From assembly GCF_019649055.1 (NCBI RefSeq), contig NW_026570314.1, positions 1-64,000 of the forward strand: DNA of 64,000 bases. The letters are read 5' to 3'. Position 1 is the stretch's first letter. Each line of letters starts with the position of its first letter. The position numbers and the translations under genes were made by a program. This document shows positions 1 to 64,000 of the stretch, one piece after another. Source of the stretch: Paramacrobiotus metropolitanus. Taxonomy: Eukaryota > Tardigrada > Eutardigrada > Parachela > Macrobiotidae. The notes beneath the pieces were generated by a model that was given only the letters and a program-made list of their open reading frames with translations, was not told the DNA's origin and ran no database searches.

Positions 1-2204
1 GTATGTGCATTTACGTGCAAAATCTGAAAGAGATCGGTCCATAATGAGACTTTGGTACACCTGAATGCATTTAAACTTTTTGGAATTTTCTAACAGCCGT
101 AACTCCCAAACCGGATGTTGCGCGCACAAACGGTTTTCTCGCCAGTGTATACAAATCATCTGGCTACAGAATGTCATAAAACAAGACAAACAAGGGGTTG
201 GAAACACGCGAAAGTGAAAGATTTCGTGTATGTACACGAATATGGTACCATGAATGATGAACCGGGCCACTTCCTTAAACGTATCTGAAGCGGAGGTAGT
301 TGCAAGGCTGGACGACTTGGATGACCAGTAGCAAGCCGAGAAAAGCCATTAGGTTGTGTCGTTGGGATGTTCATCCCGATATTCGGGGAGTGATGCAACT
401 CTGACTGACAATGTCGCATACCGATTGCACATTTATGTTGTTTAGTTCATTTTAGTATTTTCATGTATCATGTAGTTGCCCCCCCCCACATTCCACATTC
501 TTTTGAGAGGAGACTGGGGGTTGGCTTTAGCAAGGATGGCGGAGTCAGTTGCACCGGTGACGCGTATTCCGGTGCTAGTGTCTTCATCCAGTGCTCAAAT
601 AAATCTTAATAACTACGCATCGTCACTGTTAACGTTGTTGCCGTAATCCGCGTTAAAGCCAATAAATTTACAGGTTGAGGTATATGTAAGCTGCCCTGTT
701 TATGACAATACAACAGGAAAATGGAGTTGTTAAATAAATACAGTAAAAGAAGCCAAATACAACCATAAAAAACCTTCGGAAAAACAGCAAATCGCCGATA
801 TTTCTGCGCCCGGACATTCGGGGCGCATAGCTAAATTCTATGCGCCCGGTTTGACGGGGCGCATAGCAGTCACCTTTATTTTTTATTTTGTACTTTTCCA
901 GTGTAACTTTTTATTGCGGATCAGAATATGCTAAATATAAAACGTTATAAGCGGCAGTTAGTGGCCAACCGGGTAAAATCGAGATGGGGTAGTGGTCACT
1001 TTTAGACGGCTTATAACGGACCTTCCAGAAAATTCTCCGAGTGGTATTTTTCCATGGACATTTTTATAAACTGTTGAGGGTCCCAAAAGGTATGTGATAT
1101 GGATCAGCGAAACCTTTTGTGTGATTGGTACTCCAGATGTCCTAAAAAAAGTTGCATCTCCCATAGACTTGTACGAGTACGAGCCAAAAAAAAAGTTGTT
1201 AAAAAGAGCTTCCGGAAGAATGCGGTTGCCTAGCGCGCAGAGCTAAGTGACTTCGGAATAATGTTTTTGTTTCCCATGAATTAAACATGCATTTAAATAG
1301 AGGTTTCTCGTGTTCTTTCTAATATCTACCAAGCAGAGGGTAAGGTAGAGCTGGCGGAAAAATCGAAGAAAAAGCCGACAAAGCAGAGGTCAAAAAAGTT
1401 TTCGTTTGTGCTAAAATGTGTTAAAACGGGATGTCGTGGGCTTTGGAATGCTAAAGTTCACAAGATTTGATTTTAACGGTGAATTGCACAAAAATGTCTT
1501 TTTATATTGGCATAATAAGCGTAAATAAAAATGCCCAATTTATTACATGCCGACAAGCAAATAATTAAAGCCATTAAGTACATGTACAGTATATTTTAAA
1601 GTATTACTGAGGCGGGGAATTGTACACTTCCGGTGCTTCGGTTAAAAGATGATATCCATTCAGAAATTATAGCACAGATACGAGTCCGTACCAATAGAAG
1701 TATTTACAAATTATAATTAATACTACAGTTATGTAACTATTTATGCAGAAGGCTGGAGATAGCTAAGACTGTAAGTTAATTAGCAACTAATTGCGTAGTT
1801 TTGTTTACCACTTTTAGGATTTATTGAAAACAATCTGCTCGTTCCTATCATAACCGTAAATTTCATAACAACAATCACTTACACAGGAAAATACACACAA
1901 GGAAAACGGGAAAAACAGGAAAAACATACAAAAATACATGCAATATGCATTTCTATCAGTCTTAGTTAAAGTATTGTATGAAACCAGTACGTAAAGCCAG
2001 CCAGCAGCTGCATATTTGTGCGAAAGAAAGCAGTTCCTAATGAAAACACCATGTTGTATAATTGTGACAATATGCATATGTCGTTCGACTCGTTCGTGAA
2101 ACAGTAACCGGTACTTGTATTTCACAGCCGACGCTAAAATCGTGCTAAAGTGGGGATTACCATCCATCTGAATGATCCATCCAGTAAACTTTCGTCATCC
2201 TCCA
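1..2204. other. Intergenic, no gene recognised
   Basis: I see no credible coding region here. Open frames are short and lack family resemblance. The only notable structure is a GC-rich cluster of alternating inverted repeats at 805-866, listed separately, and a run of nine C at about 480-489. Confidence 0.6.
805..866. repeat. Cluster of short GC-rich inverted repeats
   Basis: A 10-base arm reading GGGCGCATAG occurs at 821-830 and 857-866, and its complement CTATGCGCCC at 838-847, with a partial copy at 805-811. Adjacent arms can pair to give two alternative hairpins with loops of 7 and 9 bases. The surrounding DNA is AT-rich, so the GC-rich arms stand out. Confidence 0.7.
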
Positions 2205-3287
2205 TCAGCGCCAATTACCGGGATTCCCCAGAAACGCCACCAGCGTCTGCCGGGTCAGCTGGAAATTGCGCAGCATAATCTCCGCCGGGCATTCCGGCAC
2301 CGCTTGATCATCCGCCGGGAAGCCGTTTTTTAACATCGTAGTGACCGCTTCCACACCTTCGATCCGTCCGCCTCGTGCCGACACAACCTGATTTTCCTCC
2401 TTGTCCACCACCCGGTGCGGTAGGGCTTTCTGCATTTCCTCCGGTGCATTCAGTATCAAGCGCGTATACTCCACAATCTTGTAATCGGCATAATTTGGCA
2501 GATGACCTTGGTGCGGCAGATTAATTGTCATCCCACTGATGTAGATTTCCGATGCGTCAAACTCATGCGACCCAAAAAACTGGAATAAAATTCGGTGTGG
2601 ATACTCCGCGCTTAGTTTCAGCATTAGCGCCCGGCTGAACGCATACCACAACTTTTCCTCGGCGTTCTTGGCGCCCGCACTGCGGGTCAGCGCTACATTC
2701 AATAGCAAGATTCCGTTATTGGCCAACGGCAGTAGATCGAAATCATCTCCCCAGCGGCGTTTTAGATCTTTCCGGTAATAATCCAAGCAAGTGCAGACAT
2801 TGGGCGTGCCCTGTCCCGTCCACTGTGGATTATGAAAGAGCGCCGAGTGCAGAATCCGGTAGAGCTTTTTGGCAGTGTCATTGCCGCGTTTATCCTCGTT
2901 GGTGTGGCCCCACAGGGTGCGGGTATGGTTAGGCTTGAAGATGTGGTAGTAGGCGTGGCTTCGGCGGCGACAGTCCCCGGCTAATCCGCGGCTTTCGTAC
3001 TGTTCGTCCGGTGTGGCGGGTTCCTTGAGAGAAAAGATGGCGGTCATGGTGCTGGGCAGGCAGGTTGTCCAGCGGAACATGTCGTTCCACCGCGGGCTGA
3101 GCTTGACGCCCCATTGGCCGGATTCTACTGGTCGGTAATTACGGTGTAGATATTTCATAATGTCCTCCAGACAGGTGTATTTTACGTCGTTGAGCAAGAC
3201 TTCAAAACGCAGGTCCCAGATAAAATTCCATTCCGCCACAACGGTCTCTTTCACTAATTTTAAGAAGAGAGTTTCGGACAGAGCCAT
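2205..3287 (-). CDS. Divergent uracil-DNA glycosylase-like protein
   Basis: Intronless 360-residue frame starting at an ATG (3287) and ending in TGA. Family-1 uracil-DNA glycosylases remove uracil from DNA. The order of segments matches that family: an N-terminal helical part (about 20-70), a strand at 81-90, the stretch GILLLNVALT at 192-201 matching the conserved LLLN uracil-binding segment, WYAF with following helix at 214-225, the strand ILFQFFGSHEF at 233-243 matching the VFLLWG segment, and INLPHQGHLPN at 255-265 where the HPSPLS loop is expected. The water-activating motif GQDPYH is replaced by LKEPAT (87-92), which changes the catalytic Asp to Glu and loses Tyr and His. About 65 extra residues separate this from LLLN. 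I infer the fold is kept but activity altered or lost. It could instead be a distant superfamily member. Confidence 0.62.
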   Translation of the reverse strand: MALSETLFLKLVKETVVAEWNFIWDLRFEVLLNDVKYTCLEDIMKYLHRNYRPVESGQWGVKLSPRWNDMFRWTTCLPSTMTAIFSLKEPATPDEQYESRGLAGDCRRRSHAYYHIFKPNHTRTLWGHTNEDKRGNDTAKKLYRILHSALFHNPQWTGQGTPNVCTCLDYYRKDLKRRWGDDFDLLPLANNGILLLNVALTRSAGAKNAEEKLWYAFSRALMLKLSAEYPHRILFQFFGSHEFDASEIYISGMTINLPHQGHLPNYADYKIVEYTRLILNAPEEMQKALPHRVVDKEENQVVSARGGRIEGVEAVTTMLKNGFPADDQAVPECPAEIMLRNFQLTRQTLVAFLGNPGNWR

Positions 3288-5295
3288 GAAGTATAGACTT
3301 TAGTGTTAATAAAAGGTCACAGTAATATATTTTAATAATATTGTGAAAGACTGTAAAGGTCAACGGTTTGTACTTAAACGTCTTCTGGCAATGCAAATTT
3401 GAAGACAGCTAAGCGATTAGTTTCTCAAAGTCGCGATTCTTATATAGATTAATCGGAGGAATGAAGTGCCAACGCGCCCACGCCGGCCGTGATCGTGGAC
3501 TGGAGCAAAATTAACGGGAATCAGGTGAGCGTCAATCACTACCTCAACATCTGCCTGACGGACAATAGGACCATCACCCCATGTACTTCTTAAGCGACTG
3601 ATTGGATCATCCAAGGACCACGACGGCCATATGACGGTCGTCCACTCGCACAGCACAACAATAAGCGGGAGACGGGAGCGCGTGTTCAAGTGCGAAAGGA
3701 AGGGTCATGCATTTCTGCTACTTGCATCCATGTAGGTCTAATTAAACGGGGACGGACGTCAACAATGTCCAACTGACGCGACGGCAGTGCCGCGTACAGA
3801 TATTTATATATATGAGTTATCGGTTGACAGTTAAGCGTCAAACCACTTCGTAGACTTTGCGTAAATTTGGCTTAATCACCAATTATAGAAACTAGCTGGG
3901 AGCCCATTTTGTAGTTTCATTCTGGCTAGTTCCGCTGCTCACGATTTCTGGCTTTTTTTGGATAATGATGTCACAAACAAAGCTTTTTTCGAAGGCTTGA
4001 TCGACTTTCGCTTAGTCCTCCATTGATCCTGAACCTAAAATAAAATTCACCGAATGTTTGATGTGGCTAATATCAACAATGCCAGTTTTCGGCAAGTGCA
4101 AAAACTCAAATACGAGTTCATAAAAGCTATTCTAACCCCTTGAGAAATATCATACAAATTTTTCAATATTCTCTCGTTATTCTCAAATAAAACTCTGCAT
4201 TATTCTTTCATTATCCTCAACTTTGCCGTTTGTTATAGCTATCGACTTTATTTTATTTCGGGTCAGGTTCACGAGACTGCCCGAATAGCGTTAAAAATCG
4301 TGATAATAGGTTTTTATACAATGATGTTATCAATAACTTATTATACCTATCTGTCAACTCAGTAAACAGTTAACTTAACTGTATAACTGTCTGCAGCTTC
4401 TGCATCGTGCTAACCAATCGATATTTTTGTAATTTCGAGTATATAAATGGATTGGCGTAGCGAGGTGATGTTCTCGCGGTTTGTATTTTCCCGGTTTATT
4501 AACACAAGTTTAGTGAACGTCGCCATGCCGACTGTGCAGAAAGGCCGGATTGCCTTTCAGAACACAGTCAAGCAACGGTTGCATTCGCCGAGCTGAAGAA
4601 CGATACGGTACCGGCGAGTTCAGCTCGTTAAGCAAGCCGCGCAGATATAAGTAAACAATAGAAATTGCGCTAAAAACCCGATGGAAAACGTACTGGATAT
4701 ACAGTGTACAATACACAGCGCTAACACCCGGCAAATGCATATATCAATTTTGAAACACTGCAGATGTACCTGCTGTTCTCTTCGTATAACTATAAACCGG
4801 AGATCTGTTGGATGTAACCCTGCATGTAAATACACCAGCAAAGACTTTGTACTTTTATTTCTTTAACCGTAATTATTGCGGCATTCACCGGTATGGGCTT
4901 GGCCGATTGGCTATTTCCTTTTAACTTGCATCTCCTAATGATATTCTTTTATTCTGCAATATGTGGTCGTCAAAGCGACATACAGCATCAGCGCTCACAT
5001 TACTGTGCTGTGATTTACATTGCTGATTTAATTTAATTGATCCGTGTAATTGTGGCAGTTGGTAATACAGCACTTTACGCATGTCCATTATTGACCGCTT
5101 TGCGCACTTTACGCATGTCCATTATTGTTGACTGTGCTGTTTACATTTGATGGGGCCCTGTAATAAAGCTATAAACTGTAAAGGTGCTGTTGGTGGTACA
5201 TACGTAAATTGGCATTTACATTAATTTATGAAAGCCTGAGCATACATTATTAATTTTACGAGTACTATCTGTGCCGGCAGAGTTTACACTAAAGT
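3288..5295. other. Mostly non-coding; one weak ORF
   Basis: A 91-codon open frame on the minus strand (3417-3689, no ATG) ends with residues loosely like the last MATH strands of the downstream BTB family, but I cannot support it as a gene. A 24-bp direct repeat (GCACTTTACGCATGTCCATT and four more bases) occurs at 5070-5093 and 5104-5127. The rest shows nothing I recognise. Confidence 0.4.
5070..5127. repeat. 24-bp tandem duplication
   Basis: Two identical 24-base copies at 5070-5093 and 5104-5127 are separated by 10 bases. This is a simple local duplication. Confidence 0.75.
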
Positions 5296-5787
5296 CTAAA
5301 ACATATTTATCAGATCCTTCACGGCTTCTTTCCGCGCTATCGCCTCTTCCTTGCGCAGCATTAGATCCTCAATCTTGACTGCCCTCTCACACCCATCAAC
5401 CTGCAGGACGTGCTGGCCGGCACGGCGGTGGCAGTAGCTCGCCTCGCTGGACATCCCCGACGCCAGTACATGCAGCCTTTGGCACCTCTGCAGAATATCT
5501 GCAGTACGAATGATGTCTTCGGGGTACGTGGTGCCTTCGCCTCCCAAGGTCTCCCGCATCCACCGAATGTGGGCCAGCCCGTGTCCACCGTCTCCGATCA
5601 CTTCCGCCGGATACCAGTCGCATTCGTCGGCTTCCACAAACACCGCCTCGTTGTGTTTGAACACCGAGTCCTCAATGTGGTACTACACGTAACGGCGCGG
5701 CTCACTGTCAAAAGGCAATACCGGCTTTTCCGTGGTGTGCTTGTACAGGTAGATGTCCCAGAGTTCCGTTGGAAACAGCAAGGCATT
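5296..5787 (-). pseudogene. BACK-end plus Tudor/agenet-like fragment with in-frame stop
   Basis: Reading down from 5787, behind an acceptor-like polypyrimidine-AG, the frame gives the end of a BACK domain: LLFPTELWDIYLYKH, then KPVLPF and EPRR. This is the same segment that exon 6 encodes in the seven BTB genes at 14-41 kb. A TAG at 5683-5685 interrupts the frame. The same frame then continues to 5296 with a segment rich in aromatic residues (VFVEADECDWYPAEV and AHIRWM) that resembles a Tudor or agenet barrel, and ends in a charged helix. No BTB part was found upstream. It is either a relic, or the last exons of a BTB-BACK-Tudor-like gene whose TAG marks an intron or mutation that I cannot resolve. 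Confidence 0.45.
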
Positions 5788-8700
5788 CTAGAAAGAAAAG
5801 ATCGTTTACCTGTAATTCCAGGGAGCGGCATGGTATATGCCGGCCCCAAACTGCATATATCAGCTAAAACCTTCGATTTCAATATCTGCAACAACCGTAC
5901 AATCTTGTCCTGTAATTTCTATGGCATTAACACAGCGAAAAATTCAAATTCACGGGTTACGCTGATCTCCACACTACTTCACACAACTTCAGCTCTACAT
6001 ACATGCATTTGGCATGACGGCTGTACAGTATGCCAAGCATCGATCAAAATTACAAACTACCTATATAAATTATAACAATAATTTTTCCCCCTTTTATAAT
6101 TATCTTTAACCTTGGAGAGGAGTGACTTTGTCATTACGGTAGACGCAGTATACATAGTGCCAAAAGTTTAAAGCCCAACTTCACGCTAAATCCGTGCTAC
6201 ATGTCCCTTTACGATGGAAATTTCGAGACATTTCGTTGCTGCGTATACCCAATTAAGCGTTTTGTAATTTTCGTTGCTGCGAATTACCAGTAACGTGCTT
6301 ATTGTCCACACGCCTCATTATCAGTTACAGCACATGACGAGGTACAACGGAGCAAAATTTAAAAGTTAAAAAGCAAGATGGGCGCCTGAGTCGGCTTACT
6401 AGCAAGAGAAACAGCTATTACAGCTTGAGAAACAGCCTGTCAAAATCTAGAGCAAGCTAGGAACAAAGACAACCTTGCGATGAAGCGAGATATCATGCGT
6501 TTTTTTCGGTTTTTCAATGATAATCATAAGCTCATACTTCATAGGTATCTGTACAGTAAATACTCTTTGAATTAAAGAAAATTACGAGTACAGTCAGTAC
6601 ACAATGTATTGTACTACACACACAGTGACGTACTACGTACACACCAAGGAATGAAACACTACTGTAGACAGAAATTGCGGCCGGAAGTGATAATGCCGCC
6701 ATCTGTGGAAGTTTGTACATATGCGTTAGTTCATTGCCGCTCTACATTAGTGCAGACAGACAGAGTCAGTCCTTACTGACTCTGTCTGTCTGCACTAATG
6801 TACAATAGAGCGGCAATGGTTAGTTATAATTATGATGATGCATATATTCAAGTATCGAAAACACGGACGCTGCCGGTCGATAATCGATTTATGGTTTAGT
6901 GGTTACGTAGAGGCCAACTTAATAATCTTTAACAGGTGTTTATCAAGGAAGATATTAGCGAGTGTGAGGTGTAAGCTTGAGGAGTCAAGTAAACAAAAAT
7001 TAAGGGAACCCGTTTTATGTAAATCTGTGCATTTATTTCAGGGTAAACGAAAATTTACTGGCCTACATAAGAAACCTGACAAGTATTACAAGTATCGGCG
7101 TACGTTGTCGTAGTTTTCCTACTTATAGAACTTAAGACTGACGTATTTATACGACAAAGACTGTTTAATAATTCATTTAGTGTAAGGAAAGCAATAACTG
7201 AAATCTATATTAGGGTTCGTTGCCCGCCACGGTAATCACAAGGACTTGCAGACAAAATATGCCGGATATTTCCCCGCTTTTGGCATTGAATGCATGCATG
7301 AAATCAGTTGGGACATGTCACTGGCTTCAAATTAATCAAATCTCAAAAATCATTCATTTTCGCTTTAGGCAGTTGCAGGACAAATTATTTTGAGAAACAG
7401 GTATTAGCGTATGTACAGTATATGTACTACTACTCGTATTTTCATTGTGAGACTGTACTGTAAGTTGTGACGTTGTTCGGCAGAGTGTGTATGCAAAAAA
7501 ACAGAATGCATGTACTCGTACATACGAACATATATATTATAACATCTTTATACATACTTCGAAGTATTTATACAATCTTACCGTCCAAAACGCAATTATG
7601 CGCGGTTTTTATGATCTCGTCAACTCGTGGTCAGTTTTGGTCAAGTTAAGTCCGAAAAAAAATTTTAATTTTCGATAGTGGTCCGTAGGGTATTTTTTAG
7701 CTTTTTAAAACGTTCTGCTCAAAAAGTATGTCCAAAGGTCTTAAATATAGAAAGAAGTATTGGAGCGCTGCGTGCAGTATTTCAGGTTGTACTATAACAT
7801 TCCGGCCACCAAGAAGAAAGTTCGTGTGTGTTTTATGTTACAAAACTTTGCAAAATCTATGTTACAAAATTACATTTTGTTTATGTTACAAAATTCGCAA
7901 TGTGACTGGCTTGTGCTAATAAAGACCCACCAGGAGAAAGCAAGAATTACCACCTAATAAAAAACACAAGTTACCTCTCCAAAATAGAGCCACATCTATT
8001 TTCTATCCAGCGATTAAGTGCCGAGGGCGAATGCGTGAGGTTACGTTGCGCAGTTTATTACAAGGTAAGTAGTACGCTATTTTGTTTCAGAAAAGAACGG
8101 CTTGAAGTAAAATAATTAATATTAAAAGTTGGAAAATATTAACAATCTTAGTTAACACTCGTCCTCGTCCATGTGCCTGAGGGCATATTTATTCGTTCAG
8201 AAATTCATGGAACGTGACACTGGCAGTTGACTTCTTTCTACCTAACCTGAATTCCCCAGAAAATTTGTTTGCTTCTCACTTATTGAAACAGTTAGTAAAA
8301 ATAAATGCACCGAAAACTTTAAAACTACCGAATTCCAACCGCTTCCGGTTGGTGAACAAATGACAGCCTCCCAGTGTGGCAGCGTGATTTGGCTCTGCTG
8401 CGAATTCTTTTGCGAAGTCCTCATTTCTCCTCAGATTCAGTTTACCGATTCCAAAGCAACTCTTTCTTTTTCTTTTTTGGCGTGCTTAATGAAAAGGAAG
8501 AACAACGTGTAGAAAACATTTTGCATGAATATCAGACCGTTCTACGCCAGACTGGAACGAACCCATCGGCTGCACCTTGCGCGGGACACAAGAAAACTCC
8601 GTGTAATTAAAACTCCGTACTCGTGTAGACGAGTGCGATCGAGTGTTAACCATGACAACGTCAGTTTCTGTTGTGATCATGTTATATCGTAAACGACAAG

Positions 8701-9058
8701 AATTTGTCATAATCTGCCCGGTTATTGGACTTCAGCTGCTAATTCTGTAAAACATTTGTAGTCACAAATTACTGCAGGCACTATCAGCGCTAGCGCATCG
8801 ATCGGAAAATTTTTAAGGATTTAAATTGATTTCTTATAGGAAACTTACGATAACCGGCATCTTTCGAATTTCTTCAGTTTTTTGCCTGCGCTTTTAATTC
8901 TGCTTCGAAATCATCAGTGACCTTTATCATGGGCTTATACTGTCCCTGCTCAGTATTCGCCAAATGGGTACTTTTTGCGCTTTACTTAATCAACCCCAGT
9001 AACGAAAATCCGGCACCGGTGGCACGTATCCGGTCCGGCGCGCATCGCAGCCGACATG
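5788..9058. other. Intergenic, no gene recognised
   Basis: Low-complexity, AT-rich DNA with many short frames but none with family resemblance. It contains the hairpin at 6732-6818. The stretch 8950-9058 leads into the inverted-repeat element that follows. Confidence 0.55.
6732..6818. repeat. Long near-perfect hairpin
   Basis: A 27-bp perfect stem (6744-6770 with 6775-6801) has a 4-base loop CCTT. It is extended by a second 12-bp perfect stem (6732-6743 with 6807-6818) after a 5-base bulge on the right. The stem contains the repeated unit GACAGACAGAGTCAGT. The loop is too short and the pairing too perfect for a typical microRNA precursor, so a foldback element or recent palindromic duplication is more likely. 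Confidence 0.8.
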
Positions 9059-12000
9059 TGTAGCCGGCAGATATATCAACCTGTTGATTGTGGATAATCT
9101 ACATGTTAGCCCGTCAGGAAAGTAGATTCTCGTCAACAGATCTGACGAACTGCATCAACAGACCTGCCGACTCGAGCCTATGCTTTGTCTATAGGAGCGT
9201 CAATAGATCTGCCGAACCCGCACAAGAGACAGTGATCGAAACTTGATATCCTTGTGAAGAGCACGCCGGCATCGACTGTCGGGCGTGGTGCAGTTTGAGA
9301 TACGACCGTATAGGCATAAGTACAAGCGGTAATACAATGTAATTTGTATTGCTGAATGCAGGAATCTGGAACTAGTTCATCATCGCAAATTAGAGTGTAA
9401 TTCTTTTATCCATGCTTATACAGTATATAAGATATTTAGTTGTGGTACAACTGCTGCAGTTCCTTTAATATGTATTACAAATGTTACTGATACTAATAGC
9501 ACCTTAATGCACTGTCGCTAGGACAAATAATCGATAACAATTTTGTTCTAAAACTACCAAAACTTCTTTACAATATTACCGCGAAATGAAAACGTAAACA
9601 CATAAAACGGAAGCAAATCATATCTAAAAACATGCGCTATATTGCATAATATACGGCACTGTAACGGTTTTGATTGATGCTATGCGTAACCAAAGAAATA
9701 ATGGCTTACATATTTTAAACATAATGGCTGGATTACAAATTGTTATCAACAGTGTAGTTATCAACATCGTAGCATTAGAAAGATTCGATCGGACAGGATC
9801 TGAGCGTCCGCACGCGCTCGCCATATCTACTGATCCTGCCATAGCCAGTGCATTATGCATAGACCGACTCGGCTGGACTGTTGATGCCGGCAAGCCCTTG
9901 ACAAGGATATCAAGTTTCACTAATGTTACACCGACTCTGGGTCGGCAGATCTATTGAGGTCCCCATAGAAAACGCATTGGCATGGGTTGTGGGGCCTTGT
10001 TGTTCGAGTGACACATTGACCAAGTTCCACGTTTTCCTCTTTCACAAAACAAAATTTTTTTCGAGCAAAATTGCAAATTTGACCGCTAAGTAATTTTCTA
10101 AACTTTTGCTTGTCGTTTTATATCACTTATGTTGTCCCATCGTACTTATATTATTATTTTGTACGTATATAATTCACAATCAAATTAAGTGTAACTCGCA
10201 ATAATATTATTCGCAAAAGCGCTTTATTGCGTACAGAGCTGTACATATATATTTCATTTATATATCCAGACGTACTGTGCAAGTGTAAAATACCAGTTAT
10301 TGAAAATTGCCTGGGCGCAATATCCGGTTCTGAAATAGATTGCAGAAGCTTAAGCGCAGAGTGGTTTACCAACATTATCAGCCATTATCAACAATTCGCA
10401 TTATCAACCGTTCCTCTTCAAATTTTTTTATAAAAACGTTAAACGCACTTTATAATCCCAAAGACCGTTTTCAGACCAAATCAGCATTACTAAATTTGTT
10501 TCAAATTCTAAATTTTTTGAAATTTATTTGAGAGTTTGAAAAACATCACGGGAAGTGAAATCTAGTTGCATAACTAGTGGAAAGCTAACTGAGTAAAGAA
10601 AAGGAATTTTTATTGGTTTACGCAAATGAAAATTGGTTAAACGCTAAATCACGTAGTACATTATTTCAGTACATAATACACTTCATTCAGCGTAAAGTAC
10701 TTTATCCAGCCTAAAGGATTGAGTAGAGAACTTTTTATATGTTTACTCTATTGTGGGATTGACCTGTAAGATGATAATGACTTATTATGATTCCAAATTT
10801 TAAGATTAGTGGCTTCTAAATTCTAATACCCCGCTGCTTCCGTAGCCGCCATTAGTCAGCATAACTAACAATTTTTATCCCATAAGAGTTATATACAATC
10901 TTTTATTTGGCAATAGGCAATACGCATGCCATGAATATCTATCTAAAATTCTCATATTTTTATTCTAATATTCTGTTATTTAGTGTAATGCATACAAAGT
11001 AAAAATTAGTCCGCTTAATCTCAACCTGTCAATATGACCTCTGCATGCGCACCCAATGACATGACCTTAACGAGGCAGCGCGATCACTTTTCTGCCGTGT
11101 TTTCGCTTACACATACGAAACCCATAACTCTCGTTTTTTGCTTAAAATTTTACATAAAACGATGCTTTACCGGTAAACTGATATTCAGTTGCCTAATATA
11201 GGATTTTGGTATTTTCGGTTGCCTAATTTTCGTCAATAGATCTGACGAACTGCATCAATAGGCCTGCCGACCCGAGCCTATGCTTTGTCTATGGAAACGT
11301 CAATACATCTGCCGAACCGGCACAACAGTGAAACACGTCACCTTTGCAAGTTTTACAACTGGCACAATAGGCCCATGCGGCTGTACCTATAACAATGGGA
11401 TGCTGCAGATCGGCCCAACTGTTGTTACCGGCATGCGCTTTGCAACGGTATCAAGTTTCACTGTTGTGCCGGTTCGGCAGATCTGTTTACCATTCCGCAG
11501 ATAAAGCATAGACTCGGGTCGGCAGGTCTATCAATGCAGTTCGTCAGACCTGTTGACGGGCATCCACTCGTTTCTTTCCGCATGTAAGAAAGTTGACATT
11601 TCGAGCACAACAGCAAATGTAGCAATTGCGCCGTTCCGCTTCTCAAAGTGTCCATATAGAAATTTATTATATAGATTTAGAAGTTTATTCGTGTGCTGTA
11701 TGTACTAGATTGAAGATATTGTTTATGTACTGTCCTGTAGTTCAGCACAGTGGCGTCCGGTCCCTGTTTGAATTGTGCTTGGTACATACCCATTAATCTC
11801 ATTTTTCGTAAGTGGACGTTGAAAAACTATCTGTATATCGATGTTCCGGTACTCGATATTAGCGGATCAATGCCGCTAGATACGGTACAATCAAAATTGT
11901 TCTGTTTATGGCATTTCAGACGACAGGCAGTCCTGCATTTTGAAATTATAGCTTTGTGCCCCACTTTTATTGGTGAGAGAAAATTACAAATTTAATTTTG

Positions 12001-12359
12001 CGCTGATTGTGAGACGTTTGCACTCTGCATTCACAGAATAGAGGCGTGCTGATTTGAAATATTAGGAAGGCGCAGCAGAAATAGCGATGCTGTTTTGCGT
12101 CTGGCGCTGCGCCGGCACTAATCTGCATATGTTCAGGCTCGGCCGAGCTGTTGATGCCGACAAGCTCTGGACAAGGATATCAAGTTTCACTGTTGTGCGG
12201 GTTCGGCAGATCTATTGACGCTCCCATAGACAATGCATAAGCTCGGGTCGGCAGGTCTATTGATGCAGTTCGTCAGATCTATTGACGAAAATCTACTTTC
12301 CTGACGGGCTAACATGTAGATTATCTACAATCAACAGGTTGATATATCTGCCGGCTACA
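9059..12359. mobile_element. Nested inverted-repeat (foldback/MITE-type) elements
   Basis: The outer arms 9059-9290 and 12125-12359 are inverted copies of about 230 bp, both beginning TGTAGCCGGCAGATATATCA when read inwards. Internal fragments of the same arms occur as a right-type arm at about 9862-9985, a left-type arm at 11228-11340 and a right-type arm at 11446-11565. A shared internal motif is GACGAACTGCATCAA, followed by CTGCCGAC and GTCAATAGATCTGCCGAAC. No transposase frame is visible, so these look like non-autonomous elements inserted into one another. No clear target duplication was seen at the outer ends. Confidence 0.7.
11228..11565. mobile_element. Inner foldback copy
   Basis: About 110-bp inverted arms (11228-11340 and 11446-11565) are separated by about 100 bp. 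They are the same family as the outer element but shorter and diverged. It sits wholly inside the larger inverted repeat. Confidence 0.65.
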
Positions 12360-12456
12360 GACGTGACGCCCCACAAAGCCGGCAGTATTACGGATCAGAT
12401 TATTATACATGTTTCACTAACTGCGTCCACAGTGTGAACGGTTGCATTTATTACAT

Positions 12457-13029
12457 TGACGTGTGGGAGTAGGATCACACGCCGGATGTACGTACGGATG
12501 CTGACTGTCCGCCTTCCACCTGCAACACAAACGAATAATCTAGTCAATCAATGCTGTGATTTGCTGTTCTCTTTTACTAGCGATGTATATGATGTCATAA
12601 CGCGAAGTCTATATAAGTTTTGGTTATCACTAATATCGGAATCAGTAGTCTGAGATTTACTGCTGAGACTGCTTTCTAATTACAATTTCCTAGCGTTGTG
12701 AACTGTGTTGTGAATTGGATAAAGAGACAGCAATACTTGTTCCTACTGAAGTGCATAGTTGTTCCCGGATTATCGCTTAGTATACAGGTTTGCTCGTGAC
12801 ACAATCGTCCTAGCTCTTGCCGATCCTCACAGGACTTACGACCGGAAGTTGTGGTTAGCTCGTTCCTGAGGGATTCCTGACTCGTGTTCCTGAATCGTTT
12901 ATCGCTTTCCTACCGTAGTTCCTCTGTTACAGATTGAGAGTACGAGTGCCTACCGATTGAGCATTACAGGCGTGGAAGAGTAAAGATTGTTCATGGAGCC
13001 TTAAACGGCGTGAACGCTTATACACGACA
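12457..13029 (+). mobile_element. Solo LTR (Gypsy/Ty3-like) with 4-bp target duplication
   Basis: This 573-bp unit begins TGACGTGTGGGAG and ends TACACGACA, giving the TG...CA ends of an LTR. It is flanked by ACAT at 12453-12456 and ACAT at 13030-13033, a clean target-site duplication. A TATATAAG box lies near 12608. A second, inverted copy of the same LTR occurs at 51777-52360, where a G-rich polypurine tract precedes it. No internal retrotransposon sequence adjoins this copy, so it is a solo LTR left by recombination. Confidence 0.8.
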
Positions 13030-13034
13030 ACATA

Positions 13035-13520
13035 GATGTTTTTCCCACAACTACTAGTGGTACTACGACTACTAGCGCACCTTATTATCCTGTACCCACT
13101 CCAGCTGGTGCTACCACACCGAAAACCAACCCCCCATTCGGTGGTGGAATTACTCCCACGGCTGGTGCTTTCACTACTACCACGTCCTCTACTCTAGATA
13201 CTACCACGACGACGACGACAACAACAACAACGACTACAACAACAACTTTGGCTGGTCGCAAAAAACGCGCCTATAGCGGATGTCCAGATTACTTAGTTAA
13301 TAACTGCGCGTGGAACTGTCAGTATGCTGGGACTACCAGTACCAGTAACTGGTGGTCGACGACACCCGGCTGGGGTCACCCCACCCCCACGACGGCATAC
13401 CAACACGGCCAGGGATGGGGAGCGCCTGCCGAGACAGAATCGGGTCTCTCTCTGGATATCGTCAAGTTCATCCAGAGCTTAGGACAGAAAGGGTCCAAGT
13501 TGTACAATTTCTTCCGGTAG
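13035..13520 (+). pseudogene. 5'-truncated Thr-rich protein fragment
   Basis: An open frame without any ATG starts right after the solo LTR and its target duplication and runs to TAG at 13518. It encodes a Thr-rich stretch with a run of ACN codons (13200-13245), then GRKKR, a dibasic cleavage-like site, then a Cys-bearing segment (GCPDYLVNNCAWNC), a Trp/Gly/Pro-rich segment, and a basic C-terminus ending KLYNFFR. The composition suggests the end of a secreted or surface protein. The LTR insertion appears to have removed or displaced the 5' part. I do not recognise the family. Confidence 0.4.
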
Positions 13521-13524
13521 TCTA

Positions 13525-13690
13525 CCGTATGCCGTATACGGCAGTGCCGTATGCCGTAGCCCATTGTAAAACCGTGTTTTTGGCTTACGGTTACGTACGG
13601 CATGTTGTTCGCCGTAGTCTATTCCTATACGGTTACGTACGGCTGGACCGTACAGTAGCCGTATACGGCAGTACAGTAGTTAGTGATTTG
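13525..13690. repeat. CCGTATACGGC-type palindrome cluster
   Basis: Several overlapping copies of CCGTATACGG, CCGTATGCCG and TACGGTTACGTACGGC, all self-complementary or nearly so, fill about 160 bp just upstream of BTB copy 1. The block is followed by a segment (GCGAAGCAAACGTCT, then GGCGGCTGCC and CCGTTGCAAATCA) that recurs in diverged form at 17697-17750, upstream of copy 2. Confidence 0.6.
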
Positions 13691-14031
13691 CGAAGCAAAC
13701 GTCTAGGGCGGCTGCCCCTCCGTTGCAAATCATAAATCCGTTGCAAATCACAGAGCATTGCAAATCGACATTACGAACTGGTCAGATCATCCGCGTCCAC
13801 CGTGATGGATTCTCTACGTCGTATGATATGTTGAATGCTTATCGTTTGTTCTTGTAATTCATTTCACCTTTCATCTATCTGGTTTTCTTCGATAGACAGC
13901 ATTTCCAGGGTCCTTATCCTCACTATTGTCTGCTGTTTCGTTCGGAGCTTATTGAACAGGATTGTATTTGTGTTACAGTGTTCAATAGTCCCTGGCAGGC
14001 TGCAGCAGATTTGCGTTTTGCAACAGCAACC

Positions 14032-16509
14032 ATGTCCCAAAGCTTCCCAGAGCCTCCCAACCGCAATAATCGTGGTGAGGCCACAAAGGTTGCAAAGTGT
14101 TTGCGACAGGTGTTAGATTGTGGCGGAATGAGCGATGTTCAGTTCGCGGTGGGACGCCAGTATGGCGCAGTGAGGATCTTTCCAGCTCACAGGTGCTTAC
14201 TCTGCTGCACATGCGATGGCGGCTCTCTGTTCTGATTGATACCTAGGTTACTATTGTGTAGAGTCATCATGGTTGCCCGTAGCGACGTGTTCCACACCAT
14301 GTTCTATGGAAGCCTGCCAGAGAACTGCGCGAATCCCGTTAGTATTCCCGATATTCTTCCTGACGCCTTCGCTAATATGCTCAGGTAATACTACAGATAG
14401 TGTCCGATTGGTGGTGTTGCATGATATGCTGTGAGTACCTGTGTGTATGCCTGTATGGAGCAGTGGACGTACTGGGTACCCATCAAAATGAGCGGATTTT
14501 GTTACTACTGTAGCTATATCTACGCGGATACCGTGGCGAACCTCACCGAGGACAATGTGTTTGAGACACTGAACTGCGCCGATAAAAATGCCTTACCGTC
14601 GTTGGTTCGGAAATGCACCCGCTTTATCCTAAACAAGCTCAACAGGGACACCTGTCAAGAAATACTGGACAAGGTAGGTATCATGGGCAGGTTGCTCCGT
14701 TTCTGCTAGTAAATTTGTGTCTTTCTGTAGGCCGTTAGTTATAAATATACCCCACCCATAGTGGAGGATGCCGACTACAATATCATGGAGATGTGTCTTC
14801 GTTTGATTGATGCATCCGCGGAAGGCGTCTGGCAGTCGGATCAGTTCACAGCCATCGGACAAGAGGCGTTGCAGATTATCCTTCCACGAGAGTCGCTGGC
14901 CGCCGATGAAGTGACCATCTATTCGTCGGTTGAAAAGTAAGGAGCACTGGTTGTCTGCTCCAGGAAGATAATAATAGTAATAATAATAATAATAATGGAA
15001 GCAAAGACAGAATACAAACAGCATATATACAACCAGTAGTTAAAGTGGGCCGCGTACGACACGCTGTACGATTTCAGCCAGCTTCAAGGCGAAAATCGGC
15101 AAGTTGGCAGGTGGGCTGTGAGCGCCTGTAGCCAGAAGAATATGGAAGCTTCAGCCGTCAATCGGCGTGAAATGTTGGGCGCGGCATTGTATCTCGTCCG
15201 CTTCCCGCTGTTAACCGATGCACAACTTATGAATGGCCCCGCCAAGGCACTGACGAGCTTCTGCACTTTGTATCACTAGAAGTATTAGTATTATCCAACA
15301 ACGGTAGCCAACTCCTTCAAGTAAATGCGTTTTCCCGGGCCATCGGTAGACACTAATTCGGATTAATCTAGAAAACATAGCTTTTTTGTTTTGGTTTTCT
15401 GAGTCTCATATCGATGGCTGTATAGAGAAGCAAACCGGTCAAGGTTTAGACAAAAGTTACCCAACCTCCGTAGGAATGTCCAATAGGAAGCCGCCACCAG
15501 CAGACGGTCCCAATGGTTTCGATACAATAAACTTAGTTACTTATTTTGTCGGTGGCGTTGCAAGGAACCGGCAAAGTTATAGAATTTGTCTCAGACAATC
15601 TTGTCTCTCGTGTTAACATTTTGCAAGAAGGCAAATAGTGTTGACAAACAGGTCGAGAGAAAGTAAACAAAGCAGTTTTCGTAAATCCATTTGCTTCTCC
15701 CTCCTTTTCCCGTGAATTATACGATCTTTGTTAACCCCGTTATGAATTTGTTCAGACTGCTGCTTCCATCGGAGCTATTGGACATCTTCCGCTACAAGCA
15801 CGCCGATGTCAAATCGGAGCTGCCGTTCCGCACGGAGGCCCGAAAAAGTTAGCACATTCACGCAGTAAACGAAGACTGCCGAGTAATTGCATAGATTTGT
15901 TTTCAGTGAGTGGTCTTAATTGCAGATGAGTCGCGAACCGAGGGCCTCATCAATTTTACGGTGCCAGATGTCAGAAAGCTGGAGGAAGGCGAAACGTTGA
16001 GCGATCCAGTCGTAATTCGGAAGATGCCTTGGTGAGTCGTTCTACGAGGATAAAACGACGAAATGTGATTAAAGGGCAATCGTACTGCAGGAGAATTCTG
16101 GTTAAGAAGCGCACCAAGACAGGGTCTTCTCAGACTCAGTGGGGCTGTTTTGTAAAATGTGATGTTGAGGTGAATTCGGACTCCTGGAAATGTGAAGCTG
16201 TTGTAGAACTCCGAATTTTACCATGGAAAGCGGAGTTAGCTCCCATTAGTCAAAGTATGTTTTGCTGACCGCTATCAGCACTCTTCAGACAGAATATCCG
16301 GTAAAACGTTCGTTTACATATGCTTGCTTCAGCGACATACGATGAGTTCTGCAAAAATGAAATTGACTGGGGAAATAGGAATTATGGAACTTCGAAACCT
16401 ATAGCATACGAGGTAATGTTTCTCGGACCACAGATTAAAATAGGACCATAGAATAATAAGTTTTGTGCTCAAGGACTTACTGGACCCGACGAAAGGATAC
16501 GTTAATTAA
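14032..16509 (+). CDS. BTB-BACK-MATH protein, copy 1 (damaged)
   Basis: First of seven tandem paralogues. Exons: 14032-14192, 14262-14384, 14514-14673, 14731-14936, 15111-15269, 15756-15847, 15926-16031, 16091-16254, 16333-16412, 16474-16509; about 428 residues. BTB covers exons 1-3 (SDVQFAVG, FHTMFYGSLPE), BACK exons 4-6, MATH exons 7-10 (NFTVPDV, DSWKCEAVVELRILPW, EIDWGN). The usual exon-5 donor has become AAG|GCACTG, and exon 6 is 5 nt shorter than in the other copies. A GT 23 nt downstream (TTT|GTATCA) restores the frame exactly, so I used it. In the last exon an 84-bp perfect palindrome brings a TAA after the residues DPTKGYVN and removes the final MATH strand. The residual ancestral end is at 16550-16611. 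Exon 4 is 21 nt longer than in the sister copies. Function is inferred as a Cullin-3 substrate adaptor. It may be a young pseudogene. Confidence 0.72.
14970..14997. repeat. AAT/ATA microsatellite
   Basis: Short run of ATA/AAT triplets within intron 4 of BTB copy 1. Confidence 0.8.
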
Positions 16510-16549
16510 TTAACGTATCCTTTCGTCGGGTCCAGTAAGTCCTTGAGCA
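16466..16549. repeat. 84-bp perfect palindrome in last exon of BTB copy 1
   Basis: Positions 16466-16507 and 16508-16549 are exact reverse complements, 42 bp each, with no spacer, centred on GTTAATTAATTAAC. The left arm is the intron end plus the first codons of exon 10 (LLDPTKGYV). The right arm is its inverted copy, after which the original exon sequence resumes (GGTTATAACCCTAGTGAC). It therefore arose by inverted duplication of a piece of the gene itself. Confidence 0.9.
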
Positions 16550-18113
16550 GGGTTATAACCCTAGTGACTTCTCGCTTAAACTGCAAGTCAAGCTCACTGC
16601 TGACCTCCCTTTCTGAGTTGATTGAACGCCCTTGGTCAGGACTGGCGTAATCTGACTAACAATATTTTGGCTAATATAAAATATAAGACTGTTATTAAAT
16701 ATAGGTAATGTCTGGGTTTCGACACGCACCGTTGAATAAAAGAAGTATTTCGTTTTTTCAATGGTTCTTGAACCGACGATGTCTTTGGCAAAATCTCCGA
16801 TTAGCTCGAACTTGCGAAGTTGTCTGATTGAGTTAAGTAGCGTTAGATGAAGTATTTTGGAGGCCGATACAGCCTTGAAAATTGAAATAATAAATTCTGT
16901 TTTACTCATTAGTACCGATTGACTTTGGTGTTGGGTATCAGAATTGTAGATTGTGCAACAAGGCACAGAATATTCCGAGTGTACTTAAATGGCAATAGCT
17001 ATACTTATTACGGTAGAGCGGAAGACTAGCTAGTTTGCCATTACAAGACCAGAGCCAACTGTTCACTTGGCATTAAGCCACCCTGTGAACCTTTTATATA
17101 AAGATATTAACCCAGAAATTCTCCGCAAACAAAACAGTCAAAACACTAACATTTCCATTTTCTATCAGCAGTACGTACAAATTTACAATACTTGATACAC
17201 AGCATTAGGCCATTAGCACAGTAGTTAGTACACCGGCCAAGGTGCGGGGAGCGGATCGTGTGTGATATGTTCAAAGAGCTGCCGCCGACACGATTTATAA
17301 CCTCAAGATGTCACCTGCGGGGCGATGACGAACCTTCGATTCTGAGTAGCTTACCGCCCAAAGGTGCAGTAGCTGGGTAGCATTCGTGATTTGCGTGGAC
17401 ACGCCGTTTCGGGGTGGTTGGAAGTCAGATGCCTATGAGATGCCGAGAAGTCAGCGTAGTCCGGCCCGTAACGACACGGGCTTTTCCGGTCACTTTTTAA
17501 AAAGCGCGCGCTCGCAAGATGATGTTTCATGTACATCTACACTAACGGAAAACCAATCTCTACGAATAGAAAAGCGCATGCTCCATAAAAAAGTGTAAAG
17601 TGCTCTGTAAATTGTGGGGCGATGCCGATGGCGGTAGCCGGGTAGCGTATGCGCAGTTTCATTTTGCCGCATTGCGAAATTCCTGTAGTCAGTGATGTGC
17701 GAAGCAACGTCTCTGGCGGCTGCCACTCCGCCGCAAATCACGAATTCTGCTGACCACAGAAACGGCAGTCACAATACTCTGTGGTTGCACTAAACGCGTG
17801 CAATCTGTTCTGCAGTTTGACTTCGTTCGCATCCGTTGAGAATGTTCAAATTCAAATTATGTGCTTACGACGAAATCTTATATCTATATCTCGGAACTTT
17901 GAATCACCTTTCCCATTTTGGATTCTGAACGTGGATTGGTCAGGTTGCGACTAACACTAGCGATCCCTGTTTCTGCGCTATTTCGTTAAATTTGACTGGT
18001 ATTCAGATTCTGACCTGCGCCGCCTGCAAAGTGTTATCCGTAGTACTGGCTAACTCTCCAGTGTCTGAAAATCCCGCGCCATCCTCGAACTACTCGTATA
18101 CAATCACGGCAGG
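16510..18113. other. Intergenic between BTB copies 1 and 2
   Basis: It begins with the stranded end of copy 1's last exon (16550-16611, reading NPSDFSLKLQV then TADLPF and a stop). The segment 17690-17760 resembles 13680-13750, which points to duplication of upstream DNA together with the gene. Nothing else is recognised. Confidence 0.5.
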
Positions 18114-20277
18114 ATGGCGAAGATTGGCGATTGTTTCAAGCCGTTGCTGGCCTGTAGGAAAATCAGTGATGTTCAGTTCGCGGTGGGACGTGATTATGGC
18201 ATAGCAAAAATCTTTCCAGCGCACAGGTGAGGACTGACTGACTGAGTGACTGAGGATTGGTTAAATACATTACTGCACGCTTTCCAGCACATTCATCCAT
18301 AGTTTGCCAATACGTTTCCTCCGCCTCGATTCCGTTTTACAGCCATTTAGAATTATTGTCAGTGTATTTATGTAGATTGGTCCTTAGTGTTCGCAGCGTT
18401 GTTTTCGAAACCATGTTCTACGGAAGTCTCCCGGATAAATGTACGGGTCCCATCGACATCCCGGACATTCTTCCGGACGCCTTCGCCAACATGCTGAGGT
18501 TCTTCTGACGTGCAAATTTTGCTGCTTTTGCATCCAGTACTGTACATGACCGCACAATTTGCGCAGCTTCCTCTACACCGATAAGGTGACGAATTTCACT
18601 CAGGACAACGTCTTCGACACGTTAAAATGCGCTGACAAGTACGATTTACCGTTGCTGGTGACCATGTGCACGGACTTCGTCCTGGACACGATCGACGTTC
18701 ACAACTGCTTGGATAGTCTGGACAGCGTAGGTTATCTCAGTAGGTTATGCTGCATTGAGCTGTCTCATATTTATTGAGAATCGTTGATCCCTAGGCTCTG
18801 CACTTTGGAGAGGCCGCGCCGAGCATCCTGGAGAAGTGTTTGTGTTTGATTGATGAATCAGTAATTATCTGGCGGTCGGAAAAGTTCCGCACGATCGGGG
18901 AGAAAGCTTTACGAGCCATTCTGCAACGGGATACTTTGACAGCCAACGAACATAGCATCTGTTCGTCTGTTAACGAGTAAATCAATTATTTGAGCAGTAA
19001 GACACTGCAACGCTTGTCTTATCTTTGACTTTTATTATACGGTTTTGAAGGTGGTCTGCAAACATGTGCGCGCAGAGGAACATGGACGCTACCCCCGCCA
19101 ATCGACGTGAAGTATTGGGCCAGGCGCTGTATCTCATTCGATTTCCGCTCATGACCGAAGCTCAGCTGTTAGATGGTCCCGTTAAGGTGCGTTATATGCA
19201 TCGATTTAGGGCCACTTTGTTAATTAGTTTTACACCCCTGGCCAGGGACTATCTACAATGTATGTAGCTAGGGACCTTTGGAGCGATCGATAAGTCTAGT
19301 ACACGGTGAACTACGAAACCTTTAAAGTGCAATTGAAACTAAATGTATTTGGTGAAATTTTTTGCTTTATTCAGAGTGGTCTGTTGCTACAGTCGGAGGC
19401 ACTGGACATATATCTCCATAAACATGCCACTACCAAGCCGGAGCTCTTGTTCCGAACGGATCCCCGACAAAGTTAGCGCTCTCACGTGTTTTTTGAAAAT
19501 TGTAGCCCTTGCCCAGCGAAGCTATGAATGTACCAAGGTCCATTTGTTCGTCCATAAATTGACTATAATAATGTTGGCGTCTGTTCCAGATGTACGCGCT
19601 GAGGGTGTTATTCATTATACTATTCCGGATTTGAGGGAACTACGAGACCAGCATGCGACCAGCGATTTTATAACAGTGAGAAAGCTGCTTTGGTAGGAGG
19701 CTTGCTCTGGAATTACCAATCGATAGTTGTTACTTGTACTTTGAAGACAATAGCAATTGACAGGGTTTCCTTTTAGGGGTATCGGCGTTGCACAAAAAAT
19801 GCACGGTGCTCTGGGCTTCTACCTACTATGTACTGGATATTATGCGAGGTTGGATTCCTGGACGTGCCATGTTAATGCAGAGTTGCGACTGCTGCCTTGG
19901 AAAACGGAAACTGAGCCAATTACGAAACGTATGCATACTGATGTTGATCATCCGCTACCACAGCACGATTGTCATACTCGCAAAAATATTCTTGATTCAT
20001 CTAGCATTGTCGCGGCTGTTTGACAAGAAATCATTGGCCTGGGGATACAGGAAATTTATCTCTATGGAGGTTAGTGTGTTGCACGGGAAACGCATAATTG
20101 CAGTTTTAAGCATAACTGCAGTTTCATCTAGAGGCTACAGTACACATTGTTCACCAAATGATAAGGGTTTGCTTCAAGGAATTACTGGATCCGGATAACG
20201 GCTACGTCAATCCTAGTGACTTCTCCTTGAGACTGGAGATCAAAGTGACTGCTGACCTTCCTACTGGAATCGAATGA
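18114..20277 (+). CDS. BTB-BACK-MATH protein, copy 2
   Basis: Exons: 18114-18226, 18376-18498, 18567-18726, 18795-18976, 19051-19186, 19375-19471, 19590-19692, 19777-19928, 20005-20069, 20179-20277; 409 residues with an unbroken frame. BTB: SDVQFAVGRDYG, ETMFYGSLPDK, LYTDKVTNFTQDNVFDTL. BACK: ILEKCLCLIDES, QRDTLTANEH, LYLIRFPLM, LDIYLHKH. MATH: IHYTIPDLRELR, DSWTCHVNAELRLLPW, SRLFDKK, ISMEELLDP. The ancestral start of this family (ATG-TCT-GAA-AAT in copy 4) is GTG here, and the sequence after it is out of frame. The ATG at 18114 (MAKIGDCFK) is the first in-frame start, so the protein lacks about 16 N-terminal residues but keeps BTB. An AATAAA lies about 430 bp past the stop (20709). The family role is inferred as a ubiquitin-ligase adaptor. 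Confidence 0.8.
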
Positions 20278-22582
20278 TTGAAGTGTGCATACGGACGCGC
20301 CAGGAATAAGGAACGCGAAATAAGGAATACGAAACTAAAATCGCTCCAGAAATGGTTTTTCGCTTCCTGGTGCATGGAGGGATGGCGAAATCGTTCATGT
20401 ACGCTGTCGGGTTTTGTATCAGTTCTTCGGTTCGATCATGGAGCTCGTAGGATAGTGAGATCATGAGATCGGTCGTGTACAGATTATAAAATTGTTTGAT
20501 TAGAATAACAGTGCCATGTGTTGGTTGAAGATTTCGTCCTGAAGCGATTATGTTGTTTTGACGGTACATGAGTACAGCACAGTCTGCATATCTGTGCGAC
20601 TGTGCGGACCGTGCCAAATTTCATTCAGAGTACACTTGTAACGCTCATTGCTTTGTACAGTAATGAGTACAGAGTAGGCTGAATAACGAAGCTTGAAATG
20701 TTAAACAATAAATCAGAGCAGCTTAAACTAAAATTTAAGGCGTTGAAAAAAGATATCAAAGAAATTCAATGATTTATTGCCAAAGTGTAGGGTCAGTTAC
20801 AATATGCAAAGGTTACTGAACGTCGCCCGCCCAGGAAATTGTTCGCACATCGTGAACCGAAGTACACTTATATGCAAGGATTTCGTACAAACTTTTTGGC
20901 TGATCAGGATCTTATAACTTGATTGACTGAGAGTCATGAAATGATGCTTGTTTGAGGATCAGATAAAGAATTTTGCTGCAGGATTCCGTTTCAGTACTCA
21001 ATTACCGTCTCAGTGCGCGTTGCAGTACGCACCATGTGTCCCATGGTAAGTCCAGAATTACACCGGCTGATGCCGACACCGTGCGAACAAGCGACTGAGT
21101 CATTAAAATTGTCACATAGATTGATGTCTGCGCCACTCAAGATTAAGGACCGCTTCCTGCTTGCAGAAGCCACTTCCGGTGATGCCCTTGGCAGTGACGT
21201 CGATAAAGTAGTAAATTTCTTTGTCCTTGACGGTTCGCCAACTTCAGCATCCATCGAAGTCGAGTTCATTCAAAGCCGGCGAATCGCTAACGCCGTCTGC
21301 GATGACCACGGCGCCTGCACTCCGACAGCCCGCCATGAACGATGTGTTTCGTTCGAGGCGACGAAGAAGGCGTGTGTGTCTCCCGCTTGTCTCCCGCAGA
21401 TCATAGCCGCGGACGACAACGTCCCATCGTGCCGTAGCAACGATGAAAGTACCAGCGTTGCTACGTTGTGTGTATTTAGTTGGTATTTTGCTGTTGTTCC
21501 GAGCGGACAATATAAAAAATTATGCCGTTCGTTACATATATTTCATCATTGTTCAGCCGTTTGGCCATTTCCTCCACCGTCTTGCACATTAACATTGACG
21601 CTGCAGCTGAGTGCTCAGATCGAAGTGGGCATTGGGCGTGTCACCTTCTGACCTACTACCTGAAATTTGCAGTGGATGGTTTTAGACTCTGAGCCTACTG
21701 GAGGACACGATGGCGGCGAAGAAGTTTGCGTCCGTCGTGCAATGAAGAGACAGGCGATATGGGTAGGTCTGCCGCGAATAAAGCGCATGAATCAGCTCAG
21801 CGCAGCCCCTTTATCTTTTAGCATGGCATGGGGCGTGTAATGTATGGCGTCACGAGATTTCCATATTGCCCAATCCCATGGCAACGTGCCATGAGATTGT
21901 CTCGCCTTATTATTATTGTTGTTGTTGCCCTTTGTTTGTTGTATTCAGTTCACGATGAAATAAAGAGCAGATCGCTCCTTCACGTCGTGACAGGGCGGTT
22001 TGGTCTCGTCGACGCCTGTCCTTGGTTAGAAGGTGCATCGGTTGAGGAGGGATTTCTCTCGGTGATCATGGGCGCGTCCACCACGTCTTATACGACGCGA
22101 CGACCATCTCTCCCCATTGGCACATATCATGCTCGCTTCCATGGAAAGCGGCATCGCCACAAAAGGAACTCGCCATTCCCTGTGACAACTGCATCATGAT
22201 CGCTCCGGTGTTCTGGTGGTGTCATGGAACTGTGCACTAATTTTGAAAGACATGTCTGCCACTAATAATGCCGAAAACTATCAAGAGAGTCTGGACTCTA
22301 AAGAAATAGATGTACGACTCGACTCGTATTTGTTGAAATGATTACTGTCCACTATCCACTGGTGGGTGGATATTGCCCACCGCCAACGGGTGAGAGGCAG
22401 TGTACGTGATACCGTGCAGCGTGACAGCGTCAAGAGAAATTAACGTTCCCGTAATCAAAACGGAGTGACTATTTTGCCGCAGTTTTTGCGGCAAAATAGC
22501 CTTAGCCTAATCAAAAGTTCTGATTCAAAAAAATCAAAACACGCTTTTTAACACGTTTACTGCTTTGTTTTACTCCTCAGTG
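20278..22582. other. Intergenic between BTB copies 2 and 3
   Basis: Several overlapping open frames exist at 21000-21650 on both strands and at 21828-22199 on the plus strand, but none shows a recognisable domain. A 15-base string, GCCACTTCCGGTGAT (21169-21183), recurs upstream of copy 5 (28962-28976), which suggests the flanking DNA was duplicated with the genes. Confidence 0.45.
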
Positions 22583-24799
22583 ATGTCTTTTCGATTTACT
22601 TTCATCCTTTCGTATTTCGGGAATAAACTCGTCAGATCTCTGAGATTCTGGCTGGTTAAAATCAATGCCTTACGTGTCTTTGGGACGGCTCTGGGAGGTT
22701 CTCTTCGAACCGTGTTCCATGCGATCCGAAGGTTCGCAGTGCCTCCGAATCGGATAAGGTCCCGAACCTGTTTCCCAACATGGAACGCGCGAAGTCGCGC
22801 CGAGGTGGCCAAGCTTGGCGACTGTGCAAAGAAACTGCTGTTCTGTGAAGACATGAGCGATGTGCAGTTCGCCGTCGGACGTGATTATGGCGCCGTGAAG
22901 ATCTTTCCAGCTCACAAGTAAGCTTACAGTTTTCATCTTCGATTTTGTATACCGTATACGAGTATTCTTTCATCCATCAATGACCATCAAATCCGATGAG
23001 CCTTCGTTTCCGTACCCTGCTTTGTTATCCAGGCTCTTAATGGGCCTCCGCAGCGCTGTATTCCACGTAATGTTCTATGGAAGCTTGCCCGATAAGTGCT
23101 CAGCTCCCATTGACATTCCCGACGCTCATCCCGACGCCTTTGCGAACATGCTAAGGTACGAGCTACCGCGTTTCGTGGTCGTTGCAGCGTATATCTGATA
23201 ACACAGAATTTTACAGTTACATCTACACCGACATGGTGACGAATCTCACCCACGACAACGTCTTCGACACGTTGAAGTGTGCTGACAAGTACGACTTGCC
23301 GTTGCTGGTAGCGATGTGCACCAACGTCGTCCTGGACACGCTCAACCTCAACAACTGCCTGCAAATTCTGGATAATGTAGGTCTTCTAGTTTGCTACCAT
23401 GAACTGCCTGAGTTTATAAAAAATGCAATTTGTAGGCGGTGCTGTATGCAGGTCCGGCGCCGAAGATCCTGGAGAAGTGCTTGGCTTTGATTGATCAATC
23501 ACCGTTGACTATTTGGCAGTCGGATCAGTTTTGTGAAATCGGGCAAGAGGCTTTACAAGCCATTCTCAAACGGGATACGTTGACGGCCAACGAAGATACC
23601 ATTTGTTCAGCGGTTGGCAGGTAGCGGTTCAGCGGTCTTTGCATTCCTTTTTTAAAGCGAGTGCGTGCTATTTATGGCTTTTATCGGTTTTGCAACAGCC
23701 GTTTTCTGGCAGGTGGGCTACGAAAATGTGCACGCTAAGGAACATGGACGCAACATTCGCTAATCGGCGTGAAGCATTGGGCCAGGCGTTTTTTCTCATC
23801 CGGTTCCCGTTGTTGACGGATGCACAGCTGCTGGATGAGCCCGTGAAGGTACGGTCTTCTCTCCGATTGATAAGTTGTTCCTCAGCAAGCTTTGAATAAC
23901 GCGACGACAAAAAACTGAGCCGCCGGATTACATCGGAAACTGGCTAGCTAAATTGCTGCGTTTTATGCAGAGCGGTTTATTGCTGTTATCGGAAGTACTG
24001 GACATCAGCCTCTGTAAGCAGGGCACCATTAAACCACAACTGCCGTTCTGTGCGGAACCCCGACGAAGTTAGCACATTGAGAGCGGTAACTGACAACCGC
24101 ATTCGTATTTTATGCATGTTTTGGCATTTCCTAGATGTTCTCGCTGAGGGTGTCATTAACTTTACAATTCCGGATGTGAGGGAGCTGCAGACGAAGCCTG
24201 CGTACAGCAGTCCAGTAACGATCAGAAAGCTGCTGTGGTAAGGGATTCGCTGATGCAAAATTAACTGTGCCAACTTTGAACACAGTTGATATATCCAAAA
24301 GGTTGATGGTAAGACGTAGGTCGTTCTGCAGGAGAATCGTGATTGTGAAGGAAACTGTCGGGTCATCTGCTGCTCTCGGCTTCTTCCTTTATTGTTCTGG
24401 CTTTCCGAAATCGACCTCCTGGACGTGCAAAGTTAATGCGGAGCTGCGCCTGCTTCCGTGGGTAGCGGCAATTGCACCAATTGAACACAGTAAGCACGTT
24501 TAACTATACGATTATTGCTGTATCCTCAGAAAATCGGTGGTACATATTTGCGAGGTTGTTATGAAATTTTGCAGAGATGTCCCAGTTGTTTGACGAGAAT
24601 TCATGTAGCTGGGGATGTTCCGAATACATTTCAATGGAGGTGAGGGCTTTTGCGGTAATTCTTCAGCTACATAATTGTTGATAAATGTGTGTATACGCAG
24701 GATTTGCTGGATCCATCGAACGGTTATGTCGATCCTGGTGACTTCTCCTTGAAACTGCAGGTCTATGTCAATGCGGATCTCCCTGTAGGGATCGAATGA
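22583..24799 (+). CDS. BTB-BACK-MATH protein, copy 3
   Basis: Exons: 22583-22917, 23033-23155, 23217-23376, 23436-23620, 23713-23848, 23971-24067, 24135-24237, 24332-24489, 24575-24639, 24701-24799; 486 residues if the upstream in-frame ATG at 22583 is used. The expected family ATG (22780, MERAKSRRG) is one nucleotide out of frame with the BTB part, so the N-terminus has drifted. The frame stays open 270 bp upstream and would add a basic, partly hydrophobic N-terminal extension. BTB (SDVQFAVGRDYGAVKIF, FHVMFYGSLPDK, YIYTDMVTNLTHDNVF), BACK (KILEKCLALIDQS, FLIRFPLLTDAQLL, LDISLCKQ) and MATH (VINFTIPDV, TSWTCKVNAELRLLPW, SCSWGCSEYISMEDLLDP) are all complete. The first splice gives AAG (Lys) where the sister copies have AGG or AGA (Arg). 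Confidence 0.82.
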
Positions 24800-25856
24800 A
24801 TCCCGGGCATGTTTGGATGTATGGGAGCAAGGACACGCGCGTGACAGAAGAGTTGTGTTTTCGTTTAAATTTGGGATTCCTGAAAGATTTTTCTCTTGTT
24901 GTATCGTTACACTACCGCTTCGATATGCGTTGCGAATATTCCATACACGTAACACCGTTCCGTTTGGTTGAGGGAACAACTTGAGCACAAATCGTTTAGT
25001 AAAGAAACAGAAAGCATGCGCTTTAGTTGAAGCCGCGTGTCTTGGATTACGCCAGTTGATCCTAATGGACTCATCTGCATTACATTACAAACCTACATAT
25101 TTTCACATACATACAGATATGTATAAGCTACAAACAAGATACAGGTATCATAAATGCATAAAAGTATTTCACAGATGAATCATAATTATTTATGTTGTTA
25201 CCTTCTTTCTTTAGTTGAATGGAATCTCCGTTTTTTTGCCTTCGCCGTCGACACACGTTTAAGAAATGCCTTCCATTCAGGTAGCTGTACACACAGAATC
25301 CTTTGCCAAGCTCACTTTCTGCTTTTCATTAAGAAGAGTTTAATGTCCCTACGTAACACAGTTTGCGTCATGAGACATGCATAGCAGATGAAAAGACGCT
25401 AGTAAAGTCAGTAAAGTAACGATTTACTAAGATAAGTTCAAGAACAACAGAGAACGTTTGGATGGGACACGTTCAGGATATTTTAGACGGGGCAGTGCCC
25501 AAGTCGTAAAGAGAATGATACGTACTCGTGTGAAGACACTTGCCGGGTGATGAGACTTATGAGCAATTTAGTGTATACCGCGCACTGATGCGAGCACACG
25601 TTTCGCTAACAACAGGATCTGCTCGGACAGTCGTACTGGATTTGGTAGCTGCTTGCCAGATGACCCAGAATCATAAGCGACGAGCTTTCAGGTTTTATAT
25701 TTTGCAGCATTCGATTCTGATTCGCATTGAATACTGGATCACGAGTTCTGTACTATTTCGTTCGAAATGTTTAATATTCGGCCATATCTGTGAACTGTGA
25801 AGTGTACTGCGAAGTCCGAATAAACAGCACACAACTCGATGCCGATTTTTGCTGTC
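24800..25856. other. Intergenic between BTB copies 3 and 4
   Basis: About 1.05 kb with no recognisable gene, repeat or RNA. Confidence 0.5.
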
Positions 25857-27973
25857 ATGTCTGAAAATCCAACAACGACTCACTTCGTAAATTCCGTCAC
25901 GATCGCCAAAATCGGTGATTGTATCAAGCCCTTGTTGGGCTGCAGGGAAACGAGCGATGTTCAGTTCAAGGTGGGACGTGATTATGGCGCAACGAAGTTA
26001 TTCCTAGCTCACAGGTGAGATCCTCGGATGCGGAGCTGTTAACCTTGTATTCATATTTTACAGAATGTTTTGTCGATTTATGTCTGATTACCTTGAGGAT
26101 TATAGTCTGTATCTGTATATAGGGTTATTATGAATGCCCGGAGCGCCGTGTTCCATAAAATGTTCTATGGAAGCTTACCGCAGAACTCCTCAGCTCCCAT
26201 CGACATTCCCGACATTCATCATGAGGCCTTCGCCAACATGCTTACGTATGGCTGCGCTTCTAGCAAATTGTCTTCCATGTATTGCTAAAACATCTTAATT
26301 TTTGCAGCTACATCTACACCGACGCGGTGACGAATTTCACCCATGACAACGTCTTCGATACGTTACGGTGCGCTGATAAGTACGATCTGCCGTTGCTGGT
26401 GGCAATGTGCACTGACTTCGTCCTGGACGCACTTAACGCCGGCAACTGCCTGGATATCTTGGACAAAGTAGGGCTTCTCGGATATCCACGGCGTACGGCG
26501 TATGCCGGACTCAAATGTGTTGCGTTTCTAAAAATAATGTGTTTTTTAGGCGGTGCACTATGCAAGTGTTGCGCCCATTATCTTGGAAAAGTGCTTGTGC
26601 CTGATTGATGAATCAGCGATAAGTATCTGGTACTCGGAGAATTTCTCTGACATTGGTCAAGAGGCTCTCCAAGTCATTCTCCAGCGGGACACTTTGACAG
26701 CCAACGAAATCACCATTTGTTTTTCTGTTAACAAGTAAACCCGGTTTAACTGCCGTTTTCTTACTAACACGGGAGATCTCTGAAATTTATCGTTTCTCTA
26801 CAGGTGGGCTGTGAAAATGTGCATGCAACAAAATATGGCCGATTCCACCAGCAATCGGCGCCCAGTTTTGGGTCAGGCGTTGCAACTCCTCCGGTTTCCG
26901 CTTCTGTCCCATGCTCAATTACTGAAGGGGCCAGTCAAGGTACAGTACATTTTTTGCACCCATTTGTCTGTCTTTTATATCAAGCCATATGTAAAGAAAT
27001 GTAAGCATTTAACCCTTTTAGTGAGTGTAAATTTGCGATGGCCGGCAGGCGCAGCGATATGAGTGCAGGCAGGCCGAGTAAAAGAGAGCAAGCTCACGGA
27101 ACACTCAAACGGGAAAGCGAAGTTCTGTGTTTTTTTTTATTTAGTGGGGACTATTGCTGAAATAAGAGGCACGGGACATCCGCCTGTGTAAGCTTGGCTC
27201 TACCAAGGCGCAGATGCCTTACCCAACGGATCCCCGACAAAGTTAGTGCGCTAATCCGTTTAGCGAAAATAACATCCACAGATTTAGTACTGCTTAATAA
27301 TTCCAGATGTACGAGCTGAGGGTATCATTAGTTATATGATTCCCGATGCCAGACAGTTGCAAGAGAAGGCTACAGGTAGTGAACCCATAACAGTCCGAAA
27401 ACTGCTTTGGTAAGGCGTCAACATACCGAAAACAGGGACCAGCGGAACATTATTGCCACTGACAGCCGTCGTTTTGTAGGGGCATTCGCGTCAGGAAAGA
27501 GACGCAGGGCGAGTCTGCTTTTCTTAGCTTCCGCCTGTGCTGTTCGGGCTATCCGAAATCGGCTTCCTGGGAGTAACGGACTGATGCAGACATATGCCTG
27601 CTGCCATGGAAAACGGAAACTACACCGATTAAAAGAAGTATGAGGGTTTTGTGTATTTATCTGCTGTTTCAGATAAACCATAACTATAACCTTTGTACAA
27701 GTTTGTACACTTTGTAGACTTCTCCGAGATTTTTGGCGAGAATGCAGTTGCCTATGGTGGGAAATATATTTCTATGAAGGTAAGGGTTGATGTGCACAAA
27801 TCTCTATTTCATTTGCCTTCTTGGTAATTTCGTACCCGACTACCCATTATTCACGGAAACTACTTGCTCTCCAGAAATTGCTGGACCCGAAGAAAGGCTA
27901 CGTCAACCCTTCTGACTTCTCCGTCAGACTGCAAGTTAAAGTCACTGCTGACCTTCCGGAAGGAATCGCTTGA
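25857..27973 (+). pseudogene. BTB-BACK-MATH, copy 4, with two premature stops
   Basis: Exons: 25857-26014, 26123-26245, 26308-26467, 26550-26734, 26804-26939, 27145-27241, 27307-27409, 27480-27637, 27718-27779, 27875-27973. All splice sites and phases are kept, but exon 6 contains TAA at 27163-27165 (after WGLLLK, where sister copies read GLLLQSE) and exon 8 contains TAA at 27574-27576 just after the MATH signature SW. BTB and most of BACK remain open: SDVQFKVGRDYG, FHKMFYGSLPQN, YIYTDAVTNFTHDNVFDTL, ILEKCLCLIDES, QRDTLTANE. A truncated BTB-BACK protein of about 255 residues could still be made. Two independent nonsense codons with little other damage suggest recent loss of the MATH half. Confidence 0.78.
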
Positions 27974-29808
27974 AAGATGCGCCTGTGCGACCTAAAAAAG
28001 ACGGCAAGCTCTTACGATAACAACACTATCTTCGGAACGGTTGTGAGTTTCTTAATTCTTTGCGCGTCCAGAGATGGAGTGATTTTTCATTCGTCAACGA
28101 ATTTTACCAACTCGATCGCGTTACTAAATCTGCAATAACCCAGAAGCTCATAAGATGATTAGTTCTAACTGGGATTATAAAATGTTGATTTATTACTCAC
28201 TGTAAGTTGATTGTTGACTGCATAATTCTAAAGAATAACTCTGTTTATTGGGCAATAGCCGCCATAACAACAAAAGTGCAAGCGCGGGCACACTACTTTA
28301 CAGTTAAAATTTATTTCTAAAGAATTAAATACGATGTGTTGGTTACAAACTTACAGAACCTGTGTTTGAAATAAATTTTCGCTTTCCCGTGAGACACGTA
28401 CATAATTCACTAAAATCAGTACACAATCGCCACACACACAAATGCAGTTTACGAGTTTGTACATACGCGCTTTAAAATTAATATTCTATGGTAGTACGAG
28501 TACATCTGCTTTTCCTGTCGGTTAAGCAAACTGGCGTAAAAAATCCTTGTTCTTGGTAATTGTCAATCCATACAGAATTTCGCGAAGGAATATGCATAAG
28601 AAGCTCTCCGACACTTCGTTACTTTTTAAAGTTTCATATTACATGCGAAACAGTTTGGCAAAGGAACATGTTCTTTATAAAAGTAACTGCTTTCAGAAAC
28701 TAATTATTTTAGAGTATCATGTAACTGCTTTAGCCAGTGAGCCACTGATACGGTTACATGCGATTCCGCTCGGTGGCGGTACTTGTTATGTAAAATCGAG
28801 GACAACGTTCCAAATTAATAGCTTAAATTGAGGCGAAATTATAACATCTAAGTGCGTGCTGCATGAAATTATTTCAGCAGTCAGCCGGAACTGTTAGTCT
28901 TGTGGACGGTAATCTGCCGCAGAACGTCCAGCAGCACGATATATACGACCTGGTTGCTGACGCCACTTCCGGTGATACCCACGGTAATCCCTGTCGCCGT
29001 CTATCATGCAACACGCCGTTACCTGGCACGAAGACCTACTGCAACTCGTTTTGTCCACCAGTATGTTTTAGTCTTCAAAGCCGACAAATCGTTGCCGGAC
29101 CGGCTACCGGCCGGCGCGCCGACTGGTCTCCACAATCGGTGACTATCTTCTGCATGTGGGTAGGCGTGGGCGCAGAAAAAGGATTTATCGTGTTTCATCA
29201 AGATGTTGTCGGTGCCTTCGTCGCACATCCGTGTCGCGACTCAGTTCCATGAAGTACCACAATGACCCGGCAGCCCTCCAGGGTTTGCGACAAAGACGTC
29301 AATGCACCACGCGTCTTCCGTCGTTTTCATGCCTATGCTCATAATGCACACGCCGCAAGCCGCAGCTCATCTGCCGACTACGACCCACGGCTACGATGCT
29401 GGCCACCGCAGCCCTTGGAGGATCGACAAAACGTACCGTATCTGTTTAGTAAGCAGTGCTTACTAAGCAGTAAGCACTAAGCACACTGGTTGCTGGGCTG
29501 AGTTGAAGCAGCCCACCGCCATCGGGAGAGCGGCACTGTACGACGCAAAAATTTGCAGCGTCACCAGTGACTCACCAGTCACCACTCACCAGCAAGAGCC
29601 ACTCCTAGCAAAAGCCACCACTCCAGTTTTCGTTTCGCACCTTCGTTATTCCGATTTTCACCAGCGTACTCAGATTTTTGAAACCTTGGCCGATCAAGAT
29701 CAGCTGCTTCTCTGTGGTTTTGAGTGTTCTGCAGTCTGTAACGTGCACGTCGAGCTTCAGTCTGTAGCAGATGTAATTCGGATCCATTTGTCAACAATCG
29801 TTCCAGTC
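27974..29808. other. Intergenic between BTB copies 4 and 5
   Basis: No gene recognised. A 129-codon frame at 28863-29252 has no domain. The string GCCACTTCCGGTGAT at 28962-28976 matches the region upstream of copy 3. A tandem AAGCAGTGCTTACT-type duplication lies at 29450-29480. Confidence 0.45.
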
Positions 29809-32800
29809 ATGTCTCAAAATTCCGCACAATCCACGGCTACGGAAAGTTGCGCCGGAGTGGCGAAGGTTGCCGACCGTGTAAAGGACATCTTACTCTGCGA
29901 AGACATGAGCGACATTCGATTCGCGGTGGGACGCGATCACGGCGCGGTAAAGATCTTTCCAGCTCACAGGTGAGCGTTAGATTTGTGTTAGCAGTTGATG
30001 GGTCCTCGCTCATGAGCCATGATGGCCAAATTTGCTCAGTTTATTTCTGAATTTGTGATTAATTCTTTCTGCAGGGTCATAATTGGTCTGCGCAGCGTTG
30101 TGTTCCATACGATGTTCTATGGAAGTCTTCCCGATATGTGCACAGATCTCCTGGATATTCCTGATATTCATCCCGAGGCCTTCGCTAACATGCTTAGGTA
30201 AGTTTGCAACGCAGCATTTCGTTCAATTTACAGCGAATACTGTACATGACATTGCACCGTATTGTGCAGTTACATCTACACCGACGCGGTGACGAATTTT
30301 ACCCAGGACAACGTATTCGACACATTGAAATGCGCTGACAAATACGACTTACCGTTGCTGCTGACTATGTGCACCGACTTTGTCTTGGGCACGCTCAACT
30401 TAAACAACTGCCTTCACGTGCTAGACAACGCAAGTTTTCCTCGCTAACCGCTAACCGAGCTGTAACATGTTGATTGTGGAATTGTTTTTGCTAGGCTGTG
30501 CACTATGCTGGTGTCGCGCCGAGTATCTTGGAGAAATGTTTGTGCCTGATTGATGAGTCACCAAAATCTATCTGGCAGTCGGATCAGTTCTGTGCAATCG
30601 GCCAAGAGGCTTTGCGAACGATTCTAAAACGGGATACTTTGACTGCCAACGAACATACTATTTGTTCAGCGGTCGACAAGTGAGCGGCACATCAACCACC
30701 CTTTGTCAGCTTCTGTTCCCTTTCTGCTCGTTAGCTCGTATTTATGGGTATTTCACCGTAGGTGGGCTGAGATAACCTGCATGCGAAGGGATATGGACGG
30801 TACCTCTGCCAATCGGCGCGAAGTTTTAGGTGAAGTTTTGTTTCTCGTCGGCTTTCCACTTTTAAGCGATGGACAGCTTCTGGATGGGCCTGTAAAGGTA
30901 CTGGTATGGCTTGTATTAATCTTTTAAACGCCCAGCAAATAGGCGGACAGGACCACAATAAATGGCATTAACCCGCTGACGCCCATTGGCGTTAGGACGC
31001 AACATAGTACTCGAAATGTTTTTCTCAGCGACTTATAGCAGTTATTCGGTATTTCATAGCGTAATTAGCATAACGAGACTTTACGGCTGCGATAAAAAAA
31101 TAAACCAAACTTGTCTCCTAAGTCACCCAAGAACCACGAGCTCGCGAAAATCGCTCATTTTGATCTTTTTGAGCTCCGGGATGTCTTGGTAACTAACTAA
31201 TTAGCCAATGAGTCAATTAATCTGTAATAATTCAGTAATGTAAAACCAATAAGGCTTTATTAAAAAATGTCCAGCATGGGTCCTTAAAATAAAACTGTAA
31301 AAGACCACAGTCCATCAGAAACGGGTGTTGCGTTCAGACACCATTGGGCGTGTATGGTCCTAAAATGCGGGCGGGAGCATATTCGACACACCTATTATAT
31401 ACTTGAACCGGATAAGGCCTCCTCTCCTTTCGGGCTTGCTACATGCTCCACGTGGTTCCGGTTACTGGAACCCTTCCAAATCGGTTTAGGTGAACGGCAC
31501 GGTGGTCGGCTATCGCCTCAAACGAAACTAAAGGACGGGTATTCGTTTTAGGTGTCGGACAACGAAACATTCAAGATAACCGATCATGGTGATAATGTTT
31601 TCCATTCAGTAGCAGTCCATTGGGAACCCAGTTTTTTGGGCTTTTTAATTTTGCTGACCACTGGTCAGTTAATTGACCACTCCAGTACCCTTGTTTTGAA
31701 GTGCTGTTTATGTACTATACGATGAACGCTTTTGTTCCGACCAGCTGCTGTTCACCTAATTACTACAGATTTAAACGTTTTTATGATTAGGACCGTCTAC
31801 GCCCAATGGTGTTGTCAAACATCCCCATCATTGCCGGTGACTGTGACCTATGGTCAGCACGAGCACACAAAAATTTCTTTTCTTAATTGAATTTTTTCAG
31901 TGGAAAATCCAAATTTTCAAGAAGAAATTCGTACTCCTTCGGGTAGTGAGCGTTGGAGGGTTAAGGTTTGATATATGAAAATTTGTTTTACATAGACTGG
32001 TTTGCTATTGCAATCGGAGTTACTGGACATCTACCACTATAAGCATGCCGCCATCAAACCGCCGTTGCCCTTCCGTAAGGAACCACGACAAAGTAAGCGA
32101 TCATTTGTTTGTTGAAAATTGTAATCATACCTAAAGGATTAGACACTGTTTATTGGTTCCTCCAGATGTACGCGGAGAGTGTGTGATCAACTATACTGTT
32201 CCGGACGTGAGAAAACTGCAGGCGATTTTTACATTGAGCAATCCCGTAACAGCCAGGAAGCTGTTCTGGTGAGGGTGTCACTCTTGTGAAAGTCGAAATC
32301 ATTAATCAGTCTTGATGATTTTTACGAAATTACGCGCATCGTTTTACAGGCATATACACGTTGGAAAAGAAACTGAAGCTAATGTTGGCTTCTACCTGGT
32401 GTGTTCCAGCTATCCGAAATCGGCTTCTTGGGCTTGCGAGGTTAATGCAGAGCTGCGTCTGCTGCCGTGGAACACGGAAACTGCACCAATTAAGAAACGT
32501 ACTTCTGTGCTTGTTTATGCCGTAATGTTAATCTAATACAAGCCGATGTATTTTGTAGAGATATCCCACTTATTTGGTAAGAATGGAGCTTGCTGGGGTT
32601 ATGGATTCGGGAATTTTATCTCTATGGAGGTGAAGTTTTGAACGGAAAATCCTTGGTCTGATCTCTCATGGGTCCCGCACGTTTTGTACTTTTAGAATTT
32701 ACTGGATCCGACGAAAGGTTACATCGATCCCAGTGACTTCTCGCTGAAACTGCAAATTCAAGTGACTGTATCACCCTTCCGGCTTGAAACGAATGAATGC

Positions 32801-32818
32801 AGTGAAACGCGTACCTAA
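29809..32818 (+). CDS. BTB-BACK-MATH protein, copy 5
   Basis: Exons: 29809-29969, 30074-30196, 30270-30429, 30495-30679, 30762-30897, 31996-32092, 32166-32268, 32350-32498, 32559-32629, 32696-32818; 435 residues, start ATG-TCT-CAA-AAT shared with copy 7. BTB: SDIRFAVGRDHG, FHTMFYGSLPDM, YIYTDAVTNFTQDNVFDTLK. BACK: ILEKCLCLIDES, KRDTLTANEH, LDIYHYKH. MATH: INYTVPDVRKL, SASWACEVNAELRLLPW, ISHLFGKNGACWGYGFGNF, ISMENLLDP. Intron 3 has a GC donor (AAC|GCAAGT), a valid GC-AG intron. Intron 5 is 1.1 kb against 0.1-0.5 kb in sister copies and may hold a transposon remnant. A one-base shift near the end replaces the usual TADLPxGIE-stop with an eight-residue longer tail ending at TAA 32816. Confidence 0.83.
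30898..31995. other. Expanded intron 5 of BTB copy 5
   Basis: This intron is several times longer than its counterparts. It contains three related strings around ACGCCCAATGGTG or its near-complement (about 30977, 31343 and 31799), which suggests an inserted and decayed element. No coding frame is supported. Confidence 0.4.
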
Positions 32819-34427
32819 AAAGAAATATGCCTTGTGGAAAAGTTTCTTGATCCATCGCACATCATCGAATTGCGCATTGTAATTCTTGTCTGTTTTTTGG
32901 CCAGTTTTCTTTCAGTTCTTGTTGTCAGATATTCGCGAACCAGCTGGTAGCTCAAAAGCTGGTTAGATCTCCTGTTTTACCTAGATTTCCCATATGGAAG
33001 AGTACTTTATACCCTGCATGAATATCAATCCTTATGTTTCTTATCGGTACGATGCCGTCCTGACTTGCGCTACAAACCGTTATGCACATAGTAACATAGT
33101 TAAACATACCACCGTTTCTTTGATAATACTCGTACATTTGCCTTTCAGCCGATAGAGCAATGCAGCGCGAATTCTTTAGTTAGCAGCCCCTAGACCCCAT
33201 AGTATATACATGTAACTGGGTTAAGAACTCACAACTTGATCGAAGTGGATGGAAATTGTAAGTTTTGTTAGAGTTCGGATGACTGGTTATGGTGCCAGTC
33301 CGTATGGGGGATATCCCATTCGCGGTGGTAATAACTATGACGCTCCCAAAGTGTGCCTACATTCCGCCGACATGGTCCGATCTGTGGCGCATTAATGCGC
33401 AGCTACCTGTTTACGTTATTTAAGCGGTTCGTGCTTGTTAAGAAGTCACTCAAGTGAAAAACGCTCCCACCATAATATTACTAAACCAAATAATATTACC
33501 ATAATAGTACGGTCGGACTGCGCACATACAAAGAGCGGTTGCGCAAAACGGAAATGGCAGTTGCATTTCGACTTCCGGTGCAAGGGCGGTCGATCCTTGT
33601 CTTGTCAGCAGCGCTCACTACCCCGGGTAAGCGCTCGCCGAGGTTGCAGATCACAAGGTATTAACAGCATGATAATAATTATTATTGATAAACTGTCAAA
33701 CTGGCAGTGGCAGAGTGGCAGGTACAATCTGACTAAATGAGGAGGCTACGGTCTATGTTAAAAAGCCAGCGAACAGCCTTTTTTGCCCGCTGAGGCTGGT
33801 TGATCAATTCAGCCTCTCTGTTGTGACTATAAATAGACTGAAGACAGCGCATTCCGGTGCTGCTAAAAAGCGCAAGCGGAGTGCTGCCTTGCTGTATCGA
33901 TCGATCGCGCACATGTGGTGTGTGAGTGGGTAAATCCGCTCGCATTCACTTACACACGTATGAGTGTGGCTGTCTGTGCGCGTACTAGCTGTACAAACCG
34001 GTTTTCGCTGTCTTCGCTACAACGCATACCCTAAACCCGTAGCTTCCTTTCTTGCTCGCATTGTATTCGCTATTCGGCTACTGTGTTCCTGAACAACAGC
34101 ACCCACCGCGAAGAGGCGACTACATGCGTAGCTCGCTTACAAATTTCTGGCAAAAAGTAAAAACCCAAACAAATCCTTTCGGCTGTCGAGTTTTTATTAA
34201 AAATCCCTTTGTTGCGTGAATCTCCGGATCCTACTTTTATAGGGATATAATATTATTACTGTTAGTGGAGATATTACTAATACGATTCCATTTACATAAT
34301 ACGCTGTGCTTCGATTGCTTTTGCGCGCTGTCGTTCGCAACTTGTTGGAGGGGATAATTAACAGGCAATTGCATAATCTTGGCAACAGGTATCGGTTCGA
34401 CCACGATTATCTCTTCAGTCTGCAGTC
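32819..34427. other. Intergenic between BTB copies 5 and 6
   Basis: No gene, RNA or mobile element recognised in about 1.6 kb. Confidence 0.5.
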
Positions 34428-37251
34428 ATGGCGCAGAGCTCCAGACTCTCCTCCAACCTAGGAAATCGCGGGGGTATGGGGAAGATTGCTGACTGTATGA
34501 AGCAGGTGTTAGTTCGTGGAGAGATGAGCGACGTTCAGTTCGCGGTGGGACGGGATTATGGAGCACCACGGATTTTTTCAGCTCACAGGTAGCTTTCTCA
34601 TTACATGTGGCTTGCTGGCTGCTGCTTCGTTCTATGGTCTCGCTGGCGATTATTGCACACTTTTGCTTAATATTTGCTTGTTATACTAACCGTGTAACTG
34701 CGCAGAATCATCATGAGTGCCCGGAGCGATGTATTCTACACCATGTTCTACGGAAGCGTCCCCGAGAACTGTGCAGCTCCTATTGATATTTCGGACATTC
34801 TTCCCGACGCATTCGCAAATGTGCTAAGGTATGTGTCTATGCTGAAGTGGAGGGAGAGCAGTCGGCACTTCTTTTCCCAGTTTTTAAGGTCGGATTTGAA
34901 GTCGCTCGCGGAAGACCTAATAAAAATTGACAGCCAGGGAGCGCCGTAGATTTTTATTCTTTATTTATTTATTATTCTTTATTGATTTTTTATTATCGAA
35001 CTGTTTTTCAGTTGTGTTTTACATACTTTAAAGTTTTCGAATTTGTTTCAAAGCTTTTCTGGCTTCTTCGATTTGTTAGGTAATAAAATATCTTTTAAAA
35101 AAATGTTCATAGAACTAATCATCCCGGCAGACTTCCAGATTTATTTTCCCTCTGTCCGGCGATTTGTGCATTGCGCTGTGTGTAAGCTACACGTCTTAAT
35201 TTTAATCGTAGCTATATTTACACGGATGCCGTGCCGAACCTCAGCGACGACAACGTCTTCCCGACGCTAAACAGCGCCGATAAGTATGACTTACCTTTGC
35301 TGGTGGAGAAGTGTGTCGAATTTATTCTGAATAAGCTCAACCTCGATAACTGCCTGGAAATCCTGGAGAAGGTTGGTTCTCGGTCCCAGTTTAGTATGTA
35401 ATTGGGGCTCGAACAAACAGTTGTCAATGACAGTTATGGCATCTTCTTTTGCAGGCCGTTCAGCATACGTGCGCGTCGCCGGACATCATGGAGCGGTGTT
35501 TGCAGTTGGTTGATGGGTCAGCGGAAACTATCTGGCAGTCTGATCGTTTCTCCAGCATCAGACCTGAGACGCTGCTGATCGTTCTTCAACGGGAGACTTT
35601 GGCCGCCGATGAAGCCACCATCTATGAATCGATAGAAAAGTAGGGCTTTCAAATTCGGCAATATGTTGCCACTTCTGCTTTCCGAAAAGTTTCTTGTTTT
35701 CCGCAACGGCAAATCACAGTTTTCGTTCCGCAATTCGGACGTGGTTTTTCTACGTGAATATGATGATAATGTTGAAATCGTATTATTATCAGAAGCCTCG
35801 TACACGCCTACTGCGCATACTCTGCAGCTGCTGCATTTTTGCGAAGTAATTTATGGGTAACCTTTAGTCGCCGTTTTTTTCTTGGTAGTTGGGCTGCGGA
35901 GGCGTGCGAGGAAAAGAAAATCGACGCTTCTGCGGTAAATCGACGTGAAATTTTGGGACCGGCACTGTATCTTGTTCGATTCCCGCTGATGGCCGATGCG
36001 CAGTTGATGGATGGGCCCGCTAAGGTAACAGAAATCTGCGGAAATCGTTGGCAAACGACTTGAGCGGTGACCGATTTAAATGATGGCCTGTATTTTTACA
36101 TTCGAAAATAGAAATATGAAGGATAAATTTTGTTTTAGACCGGCTTGCTGTTGCAGTCTGAGTTATGGGACATCTTCCGCTGTAAGCATGCCGCCGTCAA
36201 ACCGGCGCTGCAGTTTCGTAGGGAGGCTCGACAAAGTGCGTATAGTTGTACACGGTTGGTAATAAAACTCAGATCGTTCTCTACCAGACATTTTTGTGCG
36301 TTTTGACAGACGATATGCGGCCTGAGGGCGTTATCAGTATTACGGTTCCGGACGTTAGGAAGCTGGAGGAGGATCGAACGATGAGCGATCCCATTACGGT
36401 CCGGAAACTGGCTTGGTGAGTGCTCGAATTGGTTGGACATAGGTCACCAGTGAAGCTATGATTGCGAATTTCAAAATCGCGCAAACGGTGGTACTCAAGT
36501 AGCTTTATTAGACTCATAGCTTCTCGCGTACGTTTAACTCAAAGACTCTTTTAAAACTTATAATTACAAGCCGGTTAGAAGCAGCAGGCTCACGTTCTCA
36601 TTAAGTGCGTTTGGTAGACATTTTGTTATAGGAGAATCCATGTAATGAAGCGTAAGACGACTGGCAGGGGATCTTTCGGCCTGGCGTATTTTCTGCATTG
36701 TGCTGGCGTGCCCGGCTCGGATTCCTGGAGGTGTCAGGCCAAAGCGGAGCTGCGCTTGCTACCATGGAATGCGGAAACTCCACCGATTAAAAGACGTATG
36801 TATGGGGTGGTTAGTTCTGTAGCAATTAATAACAGGGGACGATAAGCAAGGAACCCAATAACTGCTTACAAATAGGCAGAATATTTGCTTACTTTTCTTT
36901 AGATTAACCTGGCTTTAAAATTAAACAACCAAGACAAATATACTGCGCAGCTTATCCTTTTATTTCTGCCCTGTGTACTTGTGGCTGTACTCTCACGAAA
37001 GTATCTGTGTTGGCTTCAGCGATCTCCCATATGTTCTCGAAGAAAGAAAATGACTGGGGATTCACAAATTTTATCTACATGGAGGTGAGAATATTTTTGT
37101 TATACAATCCTGCATTGTGCAGTCGTGTTAACTATATTTCTTCGGGCCTAAGGATTTGATGGACCCGGTGCAAGGATATTTTAATCCCAGTGACTTCTCG
37201 TTGAAACTGCAAGTTCACCTGGCCGCAGAACCTCCTCAGGAAACTGAATAA
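34428..37251 (+). CDS. BTB-BACK-MATH protein, copy 6
   Basis: Exons: 34428-34588, 34706-34828, 35212-35371, 35455-35639, 35889-36024, 36139-36235, 36310-36415, 36632-36795, 37020-37084, 37153-37251; 431 residues, all splice sites GT-AG. BTB: SDVQFAVGRDYG, FYTMFYGSVPEN, YIYTDAVPNLSDDNVF. BACK: IMERCLQLVDGS, QRETLAADE, ALYLVRFPLMADAQLMDGP, LWDIFRCKH. MATH: ISITVPDVRKLE, DSWRCQAKAELRLLPW, ISHMFSKKENDWGFTNFIYME, DLMDP. Its exon 9 is the clearest MATH signature in the cluster. It is closest to copy 1 in exon lengths (106 and 164 nt for exons 7 and 8) and in residues such as the ERS-like linker, so the two probably form a sub-branch. Intact. Confidence 0.86.
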
Positions 37252-37819
37252 CTGTGTTGCTGAAATTTTGCCGATTTTTCTGCTAATTTACCGATTATTT
37301 TATCCACTGATAATCGTTAATTCTAGCATTGAAGCTTCTCTATGTCGTAGGGAAGTCCTTTCCATGTATCCATGGTCAGATGTGCAGCAAGAAAAAGAAA
37401 ATCGAGTTATTTTTATACGTGTACCGCTACGATTAAAACGACAAAGGTCGATATGTGATAGATCTGGTAAATGACCATCTGCGCAACTGCAGCGCAATGT
37501 GTCCATACATAAGAATGCACAAAACGGGTGTATGTGATTTCCTGACGTGTGAGAGACGCAAATACGAATGGAAAGACCATCAATCAGGGTCGTTTACGGT
37601 TGAGGATGCTGTACCTTCCAGAATGAAAAAATTAGTATGTTTACAGCAGTTCAGTTCAAACAGCAACGCTTATTATCGTGCCCTGTCCCGGTTGGCGAGA
37701 GTTCTCGGTCTTCGTCCGTTAACCTGCTTATCACACAGTGGTGCAGCATATAATTGTGCAGCATTCCTGACGGGACTGTTTTAAGCTCTCTGATTGAAAA
37801 GAAATTTAGCAGTTATGTA
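37252..37819. other. Intergenic, no feature recognised
   Basis: About 570 bp after copy 6 with no recognisable coding or repeat structure. Confidence 0.5.
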
Positions 37820-38089
37820 CTATCTTGTAGGGACGCATCGTACAGTTAAAGTCTCTAGCGCTCTGCCCACATTCCCAGAAGCATTAATAATAACATGCTC
37901 GCGCAAATACAGTATGTGATGCATGTATCCCATATTTCCCAGGCGCATTAGGTAGTCGTCCGCGTTCGGCTCTTCCATCGCATAGAGGATCGAACATAGT
38001 TCCACTAACCAGGGCAGTTCAAATTTCCCAGCGCAGTACAGCGTGGGAAAGACAGTGGCCGAGCCATGTGCTCCACCTTGTTCGTCAAT
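37820..38089 (-). pseudogene. Diverged antisense BTB fragment
   Basis: A 90-codon open frame on the minus strand starts IDEQGGAHGSATVFPTLYCA and continues GKFELPWLVELCSIL. It aligns with exon 3 of the neighbouring genes, which read DNVFDTLKCADKYDLPLLVTMCTDFVL. The shared pattern is VF-x-TL-x-CA-x-K-x-x-LP-x-LV-x-x-C. The rest (YAMEEPNADDYLMRLGNMGYMHHILYLREHV) is not recognisable in the sister genes. It has no start codon and no other exons that I can find. It is an inverted, much older relic of the family or an exon of an unrelated BTB gene. Confidence 0.5.
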
Positions 38090-39131
38090 TACTGAAAAAC
38101 CGTGTTACTGCACAATTTCAAGCTGATAACTGAAGGAACAGATCCGTTGGGCGTTGATTATTTTATGACTGCAACAACAGATGGCACTGTTACAAGAATA
38201 TTTTCGACGGGGCACTTTTCTACTGGTCGTTTGCAGCAACACGAAACTGTCTCTGAACGTATCCACAAAAGAACGTCGCATGCCGGATACCGTTTCCCTT
38301 GATCCATCAAAAATGTTAATTGCGTTACGCCCGCAATTACGAATTAACGAGTAGCTATTTTACACTGGACATAAGGCAGCAGCTGCATGCCAAATTGTTA
38401 TCTTTGGTAGTGCCTCAAAGTTATCCTCATATGCCGAAAAACTAATAACGGTCAGCTTAGTCAGCTGATGTGATTCAAAAATTTTCGCAACATTTCCTAT
38501 CTGCGCTAATGCATTTTGGCTCTACCCAAGCGAGTTGACATACTCGGTATCATCTTGTTAGAGAAGAGAAATGCACTGCTGCAGCCGTTCAGTGACACTG
38601 CACGGAAGTGACAAAAACCATTGTACTTTTTGTGAGTGGATCTTAAAAAAGGTTTCCGGTAGCATCACGTATCAACTATCGGCGCACGCCACAAACACTT
38701 CTTTGCTGCAGAATAAGTATAAAATGTCACATTACAATCACATACTGGAACTCTTAGGTCGGCTGTTGTTGGACGTTGTTGTTTGACTCTTAAAACGTTG
38801 TGACCGGTTTTACGATAAAGCAACGATGCTTAAAAGTATGAGCTTGTGCAAACATTGTACGGGTACCGAATTATGCGTACCATGTATGCGCTCATCCTAA
38901 AAGCGCTCTCTTATCTCGCAATCACACAATAATTCAGATAAGAATCATTAGATATGCATGCCTTGTCATTTCATTAGCCACGAATGAGTCCGCGAACAGT
39001 TCACTTAGTACTTGAACCCGTCTACTGCATAGAATTGTTTTCTTAAACGTTTCGAAAAATTAATATTATTAATTAGTACAGCTGCTTATCTGGGATTTTT
39101 GAATTGCTCTGGAAATTGAATCCTTCAAGTT
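38090..39131. other. Intergenic upstream of BTB copy 7
   Basis: No feature recognised in about 1 kb. Confidence 0.5.
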
Positions 39132-41239
39132 ATGTCTCAAAATCTCACGCAATCTTCGGGAGGGGAAAATCACCCCGTGGTGGCGAAAATTGGCGACTGT
39201 GTGAAGCACCTATTAGACAGTGGCGACATGAGCGATGTCCAGTTCGCGGTGGGACGGGATCAAGGCATTGTGAAGATTTTTTCGGCTCACAGGTACCTGT
39301 GAACGGTGATGGCTCAATTCGTGACTTTAATTTATACAGTCTGCATCCATTACAATCGAACCTGCTATTACAATTGTAAAACTCATTGTGCAGGATCATA
39401 CTGGGTGCTCGCAGCGCTGTGTTTCACAATATGTTTTATGGAAGCCTGCCAGAGAACTGCACAAATCCCATAAACATTCCTGATGTTCACCCCGACGCAT
39501 TTGCTAACATACTCAGGTATGGTACATCGTTACAGTGTTTCGTTGCTACTGCAGTGAATATAATACGGAAATTCTGCAGTTACATCTACACCGATGCGGT
39601 GAAGTCTTTAAACCTAGACAACCTCTTTGGCACACTGGGCTGCGCGGATAAGTACGACTTACCACTGTTGGTCGTCATGTGCACTGACTTCATCCTTGCT
39701 GAGCTTAGCATCGACAACTGCCTGGATGTTTTGGACAGTGTACGTGTTTTCGGGCTTTACATCCATGCTGCCCGAGCAGATCTTAACCGGCTTAGTTGTG
39801 TAGGCGGTTCACTGTGCAGTTGCTGCGCCGAGTATCCTGGAGAAGTGTTTGTGTCTGATTGATGAATCCGCAGAAGCTATTTGGGTATCGGAAAAATTCT
39901 GTGCGATTGGACAGGAGGCGCTATGCGCCATTCTCCAGCGGGATACGTTGACCGCCAATGAAGACATCATCTGCTTGGCTGTTAACGAGTAAAGCAGTTG
40001 TGGCAGTTCCTGTTCCACTACTCTAGAAAAGGTACTCCTTAAAGCTGTTACTTTTATCAATCGTTTTCTGTCAGGTGGGCTGTCAACATGTGTGCGCGAA
40101 GGGATATCGACGCTACGTCCGCCAATCGCCGTGAAGTATTGGGCCGGGCGTTGTTTCTCATCCGGTTTCCGCTCTTGACCGATGCTCAACTGCTAGATGG
40201 ACCAGCTGATGTACGCTTTTTGCAACTATCATAATCTCTTTTCGATAGTCTTAAAGGTCAATAGTAATGTCTTCTTTATTTGAAATTAGTGGCCTTCTTA
40301 TTCCTGATAAATTGTAATACGAGTCTAATTTCCGTGAGCGATGCCTTTTTTATATGCACATTGTGAAATACATGTCAAATGTGTATGATATCTGATGCTC
40401 CTTTCAGAGCGGTTTGCTGCTGCAATCAGAAGGATGGGACATCTACCGCTACAAGCACGCTACAACCAAACCTAGGCTGTCGTTCTGCACGGAGCCTCGA
40501 CAAAGTTAGTGCGTTCATGGGCGTTACCGCCGTTTTCGAGCTTTATCTTATTGTTGTATTTCAAGACGTGCGTGCTGAGGGTGTCATTAACTATACGATA
40601 CCGGATATAAGGGAGCTCAGGAAAGCGGCTTTGTACAGTGATCCCGTAAACGTCAGAAAGCTGCTTTGGTGAGGTGTAGACGTAACGGAAATTGAAACTA
40701 GAAAGGTGGCTGGAGGTTGACTCCTCAGCGGCTCGTCGCATTGCAGGAACATTGCGGTGAACAAAAACATTGACCGTGAAGTTCCGGCTCTGGGCTTCTA
40801 CCTTCAGTGTGATGGCTATGCAGGATCCGATTCTTGGGCGTGTCAAGTTGCTGCCGAACTTTGTCTGCTGCCATGGAAACCGGAAACCCCTCCAGTTAAA
40901 AAACGTATGGTTTTTTATGCAGATACAGTATTGTGTTTTTCTTCCTACGGTCCATGATAATCAGTTGTACCGTAAGTACTAAGTTGTTGCGTATCCGATT
41001 TTGCAGAGGTGTCCAAGTTGTTCAACAAGAACGCGCATAGCAAGGGATCGTCGAAATACATCTCGATGGAGGTGTGAGAGTTGTGTTCAGGGAAAATCCT
41101 TGAAGTACACAGAACTGACATATGTCGTATGTCTTTTTAGGAATTGCTTGATCCGGCGAAAGGCTACATCAATCCAACTGACTTCTCTTTGAGGTTACAA
41201 ATTCAAATGATTGCTGATTTGCCGACTGGATTCAAGTGA
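39132..41239 (+). CDS. BTB-BACK-MATH protein, copy 7
   Basis: Exons: 39132-39292, 39394-39516, 39580-39739, 39804-39988, 40075-40210, 40408-40504, 40566-40668, 40747-40904, 41007-41071, 41141-41239; 428 residues, all GT-AG. Approximate domains: BTB 35-150 (SDVQFAVGRDQG, FHNMFYGSLPEN, YIYTDAVKSLNLDNLFGTL), BACK 150-290 (ILEKCLCLIDES, QRDTLTANED, LFLIRFPLLTDAQLLDGP, WDIYRYKH), MATH 290-425 (INYTIPDIRELR, SDSWACQVAAELCLLPW, VSKLFNKN, ISMEELLDP, INPTDFSLRLQI). This is the best template for the family. In known relatives BTB and BACK bind Cullin-3 and dimerise, while MATH recognises degradation targets, so a cytosolic or nuclear E3-ligase adaptor is inferred. The MATH domain is C-terminal here, unlike SPOP and the nematode BATH proteins. 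Confidence 0.87.
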
Positions 41240-41845
41240 ATGCATCACGCATATGGATATAACGCGTAAATAGGTAGGTACACTCTCCGCATTTCCAGTT
41301 TCACCTAGATTAACAGAGTACAGAATGTACAGAAATTCTGTATGTACATAAATTCTGCTGTAGGGACCGCCGCGCATACTGCACGGTGTGACGTACGGTA
41401 CCAAGTTTGTCTCCGCCCAGAAACCGTCTTTGAGAATTGAGAAACCTCCTAATGGATTCGGTAACGGGTACACTCTGAAATGTTTGCTTTTACCGGTGTA
41501 AAATTAAAATTCGATTTTTTAAAGATGCTTTTTGATTACTACTCTATTATATATGACAGATGTTGGCAGATGATTGTGCAGTTAATTCTGTTAACTATTA
41601 GAACCTCAAATTTCTGATCCTGGATGCGAGTCGTTGTTGGCGACGCGAAACTGGAACCGCTAGTATAAGAACGCTTTCGCGTTCAAATGCATCTGGGATC
41701 GAGAAGCGCGAGACCCTCGTGAGAAATATCATATAGTTTAATAATTACTTTTGAATTAGCCTTAGATATTACAGATTACCTCCTTTTTTATATAAAACTT
41801 ACGAATATGAAACATTTAGATATGGATATCAGATACCGTTTTGTA
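41240..41845. other. Intergenic before the DIRS-like element
   Basis: About 600 bp with no recognisable feature. An inverted TGTACAGAAATTCTGTATGTACA-like string, shorter than a functional hairpin, lies at 41329-41352. Confidence 0.45.
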
Positions 41846-41931
41846 TTATTGTTTCCGGTTACATGCAGAACAACTACTAAAAGGGACATATTCTTTATTG
41901 CAAATGCACAACCGCGTAGCGAAACAACCTC
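41846..41931 (-). repeat. DIRS-like element terminal repeat A (outer)
   Basis: 86-bp copy of repeat A, beginning ATTATTGTTTCCGGTTACAT on the plus strand. Its partner is at 42177-42285. Confidence 0.85.
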
Positions 41932-41949
41932 GTGACAAAAGAAAACAAA

Positions 41950-42176
41950 AAACAAAATAATTGCAACAGTGAATGCTACTTCAGTGCCGAATGTGGCTCC
42001 GTACGCTGAGCGCGTCCTTTTTATACTACTGGCTGGCAACTGGCCACAAGGGCGCTTGGTGCACGGTGCTCGCTAATTGGTTATGGTACAGCACACAACC
42101 GACAGGAGACAGCACAACAATACAGACATACTCCACCTCCAACAATAATACTCAGATTATGCGCATAATCTTTCCC
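41950..42176 (-). repeat. DIRS-like element repeat B (3' copy)
   Basis: 227-bp direct repeat of 46212-46438, differing at only a few positions (for example GGCAACT against GCCAACT). It includes a TTTTTATACTACT box that may serve the element's promoter. Confidence 0.88.
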
Positions 42177-42285
42177 ATTATTGTTTCCGGTTACATGCAG
42201 AACAACTACTAAAATGGGCATATTCTTTATTGCAAATGGGCATATTCTTTATTGCAAATGCACAACCGCGTAGCGAAACAACCTC
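42177..42285 (-). repeat. DIRS-like element repeat A (inner)
   Basis: Copy of repeat A carrying an extra 22-bp internal tandem duplication (GGGCATATTCTTTATTGCAA and two more bases). Confidence 0.85.
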
Positions 42286-42351
42286 CAAACCCCCAGGACA
42301 GACATGGAGAGGAACATGTGGATGCAAAAGGAACAGGAGATGGCCGATGAG

Positions 42352-43361
42352 TCAGAGCAGCGCGTCGCGAATGGCGTGGCAGAAGTCCGAACGTTCAAGG
42401 GAATCGCGTTGAATGTACTGCTGGTAGCAGTCGCTTTTCCAGTGGCCTTGGGCTTTCAGCGCGGATGCGGAGATCCCCAATTGTGCTGAAAATGTTGCGG
42501 CACCGCTGCGTAGCGAGTGGGCGAAAATGCGGGATGAATCAAAGCCGGCATGCGGGCGCACGTGGATAGTAGGCGGTTGTATAGACTGGAATACATTGGT
42601 GTCAATGTACCATTATCATAATAAGAAAACAAAGCGCTCGAAGCATTAAAGCGGTTATGCTGTATCACCTTCTTGAGCGCCGCCCTAGGACACAAGCAGT
42701 TGTCCCGTCCAAGTCTGGGGACTGGTATGTCGATTGTTTTCTTTTGAAAACGATCAGTTTTTAAAACTGTAACTGACAACAAAGCACCTTCGTGCGTAAG
42801 CCGCACGTCGCGATAAAGCAGGTGCGAATTACACTTGTTTTCAAACAGGTTTGAGCTGCGCAACAACGAGAAAAACCCAACCGCTGTTGCGGCCCAGAAA
42901 CAGCGCCGGTACTTCCTTTCTATAACGCATATATTTTTGTGAATTTTTAGCAAATCGCTCGGCAATATCGGTAGGCGCTTATTTGGCAGCTCAGTGCGAC
43001 TGCGCTGCAGCCCGGCCAATGCATGCCTGATGACGAAATGGTTAAGGTCAGGTGGGTCAAAATTGTTAAATGTGTGAAACGTTACCAAACTGAAAACATA
43101 ATTTTTGACAGTAAGAAATTCTAATCTTTTCGATAAGTAAGCAATATACAAGGCAATATTTTACTCTGTGGCTGGTAGCGCTCGCAGTTTATACTGCGTA
43201 CAGAAGGAAACAAATGTTCTCCACTGAGAGGAGCGAGTTCTGGCTGTGCCGGCTGCCATCGATTTCAGGCGAAGTGCCGACAGTTTACGATGTAAGTTGG
43301 CGACTGCAACAGGCACACAACGACAAATTAGGCCCGGGGAAGGTAAAGTGAAAATATTCAA
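42352..43361 (-). pseudogene. Tyrosine recombinase of the DIRS-like element, broken
   Basis: The N-terminal SAM-like part is at 43361-43164 (SQWRTFVSFCTQYKL and LPATE). An in-frame TAA at 43161-43163 follows, then the catalytic part (IALYIAYLSKRL). The first catalytic Arg lies in LLRSSNLF. The frame shifts by one base near 42560, after which the remaining catalytic motifs appear: AHSLRSG (His-x-x-Arg) and GHWKSDCYQQYI (His and the nucleophilic Tyr). All five catalytic positions of the family are thus present in the DNA but spread over two frames and a stop. The enzyme would recombine a circular DNA copy into the genome. No ATG start is visible; translation in such elements often depends on overlap with the RT frame. 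Confidence 0.82.
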
Positions 43362-45263
43362 AAAACCGTGCCCTGTGCTGCGCTGACTCGGTCAACCTGC
43401 TCAGGGCGTCTGCCATAACATTTTTAATGCCGGCCGCGTGTGCCGACACGACCCGGTAGTCATGAGCAACGCTAGCGGCAAATACGCGCTTGAACCATTT
43501 AAGCGCTTCAACGTTTTTCGTCGTTGCTCTATTGAGGAGGGAAACAGTTTGGGTGTTGTCCGACAGAACCAGCACTTTGCATCCTTCAAGACGGGATGCA
43601 CAAAGAATGAGCGGCAAGCATGCCGCAATTAATTCAAGGAAATTAATATTTCCCTGAAGTGAACCGTGCAGTAAGGGCGCTGGCACCCAGTTCTGCTCAA
43701 AGCCGGGTGGTGCAACGGTATCCGGCAGCCAAGTGCCGGCAAGCCACGTGCCACCGACATCTGCCCCAAACCCAGTGAAGGACGCGTCGGTGCAGATTAC
43801 CACCTCTTTGCGGGGTGTTCCTAGCGGGCACGGACACAGACCATTAAATTCGGATGCAAACTTCTCCCACCATGACAGTTCGTGACGTAAAAGACTGTTG
43901 ACCTTTACTTTGTGCCACGGTTTGTCCAGCGTCGAGAGTTGGTCTATAAATATTCGTGTAAACGTACGGGCGCCATAAACCGCCTTTGAAGCAAACGACA
44001 TATGGCCTACCAATTCCTGCAACTGTTTCTTTGAGATAGACGTCGCGGATTGGTGACATTTAATTAAATCTAACAACTTTTTAAGTTTATCTGCCGGGAG
44101 CTCTAGGCGTTGCAATTCAGAGTCGATTACTAACCCGAGAAAGGTTATCCGCCGGCTTGGGCCGGCGATTTTCTCCCATTTTGCCGAGAAACCCAAATTT
44201 GTTAGTAATTTAAAAAACTCAATAATGCTTCGTTGCAACTATCATAATCTTTCCCAATTAAAAGGAAGTAATCCAAGTAATAAACTACAACAAAACCGCG
44301 CTTAAGCATCATGTTCGCTAGAGCCAGCGAAATTTTTTGGAAGATCGCCGGCGCGTTTGCTAAGCCAAAGCAAAGACAACGGTCAACATAAAATGCGTCT
44401 GATTCTCCCTCAAAAGCCCATCGGAATCCCTGTAATTGCCAGTGCATCGGATGCACGGGTACAGAGCGATAAGCAGTCTTTATGTCAACAACGGCGAAAT
44501 AGCAATTAGGTGTTCCCAATCGCAAGGCATCGTCAACAGATTCAAAGCTAAATGCATCTGCCTCTATAAAGGAGCTCAGGGAAATGTCAAAGGGACGGCT
44601 ACAATCTGTGATAGGGCGCACGGATCCCGTCTCTTTCTTAGGCACAGCTCCTATCGCATGAATACGCAGAGGCTTTGCCGTCTGCCGCTGAATGCGACCT
44701 ATTTCTAACTCTTCGCGGAACAGCTTATCTAAGACGGGCTTAGTATCGCTGTTAAGAGCGCTGTGGTAATTAGCGCAATCGGTTGGCCCGATTGCATTCA
44801 CATCACAAACAATACGAAAGCCTTCCCTGATACCATCAAGAATAAAGCGTGCGTTTTCCATGCCTGAAATCTCACTAACCCAATTAGCGTAGTTGCGCGA
44901 CCAAGAACAAAATTCTAACGATTCGGGGAAGGGAGACAAACAAGTCTGCTCTGGAATGGCAGAGACAGAAGTAAACGACACACTAGTTTGATCCACGAGC
45001 GGAGCCGGCCGGACCGGCGCCGGTATTTCGGTGCTCCTGAAAGCTGTGCCCGCGCTTCCCGCACTCGCCGCAGACATGATTGAATGCACACGCTGTAGCT
45101 GAGCGGGGACATTTGCCTTCCTGGAAGGCATAGCAACAGGCGAATTTAAAGCGGCTCGAGTGTGAGCCGCTCTTCCCACGAAAAAGCTGCTTGTTACTGC
45201 TGGTGCCCTGTTGCCGGCGGTTACCGGCAAGAAAGTGTTTTGCGCCGATACTATTACGCTCAT
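43285..45263 (-). pseudogene. Reverse transcriptase-RNase H of the DIRS-like element
   Basis: ATG at 45263. RT palm motifs: YFAVVDIKTAYRSVPVHP, LCFGLANAPAIFQ, and VVYYLDYFLLIG where the family has Y-L-D-D; the second catalytic Asp is replaced by Tyr. A one-base frameshift near 44225 separates this from the continuing frame (44238-43285) with the RT connection (RRITFLGLVID) and RNase H (CTDASFTGFGADVG, INFLELIA, LSDNTQTVSLLN, AHAAGIKNVMADALSRL). The enzyme would copy the element's RNA. The start overlaps the end of the Gag frame by about 280 bp in a different frame, a usual arrangement for these elements. Confidence 0.88.
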
Positions 45264-46184
45264 TAAAGTCAGTCAGGGAAAACTCTTCTTCTTCCGCCTG
45301 ATGGCGGAATTCCATATCAAACGACAAAACAACGTCATCTCTAAAACTACATCTCATTGAGGCCAGAAATTCATCATATGCCAGGTGTTCCAGCAATGTG
45401 CTTGCGTACCCACCTGACATGGTTTTGCATAATTTCACAGCTGTGCGCCAGCTGTTTACGGAAAACTCGTCAAGAGATAAATCAGTTGGCAATACGGCCC
45501 TACTTTTAGCGCCAGGCTTTGGGCAAGCCAGTTCATGCGGCTGTTTAAGCTTGCGCGCTTCCTTTGGAAAACGGCCATCAACAGTGTCTGAACTTGTCGG
45601 TTTAGCACTTCCGCATGAATTCACAGACATAACGCTATTAGAACGAGCAAGCTTATTCCCACACAACTCACCGACGGGGGTTGGGGTGCGGAAGCTGGGC
45701 ATACGGACGCCAGAGGTAGTGGCGGCATGGTGACCTTTATGGTTTTGCCCGGCGGTATTGGCACGCTGGCGGCTGCTGCTGCGGGACGACGAGTACTGGC
45801 GGGATTTATGTCCGGCGACGGGAGTTGCGGTTTTCCGGCTGGCTAGTTTCGCGCGGATAAACTCCTCCAGGATACAGCGGACACCTTCTCGGCTAACAAT
45901 GGACAAATTGTCGGGAAATTTTGATGACTTCCCTAGGATCAGCAGGGTGGACTTTGATGTGATTTCCTCAGCTTCAAGTTCATCCTGGCAGGTGTTGTCT
46001 AATTTCAAACGCTCCAGTACAGTGGCGATGGAGTCGGCATCAGTGAACAGATGGGATTCTGCGATTTATACAGCTGACTTTTGGCGTCATCACAGGCGTA
46101 CAAAAGTTCAAGCTGGTCGCACAAGTCTTTTAACTGTTTAAAATTCAGCTTTTGTAAGGCTGATTTCGACTTCGGCACGTCCAT
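44983..46184 (-). pseudogene. Gag-like protein of the DIRS-like element
   Basis: The likely start is the ATG at 46184 (MDVPKSKSALQKLN). A one-base frameshift near 46055 leads into the main frame (46008-44983), which carries a Ser/Arg-rich segment and a C-terminal zinc-binding cluster, CCYAFQEGKCP then CAFNHVCGECGKRGHSF, typical of DIRS/Ngaro Gag proteins. It would package the element RNA. The stop at 44983 lies inside the RT frame. Confidence 0.75.
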
Positions 46185-46211
46185 AGCGACAACACTAAGT
46201 GACCGTTAATC

Positions 46212-46438
46212 AAACAAAATAATTGCAACAGTGAATGCTACTTCAGTGCCGAATGTGGCTCCGTACGCTGAGCGCGTCCTTTTTATACTACTGGCTGCCA
46301 ACTGGCCACAAGGGCGCTTGGTGCACGGTGCTCGCTAATTGGTTACGGTACAGCACACAACCGACAGGATACAGCACAACAATACAGACATACTCCACCT
46401 CCAACAATAATACTCAGATTATGCGCATAATCTTTCCC
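46212..46438 (-). repeat. DIRS-like element repeat B (5' copy)
   Basis: 227-bp partner of 41950-42176, forming the 5' end of the element on the minus strand. It presumably holds the element's promoter. Confidence 0.88.
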
Positions 46439-48742
46439 GTTTATTTTGGCATATAGTACATAACAAATTTTGCATAAAAAACTTTCTCATGAAAACACCA
46501 ACATAATCAGACAGAAAAACCGATTTGGATGATGCTTCTAAATTGACAGGAATGCTAGAAATCAAGCATTAGCGACTACTAAATATGCATAACAGCTAAT
46601 TATCGCCAGGATGGCAAGTACAAGCATGGATGTCGACATCCACGAAATTCCTGGAAAATTTGCGTTCTGGCCAAGGAGATGCATAGAACAATAATTCATC
46701 TGCCCTGCAAAGCATCAGCATGGTTAACTTACGTACAAAATGATACTTTCAGACGCACGCATTCCGCTACGTTATAAACAAACGCGGTACATCAACATTT
46801 TTAATGCACCAGCAACAAAAATGTTGTGCATGTCTACATGCAGTTCTCAAACAAAAACCTTAAATTGCGAATCGGTGTTTCTGCTGCGAAAGTATTTGGT
46901 GAATTTAGGAATCGTCACTTTGAGAAAAAAAATCTTGTAATGTTTTCACAAGTGCAACTGCAACGATTAGTGCAATGCAGCAGCACCACGCTGATTCACT
47001 ATCTAATAATTTTTTAAAATTAGAATTTGAAAAGGGAGTAAGAAAATATTGCTTGCAAAACGTGGCGAAACCAAATTCATAAACGTGGTGAGTTTACCCT
47101 CTGCGCACCGCCAAACGCGCAGTAACTAGCTGCTGAAGCACTTGCATGTCGACATGCAGGTAGCAGATAAAAAACTTAAGTAAACAAAGATTTTAGTACG
47201 TTAAACTTCTCGTTGTTGCATATTAAAAAACCTAAAGGAAATTGTTTGCCTTAAAAATATAATTTCCATCGGCGCCGAATTTTTATCCACGTTCACAGGA
47301 CACGCAAAAAAAAAATTATGGGAACAAGAGTGACCATTTCTTTTCGTAAAGCAGAACTCGATTTGTAATCTTACAACCGATAAAGCGATTCATTCTACAC
47401 TTCGCTTACCTGTGCTTAACTGCATGTCGTCATGCACAATTGTCCAGCTAAGCAATGTTTCTTAAGGGTCTGCAAATAAAAAATATGCATTAATTCGAAA
47501 CGTTTTTATCTTTATGATGAATGATATGGAAGACTAGTCGCTTGGTTCTCACCGTAGAACTTGTCCAACATTGCTGTGAGTCCTTACATCTGTTGAGGCT
47601 GTGTTAAATGCTGCAGCTGCTTTTACAGACAAGCCGTGCCTGACAGTTCCACGCATAAAATAACTACACTGGCAGTATTCTATTGGCGTTTTGAAATCAA
47701 ATTTGGCCGTCGACAGCCATAAAATCAAAAAACGTCAGAGACTCAAATAAGATCACAAATCATTTGGACACACCGTGGTGAGATTGCAAGAAAGTCGACA
47801 ATTGCCTTTACCAAAACTGGCTGTCAAAATCAGCTTGTGCGCAACGGCGCTGAACGTAAACTTGCGGTGAGCACTGAAACTGCCGTACAGCCAATCAGAA
47901 GCAGCATGAAAGTAGCCCAAAGTGAGCGTAGTCGGCAGCAAAAGTATTGCAGCCACCCCGTGGGCAGTGCCAGGTATTACTCAAAATTTTGTCGTTAACA
48001 TTTTGCTTCCAACTAGGTAAACTGGAGCAGTGTGTTTTTCGTTTCCATACTTTTTTTTTCTTTTCTGCGATTTTTTCTTTTCTGTTTTTGCGACTTTGCT
48101 TTTGAGGATAATTCTTGTCGGTCGACCGATGTCCTTGCACAAAAACTATGTTTTCAATAACTGATTACTTAACAAGATTCTGCAGAAAAGCTTTTATTCT
48201 CTAGAACTTTGACACATGGATCAAAATCGTTTTAAGGTTATGTGGCGAGGCGATCAATTTTGGTCGACCGACGAAGCTTTCGCTTTAGATGCAATATCTT
48301 ACGTTTACGTTCCTATCTAACGTTTTGGTTAAACAGCTGCGAAGACGCGGATACGGGTTTCGAATGAATTTTGTAACTTCGATACATTTTCGTATTAATA
48401 AAAATCATTACATAAGATCTGCTGCCAAAATCATGCCGTCGGCACATTTTATGATAAACGGTTTAAGATTTGAGGTATGTTGATACAGTTCATAACAAAC
48501 TTTTTGACAGGGAGAGACGCTTTGAGCTTTGTACGACACATAAAACTATCAGCGACACTTCGGAAATTGCTATTCTATACTGTAACAAATGGTATATCAG
48601 GCATAACATTTATTGGGAATAGACATCTGCCGGGGAGTTGATACTAACAGCCGTAAATTTTGCTCAACCAGTCTTTTTTTCACTTTTTCGATTCTGAACA
48701 AGAACGACAAGAGTAAAATGTTACCCGGACATTTTGGCCATA
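46439..48742. other. Gene-free, with four spaced palindromes
   Basis: No coding region is supported. Four related imperfect palindromes of the form GCATGTCGACATGC occur at 46628-46641, 46828-46841, 47143-47158 and 47421-47436. The rest is AT-rich unique-looking DNA. Confidence 0.5.
46628..47436. repeat. Four spaced GCATGTCGACATGC-type palindromes
   Basis: The cores are GGATGTCGACATCC, GCATGTCTACATGC, TGCATGTCGACATGCA and TGCATGTCGTCATGCA, at intervals of 200, 315 and 278 bp. The arms covary in the first site (GGA with TCC), which keeps the palindrome and hints at selection or at a shared dyad protein site. No larger repeat surrounds them. Confidence 0.65.
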
Positions 48743-49194
48743 CTTCGAATACTGCCAATTATATGGGCTCCCCTTATATTATTCTCCCTTATCTTGGCTC
48801 CCGAGCAATATGAGGAACCCTCTACATGGGCGGTTACGATATTACTCACACTTTCGCAGTTGTTATCAGTGTCATGACTGACTGAAAATTTTGATTTATT
48901 TAAATTTATTTAAAATACTTATTTTGCCAATACTTTTGTAGGATTTTTCAGTTTGTCATTGGCAAATCCGGTTGAAATTAATGAAAAATATATATAAATA
49001 ATACATATGAATATAATTCGTATGTGAAATTTCGGAATTCTTTGGTGTGTTCACTGGTAAATCCGATTGAGAGAAGTAGAAAAGGGTTCTGCTATAAATC
49101 CGATAAAATTAATTTGACGGGTATTGCAAACTAGCCGGGAGCCCATATAAGGGAGAGTAATATAAGGGGAGCCCATATACGGCAGTATTCGAAG
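48743..49194. mobile_element. Small inverted-repeat element (MITE-like)
   Basis: The arms 48743-48802 and 49137-49194 are inverted copies of about 58 bp (CTTCGAATACTGCC, then TATATGGGCTCCCCTTATAT). They flank about 330 bp of AT-rich DNA without coding capacity. The string GGGAGCCCATA also appears at 61414-61423, a possible fragment of the same family. Confidence 0.7.
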
Positions 49195-50880
49195 TAGTGC
49201 ATATTCGTATCCAGATGTTTTAGCCTTAGAGTACATCACACGTTCATCAAATCCTCGCGGAAATAGTTTGAAAAGGGACTTCTGGCATAGATGCTGTTCG
49301 TACAAGCTATAAAATCCAAAATGCCTACGCGGCTATTAAGAGAAGTCGGAATGTGGTGCAGCTCTTCAAAACAAACTATGTATTAACTGAACGCTAATAA
49401 GTATTGAAGTGAATTTGGCCGAAATCTAAACGGTTTATGAATAATCACAACGATATGCCTTTTCTTGTTCTTCGTTGACCACGAAGAATCATGACGCGAA
49501 CAACTTAAGTGGCGGTAGCTCTGTTTTAACTGACTTCGAACTTTATAAATAGAATTTTTGCAAGGGTGAACTTCGAACCGCGCACCTGACATGCACTGAC
49601 CGAGCATTTTATGCTTTAAAAAGCGTTGTTTCTTCCTACACGTTTCGAACTCGAGAGGAAAGAGGGGAAGAAAAATAGCGCCAGGAGTAGGTAATATTAG
49701 TTGTGTAGCATAACTAGTATTATGCGAAGCATTTCACGATAGTATTTTTGTATAAAACGCAAATCTTTCTCATTGTAGAAACCGGTGACCAGCTCATGAT
49801 TAGGCGCATGTAGCCGGCAGGAAGGTTGACGGGTTGATGGTTGACGCTCAATGAAGGTCATCAAACTTTTCTTAAGGTCATCAACCTTTTCGATCAACCT
49901 TTTCAAAAGGTTATCAACCATTTTGCAGAAACTTTTCCGCCTTTTTGGCAAAGGTTGTCCTCATAGCTGCCCAACATACTGTTTACTGATTTTATTTTTT
50001 TGCTTACTGTTTGTTTGTCTAAGTTTTCTCATTCTTAACTTTGTATTTCTTAGCATTTCTTTCTCGCTGTCCATTGATTTAAAAATAACGCCGGGTTTGC
50101 ATTTGAAGACATTGCGGCTATATGAAATAACTTGCGTCATAATATTATGCGATCAGAGTAGCCGAAGCCATAGTGCAGGGACTGACCTTTGCTAAATGTT
50201 CAGCTATAACAGCTAGAAAGATGTACTGACAATTCGGAGCGCAGCACCTCAGAATTAGGGCAAAAGTTGCAGATGTCTCTAATTGGTTGTCGTGCTCGCG
50301 CTATTTGTGCACTTTATCCGCCATAATAGTTAGAGGAATAAAATTGTAAGCAGTGCGAAAAACACCTTAGCAATTTAGAGCAGCAGCCGTCACAGACAAT
50401 TGCAGAGACATGCATGGGAAAGGCCCAAGTTCAAAACATGATCTTCAGACAGTCCGCATTTGCAGATGCCGTAATATTTACGCACGGATATGGGATCACG
50501 AACAGTACCTCAAGCTGTACCAACTAAAAACATGGGTCTAAATCTTAAAATAACTACACGGCCGCCCAATATGAGCTGTAGAGGAATGAGCTAGTAAGTT
50601 TGCAATCCACACGTAGATCCGTAACCAGCTAACCACTCAAAATTTTCGGGCTCAGTACTCAGTTGTACAGTACCGCGCTTACACTCAGCACTGCCTGCTA
50701 ATATTAAAACCGTGTTTTTAAATGACCGCAAATTAAAACACTCAAGTATTGCACCTTGCATAATAGGGCAGGTTTGGGTACGCATGTTACAGTACACTTA
50801 CGTCTAGTTATGGCAACACATGTTGTCGCCAGTAGTCAATCCACCCTTCCGTAACGGCCATCAATACTTCTGTAACGTCA
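49195..50880. other. Gene-free stretch
   Basis: No gene supported. A cluster of short AAGGTCATCAA/AACCTTTT units at 49850-49925 is a small outlying part of the minisatellite at 50.9 kb. A tRNA-like B box (GCGGTTCGAAGTTC on the minus strand, about 49566-49579) is isolated and has no cloverleaf. Confidence 0.45.
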
Positions 50881-50896
50881 TCAGACTTACTGAATA

Positions 50897-51145
50897 GTCA
50901 TCAACCTTTCTCTAAAGGTCATCAACCTTTCTCTAAAGGTCATCCACCTTTCCCTAAAGGTCATCAACCTTTCTCTAAAGGTCATCAACCTTTCTCAAAA
51001 GGTCATCAACCTTTCTGATCAACCTTTTTTAAAGGTCATCAACCTTTCATCAACCTTTCTGATCAACCTTTTTTAAAGGTCATCAACCTTTTTGATCAAA
51101 CTTTTCTAAAGGTCGTCAACGTTTCTCTGATGGTCATCAACCTTT
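50897..51145. repeat. 21-bp minisatellite built on AAAGGTCA
   Basis: The unit is AAAGGTCATCAACCTTTCTCT, given here as AAAGGTCATCAACC plus TTTCTCT. Exact AAAGGTCA copies start at 50914, 50935, 50956, 50977 and 50998, exactly 21 bp apart. Further copies at 51031 and 51075 follow shorter spacer variants, with degenerate units at 51108 and 51130. Each unit contains the complementary arms AAAGGT and ACCTTT around CATCA. A few related units occur at 49850-49925. Confidence 0.88.
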
Positions 51146-51776
51146 TTTTAAATGATCATCACTCGTCCTAGTGAAAGCCTTCAAAAGTTCTCAAAAGGCC
51201 CTCATGCTTTCTGCACGACAAAAGTCTCAGAAACACACGACAGTGCACGCAATAACGGGGCAAAAATAGCCGTAATTTGCGATTGCTTTATTCAGCGAGT
51301 TGTTTCGAAAATTTATTTGGCTAGTATGGTTCGAAAATTTACTCGGCTAGTTGTTACTGCCAGCCTGCAGCCAGACATAAAACATACTGATGCCTGCAGC
51401 ATCTCGAGGGCACGATCGCAGGTCTCACGCAAACATATATTATGGTTAAATGCTAGTGTATGTCGATTTTGGATACCGTACATGCACGTATTATGATGAC
51501 CGACTTCAAAGCCTCTTCCTAAATTTGTACACAGGCAATTAAATTTCACTAGATTTAAACTTTTTAAAAACAGAAAACATTTTTGAAGGAAAAATTAGTT
51601 TTGTTGAGGATGATGTCGTATTAGGTAATGCGAGAGGAAAACGAAATCTAAATAATCCAGAGGTCAACTGCGCGCTTACGTGGAGTCTATTGTCTACAGT
51701 TAATTGATAAGGGCGTGTTGAGCGATGGATATAGTATCCTTTCCCTAAATTCTCTAATGCAAGAGAATTACACGAT
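51146..51776. other. Gene-free stretch before LTR
   Basis: No feature recognised beyond short open frames. Confidence 0.45.
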
Positions 51777-52360
51777 TGTCGTGTATAAGCGTTCACACCG
51801 GTTAAGGTTCCATGAACAATCTTTACTCTTCCACGCCTGTAATGCTCAGTCGGTAGGCACTCGTACTCTCAAACTGTAACAGAATAATTACGGTGGAAAC
51901 ACGAACGACGAATCAGGAACACAAATCAGGAATCCCTCAGGAACACTCCAACTACAACTTCCGGTCGCGAGTCCTGTGTGGATCGGCAAGAGCGAGGACA
52001 ATTGTGTCACGAGCAAACCTGTATTCTATGCAATAATCCGGGAGCGATCATGTACATCAGAAGGAACAAGTATTGCTGTCTCTTTATCCAATTCTCATCA
52101 CAGTTCACAAGGCTAGGAAATCTTAATTAGAGAGCAGTCTCAGAAGTAAATCTCAGACTACTGATTAGCGACTGCTGCCGATATCAGTGACAACAAGAAC
52201 TTATATAGACTCTGCGTTATGACATCATTTACATCGCTAGTAAAAGAGAACAGCAAATCACAGTAGAGATTGACTAGATTATCTGTTATGTTGCAGGTGG
52301 AAGGCGGACAGTCAGCATCCGTACGTACACTCCGGCGTGTGATCCTACTCCCACACGTCA
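51777..52360 (-). mobile_element. LTR (Gypsy/Ty3-like), second copy, inverted
   Basis: This 584-bp inverted counterpart of the solo LTR at 12457-13029 has the same TGACGTG start (52360) and ACGACA end (51777). The two copies differ by scattered substitutions and small indels. On the minus strand it is preceded directly by a polypurine tract, GTGGGGG, as expected for a 3' LTR, so up to about 250 bp of internal element (52361-52610) may remain. No matching 5' LTR was found upstream to the end of the window. Confidence 0.78.
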
Positions 52361-52612
52361 CCCCCACGAACGATGCTTGGCCGTGCCAACGTAAACACTC
52401 CATCCCGCAACATCCCAGTGCGATTGTGCACATCCATCCATCCTGATCCCGCTCCACCGCACAATCCACGCGTCCATCCGATGCCCAATGTGACTGTACG
52501 CCGCGATTCCGAGTGAGTTAATGTGGAATCCTTGGCGAAATGGCATCCGGAAGTCCACGGGTTTGGCAGGGCGGAGGTCCAAGGGATCCAAGAAGGCGAC
52601 TATGAATTACTG
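52361..52612 (-). mobile_element. Remnant of LTR-retrotransposon internal 3' end
   Basis: About 250 bp directly upstream of the 3' LTR ends in a polypurine tract. A 77-codon open frame (52591-52358) runs into the tract but shows no recognisable integrase or other domain. The upstream boundary is uncertain. Confidence 0.4.
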
Positions 52613-52674
52613 ATACTGTGCACTTATGCCGGTTGAAGATGGTATTTTGTATGTACAACTGAGTATCACAAAGC

Positions 52675-52680
52675 TTTATT
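52675..52680 (-). terminator. Putative poly(A) signal AATAAA
   Basis: AATAAA on the minus strand, about 330 bp beyond the last long coding frame of the RGG-box gene. It is a reasonable 3' end for that transcript. Confidence 0.4.
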
Positions 52681-53012
52681 GAACTGTGTTGTAAGAGATT
52701 AAAGTTGAATATGGCGTTTTAAGCGAACCTATTATGTATTAAACGTACGAACGAAATAAATCACTGAATCATCCGACTGGTATTCTTACGAATTCTCGAA
52801 TCCAGATCATACAAGATAGCAACAAGGTCAACAACAACAATCAAGCTAATAATAACGATAGAAGATCAGTGCAAATTACCGATACACTCAAAGGAATAGA
52901 AACCAAAAGGAGGACAAGAGCAGTACAAGAGTAATGCCGCGTCAGTGCATGAAAGTGATACGCGAAACAAGGTTAGTAACACACAATAGGTGAGATCAAA
53001 AAGGACACAAGG

Positions 53013-53806
53013 TCACTTAAGGTTACTTACTGGCATTAGGTGCCAACGAAAACAAGCCAGTGATACCACCAGATCCAGCTGCAGCGGCATCAAGACGGCG
53101 AGATACATCAGCAGCCATCTGTCGGCGACGATCAGCATCCAAGTCACGCTGCTGCTGCTGAGCCAAGTATCCAGGTACAAAATTGTGATCAGCAGAACCG
53201 ACAGGACCAGAAAGTGCACGCTGACGATCGGCTGGAGAACGGTCACGGGCATCGCGGATAATCGGCACTGCAGGTAGCGGCAAAACATTCGGCGGGAGAC
53301 CCGGAAATTCAGCGTTCGGCTGCTGCTGCACCTGTACGGGCGGAATAACAGCCACGGGAACAACAACATCTACGGGTGGTGGGCCATGTAAATGGACAGC
53401 AACGTTGAGACCATTGGGCTGACCTGGAGCCACATTTCCGTCGCCTTGGCCCGGATTCGGTGCATTCGGCGCTTCATTTCCCGGGTGGTCAACCTCCATG
53501 TCTGGGGCGGGAGCTTCCACTGGAGGAGCAGCGTTAGGAGCTCCATCAGGTATTTCAATAACTTCCGGTGCTGCCAAAGGTCGGCCCTGACGACGCCAAT
53601 TATCGTTTCCGCGACGGAGGTTATTGTCTCCAAAATTCCGATGATTTCCTCTGCCGTACGGACGAAAGTTGCCACGGTAAGCACCACGGGCTCCACCCCT
53701 TCCTCGGTAATTATAACCGCATAATTCTGTTGCTGCTGGTTGGATGAAGAATGAAAGATAGCGTCAACCAGTTTATCGAAAGCACGGTTAGGATCAATAG
53801 GCGGCA
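53013..53806 (-). CDS. RGG-box and proline-rich protein, frame interrupted
   Basis: The ATG at 53806 opens MPPIDPNRAFDKLVDAIF, a Gln run (NQQQQN) and then a frame that stays open to 53370 but looks non-natural. From about 53720 another frame is clearly coding: YRGRGGARGAYRGNFRPYGRG, then an Ala/Pro/acidic stretch, a Val/Pro-rich segment and a charged Gln/Asp/Arg helix, to 53023. A one-base indel or an unrecognised splice (CCAACCAG|CAG offers an acceptor) must join them. The frame ends in AATGCCA|GTAAGTAA, a strong donor that also supplies the apparent stop, so a further exon is likely. RGG boxes bind RNA or G-rich nucleic acid. The family is not recognised. A TATAAAAT box lies at 53972-53979. 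Confidence 0.5.
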
Positions 53807-54331
53807 TGCCCACACAGAGAACTAATGACCTTTATACACAAACGTGAAAAAGAATAACGTCGAAGTTATAGACGGAAAGCGCAAAAAGTCTAACACGCTA
53901 CACACTACAGTGTCGAAATGAAAAATCCGACAAATCCACAATGCCGATTTCTGCACACTGCATGCAAATGATTTTATACCGGTCTGCCGGAGCGAAAGTT
54001 TAAAATACGGCAGATTCCACAGGTAAGAAAAACAACCAATCAGCGCCTCGCGCTATATCCTTTAATTCAAAATAATCAGCCGATCAGATCAGATCTAGGC
54101 ACCACGGAAGATTCAACAGCGACTATCGTTCGTTGACTCTGAATACAGTATGGAAAAATAAAAATGAGAAATAAAGCACAAAAAGTCGCCAAAAATCGAT
54201 AATACCAAGTAGCGTAGGAGACATAACGATAGGAGCAGATGATCATAATACATGACATCAAAAGAATAACCTACAGAAGAACAAATCATACGAAGAACAG
54301 ACAATAGCCAAGGTGATATGGCAGAGCACAA
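53807..54331. other. Intergenic between orphan genes
   Basis: About 520 bp containing the TATA/octamer pair described above and nothing else recognised. Confidence 0.45.
53962..53979 (-). promoter_or_regulatory. TATA box with adjacent octamer ATGCAAAT
   Basis: TATAAAAT on the minus strand (53979-53972) is immediately followed by an octamer (ATTTGCAT; ATGCAAAT on the plus strand at 53962-53969), 150-170 bp upstream of the RGG gene's ATG. The octamer is a POU-factor site in other animals. The pairing and spacing are suggestive only. Confidence 0.35.
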
Positions 54332-55921
54332 TCACAATTCATTGGAATGCGGTTGGACATAAATGATTGGCTCGCCGATCTCGGGTGAATCCTCATGAAC
54401 CGTAGCTGGAACAGGCAGAACAATCGGCACAACTGGCTGCAGAGACGGTAGTGGATCCACATCTATTTCTTCCAGGCCAGATCCAGCAGTTTCAATCTGG
54501 CTGTCCTCTGCCTCGTCATCAGCGATTTCAGCATCAGAAACAGCAACAGTGCTGTCATAATCGTCATCCGAAGAAGAGTTGCCGCTTTCCGATGAAGATG
54601 ATGGAGACATTTCTACACGCTTGCGCTTTTGTCCACGAGAGCGGAGATAATACGGGGCAGCGGCCGAAGTAGACGGTTGCGGCGCTTCATTCTCCACACT
54701 TGATGACGCAACAATCGCCTGACGTGCTTCAGCATCCGTCTTCTGATGTTTGGCCAACTCTTCAAATAAGGCAATAAAAACCGAATTTAGATAAAGGTAC
54801 TGTCGACGCAATTCAAAAGCGATAGGCGTGGGCAATAATCGCGTAAAAGTACACAGATCGAATCGGTTAATTAAGGCTCCATCAATGAATAGAAAGCGTG
54901 ATAAATACAAGCGAGGATAATAACGATGGAATTGATTTAACCCAGGAAAATAAGCCTCCGTAATAACCAATTGATGCTCACCCTGTTTGTCAGCCAGAGC
55001 CATCCGTGGAAACACACCAGAATGCGCGCGCTTACGAGCCGTCTGCTTGGTCTTGAAGACCGGCCGCGGAGCCTTCGGATCGTAAGGCACATACAAAATT
55101 CCGCCTTTCTGCAGATGCTCTTCGTCTAATATGCCACAAAAGCACAAATTACTATTTAAGGAATTGACATTCGGGACAAGGACTTATTCCCATTAAACTG
55201 TATATCTCAGGAATGTGTAATAGCAACAACTGACAAAATATCCGCCAATTTCGAATGAGCATACGAAACAGGCAACAATACGACAATATCAGCAACAACA
55301 AAAACAGAGAGCTCCGACAAAAGCTGATTGAAAAACGAGTACTATCAGCATTAGACAAAACAGATCAAAATGACAGGATATTACGGAAATACCTCGCTTT
55401 GCTCGCACCGACGGAGTCTCCGAGGACTCAGGTTCTTCTTCAGTTAGGTCCGGAGTGCCCAACTGTCGCACAGCGATACTCTGCTTCTTCTGTGGGCTTT
55501 TCGGAGGAGATGGCTGCAAAATCTCCACATCGGGATCGGTCGGGAATTTGCCACGGCGTCTTCCTCGGCTAATAACAGCAGCATCACGACGGGCGAGTGC
55601 AGCAAGTTTAGCTCTTTCGTTGCGGCGACGCAAGGCATCCAAGATCGCTTTGCCTTTACTTTTACTGGCACGCTGTTTAGAATTACGGCTCTCCATTGCC
55701 GCTCGGATACCAGACGGTCCAGGGGACTGAGCAGAAAACACAGGTTGTTCGGCGGAACGAGTAGACACACGGGCTCGAGTTACGCGGCTAGAAGACTGCG
55801 CCTCGTCGCTTTCAGGCGAATAACCAAACGGAAGCCCCGCTAACTCTCTGCTCGGCCGTGCAACACGCATAACCGGAACTACTGTCTTCCGCGCAGTAGG
55901 CTTTCGCGGAGTTGCAGACAT
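54332..55921 (-). CDS. Orphan nuclear-type protein with basic and acidic ends
   Basis: Two exons: 55921-55393 and 55125-54332. The donor (GCGAG|GTATTT) and acceptor (ATATTAG|ACGAAG) give matching phase, so I join them into 440 residues. The first 170 residues are strongly basic and Ser/Pro/Arg-rich (MSATPRKPTARKT, ASKSKGKA, RGRRRGK). A conserved-looking core follows at 177-310 (GGILYVPYD, then FPGLNQFHRYYPRLYLSRFLF and RRQYLYLN). The C-terminal 120 residues hold a nuclear-localisation-like RGQKRKR, a Ser/Asp run and an acidic Pro/Val tail. The core resembles part of the 62858-63703 protein. The composition suggests a chromatin or RNA-associated protein. I do not recognise the family. It shares a 561-bp divergent upstream region with the 56483 gene. 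Confidence 0.62.
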
Positions 55922-56482
55922 TTTGTAACTGGAAAATCACAGGAAAAGGCAAATGTCTGACAGTGAGGCAACAAGATGAAAATTTCACAAAACGAAAAAC
56001 CACAACAAAGCGAATAGCTGATTACAGCACAGTCAGTGCGGTTAATCCGGCACCGACACTGGAAGTGATGAAAATGCAGGCAGTCAACCACACGGGGGTT
56101 GACAGGCGACAGAACGAATTTCTTAAATTTTACTAGGTTTTAATTGCTTCGTTCCAGAAGAAAACCAACTAAAGTTTTCCCTGGTGAATTTGCAAATTTG
56201 ACCCCTAAAATTTAATATTTCTAAACACGAGCACCTCTGTAATCAGAGAATGGCTAGGATAAACTCAGAACATAAACCGGAAACTGCACAGTTTCCGCAC
56301 AAACTCACACCTCAGAGCGGTCGGCTGGAGACAAGATGCCGCATGAAGACCGCTACAAATATCAGCTGTTTTTAGTCGTAGCGTGGAGAACCCAACAATT
56401 TTATTCCTTTTTACGGTGAAGGTCTTTTCTGTTATTCACACCTGTTTGTTTTCTTTTTATCTTCTAACATCTCATTATTATC
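55922..56482. promoter_or_regulatory. Divergent intergenic region, probable two-way promoter
   Basis: 561 bp separate the start codons of the minus-strand gene (55921) and the plus-strand gene (56483). No coding frame fits. Head-to-head spacing of this size often means shared regulation. No specific motif was identified. Confidence 0.4.
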
Positions 56483-57877
56483 ATGTCAGCGCAGCCTGTT
56501 GGACCAGCTGGGGAGCCATTACCATCGCCCGAAACAGATGCTATCGAGCATGCCCGATACTGGAAGGAGCGAACACGTAAATCTATCCAGTTTGCCTTGG
56601 CCGAACCTCTGAGAGAAAGGGAGACCGTAAAAAACCGTCGACAACTGGCGATGCACACGGCCGCTCATGCCTGCATCCTGGAAGCAGATATTTGTGGTTT
56701 CTACGTGGACATGGCTTCCATTAAGCAATTCATTGTGGACATGCATGGCGACTTTACCGCAGACCGAGTGGACTTCTTCCTGGGCGACGCAATTAACGCA
56801 GGAATACTGCTGAAAAAGATGGCGCGCGACGGGCGCTTCGTCTTAGAAGTCGCTGAGGAAGTCAAAAAGAACCGAGAGGAGAAGCTGATTGATACCTACA
56901 GTAAGCTTCGCCGTATGATCCGTGCGATCCTCTACCACGCCCGCTATGCCCTATCGCGCACCGAAATTCAACACTGGGCCTGCACCTACGACCTGCGACT
57001 CGAAGACTACGACTATTGGTTCGAGCGGGGAATGCGTCGTCTGGTGAAAAAGAAACAGATTATCACCGTCTATGGCAATCTATATGTGGATAGTTGCATC
57101 GACTTGTGGCTGAGAAGCATTCGCGGGTGTTGTCTTTGCGACACCTTGGCTCAGATGATTAGTAAGAGTATTTTGCGGCAATTCGTACAGATAGTGATAC
57201 AGGCAATTTACAACCAGTAATTAACAGGCATAATCCTATCTAATCATCGCACGATTTAGACTTTCATATGCGTCTAAGCTACATGTGCACGATAATTCTG
57301 TTGTTTGACTGTTTTTAGTACTGACGGCCAACTATTTGCAGATGTAAAAATGGGCACCATGAAAATCACGCAGCAGGGGAAAGAGATCAAGCAACAGGTC
57401 GCCGACTGCAGTTTCGGTTATGTGGGGGAGGACGTCAACTTGGTCATTGACGGCATCATGGAGCGTCTGGACGCGATTGACCCAGCGCAGAATAACACGG
57501 CTGACGCCAACTTGGTGATCCGGGCCAGCAAGGATGCACGAATCGAAAGAGAGCCTATCATCACTCTGACACAGCTGAAAGCCATGAACGGCCGTCCGAA
57601 ATATGTTGCCCCCGCGAAAAATGCAACTACAGAAAAGAAAACTAAGGAAGAAGGTGAGAAGCCCGGTGCTGAGGCCACTAGAGAGCTGGACGAAATCGAC
57701 AAGCTTCTGGAAAAGGTTGAGCGAGAAAAGGACATCATGGACAACTGCAAGGCGCTGGTAAACACGCTAAAGATGCGAAAATTAGCGGACGCCCGTCACA
57801 TCGCGTATATCCGCGAGGCGCTGGAACAGCGTCTGTCTAATTTGAAGGATGCCCAGGAGAAATTGGACTTGGATTAA
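56483..57877 (+). CDS. Orphan protein with two winged-helix-like segments
   Basis: Exons 56483-57161 and 57342-57877, joined by ATTA|GTAAGA and TTGCAG|ATG in matching phase; 404 residues. Residues about 72-125 (MASIKQFIVDMHGDF, FFLGDAINAGILLKKM, DGRFVLE) follow the helix-helix-helix-wing pattern of linker-histone H1/H5 globular domains, including the Ala-Gly-Ile-Leu turn and the G-x-F-x-L wing. Residues about 143-195 (LSRTEIQHWACTYDL, ERGMRRLVKKKQIITVYGNLYV) look like a second winged helix. The C-terminal third is a charged linker and a coiled coil (ELDEIDKLLEKVEREKD to the end). A role in DNA binding is inferred from fold pattern alone, and the family is unknown to me. The first winged helix lacks the usual Lys-rich H1 tail. 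Confidence 0.6.
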
Positions 57878-58312
57878 AGGGCTGTGTTGCGGTGTGCAAT
57901 GGTTTCGTCACGGCTGTCTGATAATTTAGCCAGTTGTTATTTTCCTAATCTCGTTGGATTAATCTCATCGACGGTTTAATTTCATAACTCTCATACAGAT
58001 TCTCATATAGTCGTTAATTTTGCCGGTCGGACAGATCTTTTAATCCGAGATTAATTTTGAATCTGATGTAGTAGATTAATAACCGCAATAAAAGACGGTA
58101 ACAGAAGGACTTGGTGGAAATCACAATAAATTCCGATTGTCTGTTATTACTGGCAAAAATAACCGTGTAAAGCCAACTTTTGTCCCCACAACCGAGAATC
58201 CGATGCAGAAACAATTTTATTATTCCGATAGAAATTTAAACGTCGACACTTGACCACTGAAAGCCAAAAAAAATAAAAAGAAAACTCTACAACTTGCAAA
58301 ATTTGTATTCAC
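57878..58312. other. Intergenic, no feature recognised
   Basis: AT-rich 430 bp between the winged-helix-like gene and the tRNA-like array. Confidence 0.5.
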
Positions 58313-60083
58313 GAGGGATTGAACCTTCGTCTAGCTGGACAACAACATCCTGCTCTTGCCCCTACGCCAGCATGGTTATACCACATTGGGAAGTTAAACT
58401 TATAAACACCGGAGGCGATATGTCGTGTATAGTTAAGGCCAAGCTGTCATTAGTGGCGTGAAATGCAAATCACTCAACCGTAAGTACCATAAAATTAAAA
58501 ATAAAAATGCCACGGTGTTGTGCCACAAAAATACCAAGGGAAAACACCGAAAAAGAAAGTTTTAAAATTGCAAACTTATTTATAAGGGTTTGAACCCAGA
58601 ACCGCCCGGTACACCCGTTGTTGTGGATTAACAGTTCTCTGCACTAGACTACGGATACTTCTACAATATTTCCGAATAAATTTTAACACCGAAAAGTGCT
58701 CACTCAGGATACTTATAAAAATCAGTATCTCACTAACACAATTTTATTCCACTAAAAATACAAAATACAAAGTCGAAAAAGTGAGTTTCGACATGCACAT
58801 GCAAACCGGAATTTAAACCTGAGGCCGTCGGAGACGTAGTCATGCACTGAATGGCCATCATACACAGCCACTGAACTACAAAGTCATCCGACTGCTAAAG
58901 AACAAGCGACGATACACCATGGCAACCATCGAGTACACAATTTATGCGCTGCTCTTCGAAATTGCGTCTAATATTCCGGGGACCATTGCCATTAATTTCG
59001 CCAGAAGATTATAAAAATATAAAACGAGAAAAAGTAAGTTTCTCAGAAAATGCTAATTAACTGTAAGGGACTTGAACCCGCAACCTATTAGTTTCCCCAA
59101 TACTGTAGTTCAACGGTGCAGAGCACTACACTACGCAATACTACGATATTAACATTTGAAGTTGCTCAACGGAAGTGGTCGCAAAATTACCAATGTCAAC
59201 ACAAACAAATTATTTCATGATGCCATAAAAATATAAAACCGAAAAGAAGGTTTTAAGATTTGCAATTTTAATTTTATGGGTTCGAACTCTAGACCTGTGC
59301 AACAGTTGGTGAGCGAGAATTCTCCGCCTAGCCACTACACCACAGAGTCTTACGACAAATACAAACAAATGCACACTTGCACATACTGCTCATTGAAAAA
59401 TAATCCAATATTAACGCAAGTACGCAAAATACACCAGAACATAAAACACAAAATAATAGAGTAAAAAAAAAAAAAAGAAGGTTGAGAAAATGCTTTTACA
59501 ATTGTTTGGGATTGGAACCCAATGCCTAGCCGAAAGGCGTTTGATATTTTTCTCGTACTAGACCACTCGACCACACGAAAATCAACAAAAACGTTGTGAA
59601 AAATATCATACAGTTGATGCACTGCGCTTCGCACTTTTCGAAAAGACCGCTTGCAACGTAGAGTGAGCCATAATTCAAACCATTAAACCCAGCGCATACA
59701 AATATAAAGACAGAAATACTAAAACTAAAAAAAAAGAAAACACTTTTACAAAATTGCGTTTTTATGTGGAATGGAACCAGAGACCAGCTTGTGGTTGCGG
59801 TCAATTGTTCTTGTTACTACTCCTCTCGGCCATACAAGCCATTACGAAAATACTGCAGCGAATTGCCATATCGTGTGTGCGACACTTAAACCTTTGTTTC
59901 TCGATGGAAAACTACCCATAATTCACGATACTGAACTCAGCACATGAAAATATAAAAATACACAAAATAAGAGCATAAAAAGAAAATACATTTACAAAAT
60001 TGCAACTTTGTGTGGACTAGAACCTCCGATCAGTAATGACGAAGCAACGGAAGCCACTACTATACCAGCAGGGTCGCTCTACG
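58313..60083 (-). repeat. Array of eight tRNA-like (SINE-type) units
   Basis: Eight tRNA-like heads on the minus strand lie at about 58313-58393, 58584-58662, 58808-58892, 59064-59145, 59277-59352, 59507-59582, 59766-59845 and 60011-60083, spaced 213-274 bp. Each has an A-box-like start (for example TGGTATAAC, TAGTCTAGTG, TGGTGTAGTGG, TGGTCGAGTGG, TGGCCGAGAGG) and a B box (GGTTCAATCCC, GGTTCAAACCC, GGTTTAAATTC, GGTTCAAGTCC, AGTTCGAACCC, GGTTCCAATCC, GGTTCCATTCC, GGTTCTAGTCC). None has a convincing acceptor stem. Each head is followed downstream by a body starting AAA-x-TTGCAA-x-TTTGTAAAA and ending T/A-rich. The units are well diverged from each other. They fit tRNA-derived SINEs or tandem tRNA pseudogenes. 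The variety of heads, some Glu/Asp-like and some Ser/Leu-like, is unusual for one SINE family. Confidence 0.68.
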
Positions 60084-60615
60084 TAAAAGTAAAATTGACG
60101 ACAGCGCCAAAGGCGTATAATTACATGCGAAATCTGCATACAGGCCACCCGCCCGAGATGACAGTGTTTAAGGCAATTAATGTGAACGTTCACGGAAGTG
60201 GTCTATCCAGAGGTTGCAGACTACAACGTTTCAAAATCGGCCAACAACAGAACAAACGGCAACTACATAAACTTTAATAATCCGCAATCTGTATAATAAC
60301 ACCAATATCTGAACTAAAACCAAACCCAACGCAACGGCCATAATGCTACCCGTGCAGAGCGTAAAGCAACTGCAGCTCACAAGAACAACGAAACGAAAAC
60401 CAAAACATACCGAAACTGCCAATAAAATTCTAAAAGAGGTAAAATTGCTAAATGAGAGCAAGATACGAGATCACGAAAGAATAATCAGCCAAGCTGCAAC
60501 TAAACAGAAAAGGTAACCTACTGAAAAGCTAAAGCAGCAGCGTCCACTGATTTTCATACCACGATGTAACGCAAGGCAGAATCCCACTCATGGACGCCAT
60601 TGAGTCACAAGGACA
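60084..60615. other. Intergenic after tRNA-like array
   Basis: About 530 bp with no recognised feature. Confidence 0.45.
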
Positions 60616-60824
60616 CTACGGGTTCTTTAGCGGAAGCTTTGAGACGGCTTCCTTAACTGCAATCCGCTTCCGCTTAAAGCGGTGCTGGGCTTCAGAGCGC
60701 AAGGCCATCTTCTGCGCAACAGACGCTGTCCATTCCGTAACGCGGTTCTCCAGCGCCTGCTTAGCCGCAGCTTTCTTCTGCTCACACGCTGGCGGAGTCA
60801 TATTGATGTAGAAATCTCCAGACT
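60616..60824 (-). CDS. Possible terminal exon, Lys/Ala-rich helix
   Basis: Behind an acceptor-like TCATTACTAG the frame reads SGDFYINMTPPACEQKKAAA and continues with a charged helix (ENRVTEWTASVAQKMALRSE, then HRFKRKRIAVKEAV) to a TAG at 60616. Codon use and amphipathic composition look coding. A short upstream frame (61026-60823, with CGRRCGRL) might be another exon, but no clear donor links them. An internal ATG (60801) would alternatively give a 61-residue protein. The family is unknown. Confidence 0.3.
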
Positions 60825-61471
60825 AGTAATGAATCAAACGAGAAGTTATCCCCAAGAAGTGATATGAAATAGGACATGCACAAATTGAATTGTATAGAAT
60901 TCCAAGCTGGGATGTATTCAAATCACGATTTGACAACCGCCCACACCGGCGACCGCATACTTCGTAAGCTGCGAAGTCATACCGCATCGGAATAGCACAC
61001 AAGTCTATGGCAGAATGTGTATACACTCGGAGTGCAGCAACAGTACTGGAATCTGTCGGTAGCTTCGCTAGCGTATGTATATTGAGTCAATATACACCCA
61101 TCAATTTACCACTTTAAACACGCGACTCAAATTTCCCAAACGCTTTTAATTCCCTTTGCAAAATCCTTCATACCTTGCAAAATTACAAAATTACAATAGC
61201 ATTGGCTGAATTATGCAGTCCGTACAAAATTCACAGAAAACTGAGCCATAACGATAGGCTCGATCACAACTGGGAGAGAAGCAAAACGACACTCGTTTTT
61301 AAATATCCACAGCGCAGCAGCTCTAACATTATACGCGATTATGCGTGCCACACTGAGACTTCATTAAAACGCAGCAAGAAGACACCCAATCAGCAAAAGA
61401 TTTAAACAAAAGGGAGCCCATACAGTTTAAATCATTAAGCCGACATCCAAACAGACAATCAACGAAAATCC
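60825..61471. other. Intergenic, possible upstream exon only
   Basis: It contains the short minus-strand frame 60823-61026 noted with the preceding feature. A self-complementary TATTGAGTCAATA lies at 61080-61092. Nothing else is recognised. Confidence 0.4.
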
Positions 61472-62242
61472 TCATTTCCAATAGCTGTGGGGAATGCCAC
61501 GCAGGGAATGGCGCCGCACTACAATGTGCTTACTCTTCTTCTTCGGTGTTTCCGGAAACGGAGGCGGCACATTCACCCACTCAGGGACCATGATGTCCAG
61601 CTTGAGGCCCCTCTCCTCCCAGTACGCTGCATAATCTGGATCGCCCTCTGGCTTCCAGCCATCGAGGTTGCCAGATGGCCACGATTTGGGAACAGGTTCA
61701 TCAACAATAGTCCACAAAATACGACCGCAGGAACCAGGACCATTGTTGTTGCACTCCACACAGCAAAGTTCCTCCTCCAAAATGCGGTTTTCTTCGACTT
61801 GGCGCCTGCGACGCGCACGGGGAGATTCCGGAGGGTTAAAGAGCGAAGGCCACCCAAACTCCGCACGGATTCGTTCGGCAGCTTCGCGGCGAACTGGAGT
61901 GTCGGGAAACAGGATAAATCCGATCTTGACATAATACATCATCATCTCCGACTTCCGAACGTCCGCGATCGCTAAAGCCACTTGAGCCTCGAAATCTAAC
62001 GGCTCAGGTTCTACAAAATTTAAGGCCATAATTTTGGAGTTAGAGAGCTTACACAACTCCGTGATAGAAGTATAAGGAGCAACCAAGGAACGCCAAAAGT
62101 AAACAAACTTCTCAATATGTTCCTGGTTTGCCACGACATACGCAACAGTATCAGCGAACTTGACAAACTTACGGCGCTTCTTCTCATCTTGCTCTGCGCA
62201 AATCATGCGCCCGCGCTCAGATTTGTAAAATTCCATCTCCAT
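61472..62242 (-). CDS. Orphan protein with Cys cluster
   Basis: Intronless frame of 256 residues from ATG 62242 (MEMEFYKSERGRM). An N-terminal charged region is followed by a helix-rich part (about 30-130: ADTVAYVVANQEHIEKFVYF, MMMYYVKIGFILFPD), a Cys cluster CCVECNNNGPGSC (about 163-175) that could bind a metal, an aromatic/acidic stretch (KSWPSGNLDGWKPEGDPDYA) and a basic C-terminus (KKKSKHIVVRRHSLRG). A frame with no other ATG extends upstream to 62407. It shares compactness, orientation and a basic tail with its neighbours at 54332 and 62858, but I see no clear shared domain. The family is not recognised and the function unknown. Confidence 0.58.
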   Translation of the reverse strand: MEMEFYKSERGRMICAEQDEKKRRKFVKFADTVAYVVANQEHIEKFVYFWRSLVAPYTSITELCKLSNSKIMALNFVEPEPLDFEAQVALAIADVRKSEMMMYYVKIGFILFPDTPVRREAAERIRAEFGWPSLFNPPESPRARRRRQVEENRILEEELCCVECNNNGPGSCGRILWTIVDEPVPKSWPSGNLDGWKPEGDPDYAAYWEERGLKLDIMVPEWVNVPPPFPETPKKKSKHIVVRRHSLRGIPHSYWK

Positions 62243-62857
62243 TCTGAGAAAGAGGAGAAATTTAGACCAGAGGAGAGGAGATTTACGATTGAAAATAAAA
62301 ATGATAGAAGATGTAAGGCTACAAGTCCGAACATGAAAAAGTGCTGACGCACTGCTCTGCAGCAACCGGAAACAGCTGTACGCCCCAAACTGCGACTGCC
62401 CTAACATTTGGCGACATACGGCCGGCTGATACAGCGACTACCAACTGCTACATGTTAAAGCGTGAAAAAGTGAGGTTTTCCGCTAAATTTAGAAAAGCTT
62501 GTGGATTTGAATTATTCCATGGTATTTCCATGAAATTTTGTGCAGCTTCTAGCGAGGATAAGATTTATTATTTAACCATACGAGTTATTGGCCAGCGACA
62601 AAACACCATCTTTTAATCCCCTTGCATCATCAACAGTAAGTGAAAACAGTATCGTAAACAGCTAAAAATGCTATTCCTAATATTCTAAACAGCTGATTCT
62701 TGGAACTAAAACTAGAGATCTGTACATAGTAATTTCAAAATAGCGGAAGAATATTTCCGTTAACCAAACGACGCTGCTTGATATAGAACAGTGACAGCTA
62801 GAGAATGATAAAAACAAACGTAAATAGCTGACAGTGCATAAAATCTACAGGGAATTA
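62243..62857. other. Intergenic between two minus-strand orphan genes
   Basis: About 615 bp. It holds the presumed promoter of the 61472-62242 gene and the 3' flank of the next. No specific element is recognised. Confidence 0.45.
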
Positions 62858-63703
62858 CTACACAGCAGCGCCCATGTTGTCATCATCGTCCCGGCCTGGA
62901 TGGTGGCGCTTGGCAATAGAAGCATCCAATCTGCCTGGTCCGCGTTTCTCCTGTCCTTCCTCCAGCAACCAGCGAACCTGTTGCATTTCCTGCCAACGTT
63001 GTGCTGCAGAGCGCGGATCTGCTGCATTCAAACGCTCATAAAAGCGATGCTCCGCTTCCAATCGTAAGTCTTCGTCGATAGTAGAAACTTCATCTTCAAT
63101 GTGTTGATTATACACATCGACTAGTGTGACAACAGCACCGCGGTCTCCCGTTTCGCCAGGAACATAATCCAACGCAGTGAGGAACTCAACGGGGTTGCGT
63201 ACAACATTGATGCCGTGGTTCCGACGAAGTTCGCAGACAATCTGCCCGATGAGCCACCCTTGTCGGAAATCGACCCGCAGGTAACGAAGCAACGCATAAT
63301 GTGCATCCTTTTTCAAATCCAAAGTGTGGACAAAGCGATTATATTTGCCCAGCGTCATTTGCGAACCATTCTGGTAAATCTTGCCGCGGAAACGCAGACG
63401 GGTATCCGGATGCAATTCAACATAATCCGTGTCTGGATTGTGAGGGCAGTGAATTAATCCAGACGGAGGAATGTAACTCTTTCCTCCACGAGCATAATCA
63501 TATGGAGATAGCGGAACGCCACAATCAACCATACGAGTCGACCATTCAAATGTTGGTTCTGGCCATCCGACATGAGGATCAGGGTACATTGGCGGCCGGA
63601 CATCTGCTAAAACATCTGCCAAAACCTGCACCGAATCCTCGGAAGAACTAGTGCTTTCTTCCTGCTGCTGAGAGCGGTGTGGAGGCAATCTCGGACGATG
63701 CAT
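62858..63703 (-). CDS. Orphan protein, possible relative of the 54332 gene
   Basis: Intronless 281-residue frame from the first ATG (63703, MHRPRLPPHRSQQQ); the frame is open without ATG up to 63775. A low-complexity N-terminus (Ser/Glu-rich) is followed by an ordered part: FEWSTRMVDCGVPLSPYDYA, SYIPPSGLIHCPHNPDTDYV, MTLGKYNRFVHTLDL, ALLRYLRVDFRQGWLIGQIV, VRNPVEFLTALDYV. Then comes a long charged helix (EDLRLEAEHRFYERL to LEEGQEKRG) and a His/Asp-rich tail. The run from NRF through LLRYL resembles NRFDLCTFTRLL and RRQYLYLN of the 54332-55921 protein, so the two may be old paralogues. No known domain is recognised. Confidence 0.58.
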   Translation of the reverse strand: MHRPRLPPHRSQQQEESTSSSEDSVQVLADVLADVRPPMYPDPHVGWPEPTFEWSTRMVDCGVPLSPYDYARGGKSYIPPSGLIHCPHNPDTDYVELHPDTRLRFRGKIYQNGSQMTLGKYNRFVHTLDLKKDAHYALLRYLRVDFRQGWLIGQIVCELRRNHGINVVRNPVEFLTALDYVPGETGDRGAVVTLVDVYNQHIEDEVSTIDEDLRLEAEHRFYERLNAADPRSAAQRWQEMQQVRWLLEEGQEKRGPGRLDASIAKRHHPGRDDDDNMGAAV

Positions 63704-64000
63704 CGTAAGTGCCAACAAAAACCAGAGCAAAATTGTAAGCGGAAATTTGCGACGAGACTTAAGGCTAGTTCGCAAATTCGAGTAGCTAACACTGATTTAC
63801 AGGTGCTGATTTGAACTTCTAACGAGTACGAATGAATAACTGCGCCGAAAGAAAATCCGCACGGGAGCAACAAACTCTACGTCACTACCGCTGTCCAATG
63901 GCGATTCAGCAATTTGCGCATTGTACGTACAACAACTCCTTCGGGGGTTTCGGGGATTTTCAGAATACAGGTAAAATTATAAAATTAAGAGCAATCTAAA
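63704..64000. other. Window end, no feature recognised
   Basis: Upstream flank of the last minus-strand gene, with no recognised motif. Confidence 0.4.

What the first reader, a model, noticed from the sequence alone, without database searches (positions are those of the whole stretch)
14032..41239. Seven-gene tandem cluster with reversed BTB-BACK-MATH order
All seven genes place BTB first, BACK second and MATH last. The well-known MATH/BTB adaptors (SPOP, nematode BATH, plant BPM) have MATH first. The BACK part matches BTBD1/2/3/6, where the C-terminal domain is PHR rather than MATH. The ten-exon layout is conserved in phase across all copies, so this is a stable new architecture that has expanded locally. 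I know of no named family with this order, which suggests a lineage-specific set of Cullin-3 adaptors evolving like the nematode and plant MATH-BTB expansions.
Basis: partly seen in the sequence, partly recalled or inferred. Interest (0 to 1): 0.75.

Follow-up and report, generated by a model that had tools for sequence, protein, structure and literature searches.

The report
BTB adaptors fused to USP7 domain
A genome, most likely that of a tardigrade, carries a large gene family that joins the front half of a ubiquitin-ligase adaptor to the substrate-gripping domain of the deubiquitinase USP7, which could turn a part that rescues proteins into one that marks them for destruction.

Summary
Seven tandem plus-strand copies (14032-41239) encode BTB, then BACK, then MATH, in ten exons. 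Copies 2, 3, 5, 6, 7 look intact; 1 and 4 are broken. Pfam finds BTB, BACK and a MATH model above cut-off in 5 of 5 intact models. The MATH is not SPOP-like: its best solved relative is the USP7 TRAF domain. The genome's one detected USP7 gene has the same MATH exon borders and phases, and the family's stop codon lies where the USP7 donor is read through. Introns 1-5 match BTB-BACK-PHR (BTBD1/2/3/6-type) genes. So it is an exon-shuffled chimera, and a big one: 41 loci with both halves in the DNA I held, and 63 MATH exon-8 hits on 21 contigs, USP7 included. Selection is purifying (median omega 0.23 and 0.34), yet 8 of 10 USP7 peptide-contact positions vary more than average. Best reading: Cullin-3 adaptors with a diversified USP7-type pocket. 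Cul3 binding, expression and presence in other species were not testable here.

The parts
14032..16616 (+). Copy 1 of the BTB-BACK-MATH gene, degraded (probable pseudogene)
   Evidence: GC donor at exon 5; exon 6 lacks the conserved acceptor phase; exon 10 broken by palindrome
16466..16549 (.). Perfect palindrome, 42-nt arms, no spacer, containing exon 10 sequence of copy 1
   Evidence: the repeat finder; sequence
18114..20277 (+). Copy 2, ten exons, 409 aa, BTB-BACK-MATH
   Evidence: Gene model; Pfam
22583..24799 (+). Copy 3, ten exons, BTB-BACK-MATH; start codon uncertain (exon 1 set by hand)
   Evidence: Pfam
25857..27973 (+). Copy 4, broken: in-frame TAA in exon 8 (27574-27576) and at start of exon 6
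29809..32818 (+). Copy 5, ten exons, 435 aa; altered C-terminal tail, GC donor after exon 3
   Evidence: Pfam
34428..37251 (+). Copy 6, ten exons, 431 aa; MATH closest to the genome's own USP7 (62%) and keeps the USP7 pocket pair Asp164-Trp165
39132..41239 (+). Copy 7, ten exons, 428 aa, BTB-BACK-MATH
39132..40504 (+). Copy 7 exons 1-6: BTB, BACK and the BTBD-type linker (introns 1-5 match BTB-BACK-PHR genes in place and phase; for intron 1 only the acceptor side was seen)
40566..41239 (+). Copy 7 exons 7-10: USP7-type MATH/TRAF domain (same intron positions and phases as the genome's USP7)
5299..5787 (-). Relic outside the cluster: exon-6-type linker followed, after an in-frame stop, by a C-terminal domain that matches neither MATH nor PHR and is shared with a BTB-BACK gene on contig C11
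37949..38053 (-). Exon-3-like (BTB) relic in reverse orientation between copies 6 and 7
   Evidence: E 1e-04

Best explanation
The seven genes belong to a large family of chimeric ubiquitin-ligase adaptors made by exon shuffling. Exons 1-6 (BTB, BACK and a short linker) descend from a BTBD1/2/3/6-type BTB-BACK-PHR gene; its PHR part was lost and exon 6 was cut short at a new splice donor just after the linker. Exons 7-10 are the four exons of the N-terminal TRAF/MATH domain of USP7, and read-through of the last USP7 splice donor gave an immediate stop codon. The most likely mechanism (inferred): the BTB domain dimerises and recruits Cullin-3, the BACK domain positions the C-terminal MATH domain, and the MATH groove, built like the P/A/ExxS-binding groove of USP7, grips short peptides in target proteins so that they are ubiquitylated. 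Copies that keep the USP7 pocket (copy 6) may compete with USP7 for the same clients with the opposite outcome; most copies have changed pocket residues and probably see other motifs. Shown here: domain order, USP7-type MATH, introns shared with both parent types, expansion, purifying selection, raised variability at the pocket. Inferred: Cul3 binding, target recognition, ubiquitylation.
For: BTB, BACK and MATH_2 above Pfam cut-offs in 5 of 5 intact window models. MATH part of copy 7 against PDB: 11 of 13 sequences listed at E <= 1 are USP7, best E 1.4e-14 over 137 residues; in the full-length search SPOP's MATH scores only 4.1 bits while its BTB hits. Genome's USP7 (C62, located by PF12436): phase-1 intron before MATH, then phases 2, 1, 0 at the same residues as family introns 6-9; its last MATH exon is 95 nt and read-through gives TGG TAA, i.e. 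99 nt, the exon 10 length in 19 of 26 complete members. The BTB-BACK-PHR gene on C66 shares introns 1-5 in place and phase (intron 1: acceptor side only) and the linker; C183 reads the same by eye. Exon 6 is 97 nt in 26 of 26. All 26 MATH domains are closer to own USP7 (41-62%) than to human USP7 (24-36%). Median omega 0.231 (BTB-BACK) and 0.335 (MATH), 0 pairs above 1, 325 pairs. Ten USP7 peptide-contact positions (from passages of PMC13142314): mean entropy 2.52 versus 1.47 bits over all 133 scored positions, permutation p 0.0001; 8 of the 10 lie above the mean. Hydrophobic-x-Glu/Asp at the place of the Cul3 motif in 23 of 26 (motif recalled).
Against: No transcript or protein data. Cul3 binding was not tested; the hydrophobic-x-E motif is recalled, carries Asp instead of Glu in 10 of 26 and is lost in 3 of 26. 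The contact test does not correct for surface exposure, and several contacts lie in a stretch with insertions and deletions where alignment is less sure; contacts 118 and 166 are conserved, not variable. A stricter version (only positions where own and human USP7 agree, 9 contacts against 54 others) gives p 0.024. Asp164 is kept in 5 and Trp165 in 17 of 26, both in 2 of 26, so binding of USP7 motifs is unlikely for most members. No pair has omega above 1, so there is no direct proof of positive selection. The MATH tree is poorly resolved (7 of 26 inner branches well supported, bootstrap not settled). Phases were imposed when models were transferred, and the automatic models called even the broken copy 1 complete, so 'complete' does not prove 'working'. 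One scrambled remnant on C103 has exon 8, then an exon 1, then exons 9-10, without BTB-BACK exons 2-6.
Confidence: 0.8

Rival explanations
1. Two adjacent genes: exons 1-6 form a BTB-BACK gene and exons 7-10 a separate MATH-only gene, so there is no fusion protein.
For: No RNA evidence joins the two halves; MATH exons exist without BTB in USP7; BTB-only and MATH-only fragments occur (C94:106891-108200, C94:146611-146792, C103 remnant). The one member with a Met near the start of exon 7 is copy 6.
Against: Exon 6 ends without a stop at a phase-1 donor with the same length (97 nt) in 26 of 26, and exon 7 begins in phase 1 (phases imposed). A Met lies in the first 12 residues of exon 7 in only 1 of 26; intron 6 is short (57-118 nt). 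41 loci keep both halves in order. None of 63 exon-8 hits has a listed BTB/BACK hit only downstream. Distances of the two halves correlate (Mantel r 0.44, 0 of 5000 permutations), although shared duplication also gives this.
Confidence: 0.06
2. A BTBD17-type protein (BTB-BACK-TRAF-like), i.e. a known animal family that expanded here.
For: Pfam has a family named TRAF_BTBD17, so a C-terminal TRAF-like domain after BTB-BACK is, as I recall its architecture, not unique.
Against: No TRAF_BTBD17 match in the five proteins at E <= 1 and none in the genome (the tool warns that nothing rang in its controls either, so absence is not shown). The MATH matches USP7 and MATH_2, and its introns are those of USP7.
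Confidence: 0.05
3. The chimera is real but mainly works without Cullin-3, for example as dimeric scaffolds or decoys that hold USP7 clients, or as inhibitors that occupy USP7 motifs. (This shares the origin part of the best explanation; the two are not exclusive.)
For: BTB-BACK-PHR proteins have non-ligase roles (recalled); the Cul3 motif position carries Asp in 10 of 26 and is lost in 3 of 26.
Against: BTB-BACK arrangement and mostly conserved motif position; purifying selection on BTB-BACK.
Confidence: 0.2

Closest known systems
BTB-BACK-PHR proteins (BTBD1, BTBD2, BTBD3, BTBD6)
   Same: BTB, BACK, the linker after BACK and introns 1-5 in the same places and phases (intron 1 acceptor side only); best solved relative of the BTB is BTBD6 (2vkp).
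   Different: No PHR domain in 5 of 5; a USP7-type MATH in its place; at least 41 loci here, while PMC1257465 (passages) reports four to seven BTB-BACK-PHR proteins in metazoan genomes.
USP7/HAUSP N-terminal TRAF (MATH) domain
   Same: Best solved relative; same four exons and phases as this genome's USP7; copy 6 keeps Asp164-Trp165.
   Different: No protease or Ubl domain found in the fusion; attached behind BTB-BACK; most contact positions variable.
MATH-BTB proteins (SPOP, nematode BATH, plant BPM)
   Same: Combine a MATH with a BTB; large lineage expansion, as in C. elegans (46 MATH-BTB of 178 BTB proteins, PMC1257465 passages).
   Different: Domain order reversed; MATH of USP7 type, not SPOP type; separate origin by exon shuffling (inferred).
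BTBD17 (Pfam TRAF_BTBD17)
   Same: C-terminal TRAF-like domain in a BTB protein (family name seen; architecture recalled).
   Different: Profile does not match the five proteins; no match in this genome (controls silent too).

Membership tests
BTB-BACK-PHR (BTBD1/2/3/6) | N-terminal BTB followed by BACK | tested here: met
   5 of 5 intact window models above cut-off
BTB-BACK-PHR (BTBD1/2/3/6) | C-terminal PHR domain (PF08005) | tested here: not met
   No PF08005 in 5 of 5 at E <= 1; the same model gives seven exon-level matches on four other contigs of this genome
BTB-BACK-PHR (BTBD1/2/3/6) | Shared intron positions in the BTB-BACK half | tested here: met
   Introns 1-5 same place and phase in C66 (script) and C183 (by eye); intron 1 acceptor side only
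MATH-BTB (SPOP/BATH/BPM) | MATH amino-terminal to BTB | tested here: not met
   Order is BTB-BACK-MATH in 5 of 5 and at 41 loci by exon hits
MATH-BTB (SPOP/BATH/BPM) | SPOP-type MATH | tested here: not met
   MATH of copy 7 matches USP7; no SPOP among the 13 sequences at E <= 1
MATH-BTB (SPOP/BATH/BPM) | Binds Cullin-3 through BTB | not testable with these tools
   Only a recalled motif position was examined: hydrophobic-x-E/D in 23 of 26
USP7 | N-terminal TRAF/MATH of USP7 type | tested here: met
   PDB match, intron match; but it is C-terminal in this family
USP7 | Ubiquitin protease and C-terminal Ubl domains | tested here: not met
   No such family in 5 of 5 proteins at E <= 1
USP7 | Pocket residues Asp164 and Trp165 | tested here: inconclusive
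   Both in 2 of 26, Asp in 5 of 26, Trp in 17 of 26 complete members
BTBD17 | TRAF_BTBD17 domain (PF23651) | tested here: not met
   No match in 5 of 5 proteins at E <= 1; none in the genome, where controls were silent too

The most novel reading that the evidence does not exclude
The substrate-reading domain of a deubiquitinase was grafted onto a ubiquitin-ligase adaptor, reversing its outcome: members that keep the USP7 pocket (copy 6) send USP7 clients carrying P/A/ExxS motifs to Cullin-3 for degradation, and the dozens of other copies form a repertoire of pockets diversified on one scaffold. A second re-capped type (BTB-BACK plus an unclassified C-terminal domain, contig C11 and relic at 5299-5787) suggests that the BTB-BACK-linker cassette repeatedly changes its target domain.
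Probability: 0.35. Interest if true: 0.85.

Novelty: new variant of a known kind. Interest (0 to 1): 0.72.

Why it matters
It looks like a traceable birth of a gene family by exon shuffling: relatives of both parents are in the same genome, their introns survive in the fusion, and the stop codon is explained by a read-through splice donor. It puts the substrate domain of a deubiquitinase onto a ubiquitin-ligase adaptor, which makes a clear, testable prediction about opposing control of the same targets. If true it is a further route, besides those of nematodes and plants (recalled), to a large repertoire of adaptors that combine BTB and MATH.

Tried and rejected
SL1 spliced-leader search, exact 22-mer: 0 matches, which speaks against a typical nematode. 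Pfam MATH search of the genome: 0 matches at E <= 0.001, I think because the domain is split over four exons; replaced by protein queries. Lipocalin search for a tardigrade marker protein: three hits, not informative. Organism: assembly size and longest contig compared with PMC8277472 (passages: 170,483,395 bp, longest 4,484,941, GC 43.46%); G000 has 169,799,020 bp and C1 is 4,484,719; the window's GC is 44.1%. Close but not equal, so 'most likely'. Two separate transcripts, BTBD17 membership and SPOP membership were considered and rejected for the reasons given. Structure prediction was not attempted: the tool asks for proteins that the DNA gives letter for letter, and the MATH domain is spread over four exons; the 137-residue match to solved USP7 made it less needed. 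C-terminal domain of the C11 gene: no Pfam family and nothing significant in PDB (best E 1.4). Papers: searches gave 0 papers; others gave listings. Passages only were read of PMC8277472, PMC6203733, PMC5531438, PMC1257465 (48, abstract passages included), PMC13142314 and PMC4033408. The passages seen of PMC5531438 hold one table row on a BTB family and say nothing of MATH; the nine BTB subfamilies listed in PMC4033408 do not include BTB-BACK-MATH. Adaptive evolution of nematode and plant MATH-BTB families, the Cul3 hydrophobic-x-E motif and the BTBD17 architecture are recalled, not read.
Full report
What was checked. The window is contig C94:1-64000 of a 169.8 Mb, 533-contig eukaryotic assembly. 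A self-comparison of plus-strand frames gave seven copies of one exon set between 14032 and 41239. I built a ten-exon model for copy 7 (39132-41239; GT-AG at all nine introns, phases 2,2,0,2,0,1,2,1,0) and transferred it, phases imposed, to the other copies. Copies 2, 3, 5, 6 and 7 are open; exon 1 of copy 3 was set by hand and its start is uncertain. Copy 1 is broken, in part by a perfect palindrome with 42-nt arms at 16466-16549 inside exon 10. Copy 4 has a TAA in exon 8 (27574-27576) and one at the start of exon 6.

Domains. In 5 of 5 intact proteins Pfam gives BTB, BACK and MATH_2 (PF00917 MATH as well in 3 of 5), each above its curated cut-off, in that order. The BTB half is closest to BTBD6 in the PDB (2vkp, E 4.4e-17), then SPOP. 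The MATH half is closest to USP7: 11 of 13 listed sequences are USP7, best E 1.4e-14 over 137 residues; the two others are weak matches (E 0.034 and 0.038). In the full-length search, SPOP's own MATH domain scored only 4.1 bits.

Origin of the MATH half. The genome's USP7 gene was located on C62 by the USP7 family PF12436 (two exon matches). Its MATH exons were found upstream. A scripted check gave a phase-1 intron before the domain, then introns of phase 2, 1 and 0 at the same residues as introns 7-9 of the family. The last USP7 MATH exon is 95 nt; reading through its donor gives TGG TAA, that is 99 nt, and exon 10 is exactly 99 nt in 19 of 26 complete family members. All 26 complete members are more similar to this USP7 (41-62%) than to human USP7 (24-36%); the two USP7 domains are 47% identical. 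Copy 6 is the least changed (62%) and groups with the USP7 pair in a tree of 29 rows (98/86), though that tree is poorly resolved, has a very long SPOP branch, and its bootstrap had not settled.

Origin of the BTB-BACK half. Seven exon-level PHR matches lie on four other contigs. In the C66 PHR gene, introns 1-5 of the family have the same places and phases (script; for intron 1 only the acceptor side was seen, because exon 1 was not identified), and exon 6 starts with the same linker but runs on without intron towards PHR; C183, a BTBD1/2-like gene, reads the same by eye. Family exon 6 ends just after the linker and is 97 nt in 26 of 26. The simplest account is one fusion: BTBD exons 1-6, cut at a new donor, joined to the USP7 MATH exons.

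Extent. Exon 8-type hits to the copy 6 MATH number 63 on 21 contigs in the printed part (typed and counted; this includes USP7 itself and the seven window copies; the listing was truncated). 42 of the 63 have a listed BTB/BACK hit within 4 kb upstream on the same strand, which in dense clusters can belong to a neighbour, as for the C103 remnant below; 21 have none listed, but at least three of these have complete models (window copies 2 and 6, and C103a+728), so truncation explains part; none has such a hit only downstream. In DNA that I fetched, 41 loci carry both halves in order, 24 of them with hits to all ten exons: 7 in the window, 15 in C94:64001-164000 (a stretch not chosen gene by gene), and 19 in 16 pieces of 12 contigs chosen because they had hits. 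Exceptions seen: a BTB-only fragment (C94:106891-108200), a MATH-only fragment (C94:146611-146792), a locus without exons 4-7 (C94:93416, counted among the 41), and on C103 a scrambled remnant with exon 8, then an exon 1 that is 98% identical in protein to exon 1 of copy 5, then exons 9-10, without BTB-BACK exons 2-6. Complete ten-exon models were obtained for 27 of the 41; I dropped copy 1, which I know to be broken, leaving 26.

Selection and pocket. Over 325 pairs of the 26 members, median omega is 0.231 for BTB-BACK and 0.335 for MATH, with 0 pairs above 1; dS is high (median about 1.1; saturated in 5 MATH pairs). The ten USP7 positions reported to contact peptide (100, 102, 104, 118, 162, 164, 165, 166, 168, 169; passages of PMC13142314) have mean entropy 2.52 bits in the family against 1.47 over the 133 positions scored, permutation p 0.0001; 8 of 10 lie above the mean, 118 and 166 below. 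Own and human USP7 agree at 9 of these 10 but at only 54 of 123 other positions. Among positions where the two USP7s agree, the family keeps the residue in 30% of cases at contacts and 55% elsewhere, p 0.024. These tests do not correct for exposure, and positions 100-104 lie beside indels. Asp164 and Trp165, which PMC6203733 (passages) calls essential for P/A/ExxS binding, are kept together in 2 of 26 (copy 6 and C251+717); Trp165 is kept in 17 and Asp164 in 5 of 26.

Is it one gene? Exon 7 has a Met within its first 12 residues in 1 of 26, which is copy 6; intron 6 is 57-118 nt; the distances of the two halves correlate (Mantel r 0.44, 0 of 5000 permutations). With the fixed 97-nt exon 6 this argues strongly, but not finally, for one transcript.

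How it most likely works. By analogy with known BTB-BACK adaptors (PMC1257465 passages), the BTB dimer would bind Cullin-3 and BACK would place the C-terminal domain for target binding. At the position of the Cul3 hydrophobic-x-E motif (recalled), 23 of 26 have hydrophobic-x-E (13) or -D (10), and 3 have neither. The target domain is USP7-like. In USP7 this domain brings proteins to be deubiquitylated; here it would bring proteins to a ligase. Steps from Cul3 binding onwards are inference.

A second re-capped type. A BTB-BACK gene on C11, in one open frame and 50% identical to copy 7 over residues 53-289, ends in a domain that matches no Pfam family and nothing significant in PDB. The same linker and domain lie as a relic on the minus strand of the window (36% over 159 residues at 5341-5787, with a stop after the linker). 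So the BTB-BACK-linker cassette has at least three kinds of tail in this genome: PHR, USP7 MATH and this one.

Organism. Assembly size and longest contig (169,799,020 and 4,484,719, taking C1 as the longest) nearly equal those of Paramacrobiotus sp. TYO in PMC8277472, the tardigrade P. metropolitanus (identity of the two names recalled). They are not identical, so this is likely, not proven.

Known or new. In the held open-access library I found no paper with the term BTB-BACK-MATH, none combining BTB, MATH domain, USP7 and tardigrade, none with MATH, BTB, BACK, domain architecture and C-terminal MATH, and none combining MATH domain, USP7, BTB and domain shuffling. The passages that I saw of two BTB surveys do not list the class. 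Pfam's TRAF_BTBD17 (name; architecture recalled) shows that a TRAF-like domain in a BTB protein is known, so I rate this a new variant of a known kind.

Noticed in passing
window 5299-5787 (-) and L039 (C11:1321300-1323900, ORF 676-1845 -): A second kind of fusion: BTB-BACK-linker followed by an unclassified C-terminal domain; one open frame on C11, broken relic in the window.
   Followed up: partly
window 16466-16549: Perfect palindrome with 42-nt arms and no spacer that duplicates part of exon 10 of copy 1 in inverted form; could be real or an assembly artefact.
   Followed up: partly
L020 646-804 (-), i.e. C103 near 418145-418303: An isolated exon 1 that is 98% identical in protein to exon 1 of window copy 5 sits inside a scrambled MATH remnant (exon 8, this exon 1, exons 9-10): looks like a recent transposition of one exon.
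   Followed up: partly
window 42459-45272 (-): Retrotransposon next to the cluster: reverse transcriptase match (PF00078, 1.9e-09) in the frame 44208-45272; the frame at 42459-43160 looks like a tyrosine recombinase by eye but had no Pfam match.
   Followed up: partly
contigs C182 and C237 of G000: Arrays of BTB hits 39-48% identical to copy 7, a further local BTB expansion (C237 also holds one BTB-BACK-MATH gene elsewhere); whether these array hits have MATH was not examined.
   Followed up: no
window 13014-13517 (+): Open frame with long threonine runs followed by a C-terminus with cysteines and tryptophans, just upstream of copy 1.
   Followed up: no
contigs C8, C59, C70, C101, C132, C216 of G000: Many single-frame BTB matches in clusters; the search scored 150 of 1036 candidates and reports 150 BTB matches, so other BTB families have probably expanded too.
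   Followed up: no
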